Source: Thermococcus celer Vu 13 = JCM 8558 (GTDB taxonomy: Archaea > Methanobacteriota_B > Thermococci > Thermococcales > Thermococcaceae). Taken from it: a DNA stretch of 64,000 bases. The stretch is taken from contig NZ_CP014854.1 of the NCBI RefSeq assembly GCF_002214365.1, positions 434,001 through 498,000 of the forward strand, read 5' to 3'. A program made the translations under genes and the position numbers. The notes under the pieces were generated by a model, which did no database searches, was not told the DNA's origin, and worked only from the letters and a program-made list of their open reading frames with translations. Positions 1 to 64,000 of this stretch are shown here, piece after piece (positions within the stretch are counted from its first letter, which is position 1; every line of letters begins with the position of its first letter).

Positions 1-1019
1 AGATTCAGGCCCTGAGGGAGGTCTTATACATTGGCGACATGATAGAGAGCCACGCGCTTCACCTCTACCTCCTCGTCCTGCCGGATTACCTCGGGTACTC
101 CAGTCCGCTCAAGATGGTGGAGGAATACAGGAAGGAGATAAATATCGCCCTTGAGCTCAAGAACCTCGGGGGCTGGATGATGGACGAGCTCGGGAGCAGG
201 GCGATACACCAGGAAAACGCGGTTCTCGGGGGTTTTGGAAAACTGCCCGGCAAGGGCACCCTCGAGCTCATGAAGAAGCGCCTCGCTGAGGCGCTCCCGA
301 AGGCCGAGTACACCTTCGAGCTCTTCACGAAACTGGAGCAGTACGCGGAGGTCGAGGGGCCGATAATCCACATGGCGGTGAGGCCACGCAACGACGTTTA
401 CGGGATATACGGCGATGCCATAAGCGTCAGCGACGGCTTCGAGTTCCCGAGCGAGGATTACAAAAAGCACATGGTGGAGCGCGTCGTTGAGCACAGCTTC
501 GCCAAGCACAGCTTCTACAACGGGGAGAAACCCTTCATGACCGGCGCGATATCCCGCCTCACCAACCACGCCGACAAACTCTACGGGAGGGCGAAGGAGC
601 TCTACGAGAGTCACAGGGAGTTATTCAGACCGACAAACCCCTTCACCAACAACCTCGCCCAGGCCCTCGAGCTGGTATACTTCACGGAGAGGGCGATGGA
701 TCTAATAGACGAGGCCCTCGCGAGGTGGCCTGTGAGGCCGAGGGATGAGGTGGAGGTCAGGGACGGCTTCGGCGTCGCCACGACCGAGGCCCCGCGCGGG
801 ATACTCGTCTACGCCCTCGGGGTGAAGGACGGTAGGGTCTCCCACGCGGACATCATAACGCCGACCGCCTTCAACCTGGCGATGATGGAGGAGCACGTCA
901 GGATGATGGCGGAGAAGCACTACAACGACGAGCCGGAGAGGCTCAAGCTCCTCGCTGAGATGGTGGTCAGGGCCTACGACCCGTGCATCTCCTGTTCGGT
1001 GCACGTGGCGAGGCTCTAA
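1..1019 (+). CDS. hyhL: Cytosolic NiFe-hydrogenase alpha (large) subunit, 5'-truncated by window edge
   Basis: Large catalytic subunit of a soluble NADP-linked NiFe-hydrogenase (sulfhydrogenase type), which carries the NiFe active site. The reading frame is open from base 3, before any start codon, so the gene begins upstream and only the C-terminal two thirds is seen. The diagnostic C-terminal motif is DPCISCSVHVARL; its two cysteines are the C-terminal nickel ligands. In this family the maturation protease cuts after the His of the CxxCxxH motif, which would remove the tail VARL. The N-terminal RxCGxC motif lies outside the window. A maturation protease gene follows at 1268, separated by a PIN-domain remnant. 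Which of the two Thermococcales soluble hydrogenases this is cannot be decided without the upstream subunits. Confidence 0.9.
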   Translation, partial: IQALREVLYIGDMIESHALHLYLLVLPDYLGYSSPLKMVEEYRKEINIALELKNLGGWMMDELGSRAIHQENAVLGGFGKLPGKGTLELMKKRLAEALPKAEYTFELFTKLEQYAEVEGPIIHMAVRPRNDVYGIYGDAISVSDGFEFPSEDYKKHMVERVVEHSFAKHSFYNGEKPFMTGAISRLTNHADKLYGRAKELYESHRELFRPTNPFTNNLAQALELVYFTERAMDLIDEALARWPVRPRDEVEVRDGFGVATTEAPRGILVYALGVKDGRVSHADIITPTAFNLAMMEEHVRMMAEKHYNDEPERLKLLAEMVVRAYDPCISCSVHVARL

Positions 1020-1071
1020 GGTCTTTCCCAAATTTTTTAATGATAAACGAAAGAGAAAAGCAGGGGAGAAC

Positions 1072-1263
1072 ATGGCCGAGGATATTGGGTCGTCTCGGAG
1101 AACGCTCACCAAAGCCACGGAGCTCACCGAGAAGTACGGCATGTTGCCCAACGACGCCCTGATACTCGCCACCGGTATCGAGCATGGCTTCGTCTTGGCG
1201 ACCCTTGATGATGATTTCTTTGAGCCCGCGGAGGCAGAGAACGTTGAGATCATAACGGGGTGA
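1072..1263 (+). pseudogene. Remnant of a PIN-domain (VapC-type) toxin gene
   Basis: The 63-residue product matches only the C-terminal part of PIN-domain ribonucleases: the pattern LTEKYGMLPNDALILATG followed by ATLDDDFF, carrying the family's late acidic residues. The N-terminal half with the first catalytic aspartate is missing, and no VapB antitoxin gene adjoins it. An ATG with an upstream GGGGAG exists, so a short protein could be made, but it could not form a complete active site. It sits between the hydrogenase gene and its protease gene, whose start overlaps its end. Probably the relic of an inserted toxin-antitoxin pair. Confidence 0.7.
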
Positions 1264-1267
1264 TCCC

Positions 1268-1717
1268 GTGAGAACCCTCGTCCTCGCCCTCGGCAACGAG
1301 CTCATGACCGACGACGGGGTGGGCCTCAGGGCCGGCCGGCTTCTCCTCGAGAGGGGTTGCAACGTCCTTGAGGTGGGCACGGACGTCTTCCGGCTCTCCA
1401 GCTATTACAACGGAGAGGAGAGGCTGATAGTCATCGACGCCATCCTGAGTGGAGAACTAAAACCCGGAGAGGTGATCCACCTCCAGGGCGAGGAGGTTTT
1501 CGAGAAGCTCAGGGCGGAGATACGGAGCGCCCACTTCATGGGGGCGATAGAGGGGCTCAAACTGCTGATGTCGCTTGACGAACGATTGAAAAACGCTGAG
1601 CTCCACTTCATCGGCGTCGTTGCTAAGCGAATAGACCTCGGAACGGAACTCAGCGAAGAGGTCAGGAACGCCCTTCCCCGGGTCGTTGAGCTCGTCGAAG
1701 AATTATGTAAAAATTGA
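1268..1717 (+). CDS. hycI: Hydrogenase maturation endopeptidase (HycI/HyaD family)
   Basis: Nickel-dependent aspartic-type protease that removes the short C-terminal tail from the hydrogenase large subunit after nickel insertion. The N-terminus LALGNELMTDDGVG is the family signature GNxLxxDDGxG; the conserved Asp and the later His (SAHFMG region) are the usual nickel ligands. The 149-residue length is normal. It starts with GTG at 1268, preceded by GGGGTGAT, which overlaps the end of the PIN remnant. Position directly after the large-subunit gene, which carries the tail VARL, supports the pairing. Confidence 0.88.
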   Translation: MRTLVLALGNELMTDDGVGLRAGRLLLERGCNVLEVGTDVFRLSSYYNGEERLIVIDAILSGELKPGEVIHLQGEEVFEKLRAEIRSAHFMGAIEGLKLLMSLDERLKNAELHFIGVVAKRIDLGTELSEEVRNALPRVVELVEELCKN

Positions 1718-1747
1718 GTTAAATAATTGAGGAATTGCAGGAGAACG

Positions 1748-3655
1748 TCACTGGAAGAGGGGGAGCGCTTCCCTTACCCGCTTGAGAAGCTCCCTCTTCG
1801 CCTCGCCCTCCTCGAGGGCGACCTCCAGCACCTCGTCTATGGTCTCGACGGGAACTATCCGGATCCTCTCCGCCTTGTCCTTGCTGAGGAAAACGTCCTT
1901 CTCGTTGCTCTTGGGGATTACGACGGTCTTTACGCCGGCCTCTATCGCGGCCTCTATCTTCGGCGTGGCGCCGCCTATCGGTAGCACCTCGCCCCTAACG
2001 CTCAGGGAGCCGGTCATCGCCACGTCCTGCCTTATCGGTATCCCCTCGAGGGCCGAGATGACGGCCGTGGCGACGCTTATGCTGGCGGAGTCCCCCTCCA
2101 CGCCCTCGTACGTCTGGAGGAACTGGACGTGGATGTCGTACCTGCTGATGTCCTCGCCTTTGTAGCGCTTGATTATCGCCGAGACGTTCTGCACCGCTTC
2201 CTTCGCTATCTCGCCGAGTTTTCCAGTGACTATTATCTTGCCCTCCTCCTTGCTCGCGGCCGGGGCAACCACCGCCTCGATGGGAAGCACTATGCCGCTC
2301 TGCTCGCCTATGACCGCGAGACCGTTGACGCGGCCTATCTCGCTCCCCTCGGTCTTTATCACCTGGTACTCCTTCTTGCGCTCGATGTACCAGTCGGCGA
2401 GTTGCTTCTCGAGGGGCTTCGCCATCCTTATAGCCTCGAGAACGTCCTCGCGCTCCACGTACCTCTTGCCCTTCTTCACAGCTATGTCACCGGCGGCGCG
2501 GACGATGCCGCCGAGGTCACGCAGGCGGAGGGTTAAATGCCCCTTCCTGCCGGCACGCTTCTGGGCCTCGCGGACTATCTCCTCAACCGCATCGCGCGTG
2601 AAGTGCGGGATCTTGCCGTCGCGCTTTACCTCCTGGGCGACGAACTGAACGAGCTTGCGCCTGTTCTCGAGCGTGTCCGGCATGGTGGTGCGCATGTAGA
2701 CCTCGTAACCGTAACCCCTTATGCGGGAGCGGAGGGCCGGGTGCATCTTGTCGACGGTGTCGAGGTTCCCGGCGGCGACGAGGATGAAGTCACAGGGAAC
2801 CGGCTCGGTTCTGACCATCGCACCGCTTGACATCTCGCTCTGGCCCGTTATAGAGAACTTCTTCTCCTGCATCGCCGTGAGGAGGCTCTGCTGCATCTTC
2901 AGGCTCAACGTTGCTATCTCGTCGATGAACAGGACGCCACGGTGGGCGCGGTGGATCATGCCGGGCTCCACCCTCTCGTGGGCCGGCGTGCCCAGACCTC
3001 CGCTCTGGAAGGGGTCGTGGCGAACGTCGCCGAGGAGCGCACCAGCGTGGGCCCCGGTGGCGTCGATGAACGGAGCCTTGTTCCTGCCGCAGTTGTCGAC
3101 GAGCAGTTTGGGAACGAGAACGGAGTTCTTGAAGCGCATGTTGGAGAGGGCCATTATGGTGAGTATTATGACGAAGAGGCCCATGAGGAGCGTGGTGGCG
3201 GTGAACTGCAGGAAGAGGGCGAGCATTACCGTGAACATGACGAAGAGGAGTATGTACGATTTTATGCTCTCCTGGCCCTTCGCCTTCTCGCGGTACCTCT
3301 CAACTATCCTCCTCCCCTGGCAGGCCGGGACGGTCTTTATTTTAGGCATGTTCTCGTCTTCGGGGTTAGGAAAGACGAGGATGTCCTCAAGGTTCTCCGT
3401 GGGCAGGAGCTCGGCCATCGCCTGACCGAGCATCGACTTACCGGTTCCGGGTTCACCTATCAGAAGAACGTGTCGTTTCTGGTTGGCGGCCGTTTTTATA
3501 ACCTCGACCGCGTGCTCCTGCCCTATGACCTGGTCGATGAGCTTTTCGGGGACGTGAATCTCCTCGGTCGTGTTAAACTCCACCCCCAGCTCGAGGTTCT
3601 CTCCGTACTCCCCGGGGACCAGGGTTTCTCCCTCAATCTTTTCCTCTTCCCCCAT
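1748..3655 (-). CDS. lonB: Membrane-anchored ATP-dependent protease LonB
   Basis: Archaeal Lon protease that degrades proteins at the membrane using ATP. The AAA+ module begins with Walker A GEPGTGKS at about residues 67-74. A two-helix membrane hairpin is inserted within it (about residues 131-172), typical of archaeal LonB. Sensor-like motifs follow, and the C-terminal protease domain has GDSASIS with catalytic Ser about 523 and Lys about 566 in TPKIEAA. The 635-residue length is the intein-free size, although some Thermococcales Lon genes carry inteins. The gene is divergent from the DUF2666 gene; a TATA-like TTATAAAT lies near 3700 on the minus strand. Confidence 0.95.
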
Positions 3656-3774
3656 TTCTCTTCCCTCTTTTCGCTCTCTCAGAGTGGAATGCCCCGGGCG
3701 ATTTATAACTTTTTTGAGGCGGGCAAGAAAAAAGCTAAAATAGGGCCTGGCACACAGATATCCCGGTGGGAACT

Positions 3775-4575
3775 ATGAAGGTTGAGGATCAGATAATATT
3801 CACCGCACGTCACGGGGACTGGAAGGTGGCGGAGGGGCTGTTCGAGCTGGAGGACGAGAAGGTGGCACACTTCATAGCGAGCGTGGCCAACACGGCCAAC
3901 CCCCGGATACCCGGGTACCTCACGGAGGTTATGAACGTCGACGAAATAATGAACCTCTCCGGAAAATTCGAAGATAAAGACCTGAGTGAAACCATCGTTG
4001 CCCTCAAATCGCCGGGGACCGCGAGGACGCTCGGCAAACTCGTTTTCGAGGAGGACAAGAAGCTCAAGAAGCATCTCACTGAGGTAGCCAGGGCCCTGCT
4101 CGTCAGGGAGACGCTCTCAAAAAAGGTGCCGGTTGAGTATCCAGAGAAGCCCCTGAGCGGGGTCAGGATCGAGTTCCCCTACGAAGAGGAGCACATCAAC
4201 TTCGTGGCCTTCCACCTCGGCGGGAAGACGAAGTGGAGGGCCGTTAGACGGCTCATCATAGATGAGAAAACCCCCATGGCGGACGTTGCGAGGCTCCTCG
4301 CGAGCATAAACGAGAGCATCACGCTTAAGCTCCCCGTTTACGCAGGAATCGACACGGAAGGGATAGAGGCCTGGTTCGGCAGTTCCAAGAAGGTAAAAAA
4401 GGCGGAGATAGCCGCGGTCGTCGAGAGGTACCTGGAGTTCCCGGCCGAGGACTACGCCCCGGCCGGCTTCGAGGGGCACGCAAGGGTTTACGCCCTTAGA
4501 ACCGCCCTTGAAAAGATTGGACTGCCGCTGGACGTTCCGGCGAAGAGCCTTGAGAAGTACCTCGAGAAGAAATGA
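3775..4575 (+). CDS. DUF2666 family protein
   Basis: Conserved Thermococcales protein of unknown function (266 residues). It has no signal peptide or membrane segment and is rich in charged residues. Two similar-looking halves (roughly residues 1-125 and 126-266) suggest an internal duplication: 'FTARHGDWKVAE' in the first and 'FVAFHLGGKTKWRAV' in the second both precede hydrophobic helical stretches. ATG at 3775 is chosen because GGTGG lies 5 bases upstream; an in-frame GTG at 3766 sits inside that ribosome binding site. The TGA stop is embedded in box C of a candidate C/D box sRNA (4572-4626). Confidence 0.75.
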   Translation: MKVEDQIIFTARHGDWKVAEGLFELEDEKVAHFIASVANTANPRIPGYLTEVMNVDEIMNLSGKFEDKDLSETIVALKSPGTARTLGKLVFEEDKKLKKHLTEVARALLVRETLSKKVPVEYPEKPLSGVRIEFPYEEEHINFVAFHLGGKTKWRAVRRLIIDEKTPMADVARLLASINESITLKLPVYAGIDTEGIEAWFGSSKKVKKAEIAAVVERYLEFPAEDYAPAGFEGHARVYALRTALEKIGLPLDVPAKSLEKYLEKK

Positions 4576-4626
4576 TGAGGCCGAGGACACCCGAGGGGAG
4601 CCGATGAGGAGTCTTCGCTTCGCTGA
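4572..4626 (+). ncRNA. Candidate C/D box sRNA overlapping the end of the DUF2666 gene
   Basis: Box C ATGATGA at 4572-4578, a 12-base guide at 4579-4590, box D' CCGA at 4591-4594, box C' CGATGA at 4602-4607, a second guide at 4608-4622 and box D CTGA at 4623-4626. Order and spacing fit archaeal C/D guides for 2'-O-methylation, and the same D' variant and 12-base first guide recur in the candidate at 7240. No strong terminal stem is visible. No target has been matched. Confidence 0.5.
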
Positions 4627-4679
4627 TCAAGAATGAAACCCGAAAGTTCCCTTCCCCCCAATATTTATTGGTGAGCGAG

Positions 4680-5051
4680 ATGGAAACTGTCAAGATCAGG
4701 CGGGAACTGCTGGAGTACCTGTTGGAACTCGCCCGCGACTTCTACCCCAACGAGTTCGCGGGCTTCCTGAGGGCGAAGGACGGGGTGTTCGAGGAGGTTC
4801 TCATAGCCCCCGACCCCCACTTCGGCAGGAGTTCCGCGTTCTTCAACACCTGGATGCTCCCCCACGACGAGAGCATCAAGGGGACGGTTCACTCCCATCC
4901 CGGGCCGAACCCGAGGCCTTCAGGGGCCGATCTGCACTTCTTCTCCAAGTTCGGGGGCGTGCACCTGATAATCGCCTACCCCTTCGTGGAGGGGAGTGTA
5001 AGGGCGTACCGCAACGACGGGAGTGAACTCCGGGTGGAGGTCGTGGAATAG
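4680..5051 (+). CDS. JAMM/MPN+ metalloprotease (Mov34 family)
   Basis: Small zinc-dependent JAMM peptidase of 123 residues. The complete signature is present: Glu25 in NEFAGFL, then H71-S-H73, seven residues, Ser81, two residues, Asp84, giving the canonical E...HxHx7Sx2D metal-binding and catalytic set. Archaeal members remove ubiquitin-like SAMP/MoaD proteins from targets; the substrate here is an inference. A MoaD-type protein with a C-terminal GGG is encoded at 55613. ATG at 4680 follows GGTGAGC; the upstream in-frame TTG and GTG lie within that site. Apparently monocistronic, with TATA-like AATATTTATT at about 4660. Confidence 0.88.
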   Translation: METVKIRRELLEYLLELARDFYPNEFAGFLRAKDGVFEEVLIAPDPHFGRSSAFFNTWMLPHDESIKGTVHSHPGPNPRPSGADLHFFSKFGGVHLIIAYPFVEGSVRAYRNDGSELRVEVVE

Positions 5052-5119
5052 AACATGGCCCATCACATCTGAAAAATTCTTAAAAGGAAACCCTCTTAAC
5101 CCATGCGAGGGTGTTTAAC

Positions 5120-5497
5120 ATGAAGATCGGAGAATTCCTCGACGAGCTGAAACCAAAGCAGAGGGAAGCGATCCTCAGATGCGCACGGGAAAGTGGTATC
5201 ATCGACCTCGAGGAGGAAGTCGAACTCAACGTGGAGGATAATGTGATAAATTTCCTGAAGGCCATTTCGAATCCGCTGAGGCTTAAGATACTCAAACTCC
5301 TGAAGGACAACTGGCTCTGCGTGTGTTTGATATCCAAGATACTGGACAGGGATCAAACCCTGATAAGCCACCACCTGCGCACCCTCAAGTCACTCGGGCT
5401 GATAAGCGAACGACGGGAGGGCAAGATGCGCTTCTACAGGACCAACACGGAGGTCCTTGAGGGGTACCTTTCCAGGGTGAGGGAGGAGCTGGTGTAA
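5120..5497 (+). CDS. ArsR-family winged-helix regulator with Cys-Val-Cys motif
   Basis: Transcription regulator of about 125 residues. The winged helix (about residues 40-105) contains 'ISNPLRLKILKLLKDNWLC', C67-V-C69 in the alpha-3 region where ArsR/SmtB metal sensors carry ligands, and a recognition helix in DQTLISHHLRTLK. The CVC pair plus Cys21 suggests metalloid, metal or redox sensing, but the ligand is unknown. ATG at 5120 is favoured by GAGGGTG spaced properly upstream; an in-frame GTG at 5111 is part of that site. A CCCTC/GAGGG inverted repeat (5091-5111) just after the TATA-like CTTAAAAGG may be an autoregulatory operator. The MazG gene follows 2 bases later, so they are co-transcribed. 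Confidence 0.85.
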   Translation: MKIGEFLDELKPKQREAILRCARESGIIDLEEEVELNVEDNVINFLKAISNPLRLKILKLLKDNWLCVCLISKILDRDQTLISHHLRTLKSLGLISERREGKMRFYRTNTEVLEGYLSRVREELV

Positions 5498-5499
5498 GC

Positions 5500-5799
5500 A
5501 TGAACGAGTTCCAGAGACGGGTGGATGAGCTCATAGAGGAGTTCGGCGGCTACTGGGAGCCTTTCCAGATGCTCGCGGCGCTGGTGGAGGAAGTTGGAGA
5601 ACTCGCCGATGAACTGCTGAAGGTCGAGGGGGTTAAGGGAAACGGCGGTCGGGAGGGGCTCGAGGAGGAACTCGGCGACGTTCTCTTCGCGCTCGCCTGC
5701 ATAGCCAACCACTACGGAATAGACCTACTGGAGGCCCTCGATAAGAGCGTTGGGAAGTACCGTGAGCGTGACAGGGAACGGTGGTCCAACCGCACGTGA
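5500..5799 (+). CDS. MazG-like nucleotide pyrophosphohydrolase
   Basis: All-alpha NTP pyrophosphohydrolase of 99 residues, single-domain MazG type. The two magnesium-binding motifs are visible: EEVGE at residues 30-34 and EEELGD ending at residue 60. The family hydrolyses (often non-canonical) nucleoside triphosphates to monophosphate and pyrophosphate, cleaning the nucleotide pool. It starts 2 bases after the ArsR-type gene stop, so it belongs to that operon and is probably under that regulator. Substrate specificity cannot be read from the sequence. Confidence 0.87.
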   Translation: MNEFQRRVDELIEEFGGYWEPFQMLAALVEEVGELADELLKVEGVKGNGGREGLEEELGDVLFALACIANHYGIDLLEALDKSVGKYRERDRERWSNRT

Positions 5800-5917
5800 T
5801 GCTTCCAGAGGTATGGTCCATAAAACTTTACATAATGTAACGCTACAGGATTAAATTGTGCCAAATTAGGTCATAAAATAAATGACCAAATGATTAAAAA
5901 TCTTCCAAATTATCGAA

Positions 5918-5961
5918 ACATTTTTATAATGGATCCCGTACATTCTTATAATGGATCCCGT
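5918..5961. repeat. Two-copy 22-bp tandem repeat carrying duplicated TATA-like elements
   Basis: Bases 5918-5939 and 5940-5961 are a direct tandem duplication with period 22 and a single mismatch (T/C at the sixth base). The shared core is TTATAATGGATCCCGT at 5924-5939 and 5946-5961. Each copy contains a TATA-like element followed by palindromic GGATCC. The block lies 32 bases before the Lrp-family gene at 5994, so it probably holds two overlapping promoters or two operator copies. Confidence 0.8.
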
Positions 5962-5993
5962 TAACTCCCAGTGTAAGTTGGGGGTGTGGAGAC

Positions 5994-6443
5994 ATGGTGG
6001 ATAAAATAACCGAAATTGACGTGAAGATCCTGAAGCTCCTCGCCAAGAACGCCCGTCTTACCTACAAGGAGCTCGCTGAGATCCTTGGCACCACAAGGCA
6101 GAGGGTATCCCGGAGAATGGACCGTTTGGAGAGGAAGGGAGTCATAAAGAAGTACACGGTGATACCCGACTACGATGCCCTCGGCTACGCCCACGTCATC
6201 CTGGGAATAACCATCAAGCCCTCTGTCAACGTAGATGAGGTGATCCCCGCCCTTCTCGAGGACGAAAACGTCAAGATAGTTGAGCGCGCCCTCGGTTCGC
6301 ACAACCTCGTCGTGCACATCGTCGGACCCAAGGACATGAAGGAGATCGAGAAGACCATAACGGACGTGTCCAGGAAGATACCCGGAATAGACGAGCTTGA
6401 CATAACCTTCGTCACGGAGATACTTAAGTTTGATGTCCTTTGA
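5994..6443 (+). CDS. Lrp/AsnC family transcription regulator
   Basis: Feast/famine regulator of 149 residues: an N-terminal helix-turn-helix (about residues 8-55, recognition helix TTRQRVSRRMDRLE) followed by a ligand-binding RAM/ACT-like beta-alpha-beta domain (about 62-145). Family members bind amino acids, form octamers and commonly repress their own gene. The duplicated promoter block at 5918-5961 is a plausible autoregulatory target. The ligand is unknown. ATG at 5994 follows the purine-rich GGGGGTGTGGAGAC. Confidence 0.9.
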   Translation: MVDKITEIDVKILKLLAKNARLTYKELAEILGTTRQRVSRRMDRLERKGVIKKYTVIPDYDALGYAHVILGITIKPSVNVDEVIPALLEDENVKIVERALGSHNLVVHIVGPKDMKEIEKTITDVSRKIPGIDELDITFVTEILKFDVL

Positions 6444-6513
6444 CATCTCCCCACTTTTTATCAGAGGGAAAAGAGTAATAAAGCATACCTCGCACTCTTC
6501 CAGGGTGTCAGAG

Positions 6514-7227
6514 ATGCTCGAGAAAGTGGCAGTGGACGTAGCAGTGGTCGCGGGACTCGGTGTTGGTGCGTACATTTTCAGGGCCCTTGACGTTAAAGGT
6601 ACGGTTGCCGCCGCACTGCTTGGGCTTCTGGTCATGGAACTCGGGGGGTTCTATCCGTTCCTTGCCCTGCTGACCTTCGTTATTCTCGGCGTCCTGGCCA
6701 CCAGGTATAGATTTCATGAGAAGAGCCTCCTGGGCGCCGCCCAGAGCAGGGGTGGGATAAGGAGCTGGGGGAACGTTCTCGGCAACGGTCTGGCGGCCCT
6801 GATCTTCCTCACCTTTGAGTACTTCTCCCGCCAGGACGTCTTCTGGGCTGCGAGCTTCGCGGCGATAGCCACGGTCAACGGCGATACGCTGGCGAGCGAA
6901 CTCGGCAAGGTCTTTGGGAAAAACCCGAAGCTCATCACGACCCTTAAACCCGTCAAACCAGGCGTTAACGGGGCGATCTCCTGGGCGGGGGAGCTCTTCG
7001 CCCTCCTTGGATCGGTAGTCATTGCCTTACTTGCCATTCCCCTGACGAAGGCGAAGGTTACGATGCTGCTGGCGGTTACCATCGGCGGGTTCATCGGCGT
7101 CAACCTGGACAGCCTCATCGGAGCGACCCTCGAGAAAGAGGGGATAACGGACAACAACTCGACCAACTTCCTCGCGAGCCTCTTCGGGGGCTTCATCGGC
7201 GCGGGCCTCTTCCACATACTGGCGTGA
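6514..7227 (+). CDS. DUF92 (TIGR00297) integral membrane protein
   Basis: Polytopic membrane protein of 237 residues with about six hydrophobic segments. It resembles DUF92, the family of plant VTE6 phytyl-phosphate kinase, through GNVLGNGLAALIF, the ATVNGDTLASELGK motif, and GGFIGVNLDSLIGA near the C-terminus. By homology it may phosphorylate an isoprenoid phosphate such as geranylgeranyl phosphate, but that is inference. ATG at 6514 is chosen because GGGTG lies 6 bases before it and the protein then opens with a membrane helix; earlier in-frame ATGs fall inside the end of the Lrp gene. Confidence 0.78.
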   Translation: MLEKVAVDVAVVAGLGVGAYIFRALDVKGTVAAALLGLLVMELGGFYPFLALLTFVILGVLATRYRFHEKSLLGAAQSRGGIRSWGNVLGNGLAALIFLTFEYFSRQDVFWAASFAAIATVNGDTLASELGKVFGKNPKLITTLKPVKPGVNGAISWAGELFALLGSVVIALLAIPLTKAKVTMLLAVTIGGFIGVNLDSLIGATLEKEGITDNNSTNFLASLFGGFIGAGLFHILA

Positions 7228-7239
7228 AGTTTTAAAGGT

Positions 7240-7299
7240 CGGCGGATGATGAAACGGCGGATTCCCGAGCGGTGAGGATGACCTTAGGGCCTGACGCCG
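7240..7299 (+). ncRNA. Candidate C/D box sRNA between convergent genes
   Basis: Box C ATGATGA (7246-7252), a 12-base guide (7253-7264), box D' CCGA (7265-7268), box C' GGATGA (7276-7281), a short guide (7282-7290) and box D CTGA (7291-7294). Flanking CGGCG (7240-7244) and CGCCG (7295-7299) form a 5-bp terminal stem that brings boxes C and D together. It almost fills the 85-bp gap between two convergent genes. Archaeal C/D sRNAs guide ribose methylation of rRNA or tRNA; no target was matched. Confidence 0.6.
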
Positions 7300-7312
7300 T
7301 GGCGTTTTGGAA

Positions 7313-8368
7313 TCAGTCTCCTTCCTCCAAGTTCCGGGCGTACTCCTCGTAGATCTCCCAGAGGGAAACGAGCGCCGCCGGGATACCGTGCTCCGTGGCG
7401 AAGGTCATGTAGGGGGCGAGGTCAACGACGTAATCGGCGAACCTGAAGAGACCGCGCGGGATGCCCTCCCTGGAGCCGACGAAGATGACCACCTCCTTAG
7501 CGTAGAAGGCGTCCCTCGCGAGGTCGGCCTTGACCTCCGCGAGCGTCGGACCCTTGGGGTCGGTTATTATCAGCAGCCTCTTGGGCCGTCTCTTGTCGCG
7601 AACCACTTGGTAGAGGTCCCAGACGCTCACGGGAACCTTCTCGACCTTCCAGGGGTAGGCCTCGCGCTGTATCCTGTGCCTGCTCTCCTGCCCAATCCTC
7701 ACGCCCTTCAGGAACTCGGCCAGCTCGAAGGCGTCCATCTTCTCCTTGGGGGCAATTATCAGCTCCTTCACCTCGAAGGCCTGCGCCGCCCTCCCTATCT
7801 TCTCGCCGAAACTCCTGCAGGCTTTGTAATCCCCCCAGTAGGGCATCTGAACGAGGGTGACCTTGCGGAAGAGCTTCCTCGCGTCTATCTTATCCGGGGT
7901 GAACTTCCGGAACTCCTCGCCGGGAAGGACGGATACGTAAGCCCTGTCACCTATTATCTCCACCTGAACGACCTTATCAGGCCAGCTCAGGTTCACGTCG
8001 GAGTTCGTGAGTTCCCTTATCCTCGCGCCGAGCTCGCGGTTAACGTCAACGCTCGTGAAGCCGTGCTTCCCACGCCTCTTGGTCTTCACGGCGAAGGTCT
8101 CATCCTCACCGATGAGGGAGGCGATTTTTTCCGCGGAGGAGACGATGGCCTCGAGCTCCGCCGGAACCTCGACGAGAACGGGGATTATCCTCTCCACCTC
8201 GGGGATCTCGAGTATCCTCTCACCCGCCCCTTCATCTCCGGCCTCGACTATCACGAGCCCCGAGTATCCCATGGGAGATATCCAGATCTTCGCATCGGGC
8301 AGGGCTTCCTTAACGTAGTTCGCGGCAACGCCTTCCATACCCCTCTGGGTTTTGACGATGAACTTCAT
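7313..8368 (-). CDS. THUMP-domain SPOUT RNA methyltransferase
   Basis: Predicted tRNA methyltransferase (351 residues): an N-terminal RNA-binding THUMP region (about 1-160, with 'FAVKTKRRGKHGFTSVDVNRELG') and a C-terminal SPOUT-like fold (about 190-345) with RPKRLLIITDPKGPTLAEVK and a knot-type FVGSREGIPRGLF segment that would bind S-adenosylmethionine. From memory, a T. kodakarensis enzyme of this architecture and gene neighbourhood forms 2'-O-methylcytidine at tRNA position 6; this should be confirmed by homology. It lies downstream of the eS1 gene on the same strand with its own TATA-like GCTTTTAAACC inside a small GCAGG/CCTGC dyad. Confidence 0.85.
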   Translation of the reverse strand: MKFIVKTQRGMEGVAANYVKEALPDAKIWISPMGYSGLVIVEAGDEGAGERILEIPEVERIIPVLVEVPAELEAIVSSAEKIASLIGEDETFAVKTKRRGKHGFTSVDVNRELGARIRELTNSDVNLSWPDKVVQVEIIGDRAYVSVLPGEEFRKFTPDKIDARKLFRKVTLVQMPYWGDYKACRSFGEKIGRAAQAFEVKELIIAPKEKMDAFELAEFLKGVRIGQESRHRIQREAYPWKVEKVPVSVWDLYQVVRDKRRPKRLLIITDPKGPTLAEVKADLARDAFYAKEVVIFVGSREGIPRGLFRFADYVVDLAPYMTFATEHGIPAALVSLWEIYEEYARNLEEGD

Positions 8369-8449
8369 AACGGCACCCCCTCTGGAGAAAAGATCGCAGG
8401 TTTAAAAGCCTGCCGAGAACGGCTGCACAGAAGAGGAGTTGAGAGGCCC

Positions 8450-9052
8450 TCAGGCCTCCGGCTCGGCGAGGACCTTTATCTTCCTTATCTCGGCCCTCTT
8501 TATCGGGTATATCCTCCTGGCTTCCTTGGCTATCTCCGCGGCCATCTTGCCACTGACCGCCTCGAGCACGAAGTCCCTGTAGTTGAGCTCCTCTGCCTTC
8601 TTGTAGATGATGTCCCTGATTATCTCCCTGATGGCCCTCTCCTGGCTGGTCTGTATCCTCCTGTAGGCTATGACCATGCCCATGACGCGGAGTTTGTAGC
8701 CGTCCTTGGTGGTGACGTTGAAGATACCGTCGATCCTGGTGGTTCTCCTCCTGACGAGCGAGCGGATGTAGCTCCTCGCGAGGGTGTGGCCCTTGAACTT
8801 GGTGTAGGCGTTCTGCCCCTTGACGTCGTAGATCTGGAAATAGAGCTTGACCTGGCCCTTGGTGAAGTCGCCGGTGAGGTCCCTGAGGGTGGTCTCTATG
8901 ACACGACCGATGACCTTTTCGGGCTCGTCAGCGGGGGTGAGTCCTATCTCTTTGCTCCCGAAGAAGTCCGGAGCGTAAACCACGTACCACTCTTTCATCT
9001 TCCACTTATCCTTGGTGGCAGCAGCCCTCTTCCTTGGGTTACCCTTCGCCAT
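8450..9052 (-). CDS. rps3ae: Small ribosomal subunit protein eS1 (S3Ae)
   Basis: Archaeal/eukaryotic-type ribosomal protein of the 30S subunit, about 200 residues, basic. Recognisable features are the opening [40 protein letters not shown], and the C-terminal [20 protein letters not shown] at 9052 has GGAGGTG at ideal spacing; an in-frame GTG at 9058 falls within that site. It is the last gene of a tight minus-strand block (uS15, GAN, Pcc1, eS1), so it is translated from a transcript that also encodes a replication nuclease and a tRNA-modification subunit. Confidence 0.95.
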
Positions 9053-9067
9053 CTTCACACCTCCAGT

Positions 9068-9328
9068 TCACACGTTTTCGGTAACATCTTCGGCGATTTT
9101 GACTGAAAACACCAAATCATCCAGCGCTTTGATGAGTGTCTCAATCTCACCCGAGTATTTAACCTTTGTTATGACGTCCCCATCTTCCCATCGGGTTATC
9201 ACATTTAAACTTTTCTTCAGGCCGTCGGGAAGGTTCGCGTTGTCAACCTCCAGTGCCTCTGCTATGGCCTCTGCCCTCGTGGCTTCGCCGTAGTGCCAGA
9301 CTATCTCTGCCTTCGCCTCAATCCTCAC
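9068..9328 (-). CDS. pcc1: KEOPS complex subunit Pcc1
   Basis: Dimerising subunit of the KEOPS complex, which makes threonylcarbamoyladenosine (t6A37) on tRNAs reading ANN codons. The 86-residue protein has the simple Pcc1 beta-alpha pattern: [11 protein letters not shown], then [25 protein letters not shown] near the C-terminus. The start codon overlaps the end of the GAN gene by 11 bases and the eS1 gene follows after a short gap, so translation is probably coupled. The partner genes Kae1, Bud32 and Cgi121 are not in this window. Confidence 0.88.
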
Positions 9329-10745
9329 CGTCGTTACCTCCGATCTGCTTTCTGAGAGCCTCGTTGAAGAGCCTTATGAACTCGTCGATCTTTCCCCTGG
9401 GGAAGCGGATTCCCGCGGCTATGGCGTGTCCGCCGCCCTCTCCACCGAGTTTCTCGGCGACCTCCCTGAGCGCCTCTCCGAGGTGGTAACCCTTCGCCAG
9501 CGCCTTCTCCGTGGTCCTGGCGGAGCCCTTCACGAGGTTCGGATCCTCGTCGCTGTCGGCGAGCACCACGACGGGCTTCTCCGGGCTGGCGAGACCGGCG
9601 TTTATCGCCATGTTGGCGGCTATCCCAACGAGGGTGTCCCTGATGTTTCTGCCGGCGTAGAAAACGTAGGCGTGTTCTCCCTCCTCGGCCATGCTCCAGT
9701 TCTGGATGAGGAACTTCCTGGCCTCTATCTGCTCCCGCTTGTAGTCGTCCAGCATCTTCCTGGCCCGTTTGAAGGCTTCCTCGTCGCCGAGGCAGATGGC
9801 AACGCCCAGCGTTCCCGCGTTGAGCCTTCCGGTGGCGTTGAGGAGCGTCGCGAACTCCCTCGCCTCGTGCCTTGGATCGCCCTCGGGGTAAAGCGGGCTC
9901 ACCACGACGTCCCCGATAAGCCTGTCTATGGCCTCCTTGGGGGCACCGTGCTTTATCAGGTGTATGACCAGCGCATCGTGGAGCCTCCTCTTCTCCTCCT
10001 CGCGGAGCTGCCAGTACCTCATGTCCGGGTCGAAGTCCCTGGAGCGAAGCCACTCGATGGCCTTCCTCTCGTCCCCGGTTATCTCTGGAATCTCCGGGTT
10101 GGTGGCGTAGGCCAGCATCTTGTAGAGCGGGCGGCTCTCCCTTCCGAAGAGGCGGAGCTCCTTTCTGACCTCGAGGATACCGAGCTTCTTCCCGTCTTCG
10201 ATTATATCAAGGTTGAGGCCGTGGAAAGTTCCGTCTATCTCCTGCATGTCTCCGACCGCGCCCACGAGGGCAAGGTACGAAAGGTCTTTGTTTTTCCCGT
10301 CCATCTCCTTCGCAACGAAGTAGGAGACGCCGGAGCCGCTGAGGTCCCGAACGCTGTTGGCACCGAAGGGAACGGGGTTCACGAGCAGGTGCGAGTCCGT
10401 TGAGAACCCCTCCCTCTCGGGCGGGTGGTGGTCGGCAACGACGACCGTGGCGAAGTCGAGGTACCGCTCTATCAGGCTTATGGAACCGCTCCCGAGGTCG
10501 GAGAAGACGTACACCTCCCGTTTTTCCGAAGCGAGTTCCTTTATGAGCTCTTCGCTGAGCTGCTTGACTATGCTGAGCTGGAAACTCCCGCCTTCCCGGG
10601 CAACGGCCCTGGCGAGAATCGCCCCGGCGGTGATACCGTCGGCGTCCCGATGGGATATCAGCCGGATGGTGTGCCCTAACTCTACGTGCATCCTGATTAG
10701 CTCCGCTCCCTCGCGGACCCTCTCCAAGAAAGCGCCCCTGTCCAT
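9318..10745 (-). CDS. gan: DHH-family GINS-associated nuclease GAN (archaeal RecJ/Cdc45-like)
   Basis: Archaeal RecJ homologue of 475 residues, in Thermococcales a 5'-3' single-strand exonuclease that binds GINS and travels with the replicative helicase. The DHH domain shows HRDADG at about 32-37 and the DHH triad at about 105-107 (VVADHHPP), plus a later catalytic Asp in [12 protein letters not shown]. The DHHA1 domain carries the glycine-rich [12 protein letters not shown] near residues 446-457. All metal-binding motifs appear intact, so it should be an active nuclease and not a Cdc45-like pseudoenzyme. It lies between the genes for uS15 and Pcc1. Confidence 0.92.
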
Positions 10746-10773
10746 TTTACCACCTTATAAGAAGGAAAGGGGG

Positions 10774-11229
10774 TCAGCGAACCAGGAGCTTGGCCTGCTC
10801 CGGGTCGTAGCGCCACTTGGCGGGCAGCTTTCCGGTTCTCCTGTAGTACTTGACGAGCCTCCTTATCTTGCTCTCGGTGAGCTGGAGGCCCCTCATTGAG
10901 TGCCTGTCCTTTGGGTGCATCTCGAGGTGCTTCCTGAGGTTGACGGCCTTCCTAATGAGGGCCATGAGGTCCTCCGGGATCTGCGGCGCGAGGCCGTTCT
11001 CCTCGAGGATCTTCGTTATCTTCTTGCCCGTGATGAGCTTGACGCTCGGGATGCCGTACTGGTCCCTGAGGATGGTCCCTATCATCGCCGCGCTGTAGCC
11101 TTCCTTCCTGAGCTTGACGACGAGCCCCTCGACCTCCTCCGCCGTGTACTCGACCCAGGTCGGCGGAGCGGTCCTCGGTGGCCTCTTAGAACCGGACTTA
11201 CCCCTCTTTCTCGCGTGCATCCTTGCCAT
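10774..11229 (-). CDS. rps15: Small ribosomal subunit protein uS15
   Basis: 30S protein binding the central domain of 16S rRNA. The 151-residue archaeal form has the extra N-terminal domain ([17 protein letters not shown], then [33 protein letters not shown]) before the universal S15 core with [18 protein letters not shown] and [14 protein letters not shown]. First gene of the uS15-GAN-Pcc1-eS1 operon; a TATA-like CTTTTTAAAC lies at about 11298-11308 on the minus strand and a GGAGGTG-type site precedes the start. Confidence 0.96.
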
Positions 11230-11311
11230 ACCTTACACCTCCCGGTGACGGCCAGCTCCCGCCAGCCGCCCCTTCGCATCGGCGTAGAGGAAGGAGTTTA
11301 AAAAGTTTCCG

Positions 11312-11782
11312 TCAGTGGCAGTCCACAGCCCCGCCCTCTTTTCCTGTCCAGCTACACTTGTCAACGAGATTCCCGTCCGCATCGTAGAGGTAGGCGGTGT
11401 CACCGTTGTTGTTCCATACCGCGCTTCCCCTGCCCCAGTAAAGGTCGGTGGCGGTGTCCTCGCCGCTACCTGTGTGAACCTTAACGCTCGCCCCAGCCTT
11501 CAGGATAAAGCCAGAGGGGAAGGTATAGACGTGGTTCTTCTCGTCCATCAGTTTCCATCCGCTCATGTTAACGTCCTCAAAGAGCTCTCCGTTCGTTATA
11601 ACGACGTATTCGCCCTCCACATCGTCCCCGGGCGGATCGTACTCCACGCGGGAGATGAAGACGTGGTGGCCCCCGAGGTCCCTCGGTAGGATCTCGCTCA
11701 CCGCATATATCGTAACGAGAACTATCCCGAGCGCAACGGCGATCATTAACAGATACTCGATGCTCGAGGCCCCCCTTTTCAT
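11312..11782 (-). CDS. Lamin-tail-domain protein with class III (pilin-like) signal peptide
   Basis: Predicted extracellular protein of 156 residues. The N-terminus MKRGASSIEYLLMIAV plus a hydrophobic helix (about 10-30) is an archaeal class III signal peptide, processed by an EppA/FlaK-type peptidase and normally found on pilins and archaellins. The remainder (about residues 45-155) reads as a lamin-tail domain: EYVVITNGELFEDVNMSGWKL, a YTFPSGFILKAGASVKVHTG segment, and WNNNGDTAYLYDADGNLVD. LTD domains are beta-sandwiches found on secreted nucleases and adhesins. ATG at 11782 has GGTGGAGGGC upstream. Possibly a pseudopilin cap or adhesin; function is inferred only. Confidence 0.8.
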   Translation of the reverse strand: MKRGASSIEYLLMIAVALGIVLVTIYAVSEILPRDLGGHHVFISRVEYDPPGDDVEGEYVVITNGELFEDVNMSGWKLMDEKNHVYTFPSGFILKAGASVKVHTGSGEDTATDLYWGRGSAVWNNNGDTAYLYDADGNLVDKCSWTGKEGGAVDCH

Positions 11783-12049
11783 GCCCTCCACCGCATTTTC
11801 AGAATATGTTTCCGTCGGTAATAAGGATTTCTTTGGCGCCCGTTGTCATGAGGCAACACGTTCACCAAAAACCAGAGAACGTTGCTTTTAAGTTCAGGCC
11901 CGCAACAGGGCCGTAAACTAACTGCCTGGTAACTGGTAAAGAATCCCGAATTCCTCGGGGCAGCAGAGGGAACTTCGCCGTGTTAAAAGGCCTCATAAAA
12001 TGGACCCTGCATATGATGGGAATTGAGAACCGCAGGAACCCAGAATGGC
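11783..12049. other. Intergenic stretch with no recognised gene
   Basis: About 270 bases between the lamin-tail gene and the tRNA gene, both on the minus strand. It contains promoter-like A/T patches (for example GCTTTTAAGTT near 11884 and GTTAAAAGGCC near 11983) but no convincing open frame, guide RNA boxes or repeat. Nothing further could be recognised. Confidence 0.5.
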
Positions 12050-12127
12050 TGGTAGCGGGGGGAGGATTTGAACCTCCGACCTCCGGGTTATGAGCCCGGC
12101 GGGCACTCCTAGCTGCCCCACCCCGCT
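12050..12127 (-). tRNA. Initiator tRNA-Met (anticodon CAU)
   Basis: On the minus strand the cloverleaf begins AGCGGGG and ends CCCCGCT-A-CCA, so the CCA tail is encoded. The anticodon loop CTCATAA is closed by a stem ending in three G-C pairs (GGG/CCC), the hallmark of initiators. The first acceptor pair is A1-U72, typical of archaeal initiators. The T arm contains GGTTCAAATCC. No intron is present. It is 78 bases including CCA. Confidence 0.95.
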
Positions 12128-12223
12128 GCTCGACCCGTAGTTAGTGAACCGTGGAGGGTTTATAAATCTTGCGGCGGGCGAGGACTTATAAGAAGAGAAT
12201 CCCAATCGGGTAAGGGTGATGGA

Positions 12224-13384
12224 ATGTACCTGACGAAGGAGGAAGAGCTCATTCTAACCGGCGAATACGGTTACGCCCTCCAGAAGGCGATGGAGATCCT
12301 CGTCGCCCTCGGCGAGATCTACGGTGCCGACCGGCTGATTCCCATCAAGAGTGCCCAGGTCGCGGGAGTTTCATACAAGAACATCGGCAACGCTGGAATC
12401 GAGTTCCTGCGCGACTTCGTCGACGCCGGGGCGAGGGTGAGCGTCTACACGACACTCAATCCAGCGGGAATCGGCAACGACGAGTTCATGGAGAAGCAGG
12501 CGGAGGTCCTCGAGCTCTACAGGAGGATGGGGATCGAGGCAACCTCCACGTGCACCCCCTACTACGGCGCCAACCTCCCGAAGTTCGGCGACCACTTAGC
12601 CTGGAGCGAGAGCTCGGCTGTTTCCTTCGCCAACTCCGTGATAGGCGCGAGAACCAACAGGGAGGGCGGACCTTCGAGCTTGGCCGCCGCCATCGTCGGG
12701 AAAACGCCGAACTACGGCCTACACCTCGACGAGAACCGAAAGGCCACCGTGAAGGTCAAGGTGGAGGCCGGGGTTAAAACGTTCGTGGACTACGCGGCGC
12801 TCGGCTACCACCTCGGGAAGAGCCTCGGAAACGACGTGCCCTACATCACGGGACTAAAACCCGAGATGAGCGAGTACCTCAAGGAGATGGGCGCGGCCAT
12901 GGCCGCCAGCGGTTCCATAGCCCTCTACCACGTGGAAGGCGAGACACCCGAGTGGAGGGGCGCGGTGGTCGATAAGGTCGAGACGGTAACGGTTGAGGAC
13001 TCCGATTTGAGGGCCGTCAGGGAGGCCTTCAGCGACGACTGGAGCGGGATAGACATGATTCTCATCGGCTGTCCCCACGCTTCCCTTCCGGAGATAAAGG
13101 AGGTTGCGGAACTCCTCAGGATGCGCGGGAAACCGCTCAAGATACCGCTCTTCATAACCGCGAGCAGGGCGGTGAAGGCCCTCGCCGATGCCCTCGGGTA
13201 CACCGGGACGATAGAGAGGTACAACGGGAGGATCATACCCGACTCCTGTTTCGTGGTCTCGCCGATAAAGGGCTGGTACCGTGGTGTGGCCACCAACAGC
13301 GGGAAGAGCGCCTTTTACTTCCGCTCCTTCGGCTTCAGCGTGCGGCTGGACGACGTGGAGAACCTAATTAAAGAGGCTCCGTGA
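12224..13384 (+). CDS. Phosphomevalonate dehydratase large subunit (aconitase X)
   Basis: Catalytic large subunit of the archaeal (R)-5-phosphomevalonate dehydratase, which makes trans-anhydromevalonate 5-phosphate in the modified archaeal mevalonate pathway supplying isoprenoid membrane lipids. The 386-residue AcnX (DUF521) protein shows cysteine-containing segments that can ligate the Fe-S cluster: EATSTCTPYYG, IGCPHASL and IPDSCFV, plus the family motif ARTNREGGPSSLAAAIVGKTPNYG. ATG at 12224 follows GGGTGAT, with TATA-like ACTTATAAG about 35 bases upstream. The small subunit is encoded 9 bases downstream. Confidence 0.92.
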   Translation: MYLTKEEELILTGEYGYALQKAMEILVALGEIYGADRLIPIKSAQVAGVSYKNIGNAGIEFLRDFVDAGARVSVYTTLNPAGIGNDEFMEKQAEVLELYRRMGIEATSTCTPYYGANLPKFGDHLAWSESSAVSFANSVIGARTNREGGPSSLAAAIVGKTPNYGLHLDENRKATVKVKVEAGVKTFVDYAALGYHLGKSLGNDVPYITGLKPEMSEYLKEMGAAMAASGSIALYHVEGETPEWRGAVVDKVETVTVEDSDLRAVREAFSDDWSGIDMILIGCPHASLPEIKEVAELLRMRGKPLKIPLFITASRAVKALADALGYTGTIERYNGRIIPDSCFVVSPIKGWYRGVATNSGKSAFYFRSFGFSVRLDDVENLIKEAP

Positions 13385-13393
13385 GGTGGGATC

Positions 13394-13795
13394 ATGAAGC
13401 TCAGGGGAAGGAAGATAGTCGGTGGAAAGGCCGAGGGGGAGCTGATAGTCTCTCAAAAGCCCCTTTCGTTTCTCGGTGGTGTTGACCCCGAGACCGGCAT
13501 AGTCACGGACGCCGAGAGCGACATACGGGGCGAGAGCGTGGCAGGGAAGGTACTCGCGTTCCCGCGCGGTAAAGGCTCGACCGTCGGCTCGTACGTCATC
13601 TACGCGTTAAAAAAGAACGGTAAGGCGCCGAAGGCCATAATCGTCGGAGAAGCCGAGACGATAGTCGCGACTGGCGCGATAATAGCCGGCATCCCAACGG
13701 TGGACGGGATAGACGTATCAAAGCTCAAGACCGGAAAACGCGTCCGCGTCGATGCCGACGACGGGCTGGTCGAAGTTGAGGAACAGGGTTTTTAA
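13394..13795 (+). CDS. Phosphomevalonate dehydratase small subunit (DUF126)
   Basis: Swivel-type small subunit (133 residues) that completes the active site of the AcnX-type phosphomevalonate dehydratase. Motifs include GRKIVGGKAEGELIVS, FLGGVDPETG, the substrate-loop region FPRGKGSTVGSYVIYAL and ATGAIIAGIPTVDGID. Co-transcribed with the large subunit, with a GTGGGATC ribosome binding site in the 9-base gap. In bacteria the two subunits are often fused; here they are separate as in most archaea. Confidence 0.92.
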   Translation: MKLRGRKIVGGKAEGELIVSQKPLSFLGGVDPETGIVTDAESDIRGESVAGKVLAFPRGKGSTVGSYVIYALKKNGKAPKAIIVGEAETIVATGAIIAGIPTVDGIDVSKLKTGKRVRVDADDGLVEVEEQGF

Positions 13796-13828
13796 GCCGT
13801 CCACACTACTTGGCCTTAGGGGAGTCAA

Positions 13829-15085
13829 ATGGGAAAGGGGATCTACGAGTGCGTCAACTGCGGCCACAGGGAGGTTCTGGACTCCAACGAGCCCATCATC
13901 GAGAAGGGCTGTCCTGTATGCGGGGGCGACATGGTCCTCGTCAGCTTTCAGGCCGAGACGCAGGGGCCCGCCTTCGAGGTAGCCCCCCCTCTAAGGCCCA
14001 CGGGCCCGCCAGAAGCCCTCGAGAAGAAACTCAAGGAGTTTTACTCCCTCGAACTCGAGGGGGTGGAGGGCGACGTCTTCGTTTTCAAAGTTCGCGAGGT
14101 TCTGGAGAGGAACTTCGAGAAGGTTCTCGGAGAGCTCGAAAAACTGGGCTACTGGGCCGCCCTCAAACGACGCCATGGGGACCCCACCCTCTTCGTGTTC
14201 CCGGCGGGCGAGATCAAAGAAGATAGAAAGTGGCTTCCGTGGGTACTTCTGATAATCACCATCTTCACGACCTTCCTCGCCGGCTACTCCCTCTCGCTGA
14301 GCTACATCCAGACCCTGAACGACTACGGCCTCCCCGGGATAAGGAACCCCTACGTCAACGCCCTCGCCTTCTCGGTGAGCGTCATGGCGATACTCGGAAC
14401 CCACGAGCTCGGCCACAAGATAGCCGCGGCCTACCACGGTGTCAGGGCCACCATGCCCTACTTCATCCCCTTCCCGAACATCCTCGGAACGCTGGGGGCG
14501 GTGATACGGGTCAAATCTCCCCTCCCAACGAGGGACGCCGCCGTAGACCTCGGGGTCAGCGGTCCCATTGCAGGGTTCCTCGTGGCGATCCCGGTCAGCA
14601 TAATCGGCCTCAGGCTCTCCGTCCCGGTGCCCCAGCACCTGATTCCGCCGGCGGAGCAGGGAATATCCTTCGGAGAGAACCTCTTCTTTTTGCTCATCGA
14701 GAAGTACCTCGTCACGTTCCCCAAGGACAGCGTCGTGTTCCTCCACCCCGTGGCCATCGCCGGCTGGGTCGGGATCCTGGTCACGTTCCTGAACCTCATC
14801 CCCGCGGCCCAGCTGGACGGGGGGCACATCGCCCGCTCCTTCCTGAGCGACAGGGCCCACAGGTACTTCACCATGGCCGTCGGCCTCCTCCTCGTGGGCA
14901 TGAGCTTCCTCTGGGTTGGCTGGCTCATCTGGGGAACCCTCGTCCTATTTATGGGCTCTGTGGGCAATCCCGGGGCCCTCGATGAGGTTTCCCCGATCTC
15001 AAAGAAGCGGCTCGCACTTGCGGTTCTGGCGGTTGTGATCTTCGTGCTCTCCGCGACGCCGGCTCCCCTATCGGTCAGCGGATAG
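13829..15085 (+). CDS. Site-2 protease family (M50) intramembrane metalloprotease with N-terminal zinc ribbon
   Basis: Intramembrane zinc protease of 418 residues. An N-terminal ribbon holds C8, C11, C28 and C31 (CVNCGH...CPVCGG). After a soluble linker, the membrane core has HELGH at residues 192-196 and the third ligand in QLDGGH (Asp330), with about six to eight helices in total. The family cleaves membrane substrates for regulation or quality control; the substrate is unknown. It follows the phosphomevalonate dehydratase genes on the same strand after 33 bases and overlaps convergently by 11 bases with the HTH gene at 15075. Confidence 0.9.
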   Translation: MGKGIYECVNCGHREVLDSNEPIIEKGCPVCGGDMVLVSFQAETQGPAFEVAPPLRPTGPPEALEKKLKEFYSLELEGVEGDVFVFKVREVLERNFEKVLGELEKLGYWAALKRRHGDPTLFVFPAGEIKEDRKWLPWVLLIITIFTTFLAGYSLSLSYIQTLNDYGLPGIRNPYVNALAFSVSVMAILGTHELGHKIAAAYHGVRATMPYFIPFPNILGTLGAVIRVKSPLPTRDAAVDLGVSGPIAGFLVAIPVSIIGLRLSVPVPQHLIPPAEQGISFGENLFFLLIEKYLVTFPKDSVVFLHPVAIAGWVGILVTFLNLIPAAQLDGGHIARSFLSDRAHRYFTMAVGLLLVGMSFLWVGWLIWGTLVLFMGSVGNPGALDEVSPISKKRLALAVLAVVIFVLSATPAPLSVSG

Positions 15086-15644
15086 GCCGTTTTTTCCTCT
15101 CCTTCAGTATCTGCTCTATGTCGTAGTAGATCGAGTCCCTCGACACCCCGAACATCCTCGCTATCTCCGAGATGTTGAGAACCTTCGGGTTGTAGTTGAA
15201 GCTTTTGAGGACCTTAGCGAGAAGTTCCCTGCGCTCTTTGAGCTGGTATTCGTTAAACGGCCTCGTTTCAAGAGGGGCGTTATAGACGATGACCCCGACC
15301 GCGTACGTTCGCCTCGTCACGGGGGTTGTGTAGGTTCCAACCTCGAAGTCCAGGACCTGGGCCCCCTCGGGCAGTAACGTGTTCAGCTTTTCCAGCGCCT
15401 TCTGGATCGCGTCCTCCTTGCTCTTTCCGTGCGCGTAATCGGCAAGGACACCCTTTCGAGCGTTGCCGCGGGGATCGAGGAGGAGGGTTATCGTGAGGTT
15501 CATGAAAGCTCCGAAGGTGAGATGGATCTTTGATGATTTTATAACCCCTGGTTTAAACGATAGGAGATTCCTTGATTTGACTACCACATTGTTTACACAA
15601 TCCTCAATATCAACTGATTCGGATTGGATAGCCACCAGCTCCAC
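15075..15644 (-). CDS. Uncharacterised protein with C-terminal helix-turn-helix
   Basis: Protein of 189 residues. The middle (about 48-130) is an alpha-beta domain with 'ITLLLDPRGNARKGVLADYAHGKSKEDAIQKALEKL'-type character (only part is quoted by position: residues 51-86). The C-terminus (about 155-185) is a helix-turn-helix, LNISEIARMFGVSRDSIYYD. No family was recognised beyond DNA binding. GTG at 15644 is preferred because AGGGGTGAT lies 3 bases before it; an internal ATG at 15503 with a weaker GGAG is the alternative. It adjoins pilin-like genes and may control them, but that is inference from position only. Confidence 0.6.
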   Translation of the reverse strand: MELVAIQSESVDIEDCVNNVVVKSRNLLSFKPGVIKSSKIHLTFGAFMNLTITLLLDPRGNARKGVLADYAHGKSKEDAIQKALEKLNTLLPEGAQVLDFEVGTYTTPVTRRTYAVGVIVYNAPLETRPFNEYQLKERRELLAKVLKSFNYNPKVLNISEIARMFGVSRDSIYYDIEQILKERKKRPIR

Positions 15645-15761
15645 ACGATCACCCCTGCGCTTTCCACATTATTGGGGAGATTTCACGTAAATTTGAGGAA
15701 AAAACTATATAAGCTTTTCAGCCAAGAAGGGTATGAAGTAACTCTCCGGAGGTGAAATGAA

Positions 15762-15935
15762 ATGAAGAGGAAGGCGCAGGGTGCCATCGAGTACCTGTTC
15801 ATGATTGCGGCCGCCCTGATAATAATTCTGATAGTGGTCAGACAGCTCCAGGGCAGGGGAAGCACCGCCAAAAGCACTATCAACACGACAGAGGGGGAGA
15901 TAAACAAGACCCTCGAGAATATGAAGGGCAGCTGA
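15762..15935 (+). CDS. Small pilin-like protein with class III signal peptide
   Basis: A 57-residue product, MKRKAQGAIEYLFMIAAAL followed by a hydrophobic helix and a short polar tail rich in Ser, Thr, Asn, Glu and Lys. The segment QGAIEYL matches the class III signal peptide (Q-x-x-x-E-Y-L) cut by archaeal prepilin peptidases, leaving a mature N-terminus of the pilin type. ATG at 15762 follows GGAGGTGAAATGA; an earlier ATG at 15757 runs into a stop after one codon. A strong TATA-like AAAACTATATAAG lies near 15700-15715. Probably a minor or structural adhesion pilin. Confidence 0.8.
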   Translation: MKRKAQGAIEYLFMIAAALIIILIVVRQLQGRGSTAKSTINTTEGEINKTLENMKGS

Positions 15936-16018
15936 TGGGCAGCGGTAGTTGAAGTTTTTATTATTTTATTTAATTTGATTATTCTATTCTTTCGAATGTT
16001 AACTGATGGGGTGGGATA

Positions 16019-16198
16019 ATGAGAAGAAGTGCACAGAGTTCACTTGAGTACATATTAATGTTCGCGACAGGGTTACTTTTGGTGTTATTTGTAGTCAAAT
16101 TTCTGAAAACAGACCCCCATCGGACAGGCAGCCAACTTCTTGAGAATGAAATTAGCGGAGTATCCCAGGCTCTTAGTGAGCTTCAAAATGGGGGTTAA
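16019..16198 (+). CDS. Second small pilin-like protein with class III signal peptide
   Basis: A 59-residue protein: MRRSAQSSLEYILMFATGLL, then hydrophobic LVLFVVKFL and a polar tail. AQSSLEYIL fits the QxSxEYxL class III consensus. ATG at 16019 has GGGGTGGGATA upstream. The TAA stop shares the palindrome TTAA with the stop codon of the convergent glycosyltransferase gene (overlap 16195-16198). Similar size and layout to the pilin at 15762; the pair may be minor pilins of one surface fibre. It is A/T-rich like the adjacent glycosyltransferase gene. Confidence 0.75.
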   Translation: MRRSAQSSLEYILMFATGLLLVLFVVKFLKTDPHRTGSQLLENEISGVSQALSELQNGG

Positions 16199-18453
16199 CC
16201 AGTAAGCTCAACCTCAAACCCGTTCCCGGTTATTTTTAATTCGGTTTGGGAAACTTTTTGAACCGTGGCATTAGCCCCTGCAATTTTAAGATGAAGGTCC
16301 CCGCAGTACACATCCACTGGAGCGTTTGTTTCCTGGTGGAGTTTTAGGTGTCTTGCCCCGGCAAAAATTGTTATCTCATGGGTGAAATTGAACACAAGTG
16401 GCAAACTCACCGAGGATAAAAGGATCTCGCTCCCGTTTAGAGACAGTTCAAACGTTGTCTGCTCAGAGGGAACATTGGAGTATTGTGTTACAAGGTATGT
16501 GCCATTATTGAGATTGAGCCTCATCAGAGTGCGGAAGTCTAAGGTTACATTATGATCAACCGCATAAAGCTCTGCAATTTCCGTTGAGTTTACCCAAACA
16601 ATCACCCTACCATTATAAGTGCCTATATAAAGTGGACCTTTGGGGTTGCTGACAATTGATTGTGAATACATTTCCAAGACATCTTTGTTATCATAAGACT
16701 CGCCGTATAACAATGCTGAGCTCATTCTCACCGCCGATATAAAGCTCCGAAGTTGATCTCTGAATTCCTTGTTAACCCACTTGTAATATGCCCAAGTGCT
16801 AATGACGAAATGTTTAACCCCCTCCTCTTTAAAGATCTTAAGCATCGTACTGGAGTTGAGACCTTTGAGTAAAATTAAACCAAACGCATCAGTGTAATAT
16901 GGAACGGTATTTGTGCCCAAGTAATATGTATTCATTGGATTCAGAGAATAAGTTGTCTCTGGATTGATGTTCACGGAGGAAAGGTAGCCCCTGAGGTCAT
17001 CCCTCATCGTTTTTGTGTGAACTGCATAGTTAAACTTTAGATTTCCGTGGGGATACTGGTAAATGATTCCAAAATCCGCCACCAAGAACAATAGGATAAT
17101 GAGAAATTCCAGAATGTGCGTATGTTTCCTGTGTACTATGGTGGGAAGAGCGTAAAGAATGTCTGCAAGCAGGATATTCACTAACAATAAGAGAGGCAGG
17201 ATAAATCTGGCTGTGATGATAGATGGGGACACCCCAAAATACACAAACGCTGTTATCATTGACAGGACAACTATGGATCTGCCAAGCGGAGATATGGGAA
17301 CCTTCTTGGAAAATGCCCATATGGCCAATACCAAGAGTGCCAATAAAACAACTGGAAGAACGAACATCCAGAACTCCAGAGTGTTCCTATAAATGTCCTT
17401 GAAAAGGTCACTGGCAAATACAAAGAGATTTATTATCGGAAAATGTCTCCTTCCCTGTATCAGATACGTCTGAGATAGATAGTCTGGGCTAATGGCTATT
17501 CCCAAAGATCCCTCTACTACTATTTTTGGCAAAAAGACTGCAAAAGCCAGAAGCAGGACGCGTTTTAGGTTATGAAGTGAAAAGCTAATCATATCCCTTA
17601 CTTGGGGAAGGTACGAGGAGTTGAATATTTTTAAAGTCAAACTACCCCAAATGAGGAGAAGGATCATTATGGGGATAATCTGGTCCCAATAAGTAACTCT
17701 ATGAATAACCGGCACCACAACGACAGCTCTAACGTACCAGCTCGGCCATAGAATGATCGTGGCCATCACCAAAAGAGTCATTACGAGGTAAGCTGTCGCC
17801 AGTATAAAGACCTGACGTCGGTTGAAGATAACCCTCACCGCTCCTTGAAGGTGTGAAACAATGAGCTCGCTCCTGCTGAACAATATCACGATGTAGAGAG
17901 CAAGTGCATACGGGAGGATGGTGAACTTGGATGCACTCCCGAGGCCTGCCCAGAATAATGCTATGTATGCATATTTATCATTTCCTGTTTTTTCGTACCG
18001 AATAAAATGGTAAACGGACAGCAGCGTGAAAAATTCAATAGACGATTCATGGAAGACCAAGGAGTTCACTTCAATCAAGAGAGGATCGAGGGTTAACAAT
18101 CCCGAGAGAATAAGACCCAATTTCCAGTCTCTAATCTCTTTGCCGATGTAGTATGCCACAATCAGTGACAGAAGACCAAAGAGAACTGATAGCATCCGGC
18201 CGGCTACATAACTGTCTCCGAATACCCGTAACCAGAGGGAAAGGAGGTAATAATAGAATGGAGGGTGGACTGCGAAGATATCTCTGTATGGTAGATAGCC
18301 ATGGTTGATCAATCGGGCAATTAGAAGATACGTACCCTCGTCATAGTCGAAGTATTCACTCATAAACGTGAATGCACAGTAAATTCGCATCAGGGCATAG
18401 AGTGCCAATATCAATAGCATGCCCATCCACTGATGCGCTCTTCTCATTATCAT
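16195..18453 (-). CDS. Membrane glycosyltransferase (GT39/ArnT/PMT-like), A/T-rich
   Basis: Large integral membrane protein of 752 residues: roughly 10-12 transmembrane helices in the first 480 residues and a soluble beta-rich C-terminal domain with many Asn-X-Ser/Thr sites. The first extracellular loop holds the acidic motif EYFDYDEGTYLL, followed by YRDIFAVHPPFYYYLLSLWLR, the pattern of dolichyl-phosphate-sugar-dependent GT-C enzymes in which the Asp-Glu pair is catalytic. It likely transfers a lipid-linked sugar to surface proteins or lipids. Codon use is much more A/T-rich than flanking genes, suggesting acquisition. It converges on the two pilin-like genes, which are possible substrates. 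Confidence 0.75.
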   Translation of the reverse strand: MIMRRAHQWMGMLLILALYALMRIYCAFTFMSEYFDYDEGTYLLIARLINHGYLPYRDIFAVHPPFYYYLLSLWLRVFGDSYVAGRMLSVLFGLLSLIVAYYIGKEIRDWKLGLILSGLLTLDPLLIEVNSLVFHESSIEFFTLLSVYHFIRYEKTGNDKYAYIALFWAGLGSASKFTILPYALALYIVILFSRSELIVSHLQGAVRVIFNRRQVFILATAYLVMTLLVMATIILWPSWYVRAVVVVPVIHRVTYWDQIIPIMILLLIWGSLTLKIFNSSYLPQVRDMISFSLHNLKRVLLLAFAVFLPKIVVEGSLGIAISPDYLSQTYLIQGRRHFPIINLFVFASDLFKDIYRNTLEFWMFVLPVVLLALLVLAIWAFSKKVPISPLGRSIVVLSMITAFVYFGVSPSIITARFILPLLLLVNILLADILYALPTIVHRKHTHILEFLIILLFLVADFGIIYQYPHGNLKFNYAVHTKTMRDDLRGYLSSVNINPETTYSLNPMNTYYLGTNTVPYYTDAFGLILLKGLNSSTMLKIFKEEGVKHFVISTWAYYKWVNKEFRDQLRSFISAVRMSSALLYGESYDNKDVLEMYSQSIVSNPKGPLYIGTYNGRVIVWVNSTEIAELYAVDHNVTLDFRTLMRLNLNNGTYLVTQYSNVPSEQTTFELSLNGSEILLSSVSLPLVFNFTHEITIFAGARHLKLHQETNAPVDVYCGDLHLKIAGANATVQKVSQTELKITGNGFEVELTG

Positions 18454-18821
18454 CCCTCACTCTTTGATTAATCACTAAATTCAGAGAGCTTATTAGGAAT
18501 AATCATTCTTTCCTCCATTTCTTTGTTTCTATTACGTTCAGAGTTCTAACTGAACGTCTACTGGCAATGGATAGACATCGTCGCCTGGATTATCAATATC
18601 CTGCCGCATCAGCCCAACACAGATTTCAGATTATTTATAAACTTGCCTACCTCTAATTTCATCTTTTTAAGGGCTCTCGCGGAAATCAACATCAGTGCAA
18701 TATCATCAGATCACCCAATCACTCTTCCGCTGGTGGTGAAGCTCCATTGCCTACTATTCGAAATTATCAGGCAAAAAACTTAATACACCCAAATAGATAA
18801 CCCAACTTTAGAGGTGATACC
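18454..18821. other. A/T-rich intergenic region with an 8-bp perfect dyad
   Basis: Divergent spacer of 368 bases between the glycosyltransferase and HEAT-protein genes. No gene is seen. It holds the inverted repeat ACGTTCAG (18534-18541) and CTGAACGT (18550-18557) with an 8-base spacer, which could be an operator or a hairpin. A TATA-like AAAAACTTAATACA lies at about 18774-18787 for the downstream gene, and GAGGTGATACC precedes its ATG. Confidence 0.55.
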
Positions 18822-19415
18822 ATGGGCTTCCTTTCATTCGGCTCGAAGAAGGGCAAGATCAAAAAGCTCATAGAGGAAGAGCGCTTCGACGAGATCGTAC
18901 CGATGGTTGTAAAGGACAAGAAGGCCCTGAACGCACTCATAGAACTCCTGGACGACCCGGCCCCGGGTATACGGGGGGACGTGCTTCTACTGCTGGGGAA
19001 CGTGGTCGAGCAGAGAAGCGACGTTATCGAATCCCGGGTGGGGACGATATTCCCGAAGGCCATCGAGCTGACAAAGGATAGGAACCCCTACGTGAGGGAA
19101 AACGCGATGGTACTGTCCTACGAACTGGCCCGCAGGTTCCCGGGGGCCATGAGGGGTCTGAACGATTCCATAGTCAACACCGTAATGGAGGAACTCCGGG
19201 ACGGTGACAAGAACACGAAGGGGTTTATCCTGATGCTCCTCGGCGAGCTGGGGTCGAGTGAGGCCAGGAAGTACCTGGGGGATCTCATCGAGGGAGTAAG
19301 GGGATACGTTGAGGAACTCGTGGACGTCGAGGACAAGGTCATACTGCCCTTCGAGGGTAAGAAGTGGGTCTCGCTTGGGGAGATAGCCAAAGAAACCCTC
19401 GAAAAGCTCTCTTGA
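18822..19415 (+). CDS. HEAT-repeat-like helical protein
   Basis: Soluble alpha-helical protein of 197 residues with helix pairs resembling HEAT/PBS-lyase repeats: ALNALIELLDDPAPGIRGDVLLLLG, then NPYVRENAMVLSYELARRF, then DGDKNTKGFILMLLGELGSSEARKYL (given here by position, about residues 45-70, 87-110, 127-150). It is probably a protein-interaction scaffold; no enzymatic motif is seen. The start at 18822 has GAGGTGATACC. The BofA-like membrane gene follows after 9 bases, so the two are probably co-transcribed. Confidence 0.7.
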   Translation: MGFLSFGSKKGKIKKLIEEERFDEIVPMVVKDKKALNALIELLDDPAPGIRGDVLLLLGNVVEQRSDVIESRVGTIFPKAIELTKDRNPYVRENAMVLSYELARRFPGAMRGLNDSIVNTVMEELRDGDKNTKGFILMLLGELGSSEARKYLGDLIEGVRGYVEELVDVEDKVILPFEGKKWVSLGEIAKETLEKLS

Positions 19416-19424
19416 GGTGTCTTC

Positions 19425-19661
19425 ATGATTGGGGCGTTGCTGTTTCTAATCCTGCTGGTGGTGGCCGTTTACCTGATCATCAAACTAACGGTGGCGATCC
19501 TGAAGTACCTGATAACCAACGCGGTCGTGGGTCTAATACTCCTCTGGATACTCAACACCATTGGGGTAACGCACGTCCGGTACACCCCCCTCAACATCCT
19601 CATCGTGGCCGTGGGCGGCGTCCTTGGGGTTCTTCTGCTGGTTATCCTCTCGTGGCTGTAG
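19425..19661 (+). CDS. BofA-family small membrane protein
   Basis: A 78-residue protein made of two or three hydrophobic helices, with the central ITNAVVGLILLWILNTIGV and a C-terminal LNILIVAVGGVLGVLLLVIL that resemble the pro-sigmaK processing inhibitor BofA family. In Bacillus BofA inhibits an intramembrane S2P-type protease; archaea lack sporulation, and the role here is unknown. A site-2 protease is encoded at 13829 in this window, but no functional link is shown. ATG at 19425 follows GAGGTGTCTTC. Confidence 0.7.
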   Translation: MIGALLFLILLVVAVYLIIKLTVAILKYLITNAVVGLILLWILNTIGVTHVRYTPLNILIVAVGGVLGVLLLVILSWL

Positions 19662-19760
19662 TCCTTGCGGATTTCCACCCCCGTCTGACCCCATCTAAAT
19701 CTTTATAAGTTCCCTTTCCGTGCCCCTTCTGGAGCGAGAAAGCTTTGGAGGGTGATGCTC

Positions 19761-21008
19761 ATGTCTCACAAGTCAGCCGAGATGTACGAGCTCAAGAAGA
19801 AGGTGGAGGAACTGAAGGGTTATCGAGGTCGGGCGACCGAGCTCGTGAGCCTTTACATCCCCGACGGTTACGACATAAACAAGGTCATGCAGCAGCTCCG
19901 AGAGGAGTACGGGACGGCCCAGAACATAAAGTCCAAGTCCACCCGAAAGAACGTTCTCGGGGCCCTTGAGAGGGCGATGCAGCACCTAAAGCTCTATCGA
20001 ACGACACCGAAGAACGGCCTCGCGCTCTTCGTCGGCAACGTCAGCGAGCAGGAGGGGGTGAGCGACATAAGGCTCTGGGCAATAGTTCCCCCCGAGCCCC
20101 TCAAGGTTCGCCTCTATCGATGCGACCAGACGTTCGTGACCGAGCCCCTCGAGGAGATGCTTCGGATCAAGGACGCTTACGGCCTGATAACCGTCGAGAA
20201 AAACGAGGCCACGATAGGACTCCTTCGCGGCAAGCGCATCGAGGTGGTAGAAGAACTGACCTCCAACGTCCCGGGTAAGACCCGAGCCGGTGGTCAGTCG
20301 GCGAGGCGTTACGAGCGAATTCGCGAGCAGGAAACCCACGAGTTCATGAAGCGCATAGGCGAGCACGCCAACGAGGTCTTCCTCCCGCTCCTCGAGAAGG
20401 GTGAGCTGAGGGGCATAATCATTGGGGGGCCCGGGCCGACCAAGGAGGAGTTCGTCGAGGGCGAGTACCTCCACCACGAGCTCAGGAAGAAGATAATCGG
20501 TGTCGTGGACATAAGCTACCACGGTGAGTACGGCCTCAAGGAGCTCGTGGAGAAGGCCAGCGACATACTCAAGGACCACGAGGCCATCAAGGAGCGACAC
20601 CTCATCCAGAAGTTCTTCAAGCACCTCGTGAAGGACACGGGAATGATAACCTACGGCGAGAGGGAGGTCAGGAAGGCCCTTGAGCTCGGCGCGGTGGATA
20701 CGCTCCTCATAAGCGAGGGCTACGACAGGGTTCGCGTTAAGGCGGTGTGCAACAACTGCGGCTGGAGTGAGGAGAAGACGATGAGCGAGGAGGAGTTCCA
20801 CGTGTACAGGAAGAGGCTCACCCACTGCCCCAAGTGCGGGAGCCAGAACATCGGCTTCGAGAAGTGGGACGTCGCCGAGGAACTCATAAAGATGGCCGAG
20901 GAGAGCGGTGCCGACGTCGAGGTGATCTCGCTCGACACGGATGAAGGCCAGCAGTTCTACAAAGCCTTCGGTGGCATCGGGGCGTTTCTTAGGTACAGGA
21001 TTCAGTGA
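19761..21008 (+). CDS. prf1: Peptide chain release factor aRF1
   Basis: Archaeal class I release factor (415 residues) that recognises all three stop codons and triggers peptide release. Domain 1 carries NIKS at about residues 55-58 for stop-codon reading. Domain 2 carries the catalytic GGQ at about 177-179 in [14 protein letters not shown]. Domain 3 binds aRF3-like/ABCE1 partners and includes a zinc-ribbon-like set CNNCGW...CPKCGS near residues 332-355. ATG at 19761 follows GGTGATGCTC; the earlier in-frame GTG and ATG overlap that site. Promoter-like TCTTTATAAG lies at about 19699. Confidence 0.96.
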
Positions 21009-21083
21009 GAGGGTAACCCCGTTTGTATATTCCTTCTACCGTAAATTCATAACCCTTGGAACACCCACGCGGCTTTTGGGGTG

Positions 21084-21330
21084 GAGAACTACTCGAGCCC
21101 CCTTTACGAGGAATTTACGATGAGATAGAGCTGAAGCCTTTCAGCAGGGAAGTGTCGGAGGCGTTTCTGAAGAGGGGTTTCGAGGAGGTTGGGCTGACGT
21201 TTCCGAAGACGAAATAAGGGAGCGGTCAACGAGCCCGATCGCATTCCCGGGTGGCCGGTTGAATTCGGGGAAAGAAAACGAGCGATACGGAATAATCGAT
21301 CCCGTGGTGGAAAGAGTATTAAAGAAGTGA
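21084..21330 (+). pseudogene. Decayed archaeal ATPase (PF01637-type) gene fragment
   Basis: Pieces of one protein are scattered over the three forward frames: ENYSSPLYEEF, then YDEIELKPFSREVSEAFLKRGFEEVG, then PEDEIRE, then AVNEPDRIPGWPVEFG, and finally GKENERYGIIDPVVERVLKK ending at the stop at 21328-21330. In order they match the C-terminal half of archaeal P-loop ATPases of the MoxR/STAND-like PF01637 group (IELKPxSR, GxPGW, then DPxxERxLK). At least three frameshifts and a large internal deletion are needed to align them. The relic ends exactly at the argS stop codon. Confidence 0.72.
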
Positions 21331-24174
<2,844 letters not shown>

Positions 24175-25251
24175 GGCCGCCTTTGATGTTTCTTCCAGTT
24201 TCACCGCCCTGAACGTTCCCAGCTCCTCGTAGGTTTCTATCTCCTTGAGGATGACGTCCATGGGGTTCTCAAGACCGCTCACGACGCTCCTTATGTAGGC
24301 GCGGTAGCTTCCGTTCATCTCGATCATGCGTTCCGCCGTCCTGGCGACCTCCACCGGATCCGTTGAGTGGAACTCCAGATCGTTCTCCACGAGCCACTTG
24401 GTAACGGCGAGAAGCTTTCCCGGGTAGGTTGAGATGGTGGGGGTTCCGAGGGCTATGGCCTCCCTGTTCATTGTTCCCCCCGCCCCTATCATGAGTTTGG
24501 CATAGTAGAGCAGGCTGAGGCTGTCAACGGGTCTCTCAGGCATTATCACGTTCTCAAAGCGTTCAAAGCTCTTCCTCTGCTCCTCGGTTCTCGGGAACAG
24601 CACCACGGGCATCTCCGGCAGGAGAGGAACCACGTCCTCGAGGACGCTCCTCGGGGGTCCGTGGAAGTAGTTGGCCTTCACCGGCTCGGCGCGCATAACT
24701 ATGTACCCCCCGGCCTTCAAACCGAGTTCCCTCAGGACACGTCTGTTCGGAAGGAAGCCGTAGAGGTGGGCCAGCTCGGAGAAGCCCTTTACAGGGCGCA
24801 TGCCGTTGGGGTCGGCACCGCATCTTAGGAGTTCGTAGGCGTCTATGGCGGTTGGATAGAGGAGGAGGGTAGTGTAGGGCAAGATTAGCTTGTTCTGGGC
24901 GACGGCGGTGTCGTTGTCGACGAAGCCAATTGATGGTATCTGAAGGCCGAAGGCAACCCTCGGTGCCTCGGTGGAGTGCTTGTAGAGTGCCAGGTCGGGT
25001 TTTTCCTCGATGATGAGCTTGGAGAGTTTGTACATCCTCTCACTGCTCGCAAGAAGCTTGCCCTCGAGCGTCGCACCACCGTGCTTTCCCACAACGTAGT
25101 AGTCGATTCCGAACATGTCAAGGATACCGGTCAACCCGTCGAACTCCCGGGCCGTGACGAGAACCTCGTGGCCGGCCTTCTCGAGCTCCCTTATTATACC
25201 CTTGAAGAAGTGAACGTGAGGAGCGTTCGTGATGTCGATCCATACCTTCAT

Positions 25252-25535
25252 CCCATCCACCGTTTTACTGGACAGTTCTGTTCAATATAAGGGTTTCCCA
25301 AAAACGGTTGAGAAGCCTTCTTTTTGAAGCTTTTTAAAGGTGTCAAAAGGCGAAAGAACGTTTAAGACGCTTTCTTTCGATGAAATTGAGGACATGACGG
25401 TTCAATGCATCCCTACGGGAAAGGAAGGGAGGATGGATAGGTTTCGAGTTTTGTAACCCCTGAAATCGGTTCGGAAACCGTTTTCTGGAAAAGACTTTTA
25501 TTCGGTGTTACCACCCAGGATAAAGGGGAAGGAGC
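25252..25535. promoter_or_regulatory. Divergent promoter region between the DUF354 and wecC genes
   Basis: About 280 bases with no gene. It contains several repeats of a CGGTT-type word: AACGGTTGAGAAG near 25300, and a small dyad CGGTTCGGAAACCG near 25467-25480. A/T patches AAGCTTTTTAAAGG (about 25329) and GACTTTTATTCGG (about 25494) could be TATA elements for wecC, whose ATG at 25536 follows GGGAAGGAGC. The dyad resembles, but does not match, the SurR half-site GTTn3AAC. Confidence 0.45.
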
Positions 25536-26822
25536 ATGCTGGAGAAGATAGAGAACAGAACAGCGGAGATAGCCGTAGTCGGTCTGGGTTACATCGGCCT
25601 TCCAACGGCCATAACCTTCGCCAACGCCGGTTTCCGTGTCACGGGTTACGAAATACGGAAGGAAGTCGTGGAGAGGATAAACTCGAGAAAGGCCCACATC
25701 GTCGAGCCCGAGATAGACGAGCTCCTCAAGAAGGCGGTCGAGAGCGGAAACCTCCGCGCCACCTCCGATCCCGATGATATCAGGGGTAAGGACGCCTACA
25801 TAATATGCGTCCAGACGCCCCTAAACGAAGATAAGACCCCAAACCTCGGTTACCTCGAGGACGCGGTGAGAACCGTCGCAAGGGCCATGAAGAGGGGCTC
25901 CCTGATCGTAATCGAGAGCACGGTCCCCCCTTTGACCACCATCAAGATGGCAAAGCTCATCGAGGAGATAACCGGTCTCAAACCCGGGGAGGACTTCTAC
26001 ATGGTCCACGCCCCGGAGAGGGTGATGCCTGGGAGGATTTTCGAGGAGCTCGTCTATAACTCGCGCATCTTCGGTGGGATAACCCCTGAGAGCGCGGAGC
26101 TCGCCGAGAGGCTCTACCGCTCCTTCGTGAAGGGGCGGACCTTCAAAACGAGCTCAACGGTTAGCGAGGTCGTCAAGCTCATGGAGAACACCTTCAGGGA
26201 CGTCAACATAGCCCTGGCCAACGAGTTCGCCTACCTCGCCCACCAGTACGGCATAGACGTCTTCGAGGCCATCGAGCTCGCCAACACCCACCCCAGGGTC
26301 AGGATCCACACGCCCGGGATCGGCGTCGGGGGCCACTGCCTGCCGAAGGACCCCCACCTCCTCGTCTGGCCCGCGAGGGATGACTTTGGCCTGATAAGGC
26401 TCGCGAGGGAGATAAACGACGGCATGCCACTGCTCGCGAAGGATCTCCTGTTCGATGCCCTTAAGACGGTCAACCTTCCTCCCGAAAAGGCGGTGGTCGC
26501 GGTCCTCGGACTGGCGTACAAGGGGGACAGCGACGACACGAGGAACTCCCCGGCTCTGACCTTCGTGGATGAGATCAGGGACGAGGTTGCGGAGGTCAGG
26601 ACCCACGACCCCCTCGTCGGTGGAACCCATGAAAACCTTGAGGACGCGCTGAGGGGGGCGGACGCGGCCGTCATCGCCACAGACCACACCGCCTTCAAAT
26701 CCCTCGACTGGGAAAAGCTCGGAAGCCTGATGAGAACGAAGATCCTCGTCGACGGAAGGCACGTCGTTGAAAATCCGCCCGTGGGCTTCGTATTCAAAGG
26801 CGTAGGGAGGGGCGGGTATTGA
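25536..26822 (+). CDS. wecC: UDP-N-acetyl-D-mannosamine dehydrogenase
   Basis: NAD-dependent UDP-glucose/UDP-ManNAc dehydrogenase family enzyme (428 residues), oxidising UDP-ManNAc to UDP-ManNAcA for surface polysaccharide or N-glycan. The N-terminal Rossmann motif is VVGLGYIGLPTA; the catalytic cysteine lies in GVGGHCLPKDPHLL (about residue 268); the C-terminal domain has VLGLAYKGDSDDTRNSPA. The pairing with the adjacent epimerase identifies the ManNAc substrate better than the sequence alone. The stop overlaps the wecB start. Confidence 0.9.
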   Translation: MLEKIENRTAEIAVVGLGYIGLPTAITFANAGFRVTGYEIRKEVVERINSRKAHIVEPEIDELLKKAVESGNLRATSDPDDIRGKDAYIICVQTPLNEDKTPNLGYLEDAVRTVARAMKRGSLIVIESTVPPLTTIKMAKLIEEITGLKPGEDFYMVHAPERVMPGRIFEELVYNSRIFGGITPESAELAERLYRSFVKGRTFKTSSTVSEVVKLMENTFRDVNIALANEFAYLAHQYGIDVFEAIELANTHPRVRIHTPGIGVGGHCLPKDPHLLVWPARDDFGLIRLAREINDGMPLLAKDLLFDALKTVNLPPEKAVVAVLGLAYKGDSDDTRNSPALTFVDEIRDEVAEVRTHDPLVGGTHENLEDALRGADAAVIATDHTAFKSLDWEKLGSLMRTKILVDGRHVVENPPVGFVFKGVGRGGY

Positions 26823-27949
26823 GGCCGGCCTTCGTCTTCGGAACGAGGCCCGAGATAATCAAGCTCGCCCCGGTTGTGCGGGCCTTCGAGGAGAGGGGCG
26901 TGGAGCCCCTTTTGATCCACACGGGCCAGCACTACGACTACGAGATGAGCAGGGTCTTCCTCGAGGAGCTCGAGTTGGACGGCATCGATTACCACTTGGA
27001 AGTCGGTTCCGGTACTCAGGCGGAGCAGACCGGAAAGGCCATGGTGAAGATAGAGAGGGTCTTGATGGACGAAAGGCCGGACGTCGTGCTCGTCCAGGGC
27101 GACACCAACACGGTCCTGGCCGGTGCCCTTGCGAGCGTCAAGCTCAGGATACCCGTCGCCCACGTTGAGGCAGGTCTCAGGAGCTTCGACAGGACGATGC
27201 CGGAGGAGATAAACAGGGTTCTGGCTGACCACGCGAGCGAGGTTCTCTTCCCGCCGACCGAGGATGCAAGGAGGAACCTCGAGCGTGAGGGGATAACCGA
27301 GAACGTTTACGTCGTGGGCAACACCATCGTTGATGCGGTCCTCCAGAACTCGGAGATAGCTGAGAGGAAGAGCGACGTCCTCGAGAGGTTCGGCCTCAAA
27401 CCTAAGGGTTACGTCCTCATAACCGCCCACAGGGCCGAGAACACCGAGAGGGGAAGCCTGGAGAGACTCGTCCGGATACTCGAAGACCTCCCGATGAAGG
27501 CCATCTATCCCATGCACCCGCGCACGAGGAGGAGGCTGGAGGAGTTCGGCCTCTGGGGGAGGGTTGGCTCCATCGAGAACCTGATCGTGACCAAACCCCT
27601 CGGCTACCTCGATTTCCTGAGGCTGGAGCGGAACGCCTTCGCCGTGATGACGGACTCCGGTGGGGTGCAGGAGGAGAGCATAATCCTCAACGTGCCGTGC
27701 CTCACGCTCCGCTACAACACGGAGAGGCCGGAGACGGTTAAGGCGGGGGGCAACGTCCTCGTCGGCCTCGAGAGGGAACGGGCGGTGAGGTACCTCCGCA
27801 GGCTCATGGAGGACGGGGAGTTCTACAGAAGGATGGCGGAGGCCCCGAATCCCTTCGGCGACGGAAAGGCAGGTGAGAGGATAGCGGAGATACTGCTAAG
27901 GCTCCACGAAAGAGGAGAGCTGAGGGTTAAGGGCTCAAGGTTCATCTGA
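26819..27949 (+). CDS. wecB: UDP-N-acetylglucosamine 2-epimerase (non-hydrolysing)
   Basis: Interconverts UDP-GlcNAc and UDP-ManNAc, supplying wecC. The 376-residue GT-B-fold protein has FGTRPEIIKLAPVV at the N-terminus, QGDTNTVLAGALASVKLRIPVAHVEAGLRS, catalytic-region MPEEINRVLADHASE and the C-terminal MTDSGGVQEESIILNVPCLTLRYNTERPET (about 275-305, given by position). It starts with TTG at 26819 inside the overlapping stop of wecC (TTGA), so the two are translationally coupled. Confidence 0.92.
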   Translation: MRPAFVFGTRPEIIKLAPVVRAFEERGVEPLLIHTGQHYDYEMSRVFLEELELDGIDYHLEVGSGTQAEQTGKAMVKIERVLMDERPDVVLVQGDTNTVLAGALASVKLRIPVAHVEAGLRSFDRTMPEEINRVLADHASEVLFPPTEDARRNLEREGITENVYVVGNTIVDAVLQNSEIAERKSDVLERFGLKPKGYVLITAHRAENTERGSLERLVRILEDLPMKAIYPMHPRTRRRLEEFGLWGRVGSIENLIVTKPLGYLDFLRLERNAFAVMTDSGGVQEESIILNVPCLTLRYNTERPETVKAGGNVLVGLERERAVRYLRRLMEDGEFYRRMAEAPNPFGDGKAGERIAEILLRLHERGELRVKGSRFI

Positions 27950-28237
27950 GGGCTCAAGAGTTTGGGCCCATTCTTCGATTTCCCTTCCAATTTCTCCCGC
28001 CAGAACGTCCCAGCAGTCCCCACCGGCCAGTTTGCCGTGTCTCACCTCGAGGACGTTCCAGTATGCCACCTTCAGCGAGTAGGGACTTTCACTTGCATAG
28101 GCGGTGGAGTTGGCCCTTTGGAAGAGGTCCGTGGCGAAGTTCCTCAGGTCATCTGTCCTGCTGGAGTCACCGGAGTATTCCCTCTCCACGGAGAGGTAGC
28201 TTCCGACGTCACCGCTGGAGCTCATGTAAACGAGCAC
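27935..28237 (-). pseudogene. C-terminal fragment of an unidentified protein, no convincing start
   Basis: The frame is open from about 28300 to the stop at 27935. Protein-like sequence (for example GHENRIYYRNCYASVLVYMSS) continues upstream of the first GTG or ATG to an in-frame stop, with no start codon or ribosome binding site in front. The readable part, with LRNFATDLFQRANSTAYASE and SLKVAYWNVLEVRHGKLAGGDCWDVL, is soluble and helical and was not assigned to a family. It overlaps the wecB end by 15 bases on the opposite strand. Most likely a 5'-truncated relic; a GTG start at 28237 cannot be excluded. Confidence 0.5.
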
Positions 28238-28321
28238 GCTCGCGTAGCAGTTTCTGTAGTAAATCCTGTTTTCATGTCCGTAAAACGGGACGGAGATTAA
28301 TTACCCTAAAAAGTTATCGCG

Positions 28322-29581
28322 TCAGACCTCGGTTCCGATGTAAATGCCGTGCCTCGTCCTCACTATCCTCACCCTTATCCTGTCCCCAACCGCCGCGTCC
28401 GTGTTGACGACCTCTATAAGGCGGTCCCTCGCCCTGGCGAGCATCTCGCCCTTGATCCTGCCCGGCAAAACCACCTCAGCCTTGACCACCTCACCCGGAC
28501 GAAACGCCAGGGGGATGAACTCGCGCTTCTCCATCCCGAAGTGCTTCGGCTTCAGAACGAGGGGTCTCATCCCGGTTTTCTCCTCGAGCTTTCTGAGCCA
28601 GGCGTAGAACTCCTTGAAGGGAACCAGTTTTGCTATGGTCGGGTTCCTCCCGAACTTGTAAGGGATGTAGTTCTGGAAGCCGAGGGCCGGCCAGCGCTTT
28701 CCCGCCCCTATCCTCCTCGCGAACTCGACGAAGGCCTCGGCCTCGTCGTCGTTTATCCCAAAGATTATGACCGGTGCTATGAGAACGTCTATCCCGGCGT
28801 TGACCAGGGCCTCCGCCATGTCGAGGACGTGCTCGAGGTCGTAGCTCTTCATACCCATCAGCATCTTCGCCTTCTCCGGGTCGAGGGAGTGGAGGGAGAG
28901 GTTCACCCGGTCCAGCCCGGCCTCGGCCAGCTCTTCAACGAGCCTGTCGTTGAGCAGGGTTCCGTTGCTCTGCATCGAGATAACCGAGACGTTGGGGTGC
29001 TCGCGGAGGGCTTGCACCAGCTCCACCCTGAAGGGGTAGATTAAAGGCTCCCCCTGGCCGTCTATGTGGGCCTCGAGCCCCCTGCCCTTTATTCGCGCGA
29101 CCTCGTCGAACCACCTCATCAGGTAATCGACGTCAACGACGTAGTCGAGCTTTCTCGTCCTCGAGTACGGCCCCTCGTCAACGGAGCAGAAGATGCAGCT
29201 GAGGTTGCAGCCGCTCACTCCCCTGACCTGAATCAGGTTCGTTCCCCTGTCTATCAGCCCGAAGGCGTTGTAGCCGAGGAGGGGGACGTCCATGCCCCCG
29301 TGGATGTAAAGGACCTTCCTTCCGGTGTAACGGTTCCTGAGGAGTGCCCCGAGGTTGTTCTGGATGTAGATGGCGATGTACTTCTCGAGACCGGGGTAAT
29401 CCGTCTCGATCACCATGGCGCCGTCCTTCGCCGTTATCTCAGCTGATACCCGGTATCTCCGCCTGATGGCCCTGAAGAGCTCTTCCTTCTCAAAGTCCGC
29501 GTAGAGGGTCTCTCGCCAGATCAACCTGATGGTCTCACCGGTGTCCTCAAAGCTGGCGTTGGGGAGCCTGACTTCTACCAT
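28322..29581 (-). CDS. Radical SAM protein with C-terminal TRAM-like domain
   Basis: Radical S-adenosylmethionine enzyme of 419 residues. The cluster motif is CNLSCIFC (CX3CX2C) in VRGVSGCNLSCIFCSVDEG at about residue 125. Typical GQGEPLIYP and 'SMQSNGTLL' strands follow, then a C-terminal beta-barrel-like segment (about 365-419) with PGRIKGEMLARARDRLIEVV reminiscent of TRAM RNA-binding domains. An RNA or protein modification role is likely, but the reaction is unknown. ATG at 29581 starts MVEVRLPNA; a much longer upstream open frame overlaps the divergent ACT regulator and is rejected. Confidence 0.75.
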   Translation of the reverse strand: MVEVRLPNASFEDTGETIRLIWRETLYADFEKEELFRAIRRRYRVSAEITAKDGAMVIETDYPGLEKYIAIYIQNNLGALLRNRYTGRKVLYIHGGMDVPLLGYNAFGLIDRGTNLIQVRGVSGCNLSCIFCSVDEGPYSRTRKLDYVVDVDYLMRWFDEVARIKGRGLEAHIDGQGEPLIYPFRVELVQALREHPNVSVISMQSNGTLLNDRLVEELAEAGLDRVNLSLHSLDPEKAKMLMGMKSYDLEHVLDMAEALVNAGIDVLIAPVIIFGINDDEAEAFVEFARRIGAGKRWPALGFQNYIPYKFGRNPTIAKLVPFKEFYAWLRKLEEKTGMRPLVLKPKHFGMEKREFIPLAFRPGEVVKAEVVLPGRIKGEMLARARDRLIEVVNTDAAVGDRIRVRIVRTRHGIYIGTEV

Positions 29582-29683
29582 GTTCCCGAGTTCCCGGGGA
29601 ATCTTAAAAAAGCGCCGATGGATAAAAAATCCGGCCTTGATGAAACTTCGGGGCCTTTCTTCCCCAAAGGTTTTTAAAGGAAG

Positions 29684-29720
29684 GCCCGCTGGAACCATGC
29701 GGGCATGGAAACATTTTAAT
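29684..29720 (+). promoter_or_regulatory. Nested dyads next to the TATA element of the ACT-domain regulator gene
   Basis: GCCCGC (29684-29689) and GCGGGC (29699-29704) form a perfect 6-bp dyad. Within and beside it, CCATG and CATGG form a second dyad around CGGG. TATA-like ATTTTAATAT follows at about 29711-29720, so the dyads occupy the BRE/upstream position. A likely operator or activator site, possibly for the ACT regulator itself. Confidence 0.5.
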
Positions 29721-29764
29721 ATCATTGGATTAAAGGGTCTATTGATGAACTGATATGGGTGAGG

Positions 29765-30268
29765 ATGATGTGGGGGAAGATAGAGCACTACTTCGATGAA
29801 TACCCCGTCAGGAAGCAGATAGCCAAGACACTCCTCAGGTACGGTCTCAAGGTCTCGGAGGATATGAAGATCAAGGCCGGGGACATAGAGGTCCCGTACA
29901 CAAAGATCGCGAAGGCCATCGACGTTGACAGACGCGTTGTGAAGGAGACCGTGGGGATGATACTCAAGATACCCGAGCTGAAGGAGATATACACCAACCT
30001 CGAGCCGACGGTCCACATGAAGCACGTTGGCAGACACGTTGGATACGGCGTCATCGAGATAGAACCGGAACCGAGGGCCATAGGAATACTCGCGAAGATA
30101 GCCCAGAAGATAGCCGAGAAGGGCATCAACATAGTCCAGGTCGTCGCAGAGGATCCCGAACTGTACCCCGAGGCAACGCTCACGATAATCACGGAGAAGC
30201 CCATCCCGGGGGACCTCATCAACGAACTCTCCAAACTCGAGGGCGTCAAGAGGATATCCATCTACTGA
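29765..30268 (+). CDS. ACT-domain regulator of amino-acid metabolism (COG2150-like)
   Basis: About 167 residues: an N-terminal winged-helix-like part (about 1-75, with VPYTKIAKAIDVDRRVVKETV) and a C-terminal ACT domain (about 90-165: GYGVIEIEPEPRAIGILAKIAQKIAEKGINIVQVV by position). ACT domains bind amino acids; the family is annotated as amino-acid metabolism regulators. The start is at ATG 29765 or ATG 29768, both served by GGGTGAGG. The nested dyads at 29684-29704 are a candidate target. The gene is monocistronic, ending before a T-rich stretch. Confidence 0.8.
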   Translation: MMWGKIEHYFDEYPVRKQIAKTLLRYGLKVSEDMKIKAGDIEVPYTKIAKAIDVDRRVVKETVGMILKIPELKEIYTNLEPTVHMKHVGRHVGYGVIEIEPEPRAIGILAKIAQKIAEKGINIVQVVAEDPELYPEATLTIITEKPIPGDLINELSKLEGVKRISIY

Positions 30269-30284
30269 TGGCCCCCTTCTTTTT

Positions 30285-30310
30285 ATGAAATCTTCCATAT
30301 GAAATCTTCC
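30285..30310. repeat. Short tandem direct repeat, 14-bp period
   Basis: ATGAAATCTTCC occurs at 30285-30296 and again at 30299-30310, separated by AT, directly after the T-rich end of the ACT-regulator gene. No function is assigned. Confidence 0.7.
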
Positions 30311-30353
30311 TAATTTTCCCATTCGCCGTACTCAGATTTGGGAACTTTGTGGC

Positions 30354-30503
30354 GTTTTCAACTCCTGCGCCGTGAAGAACCCTTTTTAACATCAGAGGAC
30401 AAACCTGGGGCCCCCATTTTAACCAAACGTTTTAAACCTTTGTTCTTCGTAGGTAACGTTTATAAGCCATTGTTTTGAACCAAAAATTAGCTTCGTTTAA
30501 AAC
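30354..30503 (+). promoter_or_regulatory. mbx operon control region with a perfect extended SurR-type site
   Basis: AACCAAACGTTTTAAAC at 30421-30437 is, on the minus strand, an exact GTTn3AACn5GTT, the extended site described for the sulfur-response regulator SurR of Pyrococcus. Additional GTTn3AAC cores lie at 30354-30362, 30429-30437 (within the full site), 30472-30480 and 30495-30503. TATA-like GTTTATAAG is at 30458-30466, so sites lie on both sides of the core promoter. In Pyrococcus reduced SurR controls hydrogenase and mbx genes. Confidence 0.75.
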
Positions 30504-30543
30504 TCTGTGGAAGCACTTCCATCAACCTGTGGAGGGTTGCCGA

Positions 30544-31050
30544 ATGGGAGAGGCAAGCAAAATAAGCCGCTATCTGTACACGGTTATCGTGCTGTTCCTT
30601 ATATGGCTGTTCCTGACGGCCAGTTTGGACCCGCAGGAGCTGGAAGTTGGCCTGCTGCTGGCACTCATCGTTGGTGCCTTCACCTACGAGATATTCACCA
30701 CCAGCGGCCTCGCGAACCTCCATCCCAGGAGGGTCGTCTACGCCATAGCCTACGTTCCCTACTTCCTGTGGGCCATGATAATGGCGAACCTCGACGTCGC
30801 CTACAGGGTTCTGCATCCCAAGAGACCCATAAACCCGGGGATCGTTGAGTGCAAAACCGTTCTCAAGAGCGACGTGGGAAAGCTCGCCCTCGCGAACTCG
30901 ATAACGCTAACGCCCGGAACCATCACCCTTGACGTCGACGATGACAGGTACTTCATACACTGGATAAACGTCACGGACGACTCCGTTGAGGGCGCGTCCA
31001 TGAACATAACCGCCCCCTTTGAAAAGTTCCTGAAGGTGATCTTCGGATGA
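30544..31050 (+). CDS. mbxA: MbxA, MrpE-like subunit of membrane-bound sulfane-sulfur reductase
   Basis: MrpE-type membrane subunit (168 residues) of the Na+/H+ antiporter half of the MBX/MBS complex. Helices at about residues 10-30, 35-55 and 60-90 are followed by a cytoplasmic domain with VGKLALANSITLTPGTITLDVDDDRYFIHWI (by position about 113-143), diagnostic of MrpE. ATG at 30544 follows GGAGGGTTGCCGA; the frame extends upstream but would run into the control region. First gene of a 13-gene operon in which neighbours overlap by 4 bases (ATGA). Confidence 0.88.
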   Translation: MGEASKISRYLYTVIVLFLIWLFLTASLDPQELEVGLLLALIVGAFTYEIFTTSGLANLHPRRVVYAIAYVPYFLWAMIMANLDVAYRVLHPKRPINPGIVECKTVLKSDVGKLALANSITLTPGTITLDVDDDRYFIHWINVTDDSVEGASMNITAPFEKFLKVIFG

Positions 31051-31301
31051 TAGGGATAAACGTCTACCTCGCCCTGATAGCGATAGCGACGCTCCTCAGC
31101 ATGTACAGGGTCTTCGTGGGTCCCACCACTGCCGACAGGCTCGTCGCGGTTGACATCATGACGACCATAACCACCGGACTAATGGTTCTCTTCGCGCTCT
31201 ACTACAAGCGGATGATATTCCTCGACGTCGCGCTCGTTTACGCCATACTCGCCTTCGGTGGAGTCATAGCCTTCGCGCGCTACATGGAGGGAGGCCTATG
31301 A
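31047..31301 (+). CDS. mbxB: MbxB, MrpF-like subunit
   Basis: Small three-helix MrpF-type subunit, 84 residues, with RVFVGPTTADRLVAVDIMTTI, typical of MrpF/PhaF. It is part of the membrane antiporter module that couples electron transfer to ion (probably Na+) export. Start and stop overlap neighbours through ATGA, indicating translational coupling. Confidence 0.88.
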   Translation: MIGINVYLALIAIATLLSMYRVFVGPTTADRLVAVDIMTTITTGLMVLFALYYKRMIFLDVALVYAILAFGGVIAFARYMEGGL

Positions 31302-31702
31302 ACGCGCTCACGGCCACGGGTGAAGCTCTCGTCCTCATCGGAACGTTCTTCTACTTCCTATCGGCCCTCGGTCTCATCAGGATGCCCGACGTCTACAACA
31401 GGATGCAGACCTCCACCAAGAGCGCCACCCTCGGCTCGCTCGGTGTTATGCTCGGCGTCGGAATCTGGGCTCTCGGAACGGACTTCGGAAACGTCGCCTG
31501 GCTCACCAAGACCATAACCATCGCGATCTTTCTCCTGCTGACCAACCCGATAAGCGCTCACACGCTCATAAGGGCCGCCTACAAGAGCGGCATCCCCCTG
31601 TGGGAGGGCAGTGTAGTTGACAGGTACCGCGAGCACCTCGAGAGCAGGAAGGCAGAGGTTGAAGAAGCGGAGAAAACCCCCGAGGAGGGTGGTGAGGAAT
31701 GA
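31298..31702 (+). CDS. mbxC: MbxC, MrpG-like subunit
   Basis: MrpG-type subunit of 134 residues with three helices. Signature sequence is GLIRMPDVYNRMQTSTKSATLGSLGVMLG, with TNPISAHTLIRAAYKSG following (about residues 84-100). The charged C-terminal tail (about 110-134) is cytoplasmic. Overlaps mbxB and mbxD by 4 bases each. Confidence 0.88.
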   Translation: MNALTATGEALVLIGTFFYFLSALGLIRMPDVYNRMQTSTKSATLGSLGVMLGVGIWALGTDFGNVAWLTKTITIAIFLLLTNPISAHTLIRAAYKSGIPLWEGSVVDRYREHLESRKAEVEEAEKTPEEGGEE

Positions 31703-31983
31703 ACGCGATAGCCATTATCGAGTACCTAATAGTTGGTATAATGATACTCTCCGCGGTACTCGCGGTGGAGTGGAGGGACCTGCTGGCGGCCGCCGTCGGA
31801 ATGGCCGCGGTGAGCCTGTTCGCCTCGATACTGTTCTTCATGTTGCAGGCGCCGGACGTCGCGATGACGGAGGCGGCTATAGGCGCGGCCCTCAGTGCGG
31901 CGGTGTTCATCTTCGCGATAAAGAGAACCCAGCGCTTTGAGACGGAGGAAGAGGAGAAGCCCGGCTGGTGGGTGAGGTGGTGA
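31699..31983 (+). CDS. mbxD: MbxD, MrpB/MnhB-N-like (DUF4040-type) subunit
   Basis: Membrane subunit of 94 residues, three helices, with AVEWRDLLAAAVGMAAVSLFAS and APDVAMTEAAIGAALSAAVFIFAI (positions 16-37 and 52-75), the conserved block found in the MrpA C-terminal region and in MbhD. It is part of the ion-translocating membrane arm. Separated by only 2 bases from mbxF. Confidence 0.85.
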   Translation: MNAIAIIEYLIVGIMILSAVLAVEWRDLLAAAVGMAAVSLFASILFFMLQAPDVAMTEAAIGAALSAAVFIFAIKRTQRFETEEEEKPGWWVRW

Positions 31984-31985
31984 AG

Positions 31986-32693
31986 ATGCTCAAGCGCTCG
32001 CTTGCGATACTCACGCTCCTCATAATCGGCTACTGGCTCGCCCAGGGCCTCGCAGGGGTGCCCTTCGGCCAGGACAGGATGCTCGTCGGACACTACTACC
32101 TCGAGCACGTGAAGGAGCAGACCGGCGCGGTCAACGCGGTAACCGCCATAGTCGTCAACTACCGTGGTTTCGATACGCTCGGTGAGGTCACCGTCCTGTT
32201 CATAGCCTCAACCGGTGTCGCCGCCCTCCTCTGGAGGAAAAAGAAGAAGAGGAGCGCCAAGACTGAGGGCTCTGTGGTCCTCACAACCGGAACGAGACTT
32301 TTGGTTCCCTTCGTGATACTCTTCGGTTCGTACATCTTCATCCACGGGCACCTCACCCCGGGCGGAGGATTCCCCGGTGGAGCCACCATAGCGACGGGCT
32401 TCCTCCTGCTGTACATGGCCTTCACGACCTACGAGATACCCCACAGGGGCTTCGAGAAGACCGAAGGAATCGCCGGAATGAGCTACGTCCTCGTGGGCCT
32501 CATCGGCCTTGGAATAGGCGGTTACTTCCTCTTCGACTGGATATGGCAGACCTGGCAGTTAGGCACTGACAACATCGGCAGGCTGTTCAGCGGCGGCTTC
32601 ATACCGATAATCTACATCCTGATAGGAATCAAGGTCGGCACGGAGCTCAGCGGAATCATCGACAACATGGTGAAGGAGGAGGTGAGCGAATGA
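31986..32693 (+). CDS. mbxF: MbxF, fused MbhE/MbhF-like MrpB subunit
   Basis: Protein of 235 residues. The N-terminal part (about 1-85) resembles MbhE: FDTLGEVTVLFIASTGVAALL. The rest (about 95-235) resembles MrpB/MbhF: GTRLLVPFVILFGSYIFIHGHLTPGGGFPGGATIATGFLL (by position). The two are separate genes in mbh-type operons but one gene in mbx operons, supporting the MBX assignment. ATG at 31986 follows GAGGTGGTGAAG, within the end of mbxD. Confidence 0.88.
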   Translation: MLKRSLAILTLLIIGYWLAQGLAGVPFGQDRMLVGHYYLEHVKEQTGAVNAVTAIVVNYRGFDTLGEVTVLFIASTGVAALLWRKKKKRSAKTEGSVVLTTGTRLLVPFVILFGSYIFIHGHLTPGGGFPGGATIATGFLLLYMAFTTYEIPHRGFEKTEGIAGMSYVLVGLIGLGIGGYFLFDWIWQTWQLGTDNIGRLFSGGFIPIIYILIGIKVGTELSGIIDNMVKEEVSE

Positions 32694-33034
32694 TCAGCGT
32701 CTACTACTTCGGTGCCATCTCGCTCATCCTCATAGGCCTCTACGCCGTCCTCGTCAAGAAGAACCTGCTCAAGATACTCATAGGGCTGAGCATAATGGAG
32801 ACCGGTGTCAACCTTCTCCTCATCAGCATCGGTTACGTCTCGGGGAGGAGCGCACCAATACTGAGCGAGGGGATCGGGCCGAACCAGGCAGTTGACCCGA
32901 TACCGCAGGCCCTCGTCCTCACGGCCATAGTCATAGGCGTAGCAACCACCGCAATGGCCCTTAGCGTCGCCATGCTGATTTACGAGAAGTATGGAACGCT
33001 CAACATCGAGGAGATAAGGAGGTTGAGAGGATGA
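32690..33034 (+). CDS. mbxG: MbxG, MrpC/NuoK-like subunit
   Basis: Three-helix NuoK/MrpC-type subunit of 114 residues with LIGLSIMETGVNLLLISIGYVSG and the conserved DPIPQALVLTAIVIGVATTAMALSVAM (about residues 68-95). Such subunits carry the acidic residues of the proton/sodium path (Glu in IMETG). Overlaps both neighbours by ATGA. Confidence 0.92.
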   Translation: MISVYYFGAISLILIGLYAVLVKKNLLKILIGLSIMETGVNLLLISIGYVSGRSAPILSEGIGPNQAVDPIPQALVLTAIVIGVATTAMALSVAMLIYEKYGTLNIEEIRRLRG

Positions 33035-34518
33035 ACGGACAGTACGCCTCCCTGCTCATAGCTTTGCCTCTCATAAGCGCGTTCTTCGTGCCCCTGATCA
33101 AGGGCGCCGGAAAGAACGCCATCAAGTCATACCTCGTGCTGATAACGGCCCTTCAAACCGGAGTGGCCGCGTGGGTGTTCCAGGAGGTTTACTCCACAGG
33201 GAAGCCGATGATCGTCATGGCGGGTGGCTGGAAACCGCCCGTTGGAATCAACCTCTACATCGGCCACTTCGCGGCGCTGTTCGTGCTGATAGTAGCGGCC
33301 GTCAGCTTCCTGATGGCGATCTTCAGCTTCAAAGCGGTTAACGTCGAGCCGATAGACAAGTACGCCATGCTGTTCCTGCTCCTCATGCTCGGTGCGACGG
33401 GCATGATAGCGACGGGCGATATCTTCAACCTCTTCGTCTTCATGGAGATAACCTCAATCAGCGCCTACGCCCTCACGGCCTACAACAAGACCGGAGAGGC
33501 GGCCGAGGCCTCGATGAAGTACATAGTCCTCGGCGGAATCGGCTCGAGCTTCTTCCTCGTAGGAGTGGCTCTGATCTACGGCGCCCTCGGAACCCTCAAC
33601 ATGGCCCAGATAGCCCAGCTCGCCTCAACGCTGAACCCGACCGTCGCCCAGGTGGGACTGGCGCTGGTAGTCTTCGGCCTGGCGGTTGAAGCCGAGATCT
33701 TCCCGCTCAACGCGTGGGCACCTGACGCCTACCAGGCGGCACCCCACCCGATAACGGTGATGTTCTCGGCCTTCGTCGTCAAAGCGGGCCTCTACGCCAT
33801 GGCCAGGATCGTCTACCTCATGAAGGACGTCGGGAGCTGGAGTTCGATCCTCAAACTGCTCGTCATCCTGGCGACCCTCACGGTCATCGTTGCAGAGCTT
33901 GCCGCACTCAGGCAGAGGAACGTCAAGAGGATGATAGCCTACTCGAGCATATCCCAGATAGGTCTTATCGCCCTCGCCTTCGCTCTCGGAACCCAGAGCG
34001 GCGTCGATGCAGGGGTATTTCACATGATAAACCACGCCATAGTCAAGGCCCTCCTCTTCTTGGCCGTGGGCTACGTTGCGGTGGCCCTCGGTGGGGCGGA
34101 GATGGAGAACTTCAGGGGGCTCGGAAAGAGGATGCCCGTCACGGCCTTCACCATATCCGTTGGCGCCATAGCCACCGTCGGGGTACCGCTGTTCAACATC
34201 TTCTGGAGCAAGATAAGGATAATACTCGCGACGCTCTCGGTCGGCTACACCTGGGCCGCCGCGCTCGTTCTGGCGGCGAGCGTTGTGGAGGCGGTCTATT
34301 ACTTCAGGCTGCTCCACGTCATATGGTTCGAGGGGACCGGCGAGAGGATGCACGAGAACATGGCGATGGGCATCATGTTGCTGTTCCTCGCCGCGCTGGT
34401 TATCGTCATTGGGGTCTATCCAAGCTACGCCTGGAACCTCGCCCAGAAGGCTGGAAACGACATCTTCAACGTCGCCCAGTACGTTAAGAACGTACCACTG
34501 ATGGGGGTGGGAGCATGA
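33031..34518 (+). CDS. mbxH: MbxH, MrpD/NuoN-like antiporter subunit
   Basis: Antiporter-like subunit of about 14 helices (495 residues). The key features are the MEITSISAYAL segment with the functional glutamate, PLNAWAPDAYQAAPHPITVMFSAFVVKAGLYAM and SSISQIGLIALAFALG (about residues 308-323). It is the main ion-pumping element of the membrane arm. An additional homologue (mbxH') follows directly, the arrangement specific to mbx and not mbh operons. Confidence 0.93.
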   Translation: MNGQYASLLIALPLISAFFVPLIKGAGKNAIKSYLVLITALQTGVAAWVFQEVYSTGKPMIVMAGGWKPPVGINLYIGHFAALFVLIVAAVSFLMAIFSFKAVNVEPIDKYAMLFLLLMLGATGMIATGDIFNLFVFMEITSISAYALTAYNKTGEAAEASMKYIVLGGIGSSFFLVGVALIYGALGTLNMAQIAQLASTLNPTVAQVGLALVVFGLAVEAEIFPLNAWAPDAYQAAPHPITVMFSAFVVKAGLYAMARIVYLMKDVGSWSSILKLLVILATLTVIVAELAALRQRNVKRMIAYSSISQIGLIALAFALGTQSGVDAGVFHMINHAIVKALLFLAVGYVAVALGGAEMENFRGLGKRMPVTAFTISVGAIATVGVPLFNIFWSKIRIILATLSVGYTWAAALVLAASVVEAVYYFRLLHVIWFEGTGERMHENMAMGIMLLFLAALVIVIGVYPSYAWNLAQKAGNDIFNVAQYVKNVPLMGVGA

Positions 34519-36359
34519 GCAACGAACTCCTTATCATACTTCTTAGCCCATTAATAGCGGGAGTCCTGGCATGGGTGCTCGATATAAAGGGAGTTAGAGA
34601 ACTCATCGGCCTCGTGGGTGCCGCCGTGCCGGTGGCCTACCTCGCCAAGCTTTACTCAACTGTTACAAATGAGGCCATCACCTATTCGATCAAGGTGAGC
34701 GGTTTCAACCTTGGATTCCAGCTCAACACCATAACCTGGTACTTCGCGGCCATAGCCTCACTCGTGGGGCTCGCGATGGCCCTCGGCATGGTCTCCACCT
34801 CAAAGAGCTCCTACGACTGGCTCTTCGCGCTCATGAGCTACACGGGAGTCCTCGGGGTCTTCCTGAGCCAGGACTTCGTGGGCTTCTTCCTGTTCTGGGA
34901 GATAATGACCTTCGCCAGCTTCATGATGGTCCTCAAGAGGAACAGGCACGAGTCACTAAAGTACTTCGTGCTGAGCGTCATTGGAGCCTACTCGATGCTG
35001 ATAGCGATAGGCATCCTGTACGCCAAGACCGGAGCCCTCGACTTCGCCACGATAGGCAAAGTTCTCTACATGGACGCGAGCCTCGGAACGATAGGCACCG
35101 GTGAAACGGCCCTCATCTTCGGGCTGTTGCTTGCGGCCTTCGGTGTCAAGGCGGGTATGTTCCCGCTCTATGTCTGGGCACCGGGAGCGTACAGCGAGAA
35201 CGACCAGAGCTACACCGCCTTCTTCAGCGGCGTCCTCAGCAAAGCCGGGGTCTACGGTTTCCTCCTGCTCTACATGCTTATGTTCTACAAACTCTACGCG
35301 GCCCTGGGGACGTTCCACGGACACATGACGTTCGCGTACATAATAGCCTGGCTGGGCGCCATAACCGTCGTGGTGGCGAGCTTCCTCGCGGTTCTCCAGG
35401 AGGATATCAGGAAGCTCTTCGCCTACTCGTCCATCGGGCAGGTCGGTTACATACTGCTCGCCTTCGGAATCGGAAGTGGCCTCGGCTTCGCTGGAGGTCT
35501 CTTCCACGTGCTCAGCCACGCGGTCTTCAAGGGCCTCTTCTGGCTGGTGACCGCGGCCATAATCCTCAGGACTGGAAAGACCCAGTTCAAGGACATGGGC
35601 GGCCTCGCCGAGAAGATGCCCTACACGTTCGCGATGGGCATGATAGCGGTCCTGAGCCTCGCGGGCATCCCCCCGATGGCGGGCTTCGCGAGCAAGTGGC
35701 TCATCTACGAGGCGGCCATAAGCGCCCACATGCCGCTCGTCGCTGGTTCAATATTCCTCGGAAGCGCCCTGGCCTTCGCCTACGTCGTCAGGTTCCTCTA
35801 CGCCGTCTGGTTCGGCCAGAGGCCAAGCGACCTTGAGGACGTTAAGGAAGCTCCACTCCCGCTCCTGATAGCCATGACGGTACTCGCCATCCCGAACGTG
35901 CTCTTCGGTGTTGCACCGGGAATTGTCACGGGGTACATCAACAAGATGCTCGGAGGAGAAGTCGTTACCGGCAACTACTACAAGCTGGTCACGCCCACGG
36001 GAACCTACAACGCCCTGCTCATAGCGATAGTCCTTGTAATCGGTTTAGCCATAGCCGGGCTTGTATACCTCTACGGGGCAAAGGTGAGGAAGATAAAGGT
36101 GACGAACACCTATCAGTCGGGTAACCCGGTCACCGAGGAGTTCAACCTCAGCATCAGGAAGAACTTCTACAGGCCGCTGGCAGAGGCCCTCGGTTTCTGG
36201 CTCAGGTACAGCTGGGACAGGTTCTACGAGCGCCTTGCCGGTGTGGTGGAGGATTTCGCGGATACGCTGAGGGAGAGTTCCTACAACGGCAACGTCCAGA
36301 GCTACTCGTGGTACCTCGCGATAATACTGCTGATACTCGCGCTGTGGGGGGTGTTGTGA
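34515..36359 (+). CDS. mbxH': MbxH', second MrpD/NuoL-like antiporter subunit
   Basis: Second antiporter-like subunit, 614 residues. It has FWEIMTFASFMMVLKRN, PLYVWAPGAYSENDQSYTAFFSGVLSKAGVYGFLLLY (about 217-253), SSIGQVGYILLAFGIG, and a longer C-terminal extension (about residues 490-614) with additional helices, as in NuoL-type subunits with a lateral helix. Duplication of H distinguishes MBX/MBS from MBH. Stop and the next start abut (TGAATG). Confidence 0.93.
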   Translation: MSNELLIILLSPLIAGVLAWVLDIKGVRELIGLVGAAVPVAYLAKLYSTVTNEAITYSIKVSGFNLGFQLNTITWYFAAIASLVGLAMALGMVSTSKSSYDWLFALMSYTGVLGVFLSQDFVGFFLFWEIMTFASFMMVLKRNRHESLKYFVLSVIGAYSMLIAIGILYAKTGALDFATIGKVLYMDASLGTIGTGETALIFGLLLAAFGVKAGMFPLYVWAPGAYSENDQSYTAFFSGVLSKAGVYGFLLLYMLMFYKLYAALGTFHGHMTFAYIIAWLGAITVVVASFLAVLQEDIRKLFAYSSIGQVGYILLAFGIGSGLGFAGGLFHVLSHAVFKGLFWLVTAAIILRTGKTQFKDMGGLAEKMPYTFAMGMIAVLSLAGIPPMAGFASKWLIYEAAISAHMPLVAGSIFLGSALAFAYVVRFLYAVWFGQRPSDLEDVKEAPLPLLIAMTVLAIPNVLFGVAPGIVTGYINKMLGGEVVTGNYYKLVTPTGTYNALLIAIVLVIGLAIAGLVYLYGAKVRKIKVTNTYQSGNPVTEEFNLSIRKNFYRPLAEALGFWLRYSWDRFYERLAGVVEDFADTLRESSYNGNVQSYSWYLAIILLILALWGVL

Positions 36360-37253
36360 ATGGTCAACTGGATGCTCAGCCTTGAGGTCATTGGGATACT
36401 GATCTACGCCACCATCGTGGGATTCATATTCATGGGTATCGAGAGGAAAGCGATGGCGAGGATACAGCGCCGCGTCGGACCGCCCATTTACCAGCCGATA
36501 ATAGACACCCTCAAACTGCTCGGAAAGAAGGAGAGCGTGAGCCACGGCATCATCTACGACTTTGGACCGGTGTTCGCCCTCGGGGCCACCATCCTCGCGC
36601 TCCTCTTCCTCCCCATCGCGAACTTCAGGCTCTTCAGCACCAACGCCGATTTGATAGTCGTGGCCTACCTCCTCGAGGTGCCGATGCTCGGAATAATGCT
36701 GGGTGCCATGAGCTCAGGCAACCCCTACTCCGCCCTCGGTGTTCAGCGTGGCCTGCTCACCATGGTGGCTATGCAGCTGCCCTACGGTCTGGCTTTAATA
36801 GCCCTCGTCCAGCACTGGGGAACCTTCAAGCTTAACGAGCTGGTGGCGCTCCAGCAGGCCCACGGGTGGAGCATCCTGGTTCCGGCACTGTTCCTTGCCA
36901 TGATAGTCTTCGACATAGTCTTCCAGGCGATGCTGGGCCTCGAGCCCTTCGACATCATAACAGCCCCGGCGGAAATCTCCATGGGTCCGATGGTCGAGTA
37001 CGGCGGCAAGCATGCGGCCCTGCTCTTCACCCAGCACGCGGTTCAGCTCTTCGCGGAGACGGCGTTCTTTACAATACTCTTCCTCGGCGGTGCAAGCAAC
37101 CTCCTCGAGCTCTTCATCAAACAGCTGGCGGTGCTCTTCATAGCGATATTCGTGGCCAGCATCTACCCGAGGTTCACCATCGACCAGGCCGCGAAGTTCT
37201 TCTGGAAGTGGCCGACGATACTCGGAATAATAGCCGTCCTGTTGACGATGTGA
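36360..37253 (+). CDS. mbxM: MbxM, NuoH-like membrane subunit
   Basis: Homologue of complex I NuoH and MbhM (297 residues, about 8 helices), which links the peripheral redox arm to the membrane arm. Conserved GIERKAMARIQRRVGPPIYQPIIDTLKLLGKK lies at about residues 24-56, with FDIVFQAMLGLEPFDIITAPAEISMGPMVEYGGKHAAL at about 180-222 (by position). Its position before mbxJ, instead of near the operon end, is the mbx order. Confidence 0.92.
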   Translation: MVNWMLSLEVIGILIYATIVGFIFMGIERKAMARIQRRVGPPIYQPIIDTLKLLGKKESVSHGIIYDFGPVFALGATILALLFLPIANFRLFSTNADLIVVAYLLEVPMLGIMLGAMSSGNPYSALGVQRGLLTMVAMQLPYGLALIALVQHWGTFKLNELVALQQAHGWSILVPALFLAMIVFDIVFQAMLGLEPFDIITAPAEISMGPMVEYGGKHAALLFTQHAVQLFAETAFFTILFLGGASNLLELFIKQLAVLFIAIFVASIYPRFTIDQAAKFFWKWPTILGIIAVLLTM

Positions 37254-37263
37254 GGTGATGTGG

Positions 37264-37863
37264 ATGGGCGAGATGGAGAATAGGAAGAATGACGGGTTCA
37301 TCAGCTACGAACTCCAGGAGTTCAAGGTCTTCGAGCCCCTGTTCAGGTGGGCGAGGAAGAAGAGCCTCTGGATAGTGGCATTCTGTACGGGCTGCGGCGG
37401 TATCGAGATGCCGCCCTTAGCTACCGCCCGCTACGACTTCGAGCGCTTCGGAATAATGCCCAATCCGGCTCCGAGGATGGCTGACCTGTTCCTCATCACG
37501 GGCTACGTGACGCCGAAGACCCTCAAGAGAATCATCATCACCTACGAGATGATGCAGGACCCCAAGTACGTCCTGGCCCACGGCTCGTGCCCGATAAACG
37601 GCGGCGTCTACTGGGACTCCTACAACGTTGTGAAGCAACTTGACAAGTACATTCCCGTTGATGTCGTGATAGCGGGTTGCATGCCCAGACCGGAAGCGGT
37701 AATGGACGGAATAACCGAGATAATGCGCAAGATAGAGGACGGAACCGCTGACGGGTGGAAGAGGTACAGGGAGAACTACGAGTGGTATAGGAAGAACCAG
37801 GACGAGCTCTTTGGAGAAGGCTGGCGTGAGAGGGAAGCCAGGAGGTGGCTGGCATGGATATGA
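37264..37863 (+). CDS. mbxJ: MbxJ, small (NuoB-like) Fe-S subunit
   Basis: NuoB/small-hydrogenase-type subunit (199 residues) carrying the proximal [4Fe-4S] cluster. Cysteines C41 and C44 (FCTGCGG), C109 (HGSCPING) and C139 (AGCMPRPE) form the cluster site. In the solved MBS complex this cluster is placed at the site of sulfane-sulfur reduction. ATG at 37264 follows GAGGTGATGTGG; earlier in-frame GTG/ATG codons overlap that site. Confidence 0.92.
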   Translation: MGEMENRKNDGFISYELQEFKVFEPLFRWARKKSLWIVAFCTGCGGIEMPPLATARYDFERFGIMPNPAPRMADLFLITGYVTPKTLKRIIITYEMMQDPKYVLAHGSCPINGGVYWDSYNVVKQLDKYIPVDVVIAGCMPRPEAVMDGITEIMRKIEDGTADGWKRYRENYEWYRKNQDELFGEGWREREARRWLAWI

Positions 37864-38423
37864 ACGAGAAGCCGAAGGTCGAGGAGAAGGTTGAGGAGGT
37901 CCCGAAGCTTCCCGACACGAAGGAAGGTAAACTGGTCGCCGAGATACTCGAGAAGGCTCCCTACGTGGAAGGAAGTGTTAAACGCGAGAGGCGCGTTGAG
38001 TTCAAGGTCCCCGCGGACAGGATAAAGGAGTTCCTCGAGGTCGCAAGCGGGAAGTTCGAGATGCTCATGCAGATAAGCGTCGTCGACTGGCTCAAGGAGG
38101 GGGAGTTCGAGCTCGTATACCAGCTGTGGAGCGTAAGCGAAAGCGTCCACGCCTTCGTGAGGACGAGGATACCGAGGGAGAACGCCAGGATGCCCACGGC
38201 CATGGGCATCTGGCCGGTGGCGGAGACCTACGAGAGGGAGGCGCATGAGTTCTTCGGGATAATCTTCGAGGGCAACCCGAGGCTCGGTCCCTTCATCCTT
38301 GAACCGAGGGAGTACGAGAAGCACCCGCTCAGGAAGGACTTCAACATGCTGGGCTACGTCAAGGCTATTTACGGCGAGGATTTCGACAGGTACGATGAGA
38401 GCAAGACCAACTACGTGATATGA
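37854..38423 (+). CDS. mbxK: MbxK, NuoC-like subunit
   Basis: NuoC/MbhK-type peripheral subunit (189 residues). A charged N-terminal extension (about 1-40) precedes the conserved domain with LKEGEFELVYQLWSVSESVHAFVRTRI and the signature WPVAETYEREAHEFFGIIFEGNP (by position about 122-145), ending with LRKDFNM. It braces the J-L subunits. ATG at 37854 has GGAGGTGG upstream and overlaps the end of mbxJ by 10 bases. Confidence 0.9.
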   Translation: MDMNEKPKVEEKVEEVPKLPDTKEGKLVAEILEKAPYVEGSVKRERRVEFKVPADRIKEFLEVASGKFEMLMQISVVDWLKEGEFELVYQLWSVSESVHAFVRTRIPRENARMPTAMGIWPVAETYEREAHEFFGIIFEGNPRLGPFILEPREYEKHPLRKDFNMLGYVKAIYGEDFDRYDESKTNYVI

Positions 38424-38433
38424 GGTGGTGATC

Positions 38434-39618
38434 ATGGCGAATTTGGAAGTCCCGAGGGAACTTAAGGAAGAGGCAAAGGCGCACGACATGTACCTTCATC
38501 CGATAGACAAAGACACCTACGAGCTGTTCTTCGGTCCGCAGCACATGGCCACCGAGAACTTCAGCATAATCCTCAAGATGGACGGGAACAGGATTGAGAA
38601 GGCCATCGTCAACCCCGGCTTCCTTCACAGGGGCTTTGAAAAGCTGGCCGAGCAGAGACCGTACTTCACCAACATCGCCCTCCTCCTCCGTATATGCGTT
38701 CCGGAGAGCGACGTTCCCGAGAACATCTACTCCATGGCCGTCGACGAGATAGTCGGCTGGGAGGTTCCTGAGAGGGCGCAGTGGATAAGGACGACCGTCC
38801 TCGAGATGGCGAGGATGAGTGCGTGGATGTTCTGGATAATGGGCTTTGGAAACGAGATAGGCCTCTACACCGCCGGACAGTGGGCGGCCGCTTACCGTGA
38901 GAGGTTCATGCGCCTGTACGAGGAACTCACCGGTGGAAGGGTCTACCACATCTACACGGTCCCCGGCGGCGTCAGGAGGGACATACCGGGCGACAGGTGG
39001 CTCAGGCAGCTCCGCGACACCGTTGAGTACATCAGGTCCAAGCTCAAGGACTTCGACGAGATACTCTTCGACAACTACATCACCTTCGCGAGGACGGAGG
39101 GCGTCGGTGTAATGGACAGGAAGTTCGCGCTGAAGCACGCGGTGACCGGGCCAAACCTCCGCGCCACGGGCGTTCCCTATGATGTCAGGAAGGACGACCC
39201 CTACCTCCTTTATCCGGAGCTCGAGTTCGAGGTCCCGGTTCTGAAGGAGGGAGACAGCCTCGCGAGGGTTCTCGTGAGGAGGTACGAGATGGAGCAGGAT
39301 CTCTACATCCTGGAGCAGCTCCTCGACATGGGGCCGCCCAGCGGGCCCTACATGGTGAAGGACGCGAGACTCAAGGCATTGCCGAGGTTCAGACCACCTA
39401 AAGGGGAGGCCTACGCCCATGTCGAGAGCACCAAGGGCGATTTCGGAGCGTACGTGGTCAGCGATGGGACGCACAAGCCCTACCGCGTCCACATCCGCGG
39501 CCCGAGCCAGAGCCACGGCGTTACCGTGCTTGAAGAGCTCCTGAAGGGAGCGCGCCTCGCGGACGTGCCGGTCATACTGAAGACCCTCGACAACTGTCCG
39601 CCGGACATAGACAGGTGA
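38434..39618 (+). CDS. mbxL: MbxL, NuoD/hydrogenase-large-subunit homologue lacking half of the NiFe cysteines
   Basis: Homologue of hydrogenase large subunits and complex I NuoD (394 residues). Conserved GFLHRGFEKLAEQRPYF and VPGGVRRDIPGDRW are present. True hydrogenases have two CxxC pairs; here only two cysteines exist in the whole protein: Cys88 in LLLRICVPESDV and Cys388 in the terminal LDNCPPDIDR. This excludes a NiFe centre and matches the MBX/MBS type, which reduces polysulfide instead of protons. ATG at 38434 follows GGTGGTGATC. Overlaps mbxN through GTGATG. Confidence 0.93.
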   Translation: MANLEVPRELKEEAKAHDMYLHPIDKDTYELFFGPQHMATENFSIILKMDGNRIEKAIVNPGFLHRGFEKLAEQRPYFTNIALLLRICVPESDVPENIYSMAVDEIVGWEVPERAQWIRTTVLEMARMSAWMFWIMGFGNEIGLYTAGQWAAAYRERFMRLYEELTGGRVYHIYTVPGGVRRDIPGDRWLRQLRDTVEYIRSKLKDFDEILFDNYITFARTEGVGVMDRKFALKHAVTGPNLRATGVPYDVRKDDPYLLYPELEFEVPVLKEGDSLARVLVRRYEMEQDLYILEQLLDMGPPSGPYMVKDARLKALPRFRPPKGEAYAHVESTKGDFGAYVVSDGTHKPYRVHIRGPSQSHGVTVLEELLKGARLADVPVILKTLDNCPPDIDR

Positions 39619-39623
39619 TGAAG

Positions 39624-40280
39624 ATGGAGAGCGTTGAGAAGCCCAAGGTTAGGGTCGTCGGCGAGGAGAAGGTCAGGCTCAAGAAGTCATTCGTAAAGCC
39701 GTGGATGGGCGTAAAGTACCTCTTCAAGAAGCCGGTCACCATAAAGATACCCTTCGAGAAGATAGAACCGGCACCGAAGTACAGGGGATTCCACACCCTT
39801 GACTGGAAGAAGTGCGTCGGCTGTAACTTCTGCGGCCAGATATGCCCCGCAAGGGCCATCGAGATGACGTGGATCGAAGGGGAGAAGAGGCCGCATCCAA
39901 AGATAGACTACGGAAGGTGCACGTTCTGCCAGTTCTGCGTTGACGTGTGCCCGACCGGGGCTCTGGGGTTCAGCGAGAACTACTACCTCACCACCGGCGG
40001 CTTCGAGGAGGACCTGGAGCTCTACGACTGGGTGCCGATAAACCCGAACAAGGTAAAGGAGCTCAACGAGAAGTTCAGAGACTACCGCTTCCCGGTCGAG
40101 AGGATCGAGAAGCGCGAGGACGGCACCCGCATCTACCGCCTGCGCGACGGAGAGAAGATAGAGTTCAAGGTACTCGGCTACGGCATCAGACCGCCGAAGA
40201 AGCCGACACCGACAAAACCCGCAAAAACGGCCGAGAAAAAAGACGAAACGTCCGCAAAGACCGAAGGAAAGAAGGAGTGA
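39624..40280 (+). CDS. mbxN: MbxN, NuoI-like 2[4Fe-4S] ferredoxin subunit
   Basis: NuoI/MbhN-type subunit (218 residues) passing electrons from ferredoxin to the MbxJ cluster. Two cluster motifs: CVGCNFCGQICPAR and CTFCQFCVDVCPTG, eight cysteines in all. An N-terminal amphipathic region and a Lys/Thr/Pro-rich C-terminal tail (about 185-218) are seen. ATG at 39624 follows AGGTGATGAAG. Last gene of the operon; the T-rich stretch after 40281 is a probable terminator. Confidence 0.93.
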   Translation: MESVEKPKVRVVGEEKVRLKKSFVKPWMGVKYLFKKPVTIKIPFEKIEPAPKYRGFHTLDWKKCVGCNFCGQICPARAIEMTWIEGEKRPHPKIDYGRCTFCQFCVDVCPTGALGFSENYYLTTGGFEEDLELYDWVPINPNKVKELNEKFRDYRFPVERIEKREDGTRIYRLRDGEKIEFKVLGYGIRPPKKPTPTKPAKTAEKKDETSAKTEGKKE

Positions 40281-40300
40281 GCTTTTCTTTTCTCTTTCCC
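40281..40300 (+). terminator. T-rich terminator after the mbx operon
   Basis: GCTTTTCTTTTCTCTTTCCC directly after the mbxN stop is the pyrimidine/T-rich run typical of intrinsic termination in Thermococcales. The next gene has its own TATA-like element (CCTTTTAAAG at about 40321). Confidence 0.5.
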
Positions 40301-40359
40301 ACCTCCATATTTCAGCATAACCTTTTAAAGTTATAATTCAACTTATTATCGGTGGTTAC

Positions 40360-40956
40360 ATGGGTATGGAGCTGAGAAACGAAAAGAACCTTGGGCTTAT
40401 AGGTTCCATCTTGGTTCTGGTAGGTGGTTTCACGGGCGTTATCCCTTACTGGGGGACGATAGCGGCCGGTATATCGCTCGTCGGGGAAATACTCGTGCTC
40501 ATAGCCCTGAATGGAATAGGCGACAAGCTCGGAGACGACAGACCCTTCAGGTACTACCTCTACTCCGTGATAGCGACGATAGGCATACTCGTCGTTGCGG
40601 TGATTCTGATAGTAATGGGCGTTCTTGCAATGGCGAGCACGGGCATGACCTTCAACGAGACTCCGGAGCAGGTCCTCGGGGCCATTGGAATGGGAATGAT
40701 GTTCATTGGACTTGCGCTCGTACTTGTGGCCGTCGTGGTCGGTTTCTATTACGCCGTGAAGACATGGAGGGTCACCTACGAGCTCACGGGCGTCGAGGAG
40801 TTCGATGAAACGGCCACCTTCATAAAGTGGGGCGCCATAACCGCGGTGATCCTCGTGGGAATTCTTCTCCTCCTCGCTGCGGAAATCTACCAGATAATAG
40901 CCTTCGCGAACCTGCCGGAGGAGATGGAGAGGGAACCCGAGATTACCCCTACCTAA
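40360..40956 (+). CDS. DUF996 membrane protein
   Basis: Integral membrane protein of 198 residues with about five helices, matching DUF996: N-terminal MGMELRNEKNLGLIGSIL, then LIALNGIGDKLGDDRPFRYYLYS and TWRVTYELTGVEEFDETATFIKWGAI (about 128-153). Function is unknown. ATG at 40360 follows GGTGGTTAC. A paralogue follows at 41019, and the two share helix order and the motifs GISDK/GIGDK, DDRPFR and FKWGA. It sits downstream of the mbx operon with its own promoter. Confidence 0.85.
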   Translation: MGMELRNEKNLGLIGSILVLVGGFTGVIPYWGTIAAGISLVGEILVLIALNGIGDKLGDDRPFRYYLYSVIATIGILVVAVILIVMGVLAMASTGMTFNETPEQVLGAIGMGMMFIGLALVLVAVVVGFYYAVKTWRVTYELTGVEEFDETATFIKWGAITAVILVGILLLLAAEIYQIIAFANLPEEMEREPEITPT

Positions 40957-41018
40957 TTTTTCCACTTTTTCAGGTAAACCTTTTAAGAACAAACGCCGTT
41001 TTATTTTTGGTGATGCCT

Positions 41019-41639
41019 TTGGGTATAGACGTCAGCGGCGAGCGGAACCTCGGGCTGTGGGGTTCCGTGCTGGCCCTGCTCGGTGGCTTCGTGCCCTACC
41101 TGAGAAGCATCCTCGGGCTAATTGGGTTCGTCATGGTCTTGATGGCGCTCAAAGGGATAAGCGATAAGGTCGGCGATGACAGACCCTTCAGGAACTACCT
41201 CTTCGTCTTCGTGTCTGGGGTCGCGGTCGTCGTCCTCATCCTCTTCCTGATCTTCGGGAGTCTCTCCGGGCTCTGGAGGGCCGAGATCCACGAGGAGACG
41301 CACTGGGGAGCTCCTGGTGGAAGTACATCGGCAGACTACGAGATGCACGTTCCGCTCCCCATCATCAGCGGCATCGTCCTCCTCTTTATCCTCATGGTGG
41401 TCGTCATGGCCTACTTCGAGATAAAGACATGGGAGGCGATGTACGAGATAACCGGCACCAGGGAGTTCGGGGACGCGGCCAACTGGTTCAAGTGGGGGGC
41501 TGTAACCTCAATCGTGCTCGTCGGTCTCCTGCTCCTGTTCATAGCCAGGATATTCGTCATACTGGGCTTCCACAGCATGCCCGATGAACTGGAAGAAAAA
41601 GGAACCACAGATTTCGCCATCGACTCTCCGATAGCTTGA
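41019..41639 (+). CDS. DUF996 membrane protein, paralogue, TTG start
   Basis: Tandem paralogue of the preceding protein (206 residues). TTG at 41019 is chosen because GGTGAT lies 4 bases upstream and the product then begins MGIDVSGERNLGLWG, aligning with MGMELRNEKNLGLIG of the neighbour. The in-frame ATG at 41013 lies inside the ribosome binding site. Shared motifs include ALKGISDKVGDDRPFRNYLF and DAANWFKWGAV. The extra-membrane loop at about residues 85-105 differs most. Function unknown. Confidence 0.82.
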   Translation: MGIDVSGERNLGLWGSVLALLGGFVPYLRSILGLIGFVMVLMALKGISDKVGDDRPFRNYLFVFVSGVAVVVLILFLIFGSLSGLWRAEIHEETHWGAPGGSTSADYEMHVPLPIISGIVLLFILMVVVMAYFEIKTWEAMYEITGTREFGDAANWFKWGAVTSIVLVGLLLLFIARIFVILGFHSMPDELEEKGTTDFAIDSPIA

Positions 41640-41686
41640 GGCCGCCCGGCCTTGTTCTTATCCGTCCAAGAAAATTGGAGATAGGG

Positions 41687-42988
41687 TCAGAGTACCCTAT
41701 CGAGGACTATCGCCGTCAGGGCGCCGACAGCCATCCCTGACTCCAGTATGCTCGATACCACCTTCGGGAAGGCCGCGAGGAACTCCGGCGGAAGCTGGGG
41801 GGCGCCCAGACCCGCTATGAGCGCCGCCGCGAGGATAAGGGTGTTCCTGTCCGTGAACTCGACCCTCTCCTTTATCAGCCTCAATCCCGTGACGCTTATC
41901 ATCCCGTATAGGGCCAGGGTCAAACCGCCGAGAACCGGGGCGGGCATCGAGGCCAGCACCCCCGCGAACTTCGGGAGGAGGGAGAGGAGTACCAGCATAA
42001 CGGCCCCCATCTGCACCACGTACCTGCTACCCACCCGGGTCAGGGCCACAACACCTATGTTCTCGGAGTAGCTCGTCGTTCCGCAGGCCCCGAGGACGCC
42101 CGCCACGGAACAAGCCAAGCCCTCGCTTCCTATGCCCCTCGCTATTCTCCCCTCGGTTATCTCGGAGCCGGTTACGGCCGCTATGGCGTGGTAATCGCCG
42201 ACGCTCTCGATTATGCTCACCATGAAGGCGAAGAGGAGCAGGACTACCGCGGTGGTGTCGAAGACGGGAGCGCCCCACGGGAAGGGCCGCGGAATGCCCA
42301 CAAGTGGCATGTCCCGTACAGTCCCGAAGTCCACGAGGCCGAGTGGAACGCTCAGCAGGTAGCCAACCGCCGCGCCCACAACGACGGGCATCGCCCTGAG
42401 ACTCCCCTTTGCCCTCAGCGCCACGAAGACCGTCGTCAGAAAGGTCACCGCGGCCACGAGGGTTGCCCTCGGAATGGTCCCCCCTGACGGATCCGCGTAG
42501 AAGTTGAAGAAGTTCTTGACGGCGACGTCGGCGAGGCTGAAGCCGATGAGGGTTATCGTAACGCCCGTGACCAGAGGGGTGAAAAGTTTCCTCACCTTCC
42601 CGATTATCCCGAGCCACCCTACGGCGGCCTCGATGAGCCCCCCAACTATCAGGGCGCCCTGGACGGCGGCCATTCCGAGGCTCGAACCTATGGTTATCAG
42701 CCCGGGAATGAAGGCGAAGCTCGACCCCTGGACTATGGGATACCGCGACCCGATCGTCGTCTGGAGTAGTGTCGCTATTCCCATCGCCAGCAGAACCGCC
42801 TGGATCATGAGGGCAACCTCGGAGCCACCAAGGCCGATGGCACCGCCAACGACGAGCGGTACCGTGACGGTGGCCCCGAACATCGCCAGAACGTGCTGGA
42901 GTCCGAAAACCAAAGCCTTCACGGGCTCGACTCTTTCCTCAATTCCAACCTTTAGAACCTGACTTTCAACAGCTTCCATCCTTTCCAT
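41687..42988 (-). CDS. NCS2-family nucleobase permease (uracil/xanthine type)
   Basis: Nucleobase:cation symporter-2 of 433 residues with about 12-14 helices. Typical motifs are the first helix QHVLAMFGATVTVPLVVGGA, the substrate-site QGSSFAFIPG, VSIIESVGDYHAIAAVTGSEITEGRI (about 258-284) and CGTTSYSENIGVVALTRVGSR. It imports uracil, xanthine or a related base; the exact substrate cannot be told. It starts MERMEAVES at 42988 (an ATG at 42979 is the alternative). Transcribed alone on the minus strand, downstream of the aminotransferase gene. Confidence 0.9.
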   Translation of the reverse strand: MERMEAVESQVLKVGIEERVEPVKALVFGLQHVLAMFGATVTVPLVVGGAIGLGGSEVALMIQAVLLAMGIATLLQTTIGSRYPIVQGSSFAFIPGLITIGSSLGMAAVQGALIVGGLIEAAVGWLGIIGKVRKLFTPLVTGVTITLIGFSLADVAVKNFFNFYADPSGGTIPRATLVAAVTFLTTVFVALRAKGSLRAMPVVVGAAVGYLLSVPLGLVDFGTVRDMPLVGIPRPFPWGAPVFDTTAVVLLLFAFMVSIIESVGDYHAIAAVTGSEITEGRIARGIGSEGLACSVAGVLGACGTTSYSENIGVVALTRVGSRYVVQMGAVMLVLLSLLPKFAGVLASMPAPVLGGLTLALYGMISVTGLRLIKERVEFTDRNTLILAAALIAGLGAPQLPPEFLAAFPKVVSSILESGMAVGALTAIVLDRVL

Positions 42989-43064
42989 TGAAGCCCGCTC
43001 ATCCTGTGTAAAAATTAGTTTAAAAAGCTTTCGGAAGAGATGAAAATAAACAGAAAAATGTTAA

Positions 43065-44405
43065 TCACCATCCCTGAACCTTCGTCAGAACCTCGTCCGG
43101 GACCCTGCCCTCCTCAACGTCACCTACGGCCCGCTCCAGCCTGTCCAGGCCCTCATCGAGGAGCTCCTCCTCTATCGTGAGCGGTGGCTGTATCCTCAGG
43201 ACGTTGCCCTGGAGGAAGGCAACTATTAGACCGAGCTCGTAGGCCCGCCACACAACCTTTCTCGCCTCTTCATAGGCCCTTTCCTTCGTTTCCCGGTCCT
43301 TGACGAGGTCAACACCGAGCATCAGACCGAGGCCGCGGACGTCGCCTATGAGCTCGTGCTCCTCCTTCATCCTATCCAGCCGCTTTTTCGCGCGTTTTCC
43401 CAGTCTCTCGGCCCTCCTCAGAAGGTCTTTCTCCTCAATTTCCTCGATAACGGCCAGGGCCGCCCTGCTCGCCACGGGGTTTCCGCTGAGCGTGAACGCG
43501 TGCCCGAGGGGCGGCAGGGAATCGAGGATTTCTCCCCTACCGATTATCGCGCTTATCGGGAGTCCCCCGCCGAGGGGCTTCGCCAGGGTTATTACGTCAG
43601 GTTTAACTCCGAAGTGCTCTATCGCGAACCACCTCCCCGTTCTCCCGAGTCCGCTCTGAACCTCGTCAACCACCAGGAGGATACCGTGTTCATCGAGGAT
43701 CCTCTTCAGCCTTTTGAAGTAATCCTTAGGAGGAACGATCATGCCGGCATCGCCCTGTATCGGCTCGGCGAAGAGGGCGGCAACCCCGTCCGCGTAGACT
43801 TCTCCCTCGAACTTGGATTTCAAGTAGTCGAGGCACTCAAAGTGACAGCTCCCGGGCTCTTTGCCGAAGGGACAGCGGTAGCAGTTCGGGTAGGGGATGT
43901 AGTGAACGTCACTCAGCTCGCCGACGATGGAGCGAACCTCGAACTCGAGGCCGGTTACGCTCATCGCACCGTAGGTTGAACCGTAATAACTCCTGAGATA
44001 GCTCAAGATGGCCCTTCTCTTAGTATAAGCCCTCGCGAACTTTATCGCGCCGTCGTTGGCGTCGCTCCCTGTCAGTCCAAAGCTCACCTTTGGATTCTCA
44101 ACCGGCGCTATCTTTGCCAGCTTCTCGGCCAAAAGAAGGGGCTCAAGGGGAAAGCCGTAGATGAACGTGAAGTGGATTAACCTTTCCGCCTGCTCCTTTA
44201 TCGCCTCTACAACCCGCGGATTGTTGTGACCGACGTTCTGAACCGCCGCATCGCTCAGGAAGTCTATGTAATCCCTGCCTTCAACGTCCCAGACGAGGGC
44301 GTTCCTGGCTTTGACCCCGACTATGGGCGCGTACGTTACGCGCGCCGCCCTTGGAAAAACCCGTGAATAGCGCTCCAGAACCTCCTCCTTACTCGGTGAA
44401 CCCAT
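43065..44405 (-). CDS. Class III PLP-dependent aminotransferase / amino-acid racemase
   Basis: Fold-type I PLP enzyme (446 residues) of the 4-aminobutyrate/ornithine aminotransferase group. Visible are the cofactor loop [31 protein letters not shown] with the PLP-binding Asp, and the Schiff-base lysine in [13 protein letters not shown] Cys-rich [18 protein letters not shown] segment (about residues 175-192) is shared by one subgroup. In Thermococcales several members are amino-acid racemases or omega-aminotransferases, so the specificity is open. It is divergent from an Lrp-type gene with a dyad between them, suggesting amino-acid-responsive control. Confidence 0.85.
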
Positions 44406-44445
44406 ACCCTCACCGTACTGCTATACGCGTTTGAAATTAATATGG

Positions 44446-44478
44446 ATTTCGCCTAAATTTTACTGATTTAGCGGAAAT
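44446..44478. promoter_or_regulatory. Imperfect 13-bp dyad between the racemase-like and Lrp genes
   Basis: ATTTCGCCTAAAT (44446-44458) and ATTTAGCGGAAAT (44466-44478) are inverted copies with two mismatches around a 7-base spacer. CTGATTTA (44463-44470) is also inverted as TAAATCAG at 44496-44503. The Lrp-gene TATA-like ATATTTAAAAG overlaps the right arm (about 44477-44487). Probable autoregulatory and divergent-gene operator. Confidence 0.6.
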
Positions 44479-44521
44479 ATTTAAAAGATTATCAATAAAT
44501 CAGCAAAAATGGTGGTAAATA

Positions 44522-44983
44522 ATGCTGAATAATGGGCATATCGACGAACTCGACAGGAGGATACTCCACGTCCTCCAGGAGGACGGGAGGGCGAGCTACT
44601 CCGAGATAGCCAGAAGGCTCAAGGTCCCCGAATCAACGGTGAGGCTTCGCGTGAAGAAACTCCGAGAGAAGGGCGTCATCAGAAAGTTTGCGGCGCTGAT
44701 AAACCCCTTCAAGGCCGGTTACACCATAGTCGCCTTCATAGCGGTGGACGTTGAGCCGAGCAAAATCAAAAAGGCCGCTGAGGAGCTGAGCAAACTGCCA
44801 GAGGTGGACGTCCTCGGCATAGCAACGGGAGCGCACGACATCCTTATGCAGGTGACCGTGAAAGACCTTCAGGAGCTGGAGAGTTTCCTCATAGAAAAGC
44901 TCGGAAAGGTGGAGGGAATAAGGAGCACGGAAACATCGATCCTGACGAGCGTGAAAAAGTGGGGCTACGCGAGGGTGTTTTAG
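44522..44983 (+). CDS. Lrp/AsnC family regulator divergent from the racemase-like gene
   Basis: A 153-residue feast/famine regulator with N-terminal HTH (about residues 8-58, VPESTVRLRVKKLREKG) and a RAM ligand-binding domain (about 65-148, with VLGIATGAHDILMQVTV). Divergence from the class III aminotransferase suggests it senses an amino acid that is that enzyme's substrate. ATG at 44522 follows GGTGGTAAATA. The intergenic dyad overlaps its own TATA box, so it probably represses itself. Confidence 0.9.
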   Translation: MLNNGHIDELDRRILHVLQEDGRASYSEIARRLKVPESTVRLRVKKLREKGVIRKFAALINPFKAGYTIVAFIAVDVEPSKIKKAAEELSKLPEVDVLGIATGAHDILMQVTVKDLQELESFLIEKLGKVEGIRSTETSILTSVKKWGYARVF

Positions 44984-46059
44984 GTAACCCTCTCCAGCCC
45001 GTCCTTCTTCACTATGTAAGTGTCCTCATGCTTTATCGCGCCCTCGGGGATCATGAGGGGTGAGTGTATAACCGTCAGAACCATGTTCTCCCGAACCTTC
45101 GCGGCCCTCTGGGGAACGACTATCGTGGCTATCGGCGGCTCCTCTATGAGGAGACCGACGCCGTGGGTGTAGCCCGCTATGTAAGAACCGCCAAAGCCCC
45201 TCTCCCTGTAGAACTTCTCGAGCTTCCTTTCCACCGCGTTCAGCGTAACGCCAACCCGGGTCTCCTCGAGCGCCATCCGGTATGCCTCCTCCTTGACCTC
45301 TATGGCCTTCTTAACCCTCTCGCCCGGCTCCCCGACGACGAAGGTCCTCGCGGTGTTGGCGTAGTAGTGGTTGTAGTCGGCGCCTATGACGACCGTAACC
45401 ACGCCGTTTTCGGGAACCTTGAGGTCTCTGAAGGGCTCGGCGTGGGCCCTCGGCGTCGTCGAGACGTAGACCTTCGGATCCTCGCTCCCGCTGAGCATGA
45501 GCTCCCTGACCACCTCAGCCGCCACCTCAAGCTCGCTTAGTCCGGGTTTTATCGTCTCCTCCGCGACCTTCATGCCCCTTGCCGCTATCCTCCCGGCACT
45601 CCTGATGTTGTCGAGCTCCCACTCGTCCTTCACCATTCTAAGCCTCATGGTCAGGTCGAATACGTCAACGACCTCGACCGTCGGGTTGAGGCGCTCGAAT
45701 ATCTTCAGGAATATGAGGTAAGCGTCCCTCTCGATCCCGAACTCGAGCCCGACCCTCCCAAAGCCGTTCCTGCCTATCCAGCTTACGACGCCCGCCATGA
45801 GCTCCTCGGCGCGCTGGAACTCCACGACGTTCTCTATCCAGCTCCTCTGCCTGAAGAGCTCGGCCTCACCCTTGACGGTGTAGACGATGGGCTCCCCCTC
45901 AGCCGGGATAAGGAGGCTCGGCCGCAACCACTTGATCCCCGTGAAGTATATGAAACTCGAGAGGGTTCTTATCACCGCTCCGTCTATATCGTTCTCCCTC
46001 AGGAGCTCCTGAAAGCGCTCAACGCGCCTTTTAAATATCTCGGGTTTTCCCATCATCAT
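44980..46059 (-). CDS. M24-family (prolidase/creatinase-fold) protein lacking metal ligands
   Basis: Pita-bread-fold protein of 359 residues with a creatinase N-terminal domain (about 1-135) and an M24 domain. Typical prolidases bind two metals through D, D, H, E, E. Here the first Asp position reads V in VVTVVIGADYNHYY and the second reads N in YANTARTF. The His is kept (GYTHGVG), the first Glu is lost (VLTVIHSPL instead of an EPG motif) and the last Glu is kept (KHEDTYIV). It therefore cannot be a normal dinuclear aminopeptidase. Three consecutive ATGs begin at 46059; spacing to GGGTGTGA favours the second. Confidence 0.82.
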   Translation of the reverse strand: MMMGKPEIFKRRVERFQELLRENDIDGAVIRTLSSFIYFTGIKWLRPSLLIPAEGEPIVYTVKGEAELFRQRSWIENVVEFQRAEELMAGVVSWIGRNGFGRVGLEFGIERDAYLIFLKIFERLNPTVEVVDVFDLTMRLRMVKDEWELDNIRSAGRIAARGMKVAEETIKPGLSELEVAAEVVRELMLSGSEDPKVYVSTTPRAHAEPFRDLKVPENGVVTVVIGADYNHYYANTARTFVVGEPGERVKKAIEVKEEAYRMALEETRVGVTLNAVERKLEKFYRERGFGGSYIAGYTHGVGLLIEEPPIATIVVPQRAAKVRENMVLTVIHSPLMIPEGAIKHEDTYIVKKDGLERVT

Positions 46060-46075
46060 TCACACCCGTATTATG

Positions 46076-47437
46076 TTAGGTGGTTTCCCTTTTAACCTCA
46101 ACCCTCCAGTCGAGGAGCCTCTTCTCACCTTCAATCTTCCTGTACTCGGCGATGTCCATCGTCATCTCAAGCGTCCCCATGTAGTTCCCGCCCTTATCGA
46201 AGAGCGGCACGTACTTGATGTAAACGTACTTCGGACCGAGGTGGAGCCAGAAGGTCGCCTCGCTCTTCCTGCCCTCCTTGAAGGCCCTCAGGATCCTGTT
46301 GACGATATGGACGCTCTTCGGCGGGTGGCAGAGCTGGACCGGCCTTCCGAGCACGGAGAGGGTTCTGTCGAATATCCTCTCGCCGGGTGAGAAGAACCTG
46401 ACGCGGTCGTCCCTATCGATGAACGTCACGTCAACGGGGAGTGCCTCGAATACCGCCCTGAGCTCTTCGACGTTCATATAACCAGTGCCCATGTCTACGT
46501 CGCCCTCGCGCTTGAGCTCCGATTTATCGAATTCCAGCGGTTTTCCCTTCAGTGCCTGCTGGACCTCCTTTGGAAGGCCTAGGAGCTGTTCAACGCTGAG
46601 CTCCGGGTCTATCTCCCAGGGATGGAGGGGCTTGACGTCCTCGCCGGGATCCCATGCGGGCGGGTTAACCTTGTAAAAGCCCATCTCCTCTTCCTGCTCC
46701 CTGATGGCCTTCCACTCGCCGTCTGTGAGTAGGGCCTTGAGGGTTGGGTAGTAGATGTTATTCTCCCTGAATACCATATCGCTGAGAGCGAAGGAGAGCT
46801 TCCCACCTTTCTCCACCAATCTGGAGGTGAACTCGTCCCAGGGGAGCTCGTTCTTCCTCTTCAGAAGCTCCGCAAAGTGCTTTATCATAAACCTTATCTC
46901 GTCGTGTTTCGTCCAGAGGACGGTGGCTATCGCGGTAAGTCCCCTGCGCTCGATGTACGGGAAGATCAGCATCTCCTCCCTGTTGTAGTGGGTGAAGCCG
47001 ACCCCCCTGAGGTCACTGATCAGCTCCTCCAGAACGCCAAGGATCTCCTTCCCCATCCTTTCGTCCTTCGTCGAAGCTAATGTTCTCGCGTAGAGGTTCA
47101 GCATCTCGGCGTCCTTCATTATCTCCTTATTCTCAGCGTAGAGCGTCTTGAGAGGGTGGCCGTCCGGCAGGTCCCTCTCCTCGAGTTCGTCCGTTCCGGC
47201 CACGGACTCCCTGAAAAGCTCGACGTGGAGGTCGCACATCTTCGCTATGTCCTTGGCAGAGACGCCCTCCTTAACGAGTTCCTGCTCTACGATTGGAATC
47301 TCAAGGGGCGAGATACCGCTCAGAACCTGGCGGAACTCCTCTTTAAGGGTGTTAACGTCTTCCCCGTTGTGAATCCTGAGGATGAGCTTCTTCAGTTCCT
47401 CCTTCTTGTGTTCACGATTGTTTAGTAATTCGGTCAC
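46076..47437 (-). CDS. DUF438 + hemerythrin-like + PAS domain protein
   Basis: Soluble sensor-like protein of 453 residues. Order: DUF438 (about 1-85, with EELKKLILRIHNGEDVNTLK), a hemerythrin HHE domain (about 90-240: GHPLKTLYAENKEIM, HYNREEMLIFPYIERRG, TKHDEIR and FRENNIYYPTL supply His/Glu iron ligands), and a C-terminal PAS domain (about 320-440, with FEALPVDVTFIDRDDRVRFFS and ICHPPK-like LCHPPKSV). A di-iron centre could sense O2 or NO. It starts with GTG at 47437 after GGTGATAAA. Divergent from the DUF2249 gene with matching palindromes at both promoters. Confidence 0.87.
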   Translation of the reverse strand: MTELLNNREHKKEELKKLILRIHNGEDVNTLKEEFRQVLSGISPLEIPIVEQELVKEGVSAKDIAKMCDLHVELFRESVAGTDELEERDLPDGHPLKTLYAENKEIMKDAEMLNLYARTLASTKDERMGKEILGVLEELISDLRGVGFTHYNREEMLIFPYIERRGLTAIATVLWTKHDEIRFMIKHFAELLKRKNELPWDEFTSRLVEKGGKLSFALSDMVFRENNIYYPTLKALLTDGEWKAIREQEEEMGFYKVNPPAWDPGEDVKPLHPWEIDPELSVEQLLGLPKEVQQALKGKPLEFDKSELKREGDVDMGTGYMNVEELRAVFEALPVDVTFIDRDDRVRFFSPGERIFDRTLSVLGRPVQLCHPPKSVHIVNRILRAFKEGRKSEATFWLHLGPKYVYIKYVPLFDKGGNYMGTLEMTMDIAEYRKIEGEKRLLDWRVEVKRETT

Positions 47438-47449
47438 TTTATCACCTTC

Positions 47450-47526
47450 ATGACAAGTGTCATATTAGGTACTTTTAAGTGTTTCTGGACATAGTTGCCC
47501 AGCAACGTTTATATGTCGCATGTCAT
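47450..47526. promoter_or_regulatory. Two related TGTCAT operator-like sites in a divergent promoter
   Basis: ATGACAAGTGTCAT (47450-47463) is a perfect ATGACA-N2-TGTCAT palindrome. ATGTCGCATGTCAT (47513-47526) matches it at 10 of 14 positions. Each lies just downstream of the TATA-like element of the gene it faces (minus-strand CTTAAAAGT at about 47472-47480; plus-strand GTTTATATG at about 47508-47516). This symmetrical placement suits a repressor acting on both genes. Confidence 0.65.
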
Positions 47527-47546
47527 AAAAGGAACGGTGATAAAAG

Positions 47547-48029
47547 ATGATGCTCGACGTCCGTGGAGTACAGCCTCCCCAGCCGGCGATTAGGATTGCG
47601 GAGGCCCTAGGTAAGCTCAAAGTAAGAGAGACCCTCGAGGTGATAGGCGACAGGCCCTTCGTCGATTTCATTCCAGGGCTCGAGGAAGCGGGTTACGAGA
47701 TCGAGGTTAAGGAGGTCGGAGGGGCGTTCGTCCTCAGGGTAACGAAGACCGAGAACTCAAGGGAGCTCTCGATGGAAGTCAGGGAGTGCGACGATAAGCT
47801 GGACGAGATAACGGAGAATACCAACGTGGGCAAGCTCCTCAAGGCCTACCCGGAGTCGTTGAGGGTACTCGTGAAGTACGGTTTCTCGCCCCTCGAGACC
47901 CCCGGGACGAGGAGGAGCCTCGCAAAAACGATAACCCTGAGGAAGGCGAAGGAGCTCATCGGGATGAGCGACGGGAAGTTTGAGGAGATGATGGAGGAAC
48001 TTAGGGCCATCAAAAGGATCAAAGCCTGA
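47547..48029 (+). CDS. DUF2249 + DUF1858 domain protein
   Basis: A 160-residue protein with an N-terminal DUF2249/TusA-like domain (about 1-72: LDVRGVQPPQPAIRIAEAL...DFIPGLEEAGYEIEVKEVGG) and a C-terminal DUF1858 part (about 88-158: TNVGKLLKAYPESLRVLVKYGF). The CPxP motif of true TusA sulfur carriers is replaced by QPPQP, so sulfur transfer is unlikely. In bacteria this domain pair accompanies DUF438/hemerythrin genes in NO or redox stress, as here with the divergent neighbour. ATG at 47547 follows GGTGATAAAAG. Confidence 0.8.
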   Translation: MMLDVRGVQPPQPAIRIAEALGKLKVRETLEVIGDRPFVDFIPGLEEAGYEIEVKEVGGAFVLRVTKTENSRELSMEVRECDDKLDEITENTNVGKLLKAYPESLRVLVKYGFSPLETPGTRRSLAKTITLRKAKELIGMSDGKFEEMMEELRAIKRIKA

Positions 48030-48282
48030 ACTTTTCCTTGATTCTTTAATTATTGAAATAGCTAATTAAACACTTCCATTTTTCAAGAGGTAGGAAAGGA
48101 GAAAAGGGAGAGGAGATCAATCTACATCCTTCGCAAAGGCGGAACCCTCCTCCACTTTACCCCCTTCCACATCATATCCTGAACGTCAGCCCCGGGTTGT
48201 GGTGAGTCCGATAGCAAGGGACCCTTGGAATCCCAAAATCTCGTGGAAACCCTTAAATATTCCATCCGTCATAAACTCTACC

Positions 48283-48669
48283 ATGAGGACCAACGCCTTC
48301 GAGGTGGCCTCGCGCTACGTTTACCCCTCGCTGAGAAGGAGACTCGTCGAGATACTCCGCGAGAAGGGGCTCAAACAGGTAGAGATAGCGGAGTTGCTCC
48401 ACATAACCCAGTCCGCCGTTTCTCGATACCTCGGGATGGACAGGGGCGCGCTGGTGGACGTTTCCCGATACCCCGATATAGACGGGGAACTCCGGTCTCT
48501 CGTGGAGGAGGTCATCGAGAGAAAGCCCGATGAATACTATATTCACAGGCGTTTGGTTGAGATCTCCCTGGAGATGCTCGGAAAGGGTTACGTCTGCTCT
48601 TTCCACTCAAAGATCGACCCCGAGGTAAACCCCGAGGAGTGCCGCGTCTGCCTCGAACTTTTCGGGTGA
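48283..48669 (+). CDS. HTH transcription regulator (COG2522-like) with C-terminal cysteines
   Basis: A 128-residue predicted regulator: N-terminal RYVYPSLRRRLVEILREKGLK with HTH LKQVEIAELLHITQSAVSRYLGMDRG (about residues 26-52 by position), then a helical linker and a Cys-containing tail GYVCSFHSKIDPEVNPEECRVC that could bind metal or Fe-S. ATG at 48283 lies about 25 bases after TATA-like CTTAAATATT with no ribosome binding site, so the message is probably leaderless. The 250 bases upstream hold no other gene. Confidence 0.75.
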   Translation: MRTNAFEVASRYVYPSLRRRLVEILREKGLKQVEIAELLHITQSAVSRYLGMDRGALVDVSRYPDIDGELRSLVEEVIERKPDEYYIHRRLVEISLEMLGKGYVCSFHSKIDPEVNPEECRVCLELFG

Positions 48670-48740
48670 TCTAAGTCCCCTCGGCCCGGCTAAGACAAAG
48701 TTTAATACGTTTTGAGGAGATTCTCAATGAGGTGGTTGAA

Positions 48741-49553
48741 ATGAAAAGGGCCCTCGTTACACTCACGCCGCCTGAGGGCAAGAGGCTCATCGCCAGGGCC
48801 GTTGCGGCGATGCCGGAAGTTCAGGACGCCCTCAAACACGGTTTCGTGTACATAGCCACGGGTACCACCGCGGCCTACGTGGCCGAGGAGATACTCGGCG
48901 AGGACATCGAGAAGGAGAAGTGGACGGTCGGAGTTATAAGCAGGGGTAGAACCTGCGTCACACCGAAGGAGACCTGGCCGAAGCACCTCGTCCTCTACAG
49001 GGGCGAGCCCTTCGACGACCCGCTCGAGGCCCTCAAAAGGATGGGGCCGAGGGATGTCTTCATCAAGGGCGCCAACGCGATAGACATCAACTGGAACGTG
49101 GCGGTTTTCGCGGCCGCCCCCGACGGCGGGACGATAGGGAAAACCTACGGCTGGACGATAACCAAGGGGGTCTTCACGATAACGCCGGTGAGCCTCGAGA
49201 AGTTCGTGCCGACGCCCGTGGAGGAGAGCGCCAGGCTCACGGGCATACACTCCTTCGACTGGGGGACGGGCCTCTACGCGGCGCTCGTGCCTATACCCCA
49301 CTCCCACCCGGTTACCGAAGTTGAGGCCTACAGAATTCTTGCGGGCGTTGAGGCCATCCCGATAGCCGCAGGAGGTGCCGGGGAAGCCGAGGGGAGCGTT
49401 ACCCTCGTCCTCGAGGGGGACGAGGAGGCGATGGAGCGGGCGAGGGAGGTAACCAAAGAGGTTAAAGGGGAACCCTACCTCAGGCCCTACACGGAGGACT
49501 GCTCGGTCTGCCCCTTCGCAAAGATATGCGGCCCTGGAAGCGGTGCCCTCTGA
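48741..49553 (+). CDS. Conserved protein of unknown function with C-terminal Cys motif
   Basis: A soluble 270-residue protein that I do not recognise. Visible are an N-terminal alpha-beta region (LVTLTPPEGKRLIARAVAAM; FVYIATGTTAAYVAEEILG), a glycine-rich middle (IKGANAIDINWNVAVFAAAPDGGTIGKTYG by position about 110-140) and a C-terminal CSVCPFAKICG that could bind a metal or Fe-S cluster. No membrane segment. ATG at 48741 follows GAGGTGGTTGAA. It runs into the cytochrome-b-like gene with almost no gap, so the two are probably co-transcribed. Confidence 0.6.
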   Translation: MKRALVTLTPPEGKRLIARAVAAMPEVQDALKHGFVYIATGTTAAYVAEEILGEDIEKEKWTVGVISRGRTCVTPKETWPKHLVLYRGEPFDDPLEALKRMGPRDVFIKGANAIDINWNVAVFAAAPDGGTIGKTYGWTITKGVFTITPVSLEKFVPTPVEESARLTGIHSFDWGTGLYAALVPIPHSHPVTEVEAYRILAGVEAIPIAAGGAGEAEGSVTLVLEGDEEAMERAREVTKEVKGEPYLRPYTEDCSVCPFAKICGPGSGAL

Positions 49554-49563
49554 GATGGTGCCG

Positions 49564-50124
49564 GTGAAGCGCTTTATGGCTTTCTTTTTATCGACCCTTT
49601 TAATGGCCCCGCTCGTCATGGCGGAGGGTGAAGGAGAGCTGGAGGCGGGATACGGAGGACTGACCGCCCTCGGGGTGGGCCTCATAGCGGTTGGCGTGGT
49701 CTATTACTCGCTGACGAAGCGGAAGCTCCTTATAGTCCACAAAAAGTCAAGCGAGTGGGGATTTGAGATAAGACCCGCCCATCCCTACGTAACGGTGTTC
49801 GGTCCCGTTTATCCCATCACCATTCACCACTTCCTCACGATAACGGGGACGCTGCTGGCCTTCGTCCACTTCCTCTCATCCCCCACGTACAGCGGACTCC
49901 GCGGGGGCACGGGTCTGGGTATGGCCATTCTCCTGATACTCCTGAACCTGAGCGGTTTCTTCGGTAGATACGTCTACGGAAGGATTCTCATCGCGGCAAA
50001 GAAGCACGACAGGAGGAAGGCAAGGAGGTTCGTCGGGCTGCTGGGCTACTGGAAGACGGTCCATACGGCCCTTGCCGTCCTGTTTGCGATACTGCTGGCG
50101 GTGCACCTCGCAATCGGGGATTGA
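49564..50124 (+). CDS. Four-helix membrane protein with cytochrome-b-like HX13H pairs
   Basis: Predicted signal sequence (MKRFMAFFLSTLLMAPLVMA) and four further helices. Helix 2 (ITIHHFLTITGTLLAFVHFL) and helix 4 (VHTALAVLFAILLAVHLAIG) each hold two histidines separated by exactly 13 residues. Two HX13H helices in a four-helix bundle is the heme-ligand pattern of di-heme b-type cytochromes and ferric reductases. The short loops include basic KKHDRRKARR. Start choice (GTG 49564 after GGTG; ATG 49555 or 49576 are alternatives) is uncertain. Heme binding is inference; no heme-synthesis genes are in this window. Thioredoxin and CcdA genes follow. Confidence 0.6.
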   Translation: MKRFMAFFLSTLLMAPLVMAEGEGELEAGYGGLTALGVGLIAVGVVYYSLTKRKLLIVHKKSSEWGFEIRPAHPYVTVFGPVYPITIHHFLTITGTLLAFVHFLSSPTYSGLRGGTGLGMAILLILLNLSGFFGRYVYGRILIAAKKHDRRKARRFVGLLGYWKTVHTALAVLFAILLAVHLAIGD

Positions 50125-50192
50125 CTTCGATGAGGCTCCCTTCATAGAATCCTTTTAAATTCCCATGAGTTCCGTTATTCGGGGGTGAGGGT

Positions 50193-50543
50193 ATGGACGA
50201 GCTCGAGATGATACGGAGAAAGAAGATGCTTGAACTCATGAAGAGGGCGGGAATGATCGAGGAGAAGCCAAAGGGGCCCAAAGTCGTCATCGAAGTTATA
50301 ACGTCGCCCGGCTGTCCTTACTGCCCGATAGCCTGGGCAATGGCTCAGGAACTCGAGAGGAAATACAAAGGGGTCGTGGCGAGGGAACTGAGCGTTGCGA
50401 CGCCGGAAGGCCGGAGGAAGGCGATGGAGCACAACATCCTTGGAACGCCGACGATACTCATAGACAACCGCGTGGAGTTCGTGGGGGTGCCTAACTTCGG
50501 GGAGTTCGAAAGGCGGGTGAGGGAAAAGCTTGGCCTAAGGTGA
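50193..50543 (+). CDS. Thioredoxin/glutaredoxin-like protein with CPYC active site
   Basis: Thioredoxin-fold protein of 116 residues. The redox motif CPYC is at residues 41-44 (SPGCPYCPIAW), with the cis-Pro motif in LGTPTILIDN. An unusual charged N-terminal helix (MDELEMIRRKKMLELMKRAGM) precedes the fold. It probably exchanges electrons with the CcdA-type membrane protein encoded convergently, whose stop overlaps its end by 9 bases. ATG at 50193 follows GGGGTGAGGGT. Confidence 0.85.
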   Translation: MDELEMIRRKKMLELMKRAGMIEEKPKGPKVVIEVITSPGCPYCPIAWAMAQELERKYKGVVARELSVATPEGRRKAMEHNILGTPTILIDNRVEFVGVPNFGEFERRVREKLGLR

Positions 50544-51263
50544 CGCCCCCGAGAGAACCCAGAGGCCTATGGCCACCAGCAGGGCTCCGGCCACAACCGA
50601 GAGCTCCCTGCTCCTCCTCACCATCGCCTGGGAAAAGCGCTTGCTCTCGGTTACGCTCCCCATCGCCAGCAGTATGACGACCAACGGAAGGACAAAGACC
50701 ACGTTGTAGAGGGCGAGGAGGAGGAAAGCGAGCGCCTTCCCGGTCCGCGAGATTATTATCGCGTAGACGAGGTAGCTACCAGCGGAGCACGGCAGGAGGG
50801 TGGTCGAAACTATAACCCCCAGCGTGAAGGCCCCCAAGGCCGTTGCATCGCTCCTGAACATCCTCCTTCTGATCTCACCTTTATCCCCGATGCGGGAGCG
50901 CTCCATCAGGCCCGTGACCATCGTGTATAATCCAAAGGCTACCGCCGCTATTCCCGCGACCCAGAGGGGGAGATGGCCGGCGAAGTAGAGCAGGCCGACG
51001 CCGAGAAGGTAGTAGGAGACGTAAACGGCCAGGATAAAGGCGGCGCCGATGAGGTAAAGCCGTCCCTTCGACACCTCCCTGACTGAGAGCGCTATGAGGA
51101 GCATCGTGTATATCACGAAGGTGCAGGGGTTAATGGAGTCGCTCAGGGCCAGGGCGAAGAACTTGGGGATAAATCCCACCATCCCGAGGAGGTAGAGCGC
51201 GAGCGAGCCCACTCCAAAGGATGCCAGAAGGATAATCGCCAGTCCCTTCACCTCGGCCTTCAT
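50535..51263 (-). CDS. ccdA: CcdA/DsbD-type transmembrane thiol-electron transporter
   Basis: Membrane protein of 242 residues with six predicted helices. CcdA-type redox cysteines are Cys47 in LSDSINPCTF and Cys159 in STTLLPCSAGSY, which shuttle electrons from cytoplasmic thioredoxin to the outside of the membrane. The adjacent convergent thioredoxin-like gene and the upstream heme-pattern protein fit a small membrane redox module. A perfect SurR-type site (51311-51327) lies 48 bases upstream of its start. Confidence 0.87.
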   Translation of the reverse strand: MKAEVKGLAIILLASFGVGSLALYLLGMVGFIPKFFALALSDSINPCTFVIYTMLLIALSVREVSKGRLYLIGAAFILAVYVSYYLLGVGLLYFAGHLPLWVAGIAAVAFGLYTMVTGLMERSRIGDKGEIRRRMFRSDATALGAFTLGVIVSTTLLPCSAGSYLVYAIIISRTGKALAFLLLALYNVVFVLPLVVILLAMGSVTESKRFSQAMVRRSRELSVVAGALLVAIGLWVLSGASP

Positions 51264-51310
51264 GAGGGTCAGTTATCGCCGGGTCTTTTTGTGGATTTCG
51301 AGAACAAAAA

Positions 51311-51327
51311 GTTGGAAACGAAAGGTT
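51311..51327. promoter_or_regulatory. Perfect extended SurR-type site between ccdA and the OsmC gene
   Basis: GTTGGAAACGAAAGGTT equals GTT-N3-AAC-N5-GTT exactly. It lies 48 bases before the ccdA start (minus strand) and 170 bases before the OsmC-type gene, so ccdA is the likelier target. In Pyrococcus the redox-switch regulator SurR binds such sites when reduced and releases them when sulfur oxidises its CxxC. Confidence 0.7.
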
Positions 51328-51331
51328 AGCG

Positions 51332-51376
51332 CCGTTTCCTCCGTAGAGGCGTGAAACGGGGGCGAGAGAAGCCCCC
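51332..51376. other. Pair of strong hairpin-forming inverted repeats
   Basis: Hairpin 1: CCGTTTC (51332-51338) with GAAACGG (51353-51359), the loop containing a CTC/GAG inner pairing. Hairpin 2: GGGGGC (51358-51363) with GCCCCC (51371-51376) around GAGAGAA. The two compete for two G residues. They lie in the ccdA/osmC spacer, next to the SurR-type site. Could be a structured RNA, a leader element or a protein site. Confidence 0.5.
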
Positions 51377-51496
51377 AGAAAGTCTCCTTCCAATCCCACC
51401 GAAGCACTACCTGAAATTCTTCAAGGTCTGTTTACGGACCACCTGATTCCGGTAAGTCTTTTATAGAAGCCAGCTTCAATTGTCCCGGTGGGAACC

Positions 51497-51907
51497 ATGG
51501 AGAGACTCGAATACAAAGCGGAACTCGAATGGGACGGAAACGTGGGAAGCGAGGCCAGGGTCAGGGAATTTGCCTTTTTCATAGATACGAACACCGATGG
51601 GAACAACAGGGGTCCGAACCCGACGGAGATGCTCCTCTCCGCTATCGGTGGATGTTTGATGGTCAACTGGGGGAGGCTCATTAAGAAAATGCGGCTCGAT
51701 GTTAAAGCCCTGAACGTTGAAGTTAGGGGGTGGCGCGGCTTAGAAGAGCCTCAGCTGAAGGAGATTACTTATAAAATAACCATAACCACGGGAGAAGACG
51801 AGAAGAAGATTCTAAGGGTGAAGGAACTCGCCGAGAAGTACGGGACCGTGTTCAACACGGTTGGGGCGGAGAAGATAAAGGGGGAAGTTGAGATAGTCCG
51901 GCCTTGA
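51497..51907 (+). CDS. OsmC/Ohr-family protein
   Basis: OsmC-like protein of 136 residues (family of thiol peroxidases acting on organic hydroperoxides). It has NRGPNPTEMLLSAIGGCLMVNWGRLIKKM with one cysteine at the usual peroxidatic position. The second conserved Cys of Ohr/OsmC (in the C-terminal helix) is replaced, with TVFNTVGAEKIKG in that place. A single-Cys member may act differently. ATG at 51497 follows GGTGGGAACC; TATA-like TCTTTTATAG is at about 51458. Convergent with the smsB gene. Confidence 0.82.
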   Translation: MERLEYKAELEWDGNVGSEARVREFAFFIDTNTDGNNRGPNPTEMLLSAIGGCLMVNWGRLIKKMRLDVKALNVEVRGWRGLEEPQLKEITYKITITTGEDEKKILRVKELAEKYGTVFNTVGAEKIKGEVEIVRP

Positions 51908-51912
51908 TCCCC

Positions 51913-52863
51913 TCATCCCCTTAAAAGGCCCTCGATTATCAACTCCGCCGCCTCGTCCTCGGTTAATCCCTTCGCCATGAGCTGAACGAGCTGGGCCTCG
52001 TTTATCCTGCCTATCGATGCCTCGTGGGTGAGCTCCGCCTTGTCGTTCCTCACCCTGAGGAGGGGTATCGTCTGGACGTCCGCGTTTCCCTTCACCACCT
52101 CGTGGCACTCCACGTGCCCCTTTGCGTAGTCACCAATGCCGTAGGCCTCGTTTATCACGTTTGCCTTTGCATCGTCAAAGGCTATAACGGTGCTCTTCAG
52201 GTTTGCTCTGGAGGATTTCCCGTTGAGGCGGGCTATCTCTTTTACCTCGACGGAGTCGTCCTTAACGGCCTTTATCTTCGAGACGAGCTCGGCAACGGCG
52301 TAATCATCGAGGTTAACGTTCATCTCGAGCTTGAGTTCCTTCGCGCGGTGTTTGCTCAGGGAGAACCTTCCGACGTACCCTCCTTTCTTCCCGACCTCCA
52401 CATCGGTCCTGCTTATCATCCTGACGCCCTCGCCGTGAACGTGCTCGTCCTCGTAAATAACAGTCGAACCCTCGCCGATTTTAATCGTGGCGTAGGCATC
52501 GTGGGTGAAGTCTTTGGCGTAGGGGAAGATGCAGTGCGAGAGGAACTTAACTTTTGAGTTCTTTCCGGTGGTTATATCAAAAATCACCCTCTGATAGCCC
52601 TCGTTCTTCAGGAAGCCGGTGCAGAGATGTACCGGGAAGGGGAGCTCAATGTTATCATCGATCTTCACAGTCGCCTTGACGCCGTCCTCTATCTCCTCGC
52701 CGACTATCTCAACACCCTCAACGTTGTTCACTCCAAGTATTTTGTCCCCGCTGATTATTATCGCCGCTATCCTGTTCCCAAAGAGGGAGGTATCCAGGCC
52801 CTCATTCTCGTAAACCTCGACCAGGGCCTCGTACTCCTTCACCCTATCCATCTTAATGACCAT
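51913..52863 (-). CDS. smsB: SufB/SufD-family scaffold protein of a minimal SUF-like (SMS) system
   Basis: A short SufBD-core protein (316 residues) with the beta-helix region and C-terminal AELTHEASIGRINEAQLVQLMAKGLTEDEAAELIIEGLL (about residues 275-312), the family's most conserved part. It lacks the long N-terminal domain of SufB. With the overlapping ATPase gene it forms a two-gene pair like the archaeal minimal SmsCB, proposed to build Fe-S clusters without SufD. It overlaps the smsC stop by 11 bases. A separate SufBCD operon is encoded at 57948-61199. Confidence 0.85.
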   Translation of the reverse strand: MVIKMDRVKEYEALVEVYENEGLDTSLFGNRIAAIIISGDKILGVNNVEGVEIVGEEIEDGVKATVKIDDNIELPFPVHLCTGFLKNEGYQRVIFDITTGKNSKVKFLSHCIFPYAKDFTHDAYATIKIGEGSTVIYEDEHVHGEGVRMISRTDVEVGKKGGYVGRFSLSKHRAKELKLEMNVNLDDYAVAELVSKIKAVKDDSVEVKEIARLNGKSSRANLKSTVIAFDDAKANVINEAYGIGDYAKGHVECHEVVKGNADVQTIPLLRVRNDKAELTHEASIGRINEAQLVQLMAKGLTEDEAAELIIEGLLRG

Positions 52864-53578
52864 CTCTCATCCCTTCCAGAAGCGGACATTTTCCACATGC
52901 CCTCTTGTAGTACTCAACGACCTCCTCAGAAAACCCTTTCCGCACAACCCTTCCCCCGCAGAGGAAGTAGCTGAAGTCGGTTTTCCTTGCGATTTCCTCG
53001 TGGTGCGTGATCAGAATCACCGTCGTGCCCGTCTTCTTCAAATATCTCAGGGTTCTGTCTATCAAATCACTCGCAGTTATATCCAGTCCTGAGTCAGGTT
53101 CGTCGAGGATGGCGTACCGCGGTTTCAAAAGCAGGATAGAGGCGAGCTCGATCCTTTTCCTCTCCCCTCCGCTGAGCCCCTTGTCCACGAATCTGCGGAG
53201 GTAGAGGTCATAGGACAGCCCAACTATCTCAAAGACTTTCCTCAATTCATCCTCAGTCACTTTCAGCTTTTCCCCGAGGGTGAGGTATTCCCCGACGGTT
53301 ATCCCTTCATAGCGGGCCGGTTCCTGCCAGAGTAAAGAAATCCCAAGTTTGGCTCTCTCCGTCACACCCAGATCGGTGATGTCCCTCCCATCGAGCAGAA
53401 CCTTTCCCTCGCTCGGCTTAATTACCCCCATGAGGATGCGGGCTATTGTGGATTTCCCGGCCCCGTTGGGCCCCAGAATGGAATAGCTCATGCCCTCCTT
53501 GAATTGCATGTTAACCTCGTCGACTATCCGCCTGCCGTCTATGGAGTAGGTAACGTTTCTGAGGATCAGCATATCCAT
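52853..53578 (-). CDS. smsC: SufC-like ABC ATPase of the minimal SUF-like pair
   Basis: ABC-type ATPase of 241 residues without a membrane domain. Walker A is GPNGAGKST, signature LSGGERKRIELA, Walker B YAILDEPDSGLDI, H-loop ITHHEEI. The GGERKR signature and DEPDSGLD are SufC hallmarks. A Cys-containing tail RACGKCPLLEGM is unusual for SufC. ATG at 53578 has no ribosome binding site but TATA-like ATTTAAAAC about 25 bases upstream, suggesting a leaderless message. It is divergent from the mini-HdrA gene across a perfect SurR-type site. Confidence 0.87.
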   Translation of the reverse strand: MDMLILRNVTYSIDGRRIVDEVNMQFKEGMSYSILGPNGAGKSTIARILMGVIKPSEGKVLLDGRDITDLGVTERAKLGISLLWQEPARYEGITVGEYLTLGEKLKVTEDELRKVFEIVGLSYDLYLRRFVDKGLSGGERKRIELASILLLKPRYAILDEPDSGLDITASDLIDRTLRYLKKTGTTVILITHHEEIARKTDFSYFLCGGRVVRKGFSEEVVEYYKRACGKCPLLEGMRDGH

Positions 53579-53626
53579 CAATACGTTCTCATATGAAGAG
53601 GGTTTTAAATGTTTGGAAAGCCCCCG

Positions 53627-53643
53627 GTTGGGAACCTTCGGTT
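53627..53643. promoter_or_regulatory. Perfect extended SurR-type site in the smsC/mini-HdrA divergent promoter
   Basis: GTTGGGAACCTTCGGTT equals GTT-N3-AAC-N5-GTT exactly. It lies 49 bases upstream of smsC and 66 bases upstream of the mini-HdrA gene, between their TATA-like elements (CATTTAAAAC on the minus strand near 53605-53614; AATTTTTAAAC on plus near 53665). A single bound regulator could control both directions. Confidence 0.72.
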
Positions 53644-53708
53644 GAAAATAATTACATATGAAAAAATTTTTAAACAAGGGTTTCCCAGTTATTAGCGAGG
53701 TGATAACA

Positions 53709-54080
53709 ATGAAAGGAATGAAAGGTTTAATCCTCTGTGTATGTCAGGGCACCTGCCCATCCTTTCAAAAGATGAATGTCTTTGAGATCCTGAACCACTT
53801 TAGAAGGGAGGGGAAAGTTGATTTTGTGGCAATACACCCGCAGCTTTGCGCCACGGACGGGGACAACTTCTGGAAAACCCTCCTAAAGAACGGAGAAGAC
53901 ATAGAAAAGCTCTTTGTAGCGGGTTGCGACCCTGTTATGCAGAAGAAGATGTTCGGATGGACGTTTAAGGAGCTTGGCTTTGATGAGAAAAAATTCATTG
54001 GCATTGAGATCAGGAACATGACCACTGACGAGGCCATTAAAGCGATAGAGGAAGCTATGCCCAATGGAGTTAAGGAGTGA
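53709..54080 (+). CDS. Stand-alone HdrA N-terminal-domain-like Fe-S protein
   Basis: A 123-residue protein resembling only the N-terminal domain of heterodisulfide reductase subunit A. Candidate cluster ligands are C10 and C12 (ILCVCQGTC, with C16), the Cys of PQLCATDGDNF, and the Cys of VAGCDPVMQKKMF. The flavin and ferredoxin domains of HdrA are absent. A 2[4Fe-4S] ferredoxin gene follows 6 bases later, so the pair could rebuild an electron-transfer unit. ATG at 53709 follows GAGGTGATAACA. A perfect SurR-type site lies upstream, hinting at sulfur-responsive expression. The gene is somewhat A/T-rich. Confidence 0.75.
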   Translation: MKGMKGLILCVCQGTCPSFQKMNVFEILNHFRREGKVDFVAIHPQLCATDGDNFWKTLLKNGEDIEKLFVAGCDPVMQKKMFGWTFKELGFDEKKFIGIEIRNMTTDEAIKAIEEAMPNGVKE

Positions 54081-54086
54081 GGAAAC

Positions 54087-54293
54087 ATGGCCAAGAACTG
54101 GTATCCCATAATAGATTACGAAAAGTGCATTGAATGCTTAACTTGTGCCAACTTCTGCCCCCACGGGGTCTACGAGGTTCCCTCCAATCCCGGAAAACCC
54201 AGAGTTGCCAACCCCGAAAACTGCGTGGAGTTTTGCAGGGGCTGCCAAAGAATCTGCCCGGCGGGAGCGATATCCTACTCCGGCGACTCCTGA
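54087..54293 (+). CDS. 2[4Fe-4S] ferredoxin-like protein
   Basis: A 68-residue ferredoxin with two cluster motifs: C14-x2-C17-x2-C20-x3-C24-P (KCIECLTCANFCP) and C46-x3-C50-x2-C53-x3-C57-P (CVEFCRGCQRICP). The second motif has CxxxC instead of CxxC, which may tune the cluster or mark a dedicated partner. It is co-transcribed with the mini-HdrA protein and probably transfers electrons with it. A T-rich run follows the stop. Confidence 0.88.
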   Translation: MAKNWYPIIDYEKCIECLTCANFCPHGVYEVPSNPGKPRVANPENCVEFCRGCQRICPAGAISYSGDS

Positions 54294-54477
54294 GACCTCT
54301 TTGTTTTTGATTTTCAAGACCACCGCTCATTGCAATCAAGATGTTCATGGCATAGCTGAAGTTGTGAATCCAAGAGAACAGGACTATCCGAAATTAGATT
54401 TGTGATGAACAGGAATTAAAAGTCAAGTGTTAAGTCGGAAGCAAAAATGAGGGGCATGCACGGAGCCCTAAGAGGAC
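54294..54477. other. Short intergenic stretch between convergent genes
   Basis: About 180 bases between the ferredoxin and cmo genes. The run TTTGTTTTTGATTTTC at its start is a probable terminator for the ferredoxin operon. No open frame or RNA was recognised. Confidence 0.5.
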
Positions 54478-55611
54478 TCAGAAGAACTTCCCGAACATGT
54501 ACTGCGGGATGGGGCAGAAGATTAATCTCCTCGCCCAGAGGCAGTCGGCGCAGCTCGGTTCGTTCCCCCAGCAGTCGATGTCGCTTGTCTTCACGAAATC
54601 GCACGCGTCCCTGAGCTCGCAGTCGGTGCACGAGGGGTACATGTAGTTCTTCATGGTAAAACGGAACCAGGTGTATTTCTCGCTTGTCCATATCTCCGCG
54701 AGGCTCTTCTCACGGACGTTGCCGAAGGAGTAGGCGTTTACCTTCTTCTTCCTGCCGAAGATGTACTCATAGTAGGTGTGGAGGAACCTGTAGCACGGCG
54801 AAACCTCCCCGTCCCACCTCACGACGGCGACGTTGTTCTCGTCGAAGTCACACTGCCTCTCGGTCTTGAGCTCGAACTTTGGTATCTTTATGTAGAGCCC
54901 GGAGTTGGCTATTTTCTGGAGCTTGTCAACCACGGGCGTCATGTCAACGCTCCCATCGTAGACTATATCCTTAACTTGTTCCTCCGCCATGGGAATGAGG
55001 TTCGAGACGAGCATTGCGTCAACGTTCAGATCCCGTAAGTACCTCGCGAGCGCCGGAAGATCTTTGTAGTTCTCCTTCGTCACGACGACCTCAACGCCTA
55101 TGCTTGGTTTGTGGGTTCCCATCTCTTCACGATACTTCACGAGCTTCCTAATCTTCTCCGCAGTTAATGCAGATGTTATGTGACCGAGGGTTATGGCGTT
55201 GGCGGCCGTCGGGACCGTGTCCATTGAGAAGTAGACGAGGTCGACACCGAGCTCCGCGAACTCCCTCAGCATCTCATCCGTCAGCAGGGTTCCGTTGGTG
55301 CTCATCCCGAGGGCAAAGCCCCTCCTCTTCACCTCGCGGACCATGTCCATGAAGCGCGGGTGAACCGCCGGCTCCCCTATCCCACCGAAGTAGATCATCC
55401 TGAGGTTCGGGAACTCCCCCGCATCGTCGAGTATCTTGAGGAAGAGCTCATAGTCCATGTCCCCCTCGGTGTCTTCCCAGTACTGCTTGAAGCACATCTC
55501 GCACTTGAGATTGCACCTGCTCGTTATCTCTATGTAGAGGTACTTCATGTCGAGCCTGGGTTTCACGATGACCTTACCGTCCCAGAGGGTGAAGGTGTAC
55601 TCCTTTTCCAT
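54478..55611 (-). CDS. cmo: Radical SAM/SPASM tungsten-cofactor-modifying protein (cmo)
   Basis: Radical SAM protein of 377 residues associated with tungsten aldehyde ferredoxin oxidoreductase. The cluster motif is C33-x3-C37-x2-C40 (SRCNLKCEMC). A C-terminal SPASM region (about 260-365) holds many cysteines (DGEVSPCYRF, SCTDCELRDACDF, CWGNEPSCADC). Its gene usually accompanies aor, as here, with a moaD gene between. The exact chemistry is not established. Transcribed as aor-distal genes: moaD lies 1 base upstream. Confidence 0.9.
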   Translation of the reverse strand: MEKEYTFTLWDGKVIVKPRLDMKYLYIEITSRCNLKCEMCFKQYWEDTEGDMDYELFLKILDDAGEFPNLRMIYFGGIGEPAVHPRFMDMVREVKRRGFALGMSTNGTLLTDEMLREFAELGVDLVYFSMDTVPTAANAITLGHITSALTAEKIRKLVKYREEMGTHKPSIGVEVVVTKENYKDLPALARYLRDLNVDAMLVSNLIPMAEEQVKDIVYDGSVDMTPVVDKLQKIANSGLYIKIPKFELKTERQCDFDENNVAVVRWDGEVSPCYRFLHTYYEYIFGRKKKVNAYSFGNVREKSLAEIWTSEKYTWFRFTMKNYMYPSCTDCELRDACDFVKTSDIDCWGNEPSCADCLWARRLIFCPIPQYMFGKFF

Positions 55612-55612
55612 T

Positions 55613-55861
55613 TCAGCCCCCTCCGGCAGGGGGGAAGATGCTCACAACGTCGTTCTCCTCAAGCGGTGTCTGCAGACCCTGAAGGTGCTCGATGTTCTTC
55701 CCGTTGACCAGTATCATGAAACCCTTCTCGAGCTCCTCTTTGAAGCCGGGATACGTCGCGTAGAGCTTTTCCAGAAGCTCCCCCACGTTCCCCGCGGGGA
55801 CCTCCAGGATCCTCCGTCCAGTTATCTCTATAAGAGTGGCAAAAACCTTGACTTTAACCAT
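55613..55861 (-). CDS. MoaD/ThiS-like sulfur carrier or SAMP (ends GGG)
   Basis: Ubiquitin-fold protein of 82 residues ending in PPAGGG, the C-terminal diglycine that is adenylated and thiocarboxylated or conjugated. Typical MoaD strands are VKVKVFATLIEITG and LEENDVVSIFPPAGGG. It likely supplies sulfur for the tungstopterin dithiolene of the neighbouring aldehyde oxidoreductase, or acts as a small archaeal modifier. Potential partners in this window are the E1-like protein (63533) and the JAMM protease (4680). It abuts cmo. Confidence 0.88.
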   Translation of the reverse strand: MVKVKVFATLIEITGRRILEVPAGNVGELLEKLYATYPGFKEELEKGFMILVNGKNIEHLQGLQTPLEENDVVSIFPPAGGG

Positions 55862-55946
55862 GGCCTACCACCGTTTTATGAAAGTGGAATCCCAACTTAA
55901 AAAAAGTTTTCGAGTGAAAAAATTTTTAAAAGGGCCAAAAGCGGGA

Positions 55947-57764
55947 TCAGAGGAACTCCCCGATGCCGAGTTCCTCGGCCTTCTCCTTCGGAACCCTTCC
56001 GTCCTCCGTCCAGCCGCGGAGCTTGTAGTAGCGCGGTAGCATCTCCTTGAGCCTGACCACGTGACCCTTGTTCGGGCCCTCCGGCATGGGCTCCTCGAGG
56101 AAGCGCTTTGGAAGGGAATCATCCCTCTCCGGGTCGAGGCCGGCCTTGAGGTTGAAGATGCGCTCGGCGTTCCATATCCTCTCGCCTATCTTGAGGTAGT
56201 CCTCTGTGGAGAGGTCCCAGCCGAGGGCCGCGTTGAGCATGTCGCGGTAGTCATCTGCTCCCAGGCCGAAGGTCGTGAAGAGGCACAGACCGGCCGCATC
56301 GATGAGGGCGCTGAGGTCCTGGAAGAGTATCAGCATCTTGACCTTATCATCGCTCACATCATGGGGATCCATCTTGTAAGGATAGCCGAGGATCTCGGGG
56401 CTTATCATGTAGTTCTTTATGTGGCATCCACCGCGGTTGTTGGTCGCGTAACCGAGGCCGTGCCCTTCAGCACCGCGCGGGTCATAAGCCGGAAGCTCGA
56501 GCTTCTTGACGCTCATGGAGTACTCGGGGTGTCCGTAGCTCTCCGCGAGGCGGTAGCCACCCTCGGCGAGCTTATCCCCAAATCCCTCTCTCCTCGCGAG
56601 CTTATCGATGTAGTAGTGGAGGACCTCCGTGTTGCCCCACCTGAACGGTGGAGCGTCCCCAAGCTCCTCGTCCTTTATGAACCCCTTCTCGTAGAGCTCC
56701 ATCGCCGTTGCGAGGGTTCCACCGGTTGAGATGGTGTCGAGACCGAGCTCGTCGCACATGTGGTTTGCCTCGATTATGCTCGCGAGGTCGTTTATACCGA
56801 GGTTCGCCCCAAGGGCCCAGGTGCTCTCGTATTCCGGCCCCTCGGTGACTCCAACGGTCGGAAGCTTGTTGACCCTGCCACAGCCAATCGGGCACGCGTA
56901 ACACGGCTGGTTCCTGATCAGGTACTTCGCCGCCATCGCCTCACCGCTCTGCTCGTAGGCGTGCTCATAGACACCCGTCTGGAAGTTCCTCGTTGGGTAA
57001 AGGCCGTTTTCGTTGATTATGTTGACGAGAACCGCGGTACCGAACTTCGGGAGTCCGCCTCCCGCGACCGGGTCGTTCCTCAGCTTGTTGATCTTCTCCC
57101 TAACCGTTAGCATGAACTTCTGCTTGTCCGCTACCGGCACGGTCTTGCTTCCCTCGACGGCTATGGCCTTCAGGTTCTTGCTTCCCATCACGGCACCGAC
57201 GCCCGCCCTGCCTGCGGCCCTGTGTCCATCGTTCATGACCGCAGCGAACTTAACGAGGTTCTCTCCAGCCGGACCGATCGAGGCTATCCTGAGCCTCTTG
57301 CTTCCGATCTCCTTTCTTATCGTCTCCTCGGTCTCGCTCACGAGCTTGCCCCAGATGTGGGACGCATCCCTGATCTCGACGTCATCGTCCTTTACGTAGA
57401 TGTAGACGGGCTTCTCGGCCTTGCCCTCCACGACGATGGCGTCCCATCCGGCGAACTTGAGCTCCGCTCCGAAATATCCTCCCGAGTTGGACATCGTTAT
57501 GAAACCCGTTGCTGGGCTCTTCGTGACGACGTTATACCTACCTCCGGTTGGAGCGCTCGTCCCGCTCAGCGGGCCCGGGGCTATTATCAGCTTGTTCTCC
57601 GGGCTCAGCGGGTCGACCTTTGGATCCATCTCCTTGAGGAGGAGATATATCGCAAGCCCCCTGCTCCCGAGCCACTTCTTGGCCAGCTCCTCGTCGTACT
57701 CCTCAACCTTCACCTCTCCGGTGGAGAGGTTTACGCGCAGAAACCTTCCCCAGTTGCCATACAT
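55947..57764 (-). CDS. aor: Tungsten-containing aldehyde ferredoxin oxidoreductase
   Basis: Oxidises aldehydes to acids with ferredoxin as acceptor, using a bis-tungstopterin and one [4Fe-4S] cluster. The 605-residue length equals the Pyrococcus furiosus enzyme. The opening MYGNWGRFLRVNLSTGEV and pterin-binding segments are nearly identical. Cluster ligands are in QPCYACPIGCGR plus the distant Cys in AAGLCLFTTF. ATG at 57764 is fixed by homology; in-frame codons upstream are unsupported. The moaD and cmo genes follow on the same strand. Confidence 0.96.
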   Translation of the reverse strand: MYGNWGRFLRVNLSTGEVKVEEYDEELAKKWLGSRGLAIYLLLKEMDPKVDPLSPENKLIIAPGPLSGTSAPTGGRYNVVTKSPATGFITMSNSGGYFGAELKFAGWDAIVVEGKAEKPVYIYVKDDDVEIRDASHIWGKLVSETEETIRKEIGSKRLRIASIGPAGENLVKFAAVMNDGHRAAGRAGVGAVMGSKNLKAIAVEGSKTVPVADKQKFMLTVREKINKLRNDPVAGGGLPKFGTAVLVNIINENGLYPTRNFQTGVYEHAYEQSGEAMAAKYLIRNQPCYACPIGCGRVNKLPTVGVTEGPEYESTWALGANLGINDLASIIEANHMCDELGLDTISTGGTLATAMELYEKGFIKDEELGDAPPFRWGNTEVLHYYIDKLARREGFGDKLAEGGYRLAESYGHPEYSMSVKKLELPAYDPRGAEGHGLGYATNNRGGCHIKNYMISPEILGYPYKMDPHDVSDDKVKMLILFQDLSALIDAAGLCLFTTFGLGADDYRDMLNAALGWDLSTEDYLKIGERIWNAERIFNLKAGLDPERDDSLPKRFLEEPMPEGPNKGHVVRLKEMLPRYYKLRGWTEDGRVPKEKAEELGIGEFL

Positions 57765-57947
57765 GGGCATCGCCATATAGATGTGAACATTCATGCCTAA
57801 TAACTTTTGGCGAAAATGAACAATGTCACGAGAATATTCGAAGTTAAACATTATCGTTAACGCCAGACGTTGGCACCGGAGGAACCTCCAGGGCCAAGTC
57901 CAGCAGTCCATAGAAAACTCAAGGAAATAATTCAAAAAATCATGGAA

Positions 57948-59054
57948 TCAAAGGAGCCCCTCTATCAGCTCCCCGACGTTCCCCCTGGCCTTGCCGCGGA
58001 GCCTCTCGAGGTGGCCACTCAAAGCTTCGCCGATGCCGTGGACGAACAGGCTGAGCGCCTCGTCGCTGTCCAGGCCCCTCGAGCGGAGGTAGAAGAGCGC
58101 ATCCTCGTCGAACTGCCTCACGGTGGAGGAGTGGAACGCGGCCTCGACCTCACCGGTGTCCACCTCGAGCATCGGCACGCTAACCCCGAGCGAGCCCCTG
58201 TCCATCACGGTGACCTCCGAGACCACGCCGCTGGACGCGTTTCTGGCACTCTCGAAGACCTTCGCGGTGCCCCTGTGAACCGTCCAACCGTTCTCGTAGG
58301 AGAAGCCGTGAACCCTCGTCTCGCTCCTGCTCCTTTTACCGTACTGAAGGACGTTGGTGACGTAGTCAACGGCGTTACCTACCGCCATCGGCATGCCCCT
58401 GAGGATGAGCTCGCTTTCCGGCCCCTCGAGGGAGTAGTCCTCGCGGTGGTGGCTCATCTCCCCACCGCTTACCACCGTGAACGCCCTGACCCGGCTTTTG
58501 CCGCCGAGGCTCGCCCTGAGGAGGTAATGAGAGAGCCCCCTGTGCCTTCCAACGGTCAGGATCTCAAGCTCCGCATCCTTCGCCTTGAGCTCGACCAGGA
58601 GGGACTTCGTGCCCCCTTCGGCCATGTCGTAGATTACTATCGGGGCCCTGACGTTCTCGGCCTCGATGCTGATGTGGTGGCTGACGAAGGCCTTCCCCGA
58701 GAGGTGGGAGACTATCACGAGCGGCTCAAAGAGGTCCCGGGTGATCCTGAGCCTGTAGGCTTTCTTGAGGGCGTAGAAGTGGAAGCCGAGTATCCTCGAC
58801 TCCCCCGGCTGAGAGAGGCCCAGCGTCCCCTCGTCCAGCTCAACTCCAGCTGGAAGGCTGAACTCAGCCCCGCTTCCCGAAAGGAGGACGTTACCCTTCA
58901 CCGGAACCTCTCCCGGCTCCGCTTCCGTCGGGAGTCTGAGCGGTGAGTTCTCCTCAAAGAGTTTCCACTTGGTGTAGCTCTTAATCGTCGGGCTGTCGCC
59001 GTACTTCTGGTACTCGAGCCTCTCGAGAAGCTCCTGAGTTACCCCAAACATCAT
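57948..59054 (-). CDS. sufD: SufD
   Basis: SufB/D-family subunit (368 residues) of the SufBCD Fe-S assembly scaffold. It has the right-handed beta-helix core (LLRASLGGKSRVRAFTVVSGGEMSHHREDYSLEG by position about 180-215) and the C-terminal helical RQFDEDALFYLRSRGLDSDEALSLFVHGIGEAL (about 310-345), where the SufB counterpart has DKLFYMNQRGISEEEA. Co-transcribed in the order sufC-sufB-sufD; the start overlaps the sufB stop by 4 bases (ATG at 59054 or 59051). Confidence 0.9.
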   Translation of the reverse strand: MMFGVTQELLERLEYQKYGDSPTIKSYTKWKLFEENSPLRLPTEAEPGEVPVKGNVLLSGSGAEFSLPAGVELDEGTLGLSQPGESRILGFHFYALKKAYRLRITRDLFEPLVIVSHLSGKAFVSHHISIEAENVRAPIVIYDMAEGGTKSLLVELKAKDAELEILTVGRHRGLSHYLLRASLGGKSRVRAFTVVSGGEMSHHREDYSLEGPESELILRGMPMAVGNAVDYVTNVLQYGKRSRSETRVHGFSYENGWTVHRGTAKVFESARNASSGVVSEVTVMDRGSLGVSVPMLEVDTGEVEAAFHSSTVRQFDEDALFYLRSRGLDSDEALSLFVHGIGEALSGHLERLRGKARGNVGELIEGLL

Positions 59055-60478
59055 CCGACACCCCCAACCTCGCTGAACTCAAGCTCTATGACCTTCTTGA
59101 GGACCTGAACGTACTCGAAGGGCAGTCCCTCGAGGACCTCACTGATGAAGCCGATGACTATGAGGCTCTTCGCCTCCTCCTCGCTTATGCCCCTCTGGTT
59201 CATGTAGAAGAGCTTGTCCTCGCCGAGCTTTCCGGTCGTCGCCTCGTGGATTATGCTCGCGCCCGGCTCGTCGCTCTGGTTGTGCGGGTAGGTGTAGGCC
59301 TTGCTCTCCTCATCGAGGATGAGCGAATCGCACGAGACCGCCGCCGTCGAGTTCACGGCCCCCTTGACTACCCTCACCATCCCGCGGTAGATGTTTATCC
59401 CGCCGTTGGCGCTTATGCTCTTTGAGACTATCTTTGAGCTCGTGTTCCTGGCGAGATGCCACGTCTTGGCCCCGGTGTCCTTCAGGTAGGGACCGTTGCT
59501 GAGCGACACAACGTACTGGGCAGTCCTCGCCCCCTCTCCCTTGAGGACGCTTGAGGGGTAGGTGTAGGTTACGTGGCTCCCGATGCTCCCCTCGACCCAC
59601 TCGACGTAGGCGTTGTCTTCCACGATGGCGCGCTTGTTGTTGAAGTTGATGACGTTCCTGCTCCAGTTCTGTATCGTCGTGAACTTGACTGTGGCGTTCT
59701 TGTGGGCGTATATCTCGACCATGCCGTCGTGGAAGGAGAAGCCCTTGTACATCGGTGCGCTGCAGCCCTCGATGAAGTGGACGTAGCTCCCTTCATCCGC
59801 GATTAGCAGGGTGTGCTCGAACTGCCCCTCCAGAGCAGAGCCTATGACGAAGAAGGCCTCTATCGGAAACGGAACCCTGACCCCCTTCGGGATGTAAACG
59901 AAGGCCCCTCCGCTCCAGAGGGCGTGGTGTAAGGCTGAGAACTTGTGGTCCCCGGGCGGGAACACCTTGCCGAAGTACCTCTTCACGAGGTCCGGGTACC
60001 TCTGCACGGCCTCCTCCATGGGCATCATGATTATGCCCTTCTTTTCGAACTCCTCCTTGAGCTGGGAGTAGACGCTCTCGCTGTCGAAAACGGCCGTGAG
60101 ACCGGACAGGAACTTCTTCTCTATCTCGGGGATGTTGAGACGCTCAAATGTTCTCCTGATGTTCTCGGGCAGATCATCCCAGTCCCTGACCTCATCACTC
60201 ACTTCGGGCTTTGAATAGAGGGAGAAGCTTTCGAGGTCAAGTTCGTCTATCCCGACCACCCATCTGGGCATCGGGAGCTTCTGGAACAGCTCGAGAGCCT
60301 TGAGGCGGTGCCTGAGCATCCATTCCGGCTCGTTCTTTATGCGTGACAGCTCCCTGACCGCGTCCTCGGTTAGCTCGCCGCGGAGCTCTATCTCCTTGGG
60401 ATACGGGACCGCGGTGCCGAGGATCTCCTCGAGGGAACCGGCCTTCAGTATATCCTCAAGCTTTGAGCGCTGTTCCAT
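59051..60478 (-). CDS. sufB: SufB
   Basis: Main scaffold subunit of SufBCD (475 residues), on which Fe-S clusters are assembled. Typical segments are HHALWSGGAFVYIPKGVRVPFP, EGCSAPMYKGFSFHDGMVEIYAHKNA (by position about 240-268), the region with candidate ligand residues AAVSCDSLILDEESKAYTYP and SDEPGASIIHEATTGKLGEDKLFYM. It overlaps the sufC stop by 23 bases, so the two are translationally linked. Confidence 0.94.
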   Translation of the reverse strand: MEQRSKLEDILKAGSLEEILGTAVPYPKEIELRGELTEDAVRELSRIKNEPEWMLRHRLKALELFQKLPMPRWVVGIDELDLESFSLYSKPEVSDEVRDWDDLPENIRRTFERLNIPEIEKKFLSGLTAVFDSESVYSQLKEEFEKKGIIMMPMEEAVQRYPDLVKRYFGKVFPPGDHKFSALHHALWSGGAFVYIPKGVRVPFPIEAFFVIGSALEGQFEHTLLIADEGSYVHFIEGCSAPMYKGFSFHDGMVEIYAHKNATVKFTTIQNWSRNVINFNNKRAIVEDNAYVEWVEGSIGSHVTYTYPSSVLKGEGARTAQYVVSLSNGPYLKDTGAKTWHLARNTSSKIVSKSISANGGINIYRGMVRVVKGAVNSTAAVSCDSLILDEESKAYTYPHNQSDEPGASIIHEATTGKLGEDKLFYMNQRGISEEEAKSLIVIGFISEVLEGLPFEYVQVLKKVIELEFSEVGGVG

Positions 60479-61199
60479 TTTCGGTCACCGCCGCGAAGCC
60501 CCTCTCCTCTATAAGCTTCACGAGTTCCATTCCGCCGGAGACGGCGAGCTTTCCATCCTTCAGAACGTGCACCCTCTGGGGGTTCAGGTACTCCAGGATC
60601 CTGCCGTAGTGCGTGATTAGAAGGATGGAGGTCCCCTCGCTGTGCAGTCTGGCAATTAACCCCGCGATCACCTTGAGGGAGTCAACGTCCACACCGCTGT
60701 CGGGCTCGTCGAGGATCAGCAGTTTTGGCTTCACAAGGTAGGCCTGGAGCATCTCCAGCTTCTTTCTCTCCCCGCCGGAAAAGCCCACGTTGAGCTCCCT
60801 CGAGAGCATCGTCTTATCAAAACCGAGTTCCTCCACCGTCTTGAAGACGAGGTCGTAGGCCTGAACCTCGTCCATACCCCTGAGGTTCTTCAACGCCCTC
60901 TGGAGGAAGTTTATGACCTTCACCCCCTCGACCTCAACCGGCTGCTGGAAGCTGAGGAAGATGCCCTTCCTAGCCCTCTCCTCGGGTTTCGCGTCCGTTA
61001 TGTTCTCTCCCTCAAAGAGTATCCTCCCCTCTGTGACGTTGTACCGGGGATGCCCCGCTATCGTCAGGGCAAGGGTTGACTTCCCCGAGCCGTTCGGGCC
61101 CATGACGACGTGGAGCTCGCCGGCCGGGAGTTCTAAATTCACCCCTTTGAGGATTTCCTTTCCATCCACCTCAACGTGAAGATCTTCCACCTTTAACAT
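60456..61199 (-). CDS. sufC: SufC ATPase
   Basis: Soluble ABC ATPase (247 residues) that drives SufBCD. Walker A GPNGSGKSTL, signature GFSGGERKKLEML, Walker B LLILDEPDSGVDVD, H-loop ITHYGRI. ATG at 61199 is favoured by GACGGTGATGGTC upstream; a GTG at 61208 lies inside that site. First gene of the sufCBD operon. Two dyads sit at its promoter (61220-61235 and 61260-61277) around TATA-like CTTTTAAAAC at about 61243-61252. Confidence 0.95.
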   Translation of the reverse strand: MLKVEDLHVEVDGKEILKGVNLELPAGELHVVMGPNGSGKSTLALTIAGHPRYNVTEGRILFEGENITDAKPEERARKGIFLSFQQPVEVEGVKVINFLQRALKNLRGMDEVQAYDLVFKTVEELGFDKTMLSRELNVGFSGGERKKLEMLQAYLVKPKLLILDEPDSGVDVDSLKVIAGLIARLHSEGTSILLITHYGRILEYLNPQRVHVLKDGKLAVSGGMELVKLIEERGFAAVTENGTALKA

Positions 61200-61219
61200 G
61201 ACCATCACCGTCCATTATC

Positions 61220-61277
61220 TACACATTCTTGTGTAAGAGAAGTCAGTTTTAAAAGTTTTCTACCCATCCCTGGGTAG
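61220..61277 (-). promoter_or_regulatory. sufCBD promoter with two perfect dyads
   Basis: TACACA-TTCT-TGTGTA at 61220-61235 lies where transcription is expected to start, and CTACCCA-TCCC-TGGGTAG at 61260-61277 lies just upstream of TATA-like CTTTTAAAAC (about 61243-61252, minus strand). The first is well placed for a repressor and the second for an activator. No known regulator was matched. Confidence 0.62.
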
Positions 61278-61330
61278 CCAAGGGTTGGTGAACTCGGGAG
61301 AAGGGGATATAAAAATCGACGCCGCCCACG

Positions 61331-61777
61331 TTAAAGTGTTATCAGGGCCGTCTTCCCGATTATCTCTTCCCGGGCCTTTCCGCTCTTCAGGTCTTCGATC
61401 AGTTTCAGGACCCTCCGCCTTATCTCGTCCCTTACCTCACGGTACTTCTCTATGGGCTTTCCGTAGGGGTCGTCGAGGCCCCAGTCCCAGGTTTTTTCTG
61501 GTGGAGCGTAGGGACACTTGTCGAGGCAGCCCATGGTTATCACGATGTACGCTTCATCGGCCATCTCCCTCGTGTAGAGCTTGGGCCTCTGGCCGTCGAG
61601 GGATATCCCTATCTCCTCCATCACGGCCTTCGCCAGCGGGTCTATCGTCTCTGCCGGTTCGGTTCCGGCGCTCATGGCCTTGAAACGTGGGTCATCGTTA
61701 AAGTGGTTGAAGAACGCCTCCGCCATCTGGCTTCTTGCGGAGTTTTTAACGCACACGAAGAGAATGGGCTTCTTCAC
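61331..61777 (-). CDS. arsC: Arsenate reductase-like LMW protein phosphatase fold protein
   Basis: Thioredoxin-coupled arsenate reductase family (148 residues, LMW-PTPase fold). The P-loop is C9-V-K-N-S-A-R (FVCVKNSARSQMAEAFF), with downstream cysteines C84 and C88 in TMGCLDKCP for the disulfide relay and the catalytic Asp in GLDDPYGKP. It converts arsenate to arsenite using thioredoxin; a phosphatase role is possible. It starts with GTG at 61777 after GCGATGATAAC. The ArsR-type regulator at 5120 is far away, so no ars operon is seen. Confidence 0.85.
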   Translation of the reverse strand: MKKPILFVCVKNSARSQMAEAFFNHFNDDPRFKAMSAGTEPAETIDPLAKAVMEEIGISLDGQRPKLYTREMADEAYIVITMGCLDKCPYAPPEKTWDWGLDDPYGKPIEKYREVRDEIRRRVLKLIEDLKSGKAREEIIGKTALITL

Positions 61778-61869
61778 GTTATCATCGCCTTTCCCTTGAG
61801 GAGGTGGTTTAAAATTTTTCCGGGCTGGGTTCCCACCCGAAACAGGAAATAAAAACGACAGGCGGGAAT

Positions 61870-62391
61870 TTACTCCCCCGCCATCAAAATCCCCGGGAGC
61901 TTTGGAGCCCTCGCGCCAAGTTCCCTGTCGAGCATGAGGAGTACCTGCGGGCTATCCCCGGCGAACTTGAGCTGATCCAAAACCCTCTTTACGTTGGCCT
62001 CCTCCTCGACCTGCTCGTTGATGAACCACTCGAGGAAGGCCCTCGTCGGGTAGTCCTTCTCCTCCTCGGCGAGGGCGGCGAGCTCGTGGATGGATTTGCT
62101 TATGAATTTTTCGTGCTCGTAAGTCGCTTCAAAGGCCTTGACCGGTGATTCCCACTCCTTCGGCGGCTTGGGGATCTCACTCAGCTCCACCCTTCCGTTC
62201 CTCTCGTAGATGTAGTTGTAGAACCTCAGGGCGTGCCCGAGCTCCTCCTCTGCCTGGGCCTTCATCCAGCTGGCGAATCCCTCGAGGTTCATGTCCTCGA
62301 AGTACGCCGCCATTGCGAAATAAAGATATGCTGAATACAGTTCCCTGTTCAGCTGCTCGTTGAGGGCCTTCAACATTCTTTCACTCAACAT
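61870..62391 (-). CDS. Ferritin
   Basis: Non-heme ferritin (173 residues) that oxidises and stores iron in a 24-mer cage. Ferroxidase residues are visible: Glu17 ([12 protein letters not shown]), Glu50 and His53 (EEELGH), and downstream Glu in YEHEKF and INEQVEEE. No heme-site methionine is evident. ATG at 62391 follows GGTGATGGAAG. A dyad GAACTA/TAGTTC encloses its TATA-like element (62421-62441). Adjacent to suf genes, consistent with an iron-handling neighbourhood. Confidence 0.94.
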
Positions 62392-62420
62392 CTTCCATCA
62401 CCACCATTAATTCTGGTCTC

Positions 62421-62441
62421 GAACTATTTAAGGCTTAGTTC
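62421..62441 (-). promoter_or_regulatory. Dyad enclosing the ferritin TATA element
   Basis: GAACTA (62421-62426) and TAGTTC (62436-62441) are perfect inverted arms around TTTAAGGCT, which is the minus-strand TATA-like AGCCTTAAA. A protein binding here would block TBP, so it is a candidate iron-responsive operator. The thiI stop codon (62440) overlaps the right arm. Confidence 0.55.
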
Positions 62442-63531
62442 AAACCAATCCCTCCCGTTCCAGCACCCGGATCACCCGCTGAAACTCCTCAAGCTTCCCA
62501 CCCGTGACGACCCTTTCCGGCCGGAAGGGGCAGTCGCAGTGGGGATACTCAAGGAACGCCTCGTACGTCCCTATCCTCCTCGCTATGGCCACTATCTCCT
62601 CCTTGTCCATCCCAAGGAGGGGTCTATGAACGGGAAAATCGACGCTCATCGTCTCAAAGTAGAGGTTGGTCAGTGTCTGCGACGCCACCTGCCCGAGGCT
62701 ATCTCCCGTCACCACACCGAGCGCCCCCATATCCCTCGCTATCTCCGCAGCCCTCCTGAGCATCGCAACCTTGCACACCACGCACGTCCATCTCTGCATC
62801 CCCACCTCGGCGAGTGCCCTCACGTAGGGCTTGAGTATCTCAAAGTGGTTCTCGATTACGAGTTCTATCGGCTCCGGGGAGTAGTCCTCGAGGACCTCAA
62901 CGACCTTTTCCACAACGCTCCTCGCGTTCATGCCCTGGTCAAAGTGAACCGCCACGATTTCGGCACCGCGTTTGAGCATGAGGAAAGCGGCAACGGGGGA
63001 ATCTATGCCCCCGCTCAAAAGAGCCACGACCTTCCCTTGAGTGCCAACGGGCAAACCGCCAACGCCCCTAATTTTTTCAAAAAATACGTAAGCCTTCCCG
63101 GCAATAATCTCGATTCCGATGACGAGGTCGGGGTTCTCGAGGTCCACCTTCCATCCAAATTCATTCACAACAAACGCTCCAATCTCCCGGTTCACCTCAA
63201 CGGACGTTCTCAAGAAGGTTTTATCAAGCCTCCGGGTCTCAACTTTAAAGCTCTCCGGTGATTTGTCCTTTAAGGCTCTACGGAGGTATTCAGGAATTTC
63301 CTCGTACTCCATCACCCTCGCGGGAGATACGGAGACCACGCCGGGCACTTTGGCGATTATTCCGGCCGCCTCGTCAGGGGCGTCCACGAGTAACCTTCCC
63401 CTGATTATTTTGACCTTACATTTCATCCCTTTTCTCCGGAGTGCCTTCTCTATGTTTTCCTTAAGTTTTCTCTCGAACTCCCTTCTCTTGCCGCCTTTTA
63501 TTGCTATCTCTCCGTAGCGAACGAGAAGCAT
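62440..63531 (-). CDS. thiI: tRNA sulfurtransferase ThiI (4-thiouridine synthetase)
   Basis: Makes 4-thiouridine at position 8 of tRNA and may feed thiazole synthesis. The 363-residue protein has an N-terminal ferredoxin-like/THUMP region (about 1-160) and a PP-loop ATPase domain with LSGGIDSP at about 172-179. Cysteines in RWTCVVCK and HCDCPF (C-terminal) may hold sulfur or an Fe-S cluster. No rhodanese domain is present, as in most archaeal ThiI. ATG at 63531 follows GGTGGTTGAA and overlaps the end of the upstream E1-like gene region. Confidence 0.92.
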   Translation of the reverse strand: MLLVRYGEIAIKGGKRREFERKLKENIEKALRRKGMKCKVKIIRGRLLVDAPDEAAGIIAKVPGVVSVSPARVMEYEEIPEYLRRALKDKSPESFKVETRRLDKTFLRTSVEVNREIGAFVVNEFGWKVDLENPDLVIGIEIIAGKAYVFFEKIRGVGGLPVGTQGKVVALLSGGIDSPVAAFLMLKRGAEIVAVHFDQGMNARSVVEKVVEVLEDYSPEPIELVIENHFEILKPYVRALAEVGMQRWTCVVCKVAMLRRAAEIARDMGALGVVTGDSLGQVASQTLTNLYFETMSVDFPVHRPLLGMDKEEIVAIARRIGTYEAFLEYPHCDCPFRPERVVTGGKLEEFQRVIRVLEREGLV

Positions 63532-63532
63532 T

Positions 63533-64000
63533 TCAACCACCCAGATAGCGGGCGAAGAAGTTCTTTGCCTCCTTCCCGTCCTCGACACCGCGGATTACCA
63601 TCCTCCCCGTCTTGAACACCAGTATCTCAGCGTAGTCGTCCTCGAACTGGATGAACTGGCTCGTCTTCAGGTACTCGATGCCGAGCTTTTCGAGCCTCTC
63701 CGCGAACTCGTCGAGGTCTATGCTCATTCTCTCGGGCGGCGTCACCTGGATAGAGCCGTCACACATGCGCTCGACCTTTATCCGCTTTTCGAGGAACGTG
63801 AGTTCTTTCCTCACGCAGGCAGGGCAGTCCTCCCTCCTCGGTATCCTTATCTTCTCGAAGTCCATGCTCCTGAGGTCAAAGAAGAACAGCTCGCTCCCCA
63901 CCTCCTCGCCGAGCAGGATCTTCGCGGCCAGCGCGACGGCCAGGGAAGCGGCGAAGCTCGGGACGTAGCTCATTATGCCGGCCATCGCACAGGTCGGCAT
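63533..64000 (-). CDS. E1-like (ThiF/MoeB/UbaA) adenylyltransferase, N-terminus beyond window
   Basis: C-terminal part of an E1-like enzyme that adenylates ubiquitin-fold sulfur carriers (MoaD, ThiS or SAMP). Visible are PTCAMAGIMSYVPSFAASLAV with the crossover region and catalytic Cys candidate, AAKILLGEEVGSELFFFDLRSMDFEKI, and CPACVRK, one pair of the zinc ligands. An extra C-terminal segment (last about 65 residues) follows. The frame runs off the window edge, so start and ATP-binding motif are not seen. It is followed by thiI on the same strand, fitting a sulfur-transfer pairing. Confidence 0.87.
   Translation of the reverse strand: MPTCAMAGIMSYVPSFAASLAVALAAKILLGEEVGSELFFFDLRSMDFEKIRIPRREDCPACVRKELTFLEKRIKVERMCDGSIQVTPPERMSIDLDEFAERLEKLGIEYLKTSQFIQFEDDYAEILVFKTGRMVIRGVEDGKEAKNFFARYLGG

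Follow-up and report, generated by a model that had tools for sequence, protein, structure and literature searches.

SurR (PF0095), the thiol-switch regulator of the Thermococcales that toggles between sulfur and hydrogen metabolism, recognizes the long motif GTTn3AACn5GTT, and a SurR site upstream of the TATA element is associated with activation (as stated in part of PMC12162507). Other described systems also bear on the locus: the SmsCB system of Thermococcus kodakarensis (TK0730/TK0731; from an excerpt of PMC12442378), an ABC ATPase with a SufBD-core partner in an operon; HdrA of heterodisulfide reductase, a protein of ~650 residues; and the polytopic CcdA/DsbD thiol-electron transporters. 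The genome analysed here (1.87 Mb) has the same regulator family and motif as the known SurR regulon and shares its core targets mbx, mbh, soluble hydrogenase, pdo/surR, and nfn. The predicted additions are a ccdA-like gene, a SufC-like/SufBD-core pair, a mini-HdrA/ferredoxin pair, and a sactipeptide cluster that lies outside the window (the whole 64,000-nt stretch of DNA that was analysed); some of these may already be in the 2017 order-wide SurR survey (10.1111/mmi.13668). It is considered likely that the intergenic sites of the window are SurR operators that repress mbx and, when sulfur is absent, activate the ccdA-like, SufC-like/SufBD-core, and mini-HdrA/ferredoxin genes.

SurR itself is encoded in the genome (NF047699, 394 bits; cut-off 250); its closest PDB chain is PF0095, and its CxxC switch motif, CTEC, aligns with CMEC of PF0095. 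The long motif has 30 matches genome-wide vs. 10 for the reversed pattern, and these mark surR/pdo, hyp, a NikMN-like gene, soluble hydrogenase, mbx, mbh, and nfn. In 10 genomes of the genus (this genome and nine relatives) 19–40 matches were counted vs. 2–20 for the reversed pattern, and in six same-class genomes outside the family 1–12 vs. 5–24, which is no enrichment; SurR scored over the cut-off in 8/8 family genomes tested and in 0/6 outside genomes, so long-motif enrichment tracks SurR presence across the genomes tested. The sites could in principle belong to a different regulator of the ArsR type that shares the motif, or form a conserved promoter architecture to which SurR does not bind, and the genome has a second, weak match to the SurR model (44.8 bits); either reading is quite improbable, given that the same motif marks the hydrogenase and redox promoters named above and that its enrichment goes with SurR. 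Of 24 genomic places with the long motif, 17 are clearly intergenic, six overlap genes, and one is ambiguous, a tally in which the place at 54196 was reassigned by hand and which depends on a simple codon-usage gene caller that overlooked the sactipeptide maturase and the ferredoxin gene and misplaced the mbh and mini-HdrA starts. An earlier sequence-only reading had held that a motif as frequent inside genes as in promoters would speak against a regulon; this is not the distribution found, and the places of the reversed control, a small sample, were likewise mostly intergenic (4/6).

An exact pattern scan of the window gave five long-motif matches where 0.15 are expected:

30421..30437, minus strand: upstream of mbx (mbs), intergenic
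51303..51319, minus strand: oriented toward ccdA, in a register conserved in relatives
51311..51327, plus strand: overlapping mirror copy of the preceding site
53627..53643, plus strand: between two divergent promoters and upstream of both (BRE/TATA matrix)
54196..54212, minus strand: within the ferredoxin CDS 54087-54293

The sequence-only reading had reported three sites, at 30421-30437, 51311-51327, and 53627-53643; all three coordinates are exact, and the count rises to five with the mirror copy at ccdA, where the overlapping pair reads AACn5GTTn3AACn5GTT, and the match in the ferredoxin gene. Its description of the sites as all intergenic holds for four of the five, because 54196-54212 sits inside a coding sequence; for this position the match was rejected as an operator, and chance is probably its explanation. 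The rate given there, one nine-base match per ~130 kb, is arithmetically right, and the conclusion that the matches are unlikely by chance was upheld: at least five matches occurred in 0/100 window shuffles, and when the letters of the spaced pattern were permuted in all 3,780 ways, no arrangement but that of SurR had at least three intergenic matches in the window (it has four). Chance matches in AT-rich promoter DNA, which the intergenic preference of the reversed pattern, the intragenic fifth match, and the short motif GTTn3AAC (15 in the window vs. 10.0 expected, 7/100 shuffles equally high; no significant enrichment) might suggest, are barely credible against these counts and against dozens of promoters conserved at near-fixed spacing. 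The intergenic sites of the window are thus very probably SurR sites.

At mbx, the long site is accompanied by short ones:

30354..30362, plus strand: short SurR motif GTTn3AAC, mbx intergenic region (pattern scan)
30459..30466: TATA-like element TTTATAAG, read by eye; missed by the TATA matrix
30472..30480, plus strand: short motif directly 3' of TTTATAAG, a repressor-type place
30495..30503, plus strand: short motif closer to the mbx start (pattern scan)
30544..40280, plus strand: mbx (mbs) operon, its first gene starting at 30544 (gene calls; name by sequence reading)

Sites both flanking the TATA element and downstream of it would allow reduced SurR to repress mbx, as is known.

The next site lies in front of a gene for a predicted membrane protein:

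51286..51301, minus strand: BRE/TATA-like element of ccdA, 1 nt past the SurR site (matrix score 8.1)
50535..51263, minus strand: CcdA-like polytopic membrane protein, 242 aa, with invariant Cys47 and Cys159 (cysteine conservation)
50193..50543, plus strand: thioredoxin gene, convergent with ccdA (gene calls)
51497..51907, plus strand: OsmC family protein, divergent from ccdA (PF02566, E 1.1e-19)

The name "ccdA" stands in part: as in CcdA/DsbD proteins, each half of this polytopic protein has one invariant cysteine (13/13 sequences; Cys47 in DSINPC, Cys159 in TTLLPCSAGSY), and in relatives the gene adjoins that of a glutaredoxin-fold surface protein. Unlike in those transporters, profile searches found nothing in Pfam at E 1 or in NCBIfam at 0.001, and PDB sequences gave no match at E 10; the CcdA identity, which the two cysteines carry, is therefore putative, and the structure model, with a pLDDT of 53, was set aside. 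The promoter is well conserved within the genus: 52 of the 56 ccdA promoters read have the exact motif and three more have it with one mismatch, whereas at most 15 matched any of 2,000 letter shuffles of the pattern; rows left out were G036 (fragments) and G041, G046, G049, and G053 (no match) in the genus, and G063, G070, and G093 elsewhere. The site is retained despite replacement of the upstream neighbour, a glutaredoxin-fold gene in many relatives and OsmC here. The long motif was absent from all 20 further regions, of which 19 lie 5' of a thioredoxin-like/ccdA unit in genera g4 and g5; the link of ccdA to the motif is not family-wide. Differing N termini account for part of the −69 to −91 spread in site offset, since the start codons of distant ccdA proteins were extrapolated from tblastn. 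The flanking genes are mostly as the sequence-only reading described them, except that the thioredoxin gene, being convergent with ccdA, is not downstream of the SurR site; it lies outside the ccdA unit and was rejected as a target, and the other neighbour is OsmC. SurR control of the OsmC gene is doubtful, because the gene, 170 bp from the SurR site, has its own TATA element (score 10.1) ~125 bp from that site, and it was not kept as a firm target. Among the six papers on SurR in the Thermococcales that a literature search listed, none had the term "ccda." PMC12713403 has none of the SurR terms looked for.

The site at 53627 is shared by two gene pairs:

53602..53617, minus strand: BRE/TATA element of the SufC-like gene (matrix score 12.0)
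52853..53578, minus strand: SufC-like ATPase, 241 aa (PF00005; TIGR01978 153.8 bits, cut-off 212.8), previously called smsC
51913..52863, minus strand: short SufBD-core protein, 316 aa (PF01458, E 2e-18), previously called smsB
53659..53674, plus strand: BRE/TATA element of the HdrA-N-domain gene (matrix score 12.6)
53709..54080, plus strand: stand-alone HdrA N-terminal-domain protein (mini-HdrA), 123 aa (single-sequence model, pLDDT 75; Foldseek)
54087..54293, plus strand: ferredoxin with two 4Fe-4S motifs, in tandem with mini-HdrA (family search and motifs)

The pair on the minus strand resembles SmsCB in operon layout, but the name smsCB had to be given up: the SmsB and SufC models are both below cut-off, and the SufBD partner has 316 aa where the SmsB model has 445 positions (NF052511, 69.8 bits vs. 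a cut-off of 650). As for a SUF scaffold, the pair is over the cut-off for PF01458 and PF00005, but scores 57.7 of 346.4 bits for SufB and 58 of 222 bits for SufD. The window, in a further difference from SmsCB, also encodes SufC (60456-61199), SufB (59051-60478), and a SufD-like protein (57948-59054), which makes this a second SufC-like/short SufBD-core pair. The name mini-HdrA finds support in the fold: HdrA chains fill the best seven Foldseek rows (E 3.3e-6 to 1.1e-4; Z 11.7–13.6), although the best sequence match to the PDB by phmmer is weak (E 0.74) and, in contrast to HdrA, the protein is the N-terminal domain alone, followed by a small ferredoxin. Foldseek/VIA matches beneath the seven HdrA rows (Z ≤7.7) were taken as common Rossmann-like arrangements.

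Conservation extends further here: 37/43 SufC-like promoters read have the exact motif (21/24 in the genus, 2/2 decayed copies, and 14/17 in other genera; L085 and L086, with no gene left, were omitted), and among 2,000 shuffles a single one, at 35/41, came up to the SufC-like count, presumably because shuffling had restored the true pattern. Since alignment columns were drawn from exact-motif rows only, the motif columns are invariant by construction, and it is the flanking BRE, TATA, and CATATG columns that are informative. In these promoters further dyads are conserved around CATATG, with TGGAC-N6-GTCCA as another in most relatives; because of them, a second regulator may act at SufC-like promoters. 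As a second regulon motif, TTCANNTGAA was rejected: it has 17 genomic places vs. eight for its reversed control, but these include neither CATATG of the smsC region. SurR control of the mbx, ccdA, and smsC places is well supported as a prediction, because SurR is encoded, the long motif is enriched here and in nine genus relatives and not in six same-class genomes in which no SurR scored over the cut-off, and conservation holds for the ccdA and smsC sites.

The direction of control is predicted from geometry, read with a BRE/TATA matrix that was learned from 111 upstream regions, some of them promoters later scored, and that missed the mbx, pdo, and surR TATA boxes read by eye. At ccdA in this genome (G000), 1 nt separates the site from the BRE, as at hypF, hypC, and the NikMN-like gene, and at soluble hydrogenase beta at the second-best matrix placement; in relatives the ccdA gap is 0–1 nt in 41/52, with a mirror register of 9 nt in five, and SufC-like promoters have 13–16 nt in 34/37. 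Applied to sites placed 5' of their promoter elements, as here, the position rule predicts that the ccdA-like and SufC-like genes should be activated by reduced SurR without sulfur and go down with sulfur, the opposite of the sulfur-induced thiol export and Fe-S assembly that the sequence-only reading implies. Repression of these genes and of mini-HdrA by reduced SurR, with sulfur de-repressing them like mbx and pdo, is an unlikely alternative that draws on nfn1, which shares the upstream geometry yet is listed under SurR negative control (in a section of PMC8595942), and on the SufBD-domain proteins TON_0849/0850 of T. onnurineus, which rise on sulfur vs. CO (TON_0849 4.26-fold; part of PMC4463584). 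However, nfn1 carries a further short site 3' of its TATA element, whereas at ccdA, the SufC-like gene, and mini-HdrA no SurR site follows the TATA; TON_0849/0850 could be the main SUF rather than the SufC-like/SufBD-core pair, whose likely counterpart (by name only), TON_0530/0531, stands at 0.74–0.92 on sulfur (p 0.27–0.41; same part of PMC4463584), and suf genes of Pa. pacificus are slightly down on sulfur.

Under the activation reading, reduced SurR bound upstream of BRE/TATA at ccdA and in the SufC-like/mini-HdrA intergenic region would recruit the transcription machinery, so that in the absence of sulfur these genes would be expressed alongside the hydrogenase genes; sulfur would oxidize the SurR CxxC, release the regulator, and lower ccdA-like, SufC-like, and mini-HdrA expression. 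The membrane thiol-redox gene and the iron-sulfur genes would thus probably join the hydrogen side of the SurR switch, with suggested roles in outward transfer of thiol reductant and in accessory Fe-S assembly for hydrogen metabolism. The cluster outside the window is subtilosin-A-like: its precursor (PF11420, 59.5 bits; cut-off 25) and radical SAM maturase (PF04055, 91.3 bits; cut-off 29.5) both exceed their Pfam cut-offs, the maturase scores 178.6 of 850 bits against the AlbA model, and the motif is present in 3/3 genomes that have the cluster; a literature search for "Subtilosin" with "Thermococcus" found no paper.

The ccdA-like and SufC-like targets are well-supported predicted additions to the known regulon, and would take a much-studied archaeal redox switch beyond electron-flow enzymes, into Fe-S supply and thiol chemistry at the surface. 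With the near-fixed site-to-promoter spacing, activation can be read from sequence by a simple rule, and the directional prediction is testable in a genetically tractable genus. A broader proposal, held at slightly under even confidence, is that in hydrogen-producing growth reduced SurR also turns on a ccdA-like outward thiol path, the SufC-like/SufBD-core and HdrA-domain/ferredoxin pairs, and in some species the sactipeptide cluster, which would link the sulfur/hydrogen switch with a candidate antimicrobial peptide. If this is true, a candidate archaeal bacteriocin and the thiol chemistry of the cell surface would both be tied to energy mode by a single sulfur-sensing switch.

The pattern GTTn3AACn5GTT, the long motif of the thiol-switch regulator SurR, occurs without mismatch five times in the window against 0.15 expected, and none of 100 shuffles of the window gave as many as five:

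30421-30437, minus strand, long SurR motif, exact match
51303-51319, minus strand, long SurR motif at ccdA, exact match
51311-51327, plus strand, long SurR motif at ccdA, exact match
53627-53643, plus strand, long SurR motif, exact match
54196-54212, minus strand, long SurR motif inside the ferredoxin gene, exact match

The three sites reported by the sequence-only reading (at mbx, ccdA and smsCB/mini-HdrA) are all present exactly, but two further matches, the mirror one at ccdA and the one in the ferredoxin gene, escaped it. When the letters of the spaced pattern are permuted in all 3,780 ways, the SurR arrangement alone gives at least three intergenic matches in the window. The short motif GTTn3AAC occurs 15 times against 10.0 expected, not a clear enrichment; four copies crowd the mbx promoter.

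In the source genome, a single contig (C1) of 1,866,819 bases in which the window spans 434001-498000, 24 places together carry 30 exact long motifs, compared with 10 matches to the reversed pattern used as control. These motifs precede pdo/surR, hypF, hypC, hypA, a NikMN-like transporter, the soluble hydrogenase, mbx, mbh and two nfn operons, and further an FmdE/NifX-like pair, a CstA gene and a CMD-family (AhpD-like) gene; positions follow gene calls, and flanking proteins are named from sequence unless a Pfam match is given (PF02663, FmdE; PF02554, CstA; PF02627, CMD family; the PF02579 match for the NifX-like protein belongs to its relative in locus L067). Of the 24 places, seventeen lie plainly between genes, six overlap genes and one is ambiguous (the gene caller alone gave 19 intergenic, overlooking the ferredoxin gene and calling no gene near C1:4758). 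The expected preference for promoters over genes is thus seen in the count, but location alone is weak evidence because four of six reversed-control places are also intergenic. The SurR gene adjoins pdo, and its product exceeds the curated cut-off and carries the CTEC switch motif. SurR exceeds the cut-off in 8/8 family genomes tested and in 0/6 same-class genomes outside the family; across the 16 genomes compared, long motifs number 19–40 in each of ten genus genomes (control, 2–20) and 1–12 in the six outside the family (control, 5–24). In the window, the long-motif sites between genes are very probably genuine operators of SurR.

A mirror pair of long motifs lies at C1:4758-4782 (L001), in a 38% G+C stretch without a called gene. 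At C1:424205-424221 (L013) the motif shares the FmdE/NifX-like intergenic region with the palindrome TGTGCATATGCACA, and at nine loci of relatives (L032, L039, L067, L068, L071, L073, L075, L085, L086) it lies between or adjoins NifX-like and SLAC1/TehA-like genes. Triple overlapping reversed-control matches occur in palindromic TTTG/CAAA repeats (C1:52642-52672 and 790712-790742), perhaps another operator or a repeat.

The ccdA gene is present in 57/61 genus genomes, and of 56 promoters read there 52 carry the exact long motif, three carry it with one mismatch and one lacks it (2,000 letter shuffles gave at most 15 matches); genus g3 has the exact motif in five of eight and a single mismatch in the other three. 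In genera g4 and g5, ccdA directly follows a thioredoxin-like gene with zero gap. The link is not family-wide, since none of 20 regions read further upstream (19 from g4/g5) contains the long motif. Immediately upstream of ccdA, many relatives encode a protein of glutaredoxin fold that carries a CGP-CTERM signal; in T. celer OsmC takes its place and the SurR site is kept. The protein matched no profile or PDB sequence, and the putative name ccdA draws only on two invariant cysteine motifs and the neighborhood.

The products of the pair at 51913-53578, a SufC-like ATPase and a SufBD-core protein of 316 residues, fall far under the SmsB, SufB, SufD and SufC cut-offs, and the name smsCB is not retained; the characterized SmsCB of T. 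kodakarensis is given as TK0730/0731 (PMC12442378). Separate SufC (299.7 bits; cut-off 212.8), SufB (626.5; cut-off 346.4) and SufD-like (147.3, under the cut-off of 222) proteins are encoded at 57948-61199. The SufC-like gene is patchy (40/94 family genomes, E 1e-60), and 37 of 43 promoters read have the exact long motif (genus, 21/24; decayed copies, 2/2; other genera, 14/17). Most genus relatives have a 450–520-residue SufB/SmsB type, weakly matching the window's short protein and not found in T. celer. The short SufBD-core gene is reduced to broken remnants at L082 (G047), L084 (G029), L085 (G014) and L086 (G007), and two of these loci retain a SurR-marked SufC-like promoter. CATATG is conserved on both flanks of the SurR site (53590-53595 and 53655-53660 in the window; SufC-like promoters in relatives), and a TGGAC-N6-GTCCA dyad, absent in T. 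celer, lies between the site and BRE in most relatives' SufC-like promoters; together these may be signs of a second regulator at this Fe-S locus.

Mini-HdrA has no family match; in a single-sequence model (pLDDT 75) its seven best matches are all the HdrA N-terminal domain (Foldseek E 3.3e-6 to 1.1e-4; Z 11.7–13.6, next row 7.7), a predicted fold that upholds the name. It is rarer than the SufC-like gene (5/61 genus genomes), with an exact long motif upstream in four of the five. G057 and G034 have separate motif copies for mini-HdrA and the SufC-like gene, with a DGC-domain gene (PF08859 match in G057) in between.

Outside the window, C1:1151165-1151299 encodes a 45-residue peptide matching subtilosin A (PF11420, E 3.6e-16; PDB 1pxq, E 6.5e-12). 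Downstream lie genes for a radical SAM protein (PF04055) and, as read from sequence, for a putative membrane protein, ABC ATPase and permease. This cluster occurs in 3/94 family genomes, in all three with an exact long motif 78–95 bases upstream; C1:1151087-1151299 (L024, L214, L215) joins the motif to genes for a subtilosin-A-like sactipeptide precursor, a radical SAM maturase and putative transporters. A literature search for "subtilosin" with "Thermococcus" found no paper.

A promoter matrix trained on 111 upstream regions places BRE/TATA 1 base after the SurR site at ccdA, hypF, hypC, the NikMN-like transporter, the CMD-family gene, the sactipeptide precursor and nfn1; for the soluble hydrogenase, the second-best placement gives this spacing. 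The gap is 0–1 in 41 of 52 ccdA promoters of relatives and 9, the mirror register, in five; in 34 of their 37 SufC-like promoters it is 13–16. SurR sites upstream of TATA are described as activating and those downstream as repressing, both sometimes being needed (PMC12162507). As expected for repression, a short site at mbx (30472-30480) immediately follows a TATA-like sequence. By the published rule, ccdA and the divergent SufC-like/mini-HdrA promoters are predicted to be activated by reduced SurR, and therefore to be expressed less with sulfur. The rule is not absolute, because nfn1, with the same upstream gap as ccdA plus a downstream short site, is listed as under negative SurR control (PMC8595942). 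For TON_0530/0531 of T. onnurineus, the probable SufC-like counterpart (matched by name only), a proteome ratio on sulfur of 0.74–0.92, not significant, is reported (PMC4463584). The predicted new targets would extend an already known SurR regulon, and their predicted direction is the reverse of sulfur induction.

Follow-up and report, generated by a model that had tools for sequence, protein, structure and literature searches.

A probable di-heme b-type membrane cytochrome in Thermococcus celer and other Thermococcaceae

Introduction

Membrane proteins of the ferric reductase/NOX type (PF01794) and the four-helix bundle of cytochrome bc1/b6 have two helices that each carry a pair of histidines 13 residues apart. 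Prokaryotic cytochrome b561/Ni_hydr_CYTB proteins (PF01292) are membrane heme b proteins. A further group consists of bacterial cytochromes annotated as 'iron reductase' (e.g. Legionella fallonii WP_045097759.1 and Bradyrhizobium WP_011930963.1), which are encoded in operons of the order FAD/2Fe-2S oxidoreductase, cytochrome b, cytochrome c3.

For heterotrophic thermophilic sulfur reducers of the Thermococcales type, energy metabolism has been described without cytochromes or quinones (PMC9431562). Seven species of Pyrococcus and Thermococcus are listed as having no tetrapyrrole genes, and heme uptake by archaea has precedent (PMC3004389). An earlier note on the DNA studied here referred to the lineage as regarded as cytochrome-free, which is too strong: cydAB (cytochrome bd) genes have been reported in T. 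gammatolerans (PMC2718504), cytochrome bd genes have been published for T. sp. AM4 (PMC3512248), and we found cydA over cut-off in 18 Thermococcus genomes.

Here we describe a gene, designated CYB, that lies on the forward strand at positions 49555..50124 of a 64,000-nucleotide stretch of the T. celer genome (the window) and encodes a probable di-heme b-type membrane cytochrome of 189 amino acids. Like the T. gammatolerans bd oxidase (PMC2718504), CYB would be a heme protein in a lineage without heme synthesis; the two are, however, unrelated. With the bacterial 'iron reductase' cytochromes, CYB has in common four histidines at identical spacing, a G-F-x-G-R motif after TM3, a tryptophan before the third histidine and the order of the helices. 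The protein type is known from bacterial c3 operons, whereas the Thermococcaceae version has a shorter TM3-TM4 stretch, adjoins neither a FAD/2Fe-2S flavoprotein nor a multiheme cytochrome c, and occurs in hosts without heme synthesis.

Results

The reading frame of CYB runs from an ATG at 49555 (MVPVKRFMAF...) to a stop codon ending at 50124; the earlier note had the same end and placed the start three codons late, at the GTG at 49564. The gene is single-copy in the 1.87-Mb T. celer genome. Its product begins with an N-terminal hydrophobic helix, which precedes four transmembrane helices; a small soluble hairpin comes after TM1. The original description as a four-helix membrane protein was therefore right about the transmembrane helices and missed the extra N-terminal one, which is either a signal peptide or a fifth transmembrane helix like that of the bacterial relatives. 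An AF2 model of residues 33-189 is confidently four-helical (pLDDT 92, pTM 0.83). CYB is under purifying selection (dN/dS 0.13-0.20), weaker than that on the neighbouring genes (roughly 0.04-0.10), and in the tree the T. celer branch (0.27) is longer than those of its sisters.

The claim that helices 2 and 4 each carry two histidines separated by exactly 13 residues was borne out: His91 (49825-49827) and His105 (49867-49869) lie in TM2, His170 (50062-50064) and His184 (50104-50106) in TM4, all on the forward strand. With 13 residues in between, the spacing is 14, which brings the two histidines of a pair to roughly the same helix face. The loop between TM3 and TM4 and the segment that follows TM1 are basic and, by the positive-inside distribution of charges, would lie inside, which places His91 and His170 near the cytoplasmic face. 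By the same charge argument, His105 and His184 would lie near the outer face, so that TM2 and TM4 would together form two bis-His pairs: His91 with His170 as predicted ligands of an inner heme, and His105 with His184 as predicted ligands of an outer one.

If four histidines are placed at random in two 22-residue helices, the chance that both pairs are spaced by 14 is about 0.0005. Conservation is a stronger test than this probability. All four histidines are invariant in 35 of 35 aligned Thermococcaceae homologues, in 37 of 37 sequences of another alignment, and in 26 of 26 sequences (T. celer CYB included) drawn from Thermococcaceae, a second archaeal phylum, Pseudomonadota and Bacteroidota. 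Whether they vary among homologues was the check set in the earlier note; no variation was found, and the invariance extends to bacteria. Other histidines behave differently: among the 35 sequences, His62, His76 and His151 vary freely, and His92, adjacent to His91, is a glutamine in two. Tyr51, Gly98, Gly134 and Arg138 are also invariant across both domains (26 of 26), the latter two belonging to the G(F)xGR motif kept after TM3, and Trp166, which precedes the third histidine, is found in 25 of the 26.

We also noted that residue 109 (49879-49881), an outer-side position close to His105, is a serine in T. celer CYB; 34 of 35 Thermococcaceae homologues have a cysteine there.

Outside the family, a profile search of 396 genomes gave a single clear relative, which belongs to a different archaeal phylum; searching that phylum gave three (L074, L080 and L081). 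These have the invariant residues of CYB and are the nearest archaeal relatives found outside Thermococcaceae; they differ from CYB in that the gene directly downstream of each of the three encodes a c-type cytochrome containing 7-8 CxxCH motifs. Bacterial relatives were sought by tblastn against plasmids with the second-phylum archaeal proteins as queries, and eight loci were read. In seven of them, the cytochrome b gene is flanked directly by genes for a FAD-binding or 2Fe-2S oxidoreductase on the upstream side and a 7-CxxCH protein on the downstream side; near the eighth, from Emticicia, lie genes for cytochrome c biogenesis and c3. Both oxidoreductases that were scanned contain FAD/NAD/Fer2 domains, and two of the cytochromes were domain-scanned as well. 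Three of the eight bacterial proteins carry the record label 'iron reductase', and the Alteromonas copy adjoins a hydrogenase. In the tree, Thermococcaceae CYB forms a separate clade, with long branches between the groups. No CYB relatives were found in the viral contigs scanned. Among CYB's own neighbours no multiheme cytochrome c is present, and the c3-type cytochrome family PF14537 stayed below cut-off in all 115 genomes of the class.

The layout of these operons bears on the idea that CYB handles heme, as a membrane heme carrier or sensor, and does not carry electrons. A lineage that must scavenge heme might well use a membrane bis-His protein to bind or relay it. The relatives, however, are encoded with a flavoprotein on one side and a multiheme protein on the other, as in an electron conduit, and the Thermococcus copies mostly adjoin redox genes and not heme transporters; we consider a heme-handling role very unlikely.

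No curated family matched CYB or its outside relatives over cut-off. PF01292 matched at 16.9 bits (E 0.0057) for CYB, below its gathering cut-off of 30.1 bits, and at E 3.6e-4 for a relative, again below cut-off. PF14358 (DUF4405) gave 14.8 bits for CYB against a cut-off of 26.7, and 11 of 28 family members match it weakly. The ferric reductase transmembrane domain PF01794 (cut-off 28 bits) had no match to CYB and reached 14.5 bits for one bacterial relative; CYB differs from the ferric reductase/NOX and bc1/b6 proteins in having no sequence match to them over cut-off and no FAD/NADPH domain. Searching two AF2 models against the PDB with Foldseek returned nothing at E <= 0.001: the best hit was at E about 0.4, and cytochrome b561 (4o6y/4o7g) appeared at E about 0.9. 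When the CYB family was compared with single E. coli cytochromes b (FdnI, MsrQ, HyaC, CybB and YodB) by hhalign, the scores were not separable from those of negative controls.

We next consider where heme would come from. The gene for delta-aminolevulinate dehydratase (ALAD) is absent from every Thermococcaceae genome and present in 14 genomes of sister families. No heme b synthase (AhbD) was found over cut-off in Thermococcaceae, and the one sub-threshold match examined proved to be TIGR04053. The expectation that heme synthesis genes would be missing was thus upheld, and heme would have to be scavenged. No heme importer was identified near the CYB copies examined. The cytochrome c assembly family PF01578 is absent from Thermococcaceae except at one contig edge, and the T. 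celer genome has no Ccm. That sole match (L101:64-1020, edge of contig 18 of G114) has 44.6% G+C, against 37% at the CYB locus of the same genome, and may be a contaminant or else a genuine CcsA-like gene.

In a cell unable to make heme, CYB might keep its ligand set and yet bind another metal or another imported tetrapyrrole, or be mostly apo. The lack of ALAD, of heme b synthase over cut-off and of Ccm in T. celer, together with the lack of a heme importer near the copies examined, fits such a reading. Against it, the four histidines and the flanking Gly, Arg and Trp are kept in relatives that sit beside multiheme cytochromes c, i.e. in heme-rich settings, and purifying selection continues in Thermococcus. 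On balance, a cofactor other than heme, or a mostly apo protein, seems unlikely.

Cytochrome bd genes lie in quinone-type islands with ferrochelatase in the genomes read. The four islands (L128/G064, L129/G062, L130/G090 and L131/G039) contain genes for ferrochelatase (PF00762, E 1e-63 in L129), a sulfide:quinone reductase-like protein, UbiD and UbiA-type proteins. Three of the four also contain a TIGR04053 radical SAM protein, two Peripla_BP_2 proteins and a FecCD/ABC importer, and the islands resemble a module for salvaging porphyrin or heme in genomes that lack ALAD.

A supply of heme to CYB from the bd islands found no support in the co-occurrence of the two genes in the genus: 9 of 61 Thermococcus genomes have both genes where about 9 are expected (Fisher p = 1.0), and cydA is absent from the T. 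celer genome. Since CYB and cydA are independent and T. celer has no cydA, the islands do not explain the heme of CYB. The same result weighs on the proposal that CYB is a quinone-linked respiratory subunit, like formate dehydrogenase gamma or cytochrome b561. The weak PF01292 similarity speaks for it, as do the quinone-type genes that some Thermococcus have along with cytochrome bd (PMC2718504), but CYB is not associated with the bd/quinone islands, and no dehydrogenase or reductase catalytic subunit adjoins it; unlike PF01292 proteins, it has no hydrogenase or formate dehydrogenase partner at the T. celer locus. We regard this proposal, too, as highly doubtful.

Among 115 genomes of the class, CYB matches were found in 39, all Thermococcaceae and from 6 genera. 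The distribution is patchy, with the gene intact in about 35 genomes and broken or partial in four. The broken or partial copies, at L038 (G093), L039 (G111), L040 (G089) and L041 (G110), indicate repeated gene loss in the family.

In the main clade, the gene order is regulator, Cys-tail protein, CYB, thioredoxin-like protein and, convergent, CcdA. In T. celer, a helix-turn-helix regulator (48199..48669, forward strand; PF01022/HTH_3), conserved in the cluster, stands upstream. It is followed by the 273-residue Cys-tail protein immediately upstream of CYB (48732..49553, forward), which belongs to no Pfam family and has one upstream Cys and a C-terminal C-x2-C-x5-C; these four cysteines are invariant in 18 of 18 homologues. 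Its C-terminus gives a weak Cas4-like match. The cysteines suggest a cluster, making it a likely FeS protein, and its family is present in 60 of the 115 genomes. Downstream of CYB lie a conserved thioredoxin/glutaredoxin-like gene with a CPYC motif (50193..50543, forward; PF13192, E 1.2e-8) and, on the reverse strand, a CcdA/DsbD-like transmembrane protein (50535..51263) named by sequence, with no Pfam or NCBIfam family over cut-off. All three neighbours of CYB are as first reported.

Farther upstream of the cluster, the window has divergently arranged genes for a DUF438-hemerythrin-PAS protein and a TusA-DUF1858 fusion (46076-48029), which are near the cluster in many genomes.

The Cys-tail gene is also paired with CYB in other genera whose CYB shares only about 30% identity. 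Five genomes retain the Cys-tail and CcdA genes without CYB (L117-L121; G034, G060, G063, G054 and G051), three of them with the thioredoxin gene and two without, and CYB resembles a removable module of the cluster. As several CYB copies also occur without the cluster, dependence of CYB on the Cys-tail, thioredoxin and CcdA proteins is weakened as an explanation. The membrane electron path through CcdA and thioredoxin suggested in the earlier note is accordingly plausible but loose, and CcdA, being nearly universal in Thermococcaceae, is not specific to CYB.

A second, accessory clade of CYB is found near genes for NADPH-dependent FMN reductase, peroxiredoxin and FTR1 iron permease, and one of its members (L088) adjoins a DsbD-like gene. 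An accessory-clade copy lies on a 49-kb plasmid of Thermococcus peptonophilus (NZ_CP014751.1; L076:780-1349), surrounded by FTR1 iron permease, NADPH-dependent FMN reductase, peroxiredoxin and YHS/heavy-metal domain genes.

With a CcdA/thioredoxin or DsbD-like gene adjoining CYB in several clades, and with Cys109 so widely kept in the family, CYB could be thought of mainly as a thiol-redox partner of CcdA acting through this outer cysteine. The serine of T. celer CYB, the lack of the cysteine in distant relatives and the near-universal occurrence of CcdA without CYB make this reading extremely improbable.

Discussion

The invariance of the four histidines, together with the operons that the relatives share with multiheme cytochromes c, supports well the reading of CYB as a di-heme b-type cytochrome. 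The confident four-helix model, purifying selection, the sub-threshold match of archaeal relatives to PF01292 and the redox neighbourhoods of the main and accessory clades also speak for it. We conclude, from sequence comparison, that CYB is probably a transmembrane electron carrier of this kind. Counting against it are the missing heme-making genes, the lack of a significant PDB match or of a curated family over cut-off, the patchy distribution and the lack of co-occurrence with the bd islands. The sequences themselves show the geometry and invariance of the ligands, the homology, the operon settings and the missing heme-making genes; heme occupancy, the direction of electron flow, the partners and the substrate are what we infer beyond this, and our confidence in any particular partner or substrate is much lower.

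As we picture it, TM2 and TM4 would hold two hemes in a stack that spans the membrane, and single electrons would travel through it, linking a redox protein in the cytoplasm to an acceptor or donor at the outer face. In the bacterial and other archaeal relatives, the role of outer partner would fall to the 7-8-heme cytochrome c and, in most bacteria, that of inner partner to the FAD/2Fe-2S oxidoreductase. Thermococcaceae, which have no c-type partner, seem to use local redox proteins instead. In the main clade these would be the FeS-like Cys-tail protein along with thioredoxin and CcdA, and in the accessory clade the FMN reductase near the FTR1 iron permease. By analogy with the flavoprotein-linked operons, electrons would flow outward, and the outer reaction would most likely reduce an external substrate, e.g. 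ferric iron, disulfides or oxidants. The Alteromonas copy beside a hydrogenase makes inward flow possible.

More tentatively, and as a possibility that we hold at somewhat less than even, roughly one in three sequenced genomes of the class, all of them Thermococcaceae and fermenters without heme synthesis, may run a di-heme wire on scavenged heme, with no c-type or quinone-linked partner alongside, and could in this way reduce iron, thiols or oxidants outside the cell. Thermococcales are model anaerobes, and a conserved di-heme protein in them would mean that heme is obtained from outside the cell. Two questions are thereby made testable: heme acquisition by these archaea and their electron transfer to the cell exterior.
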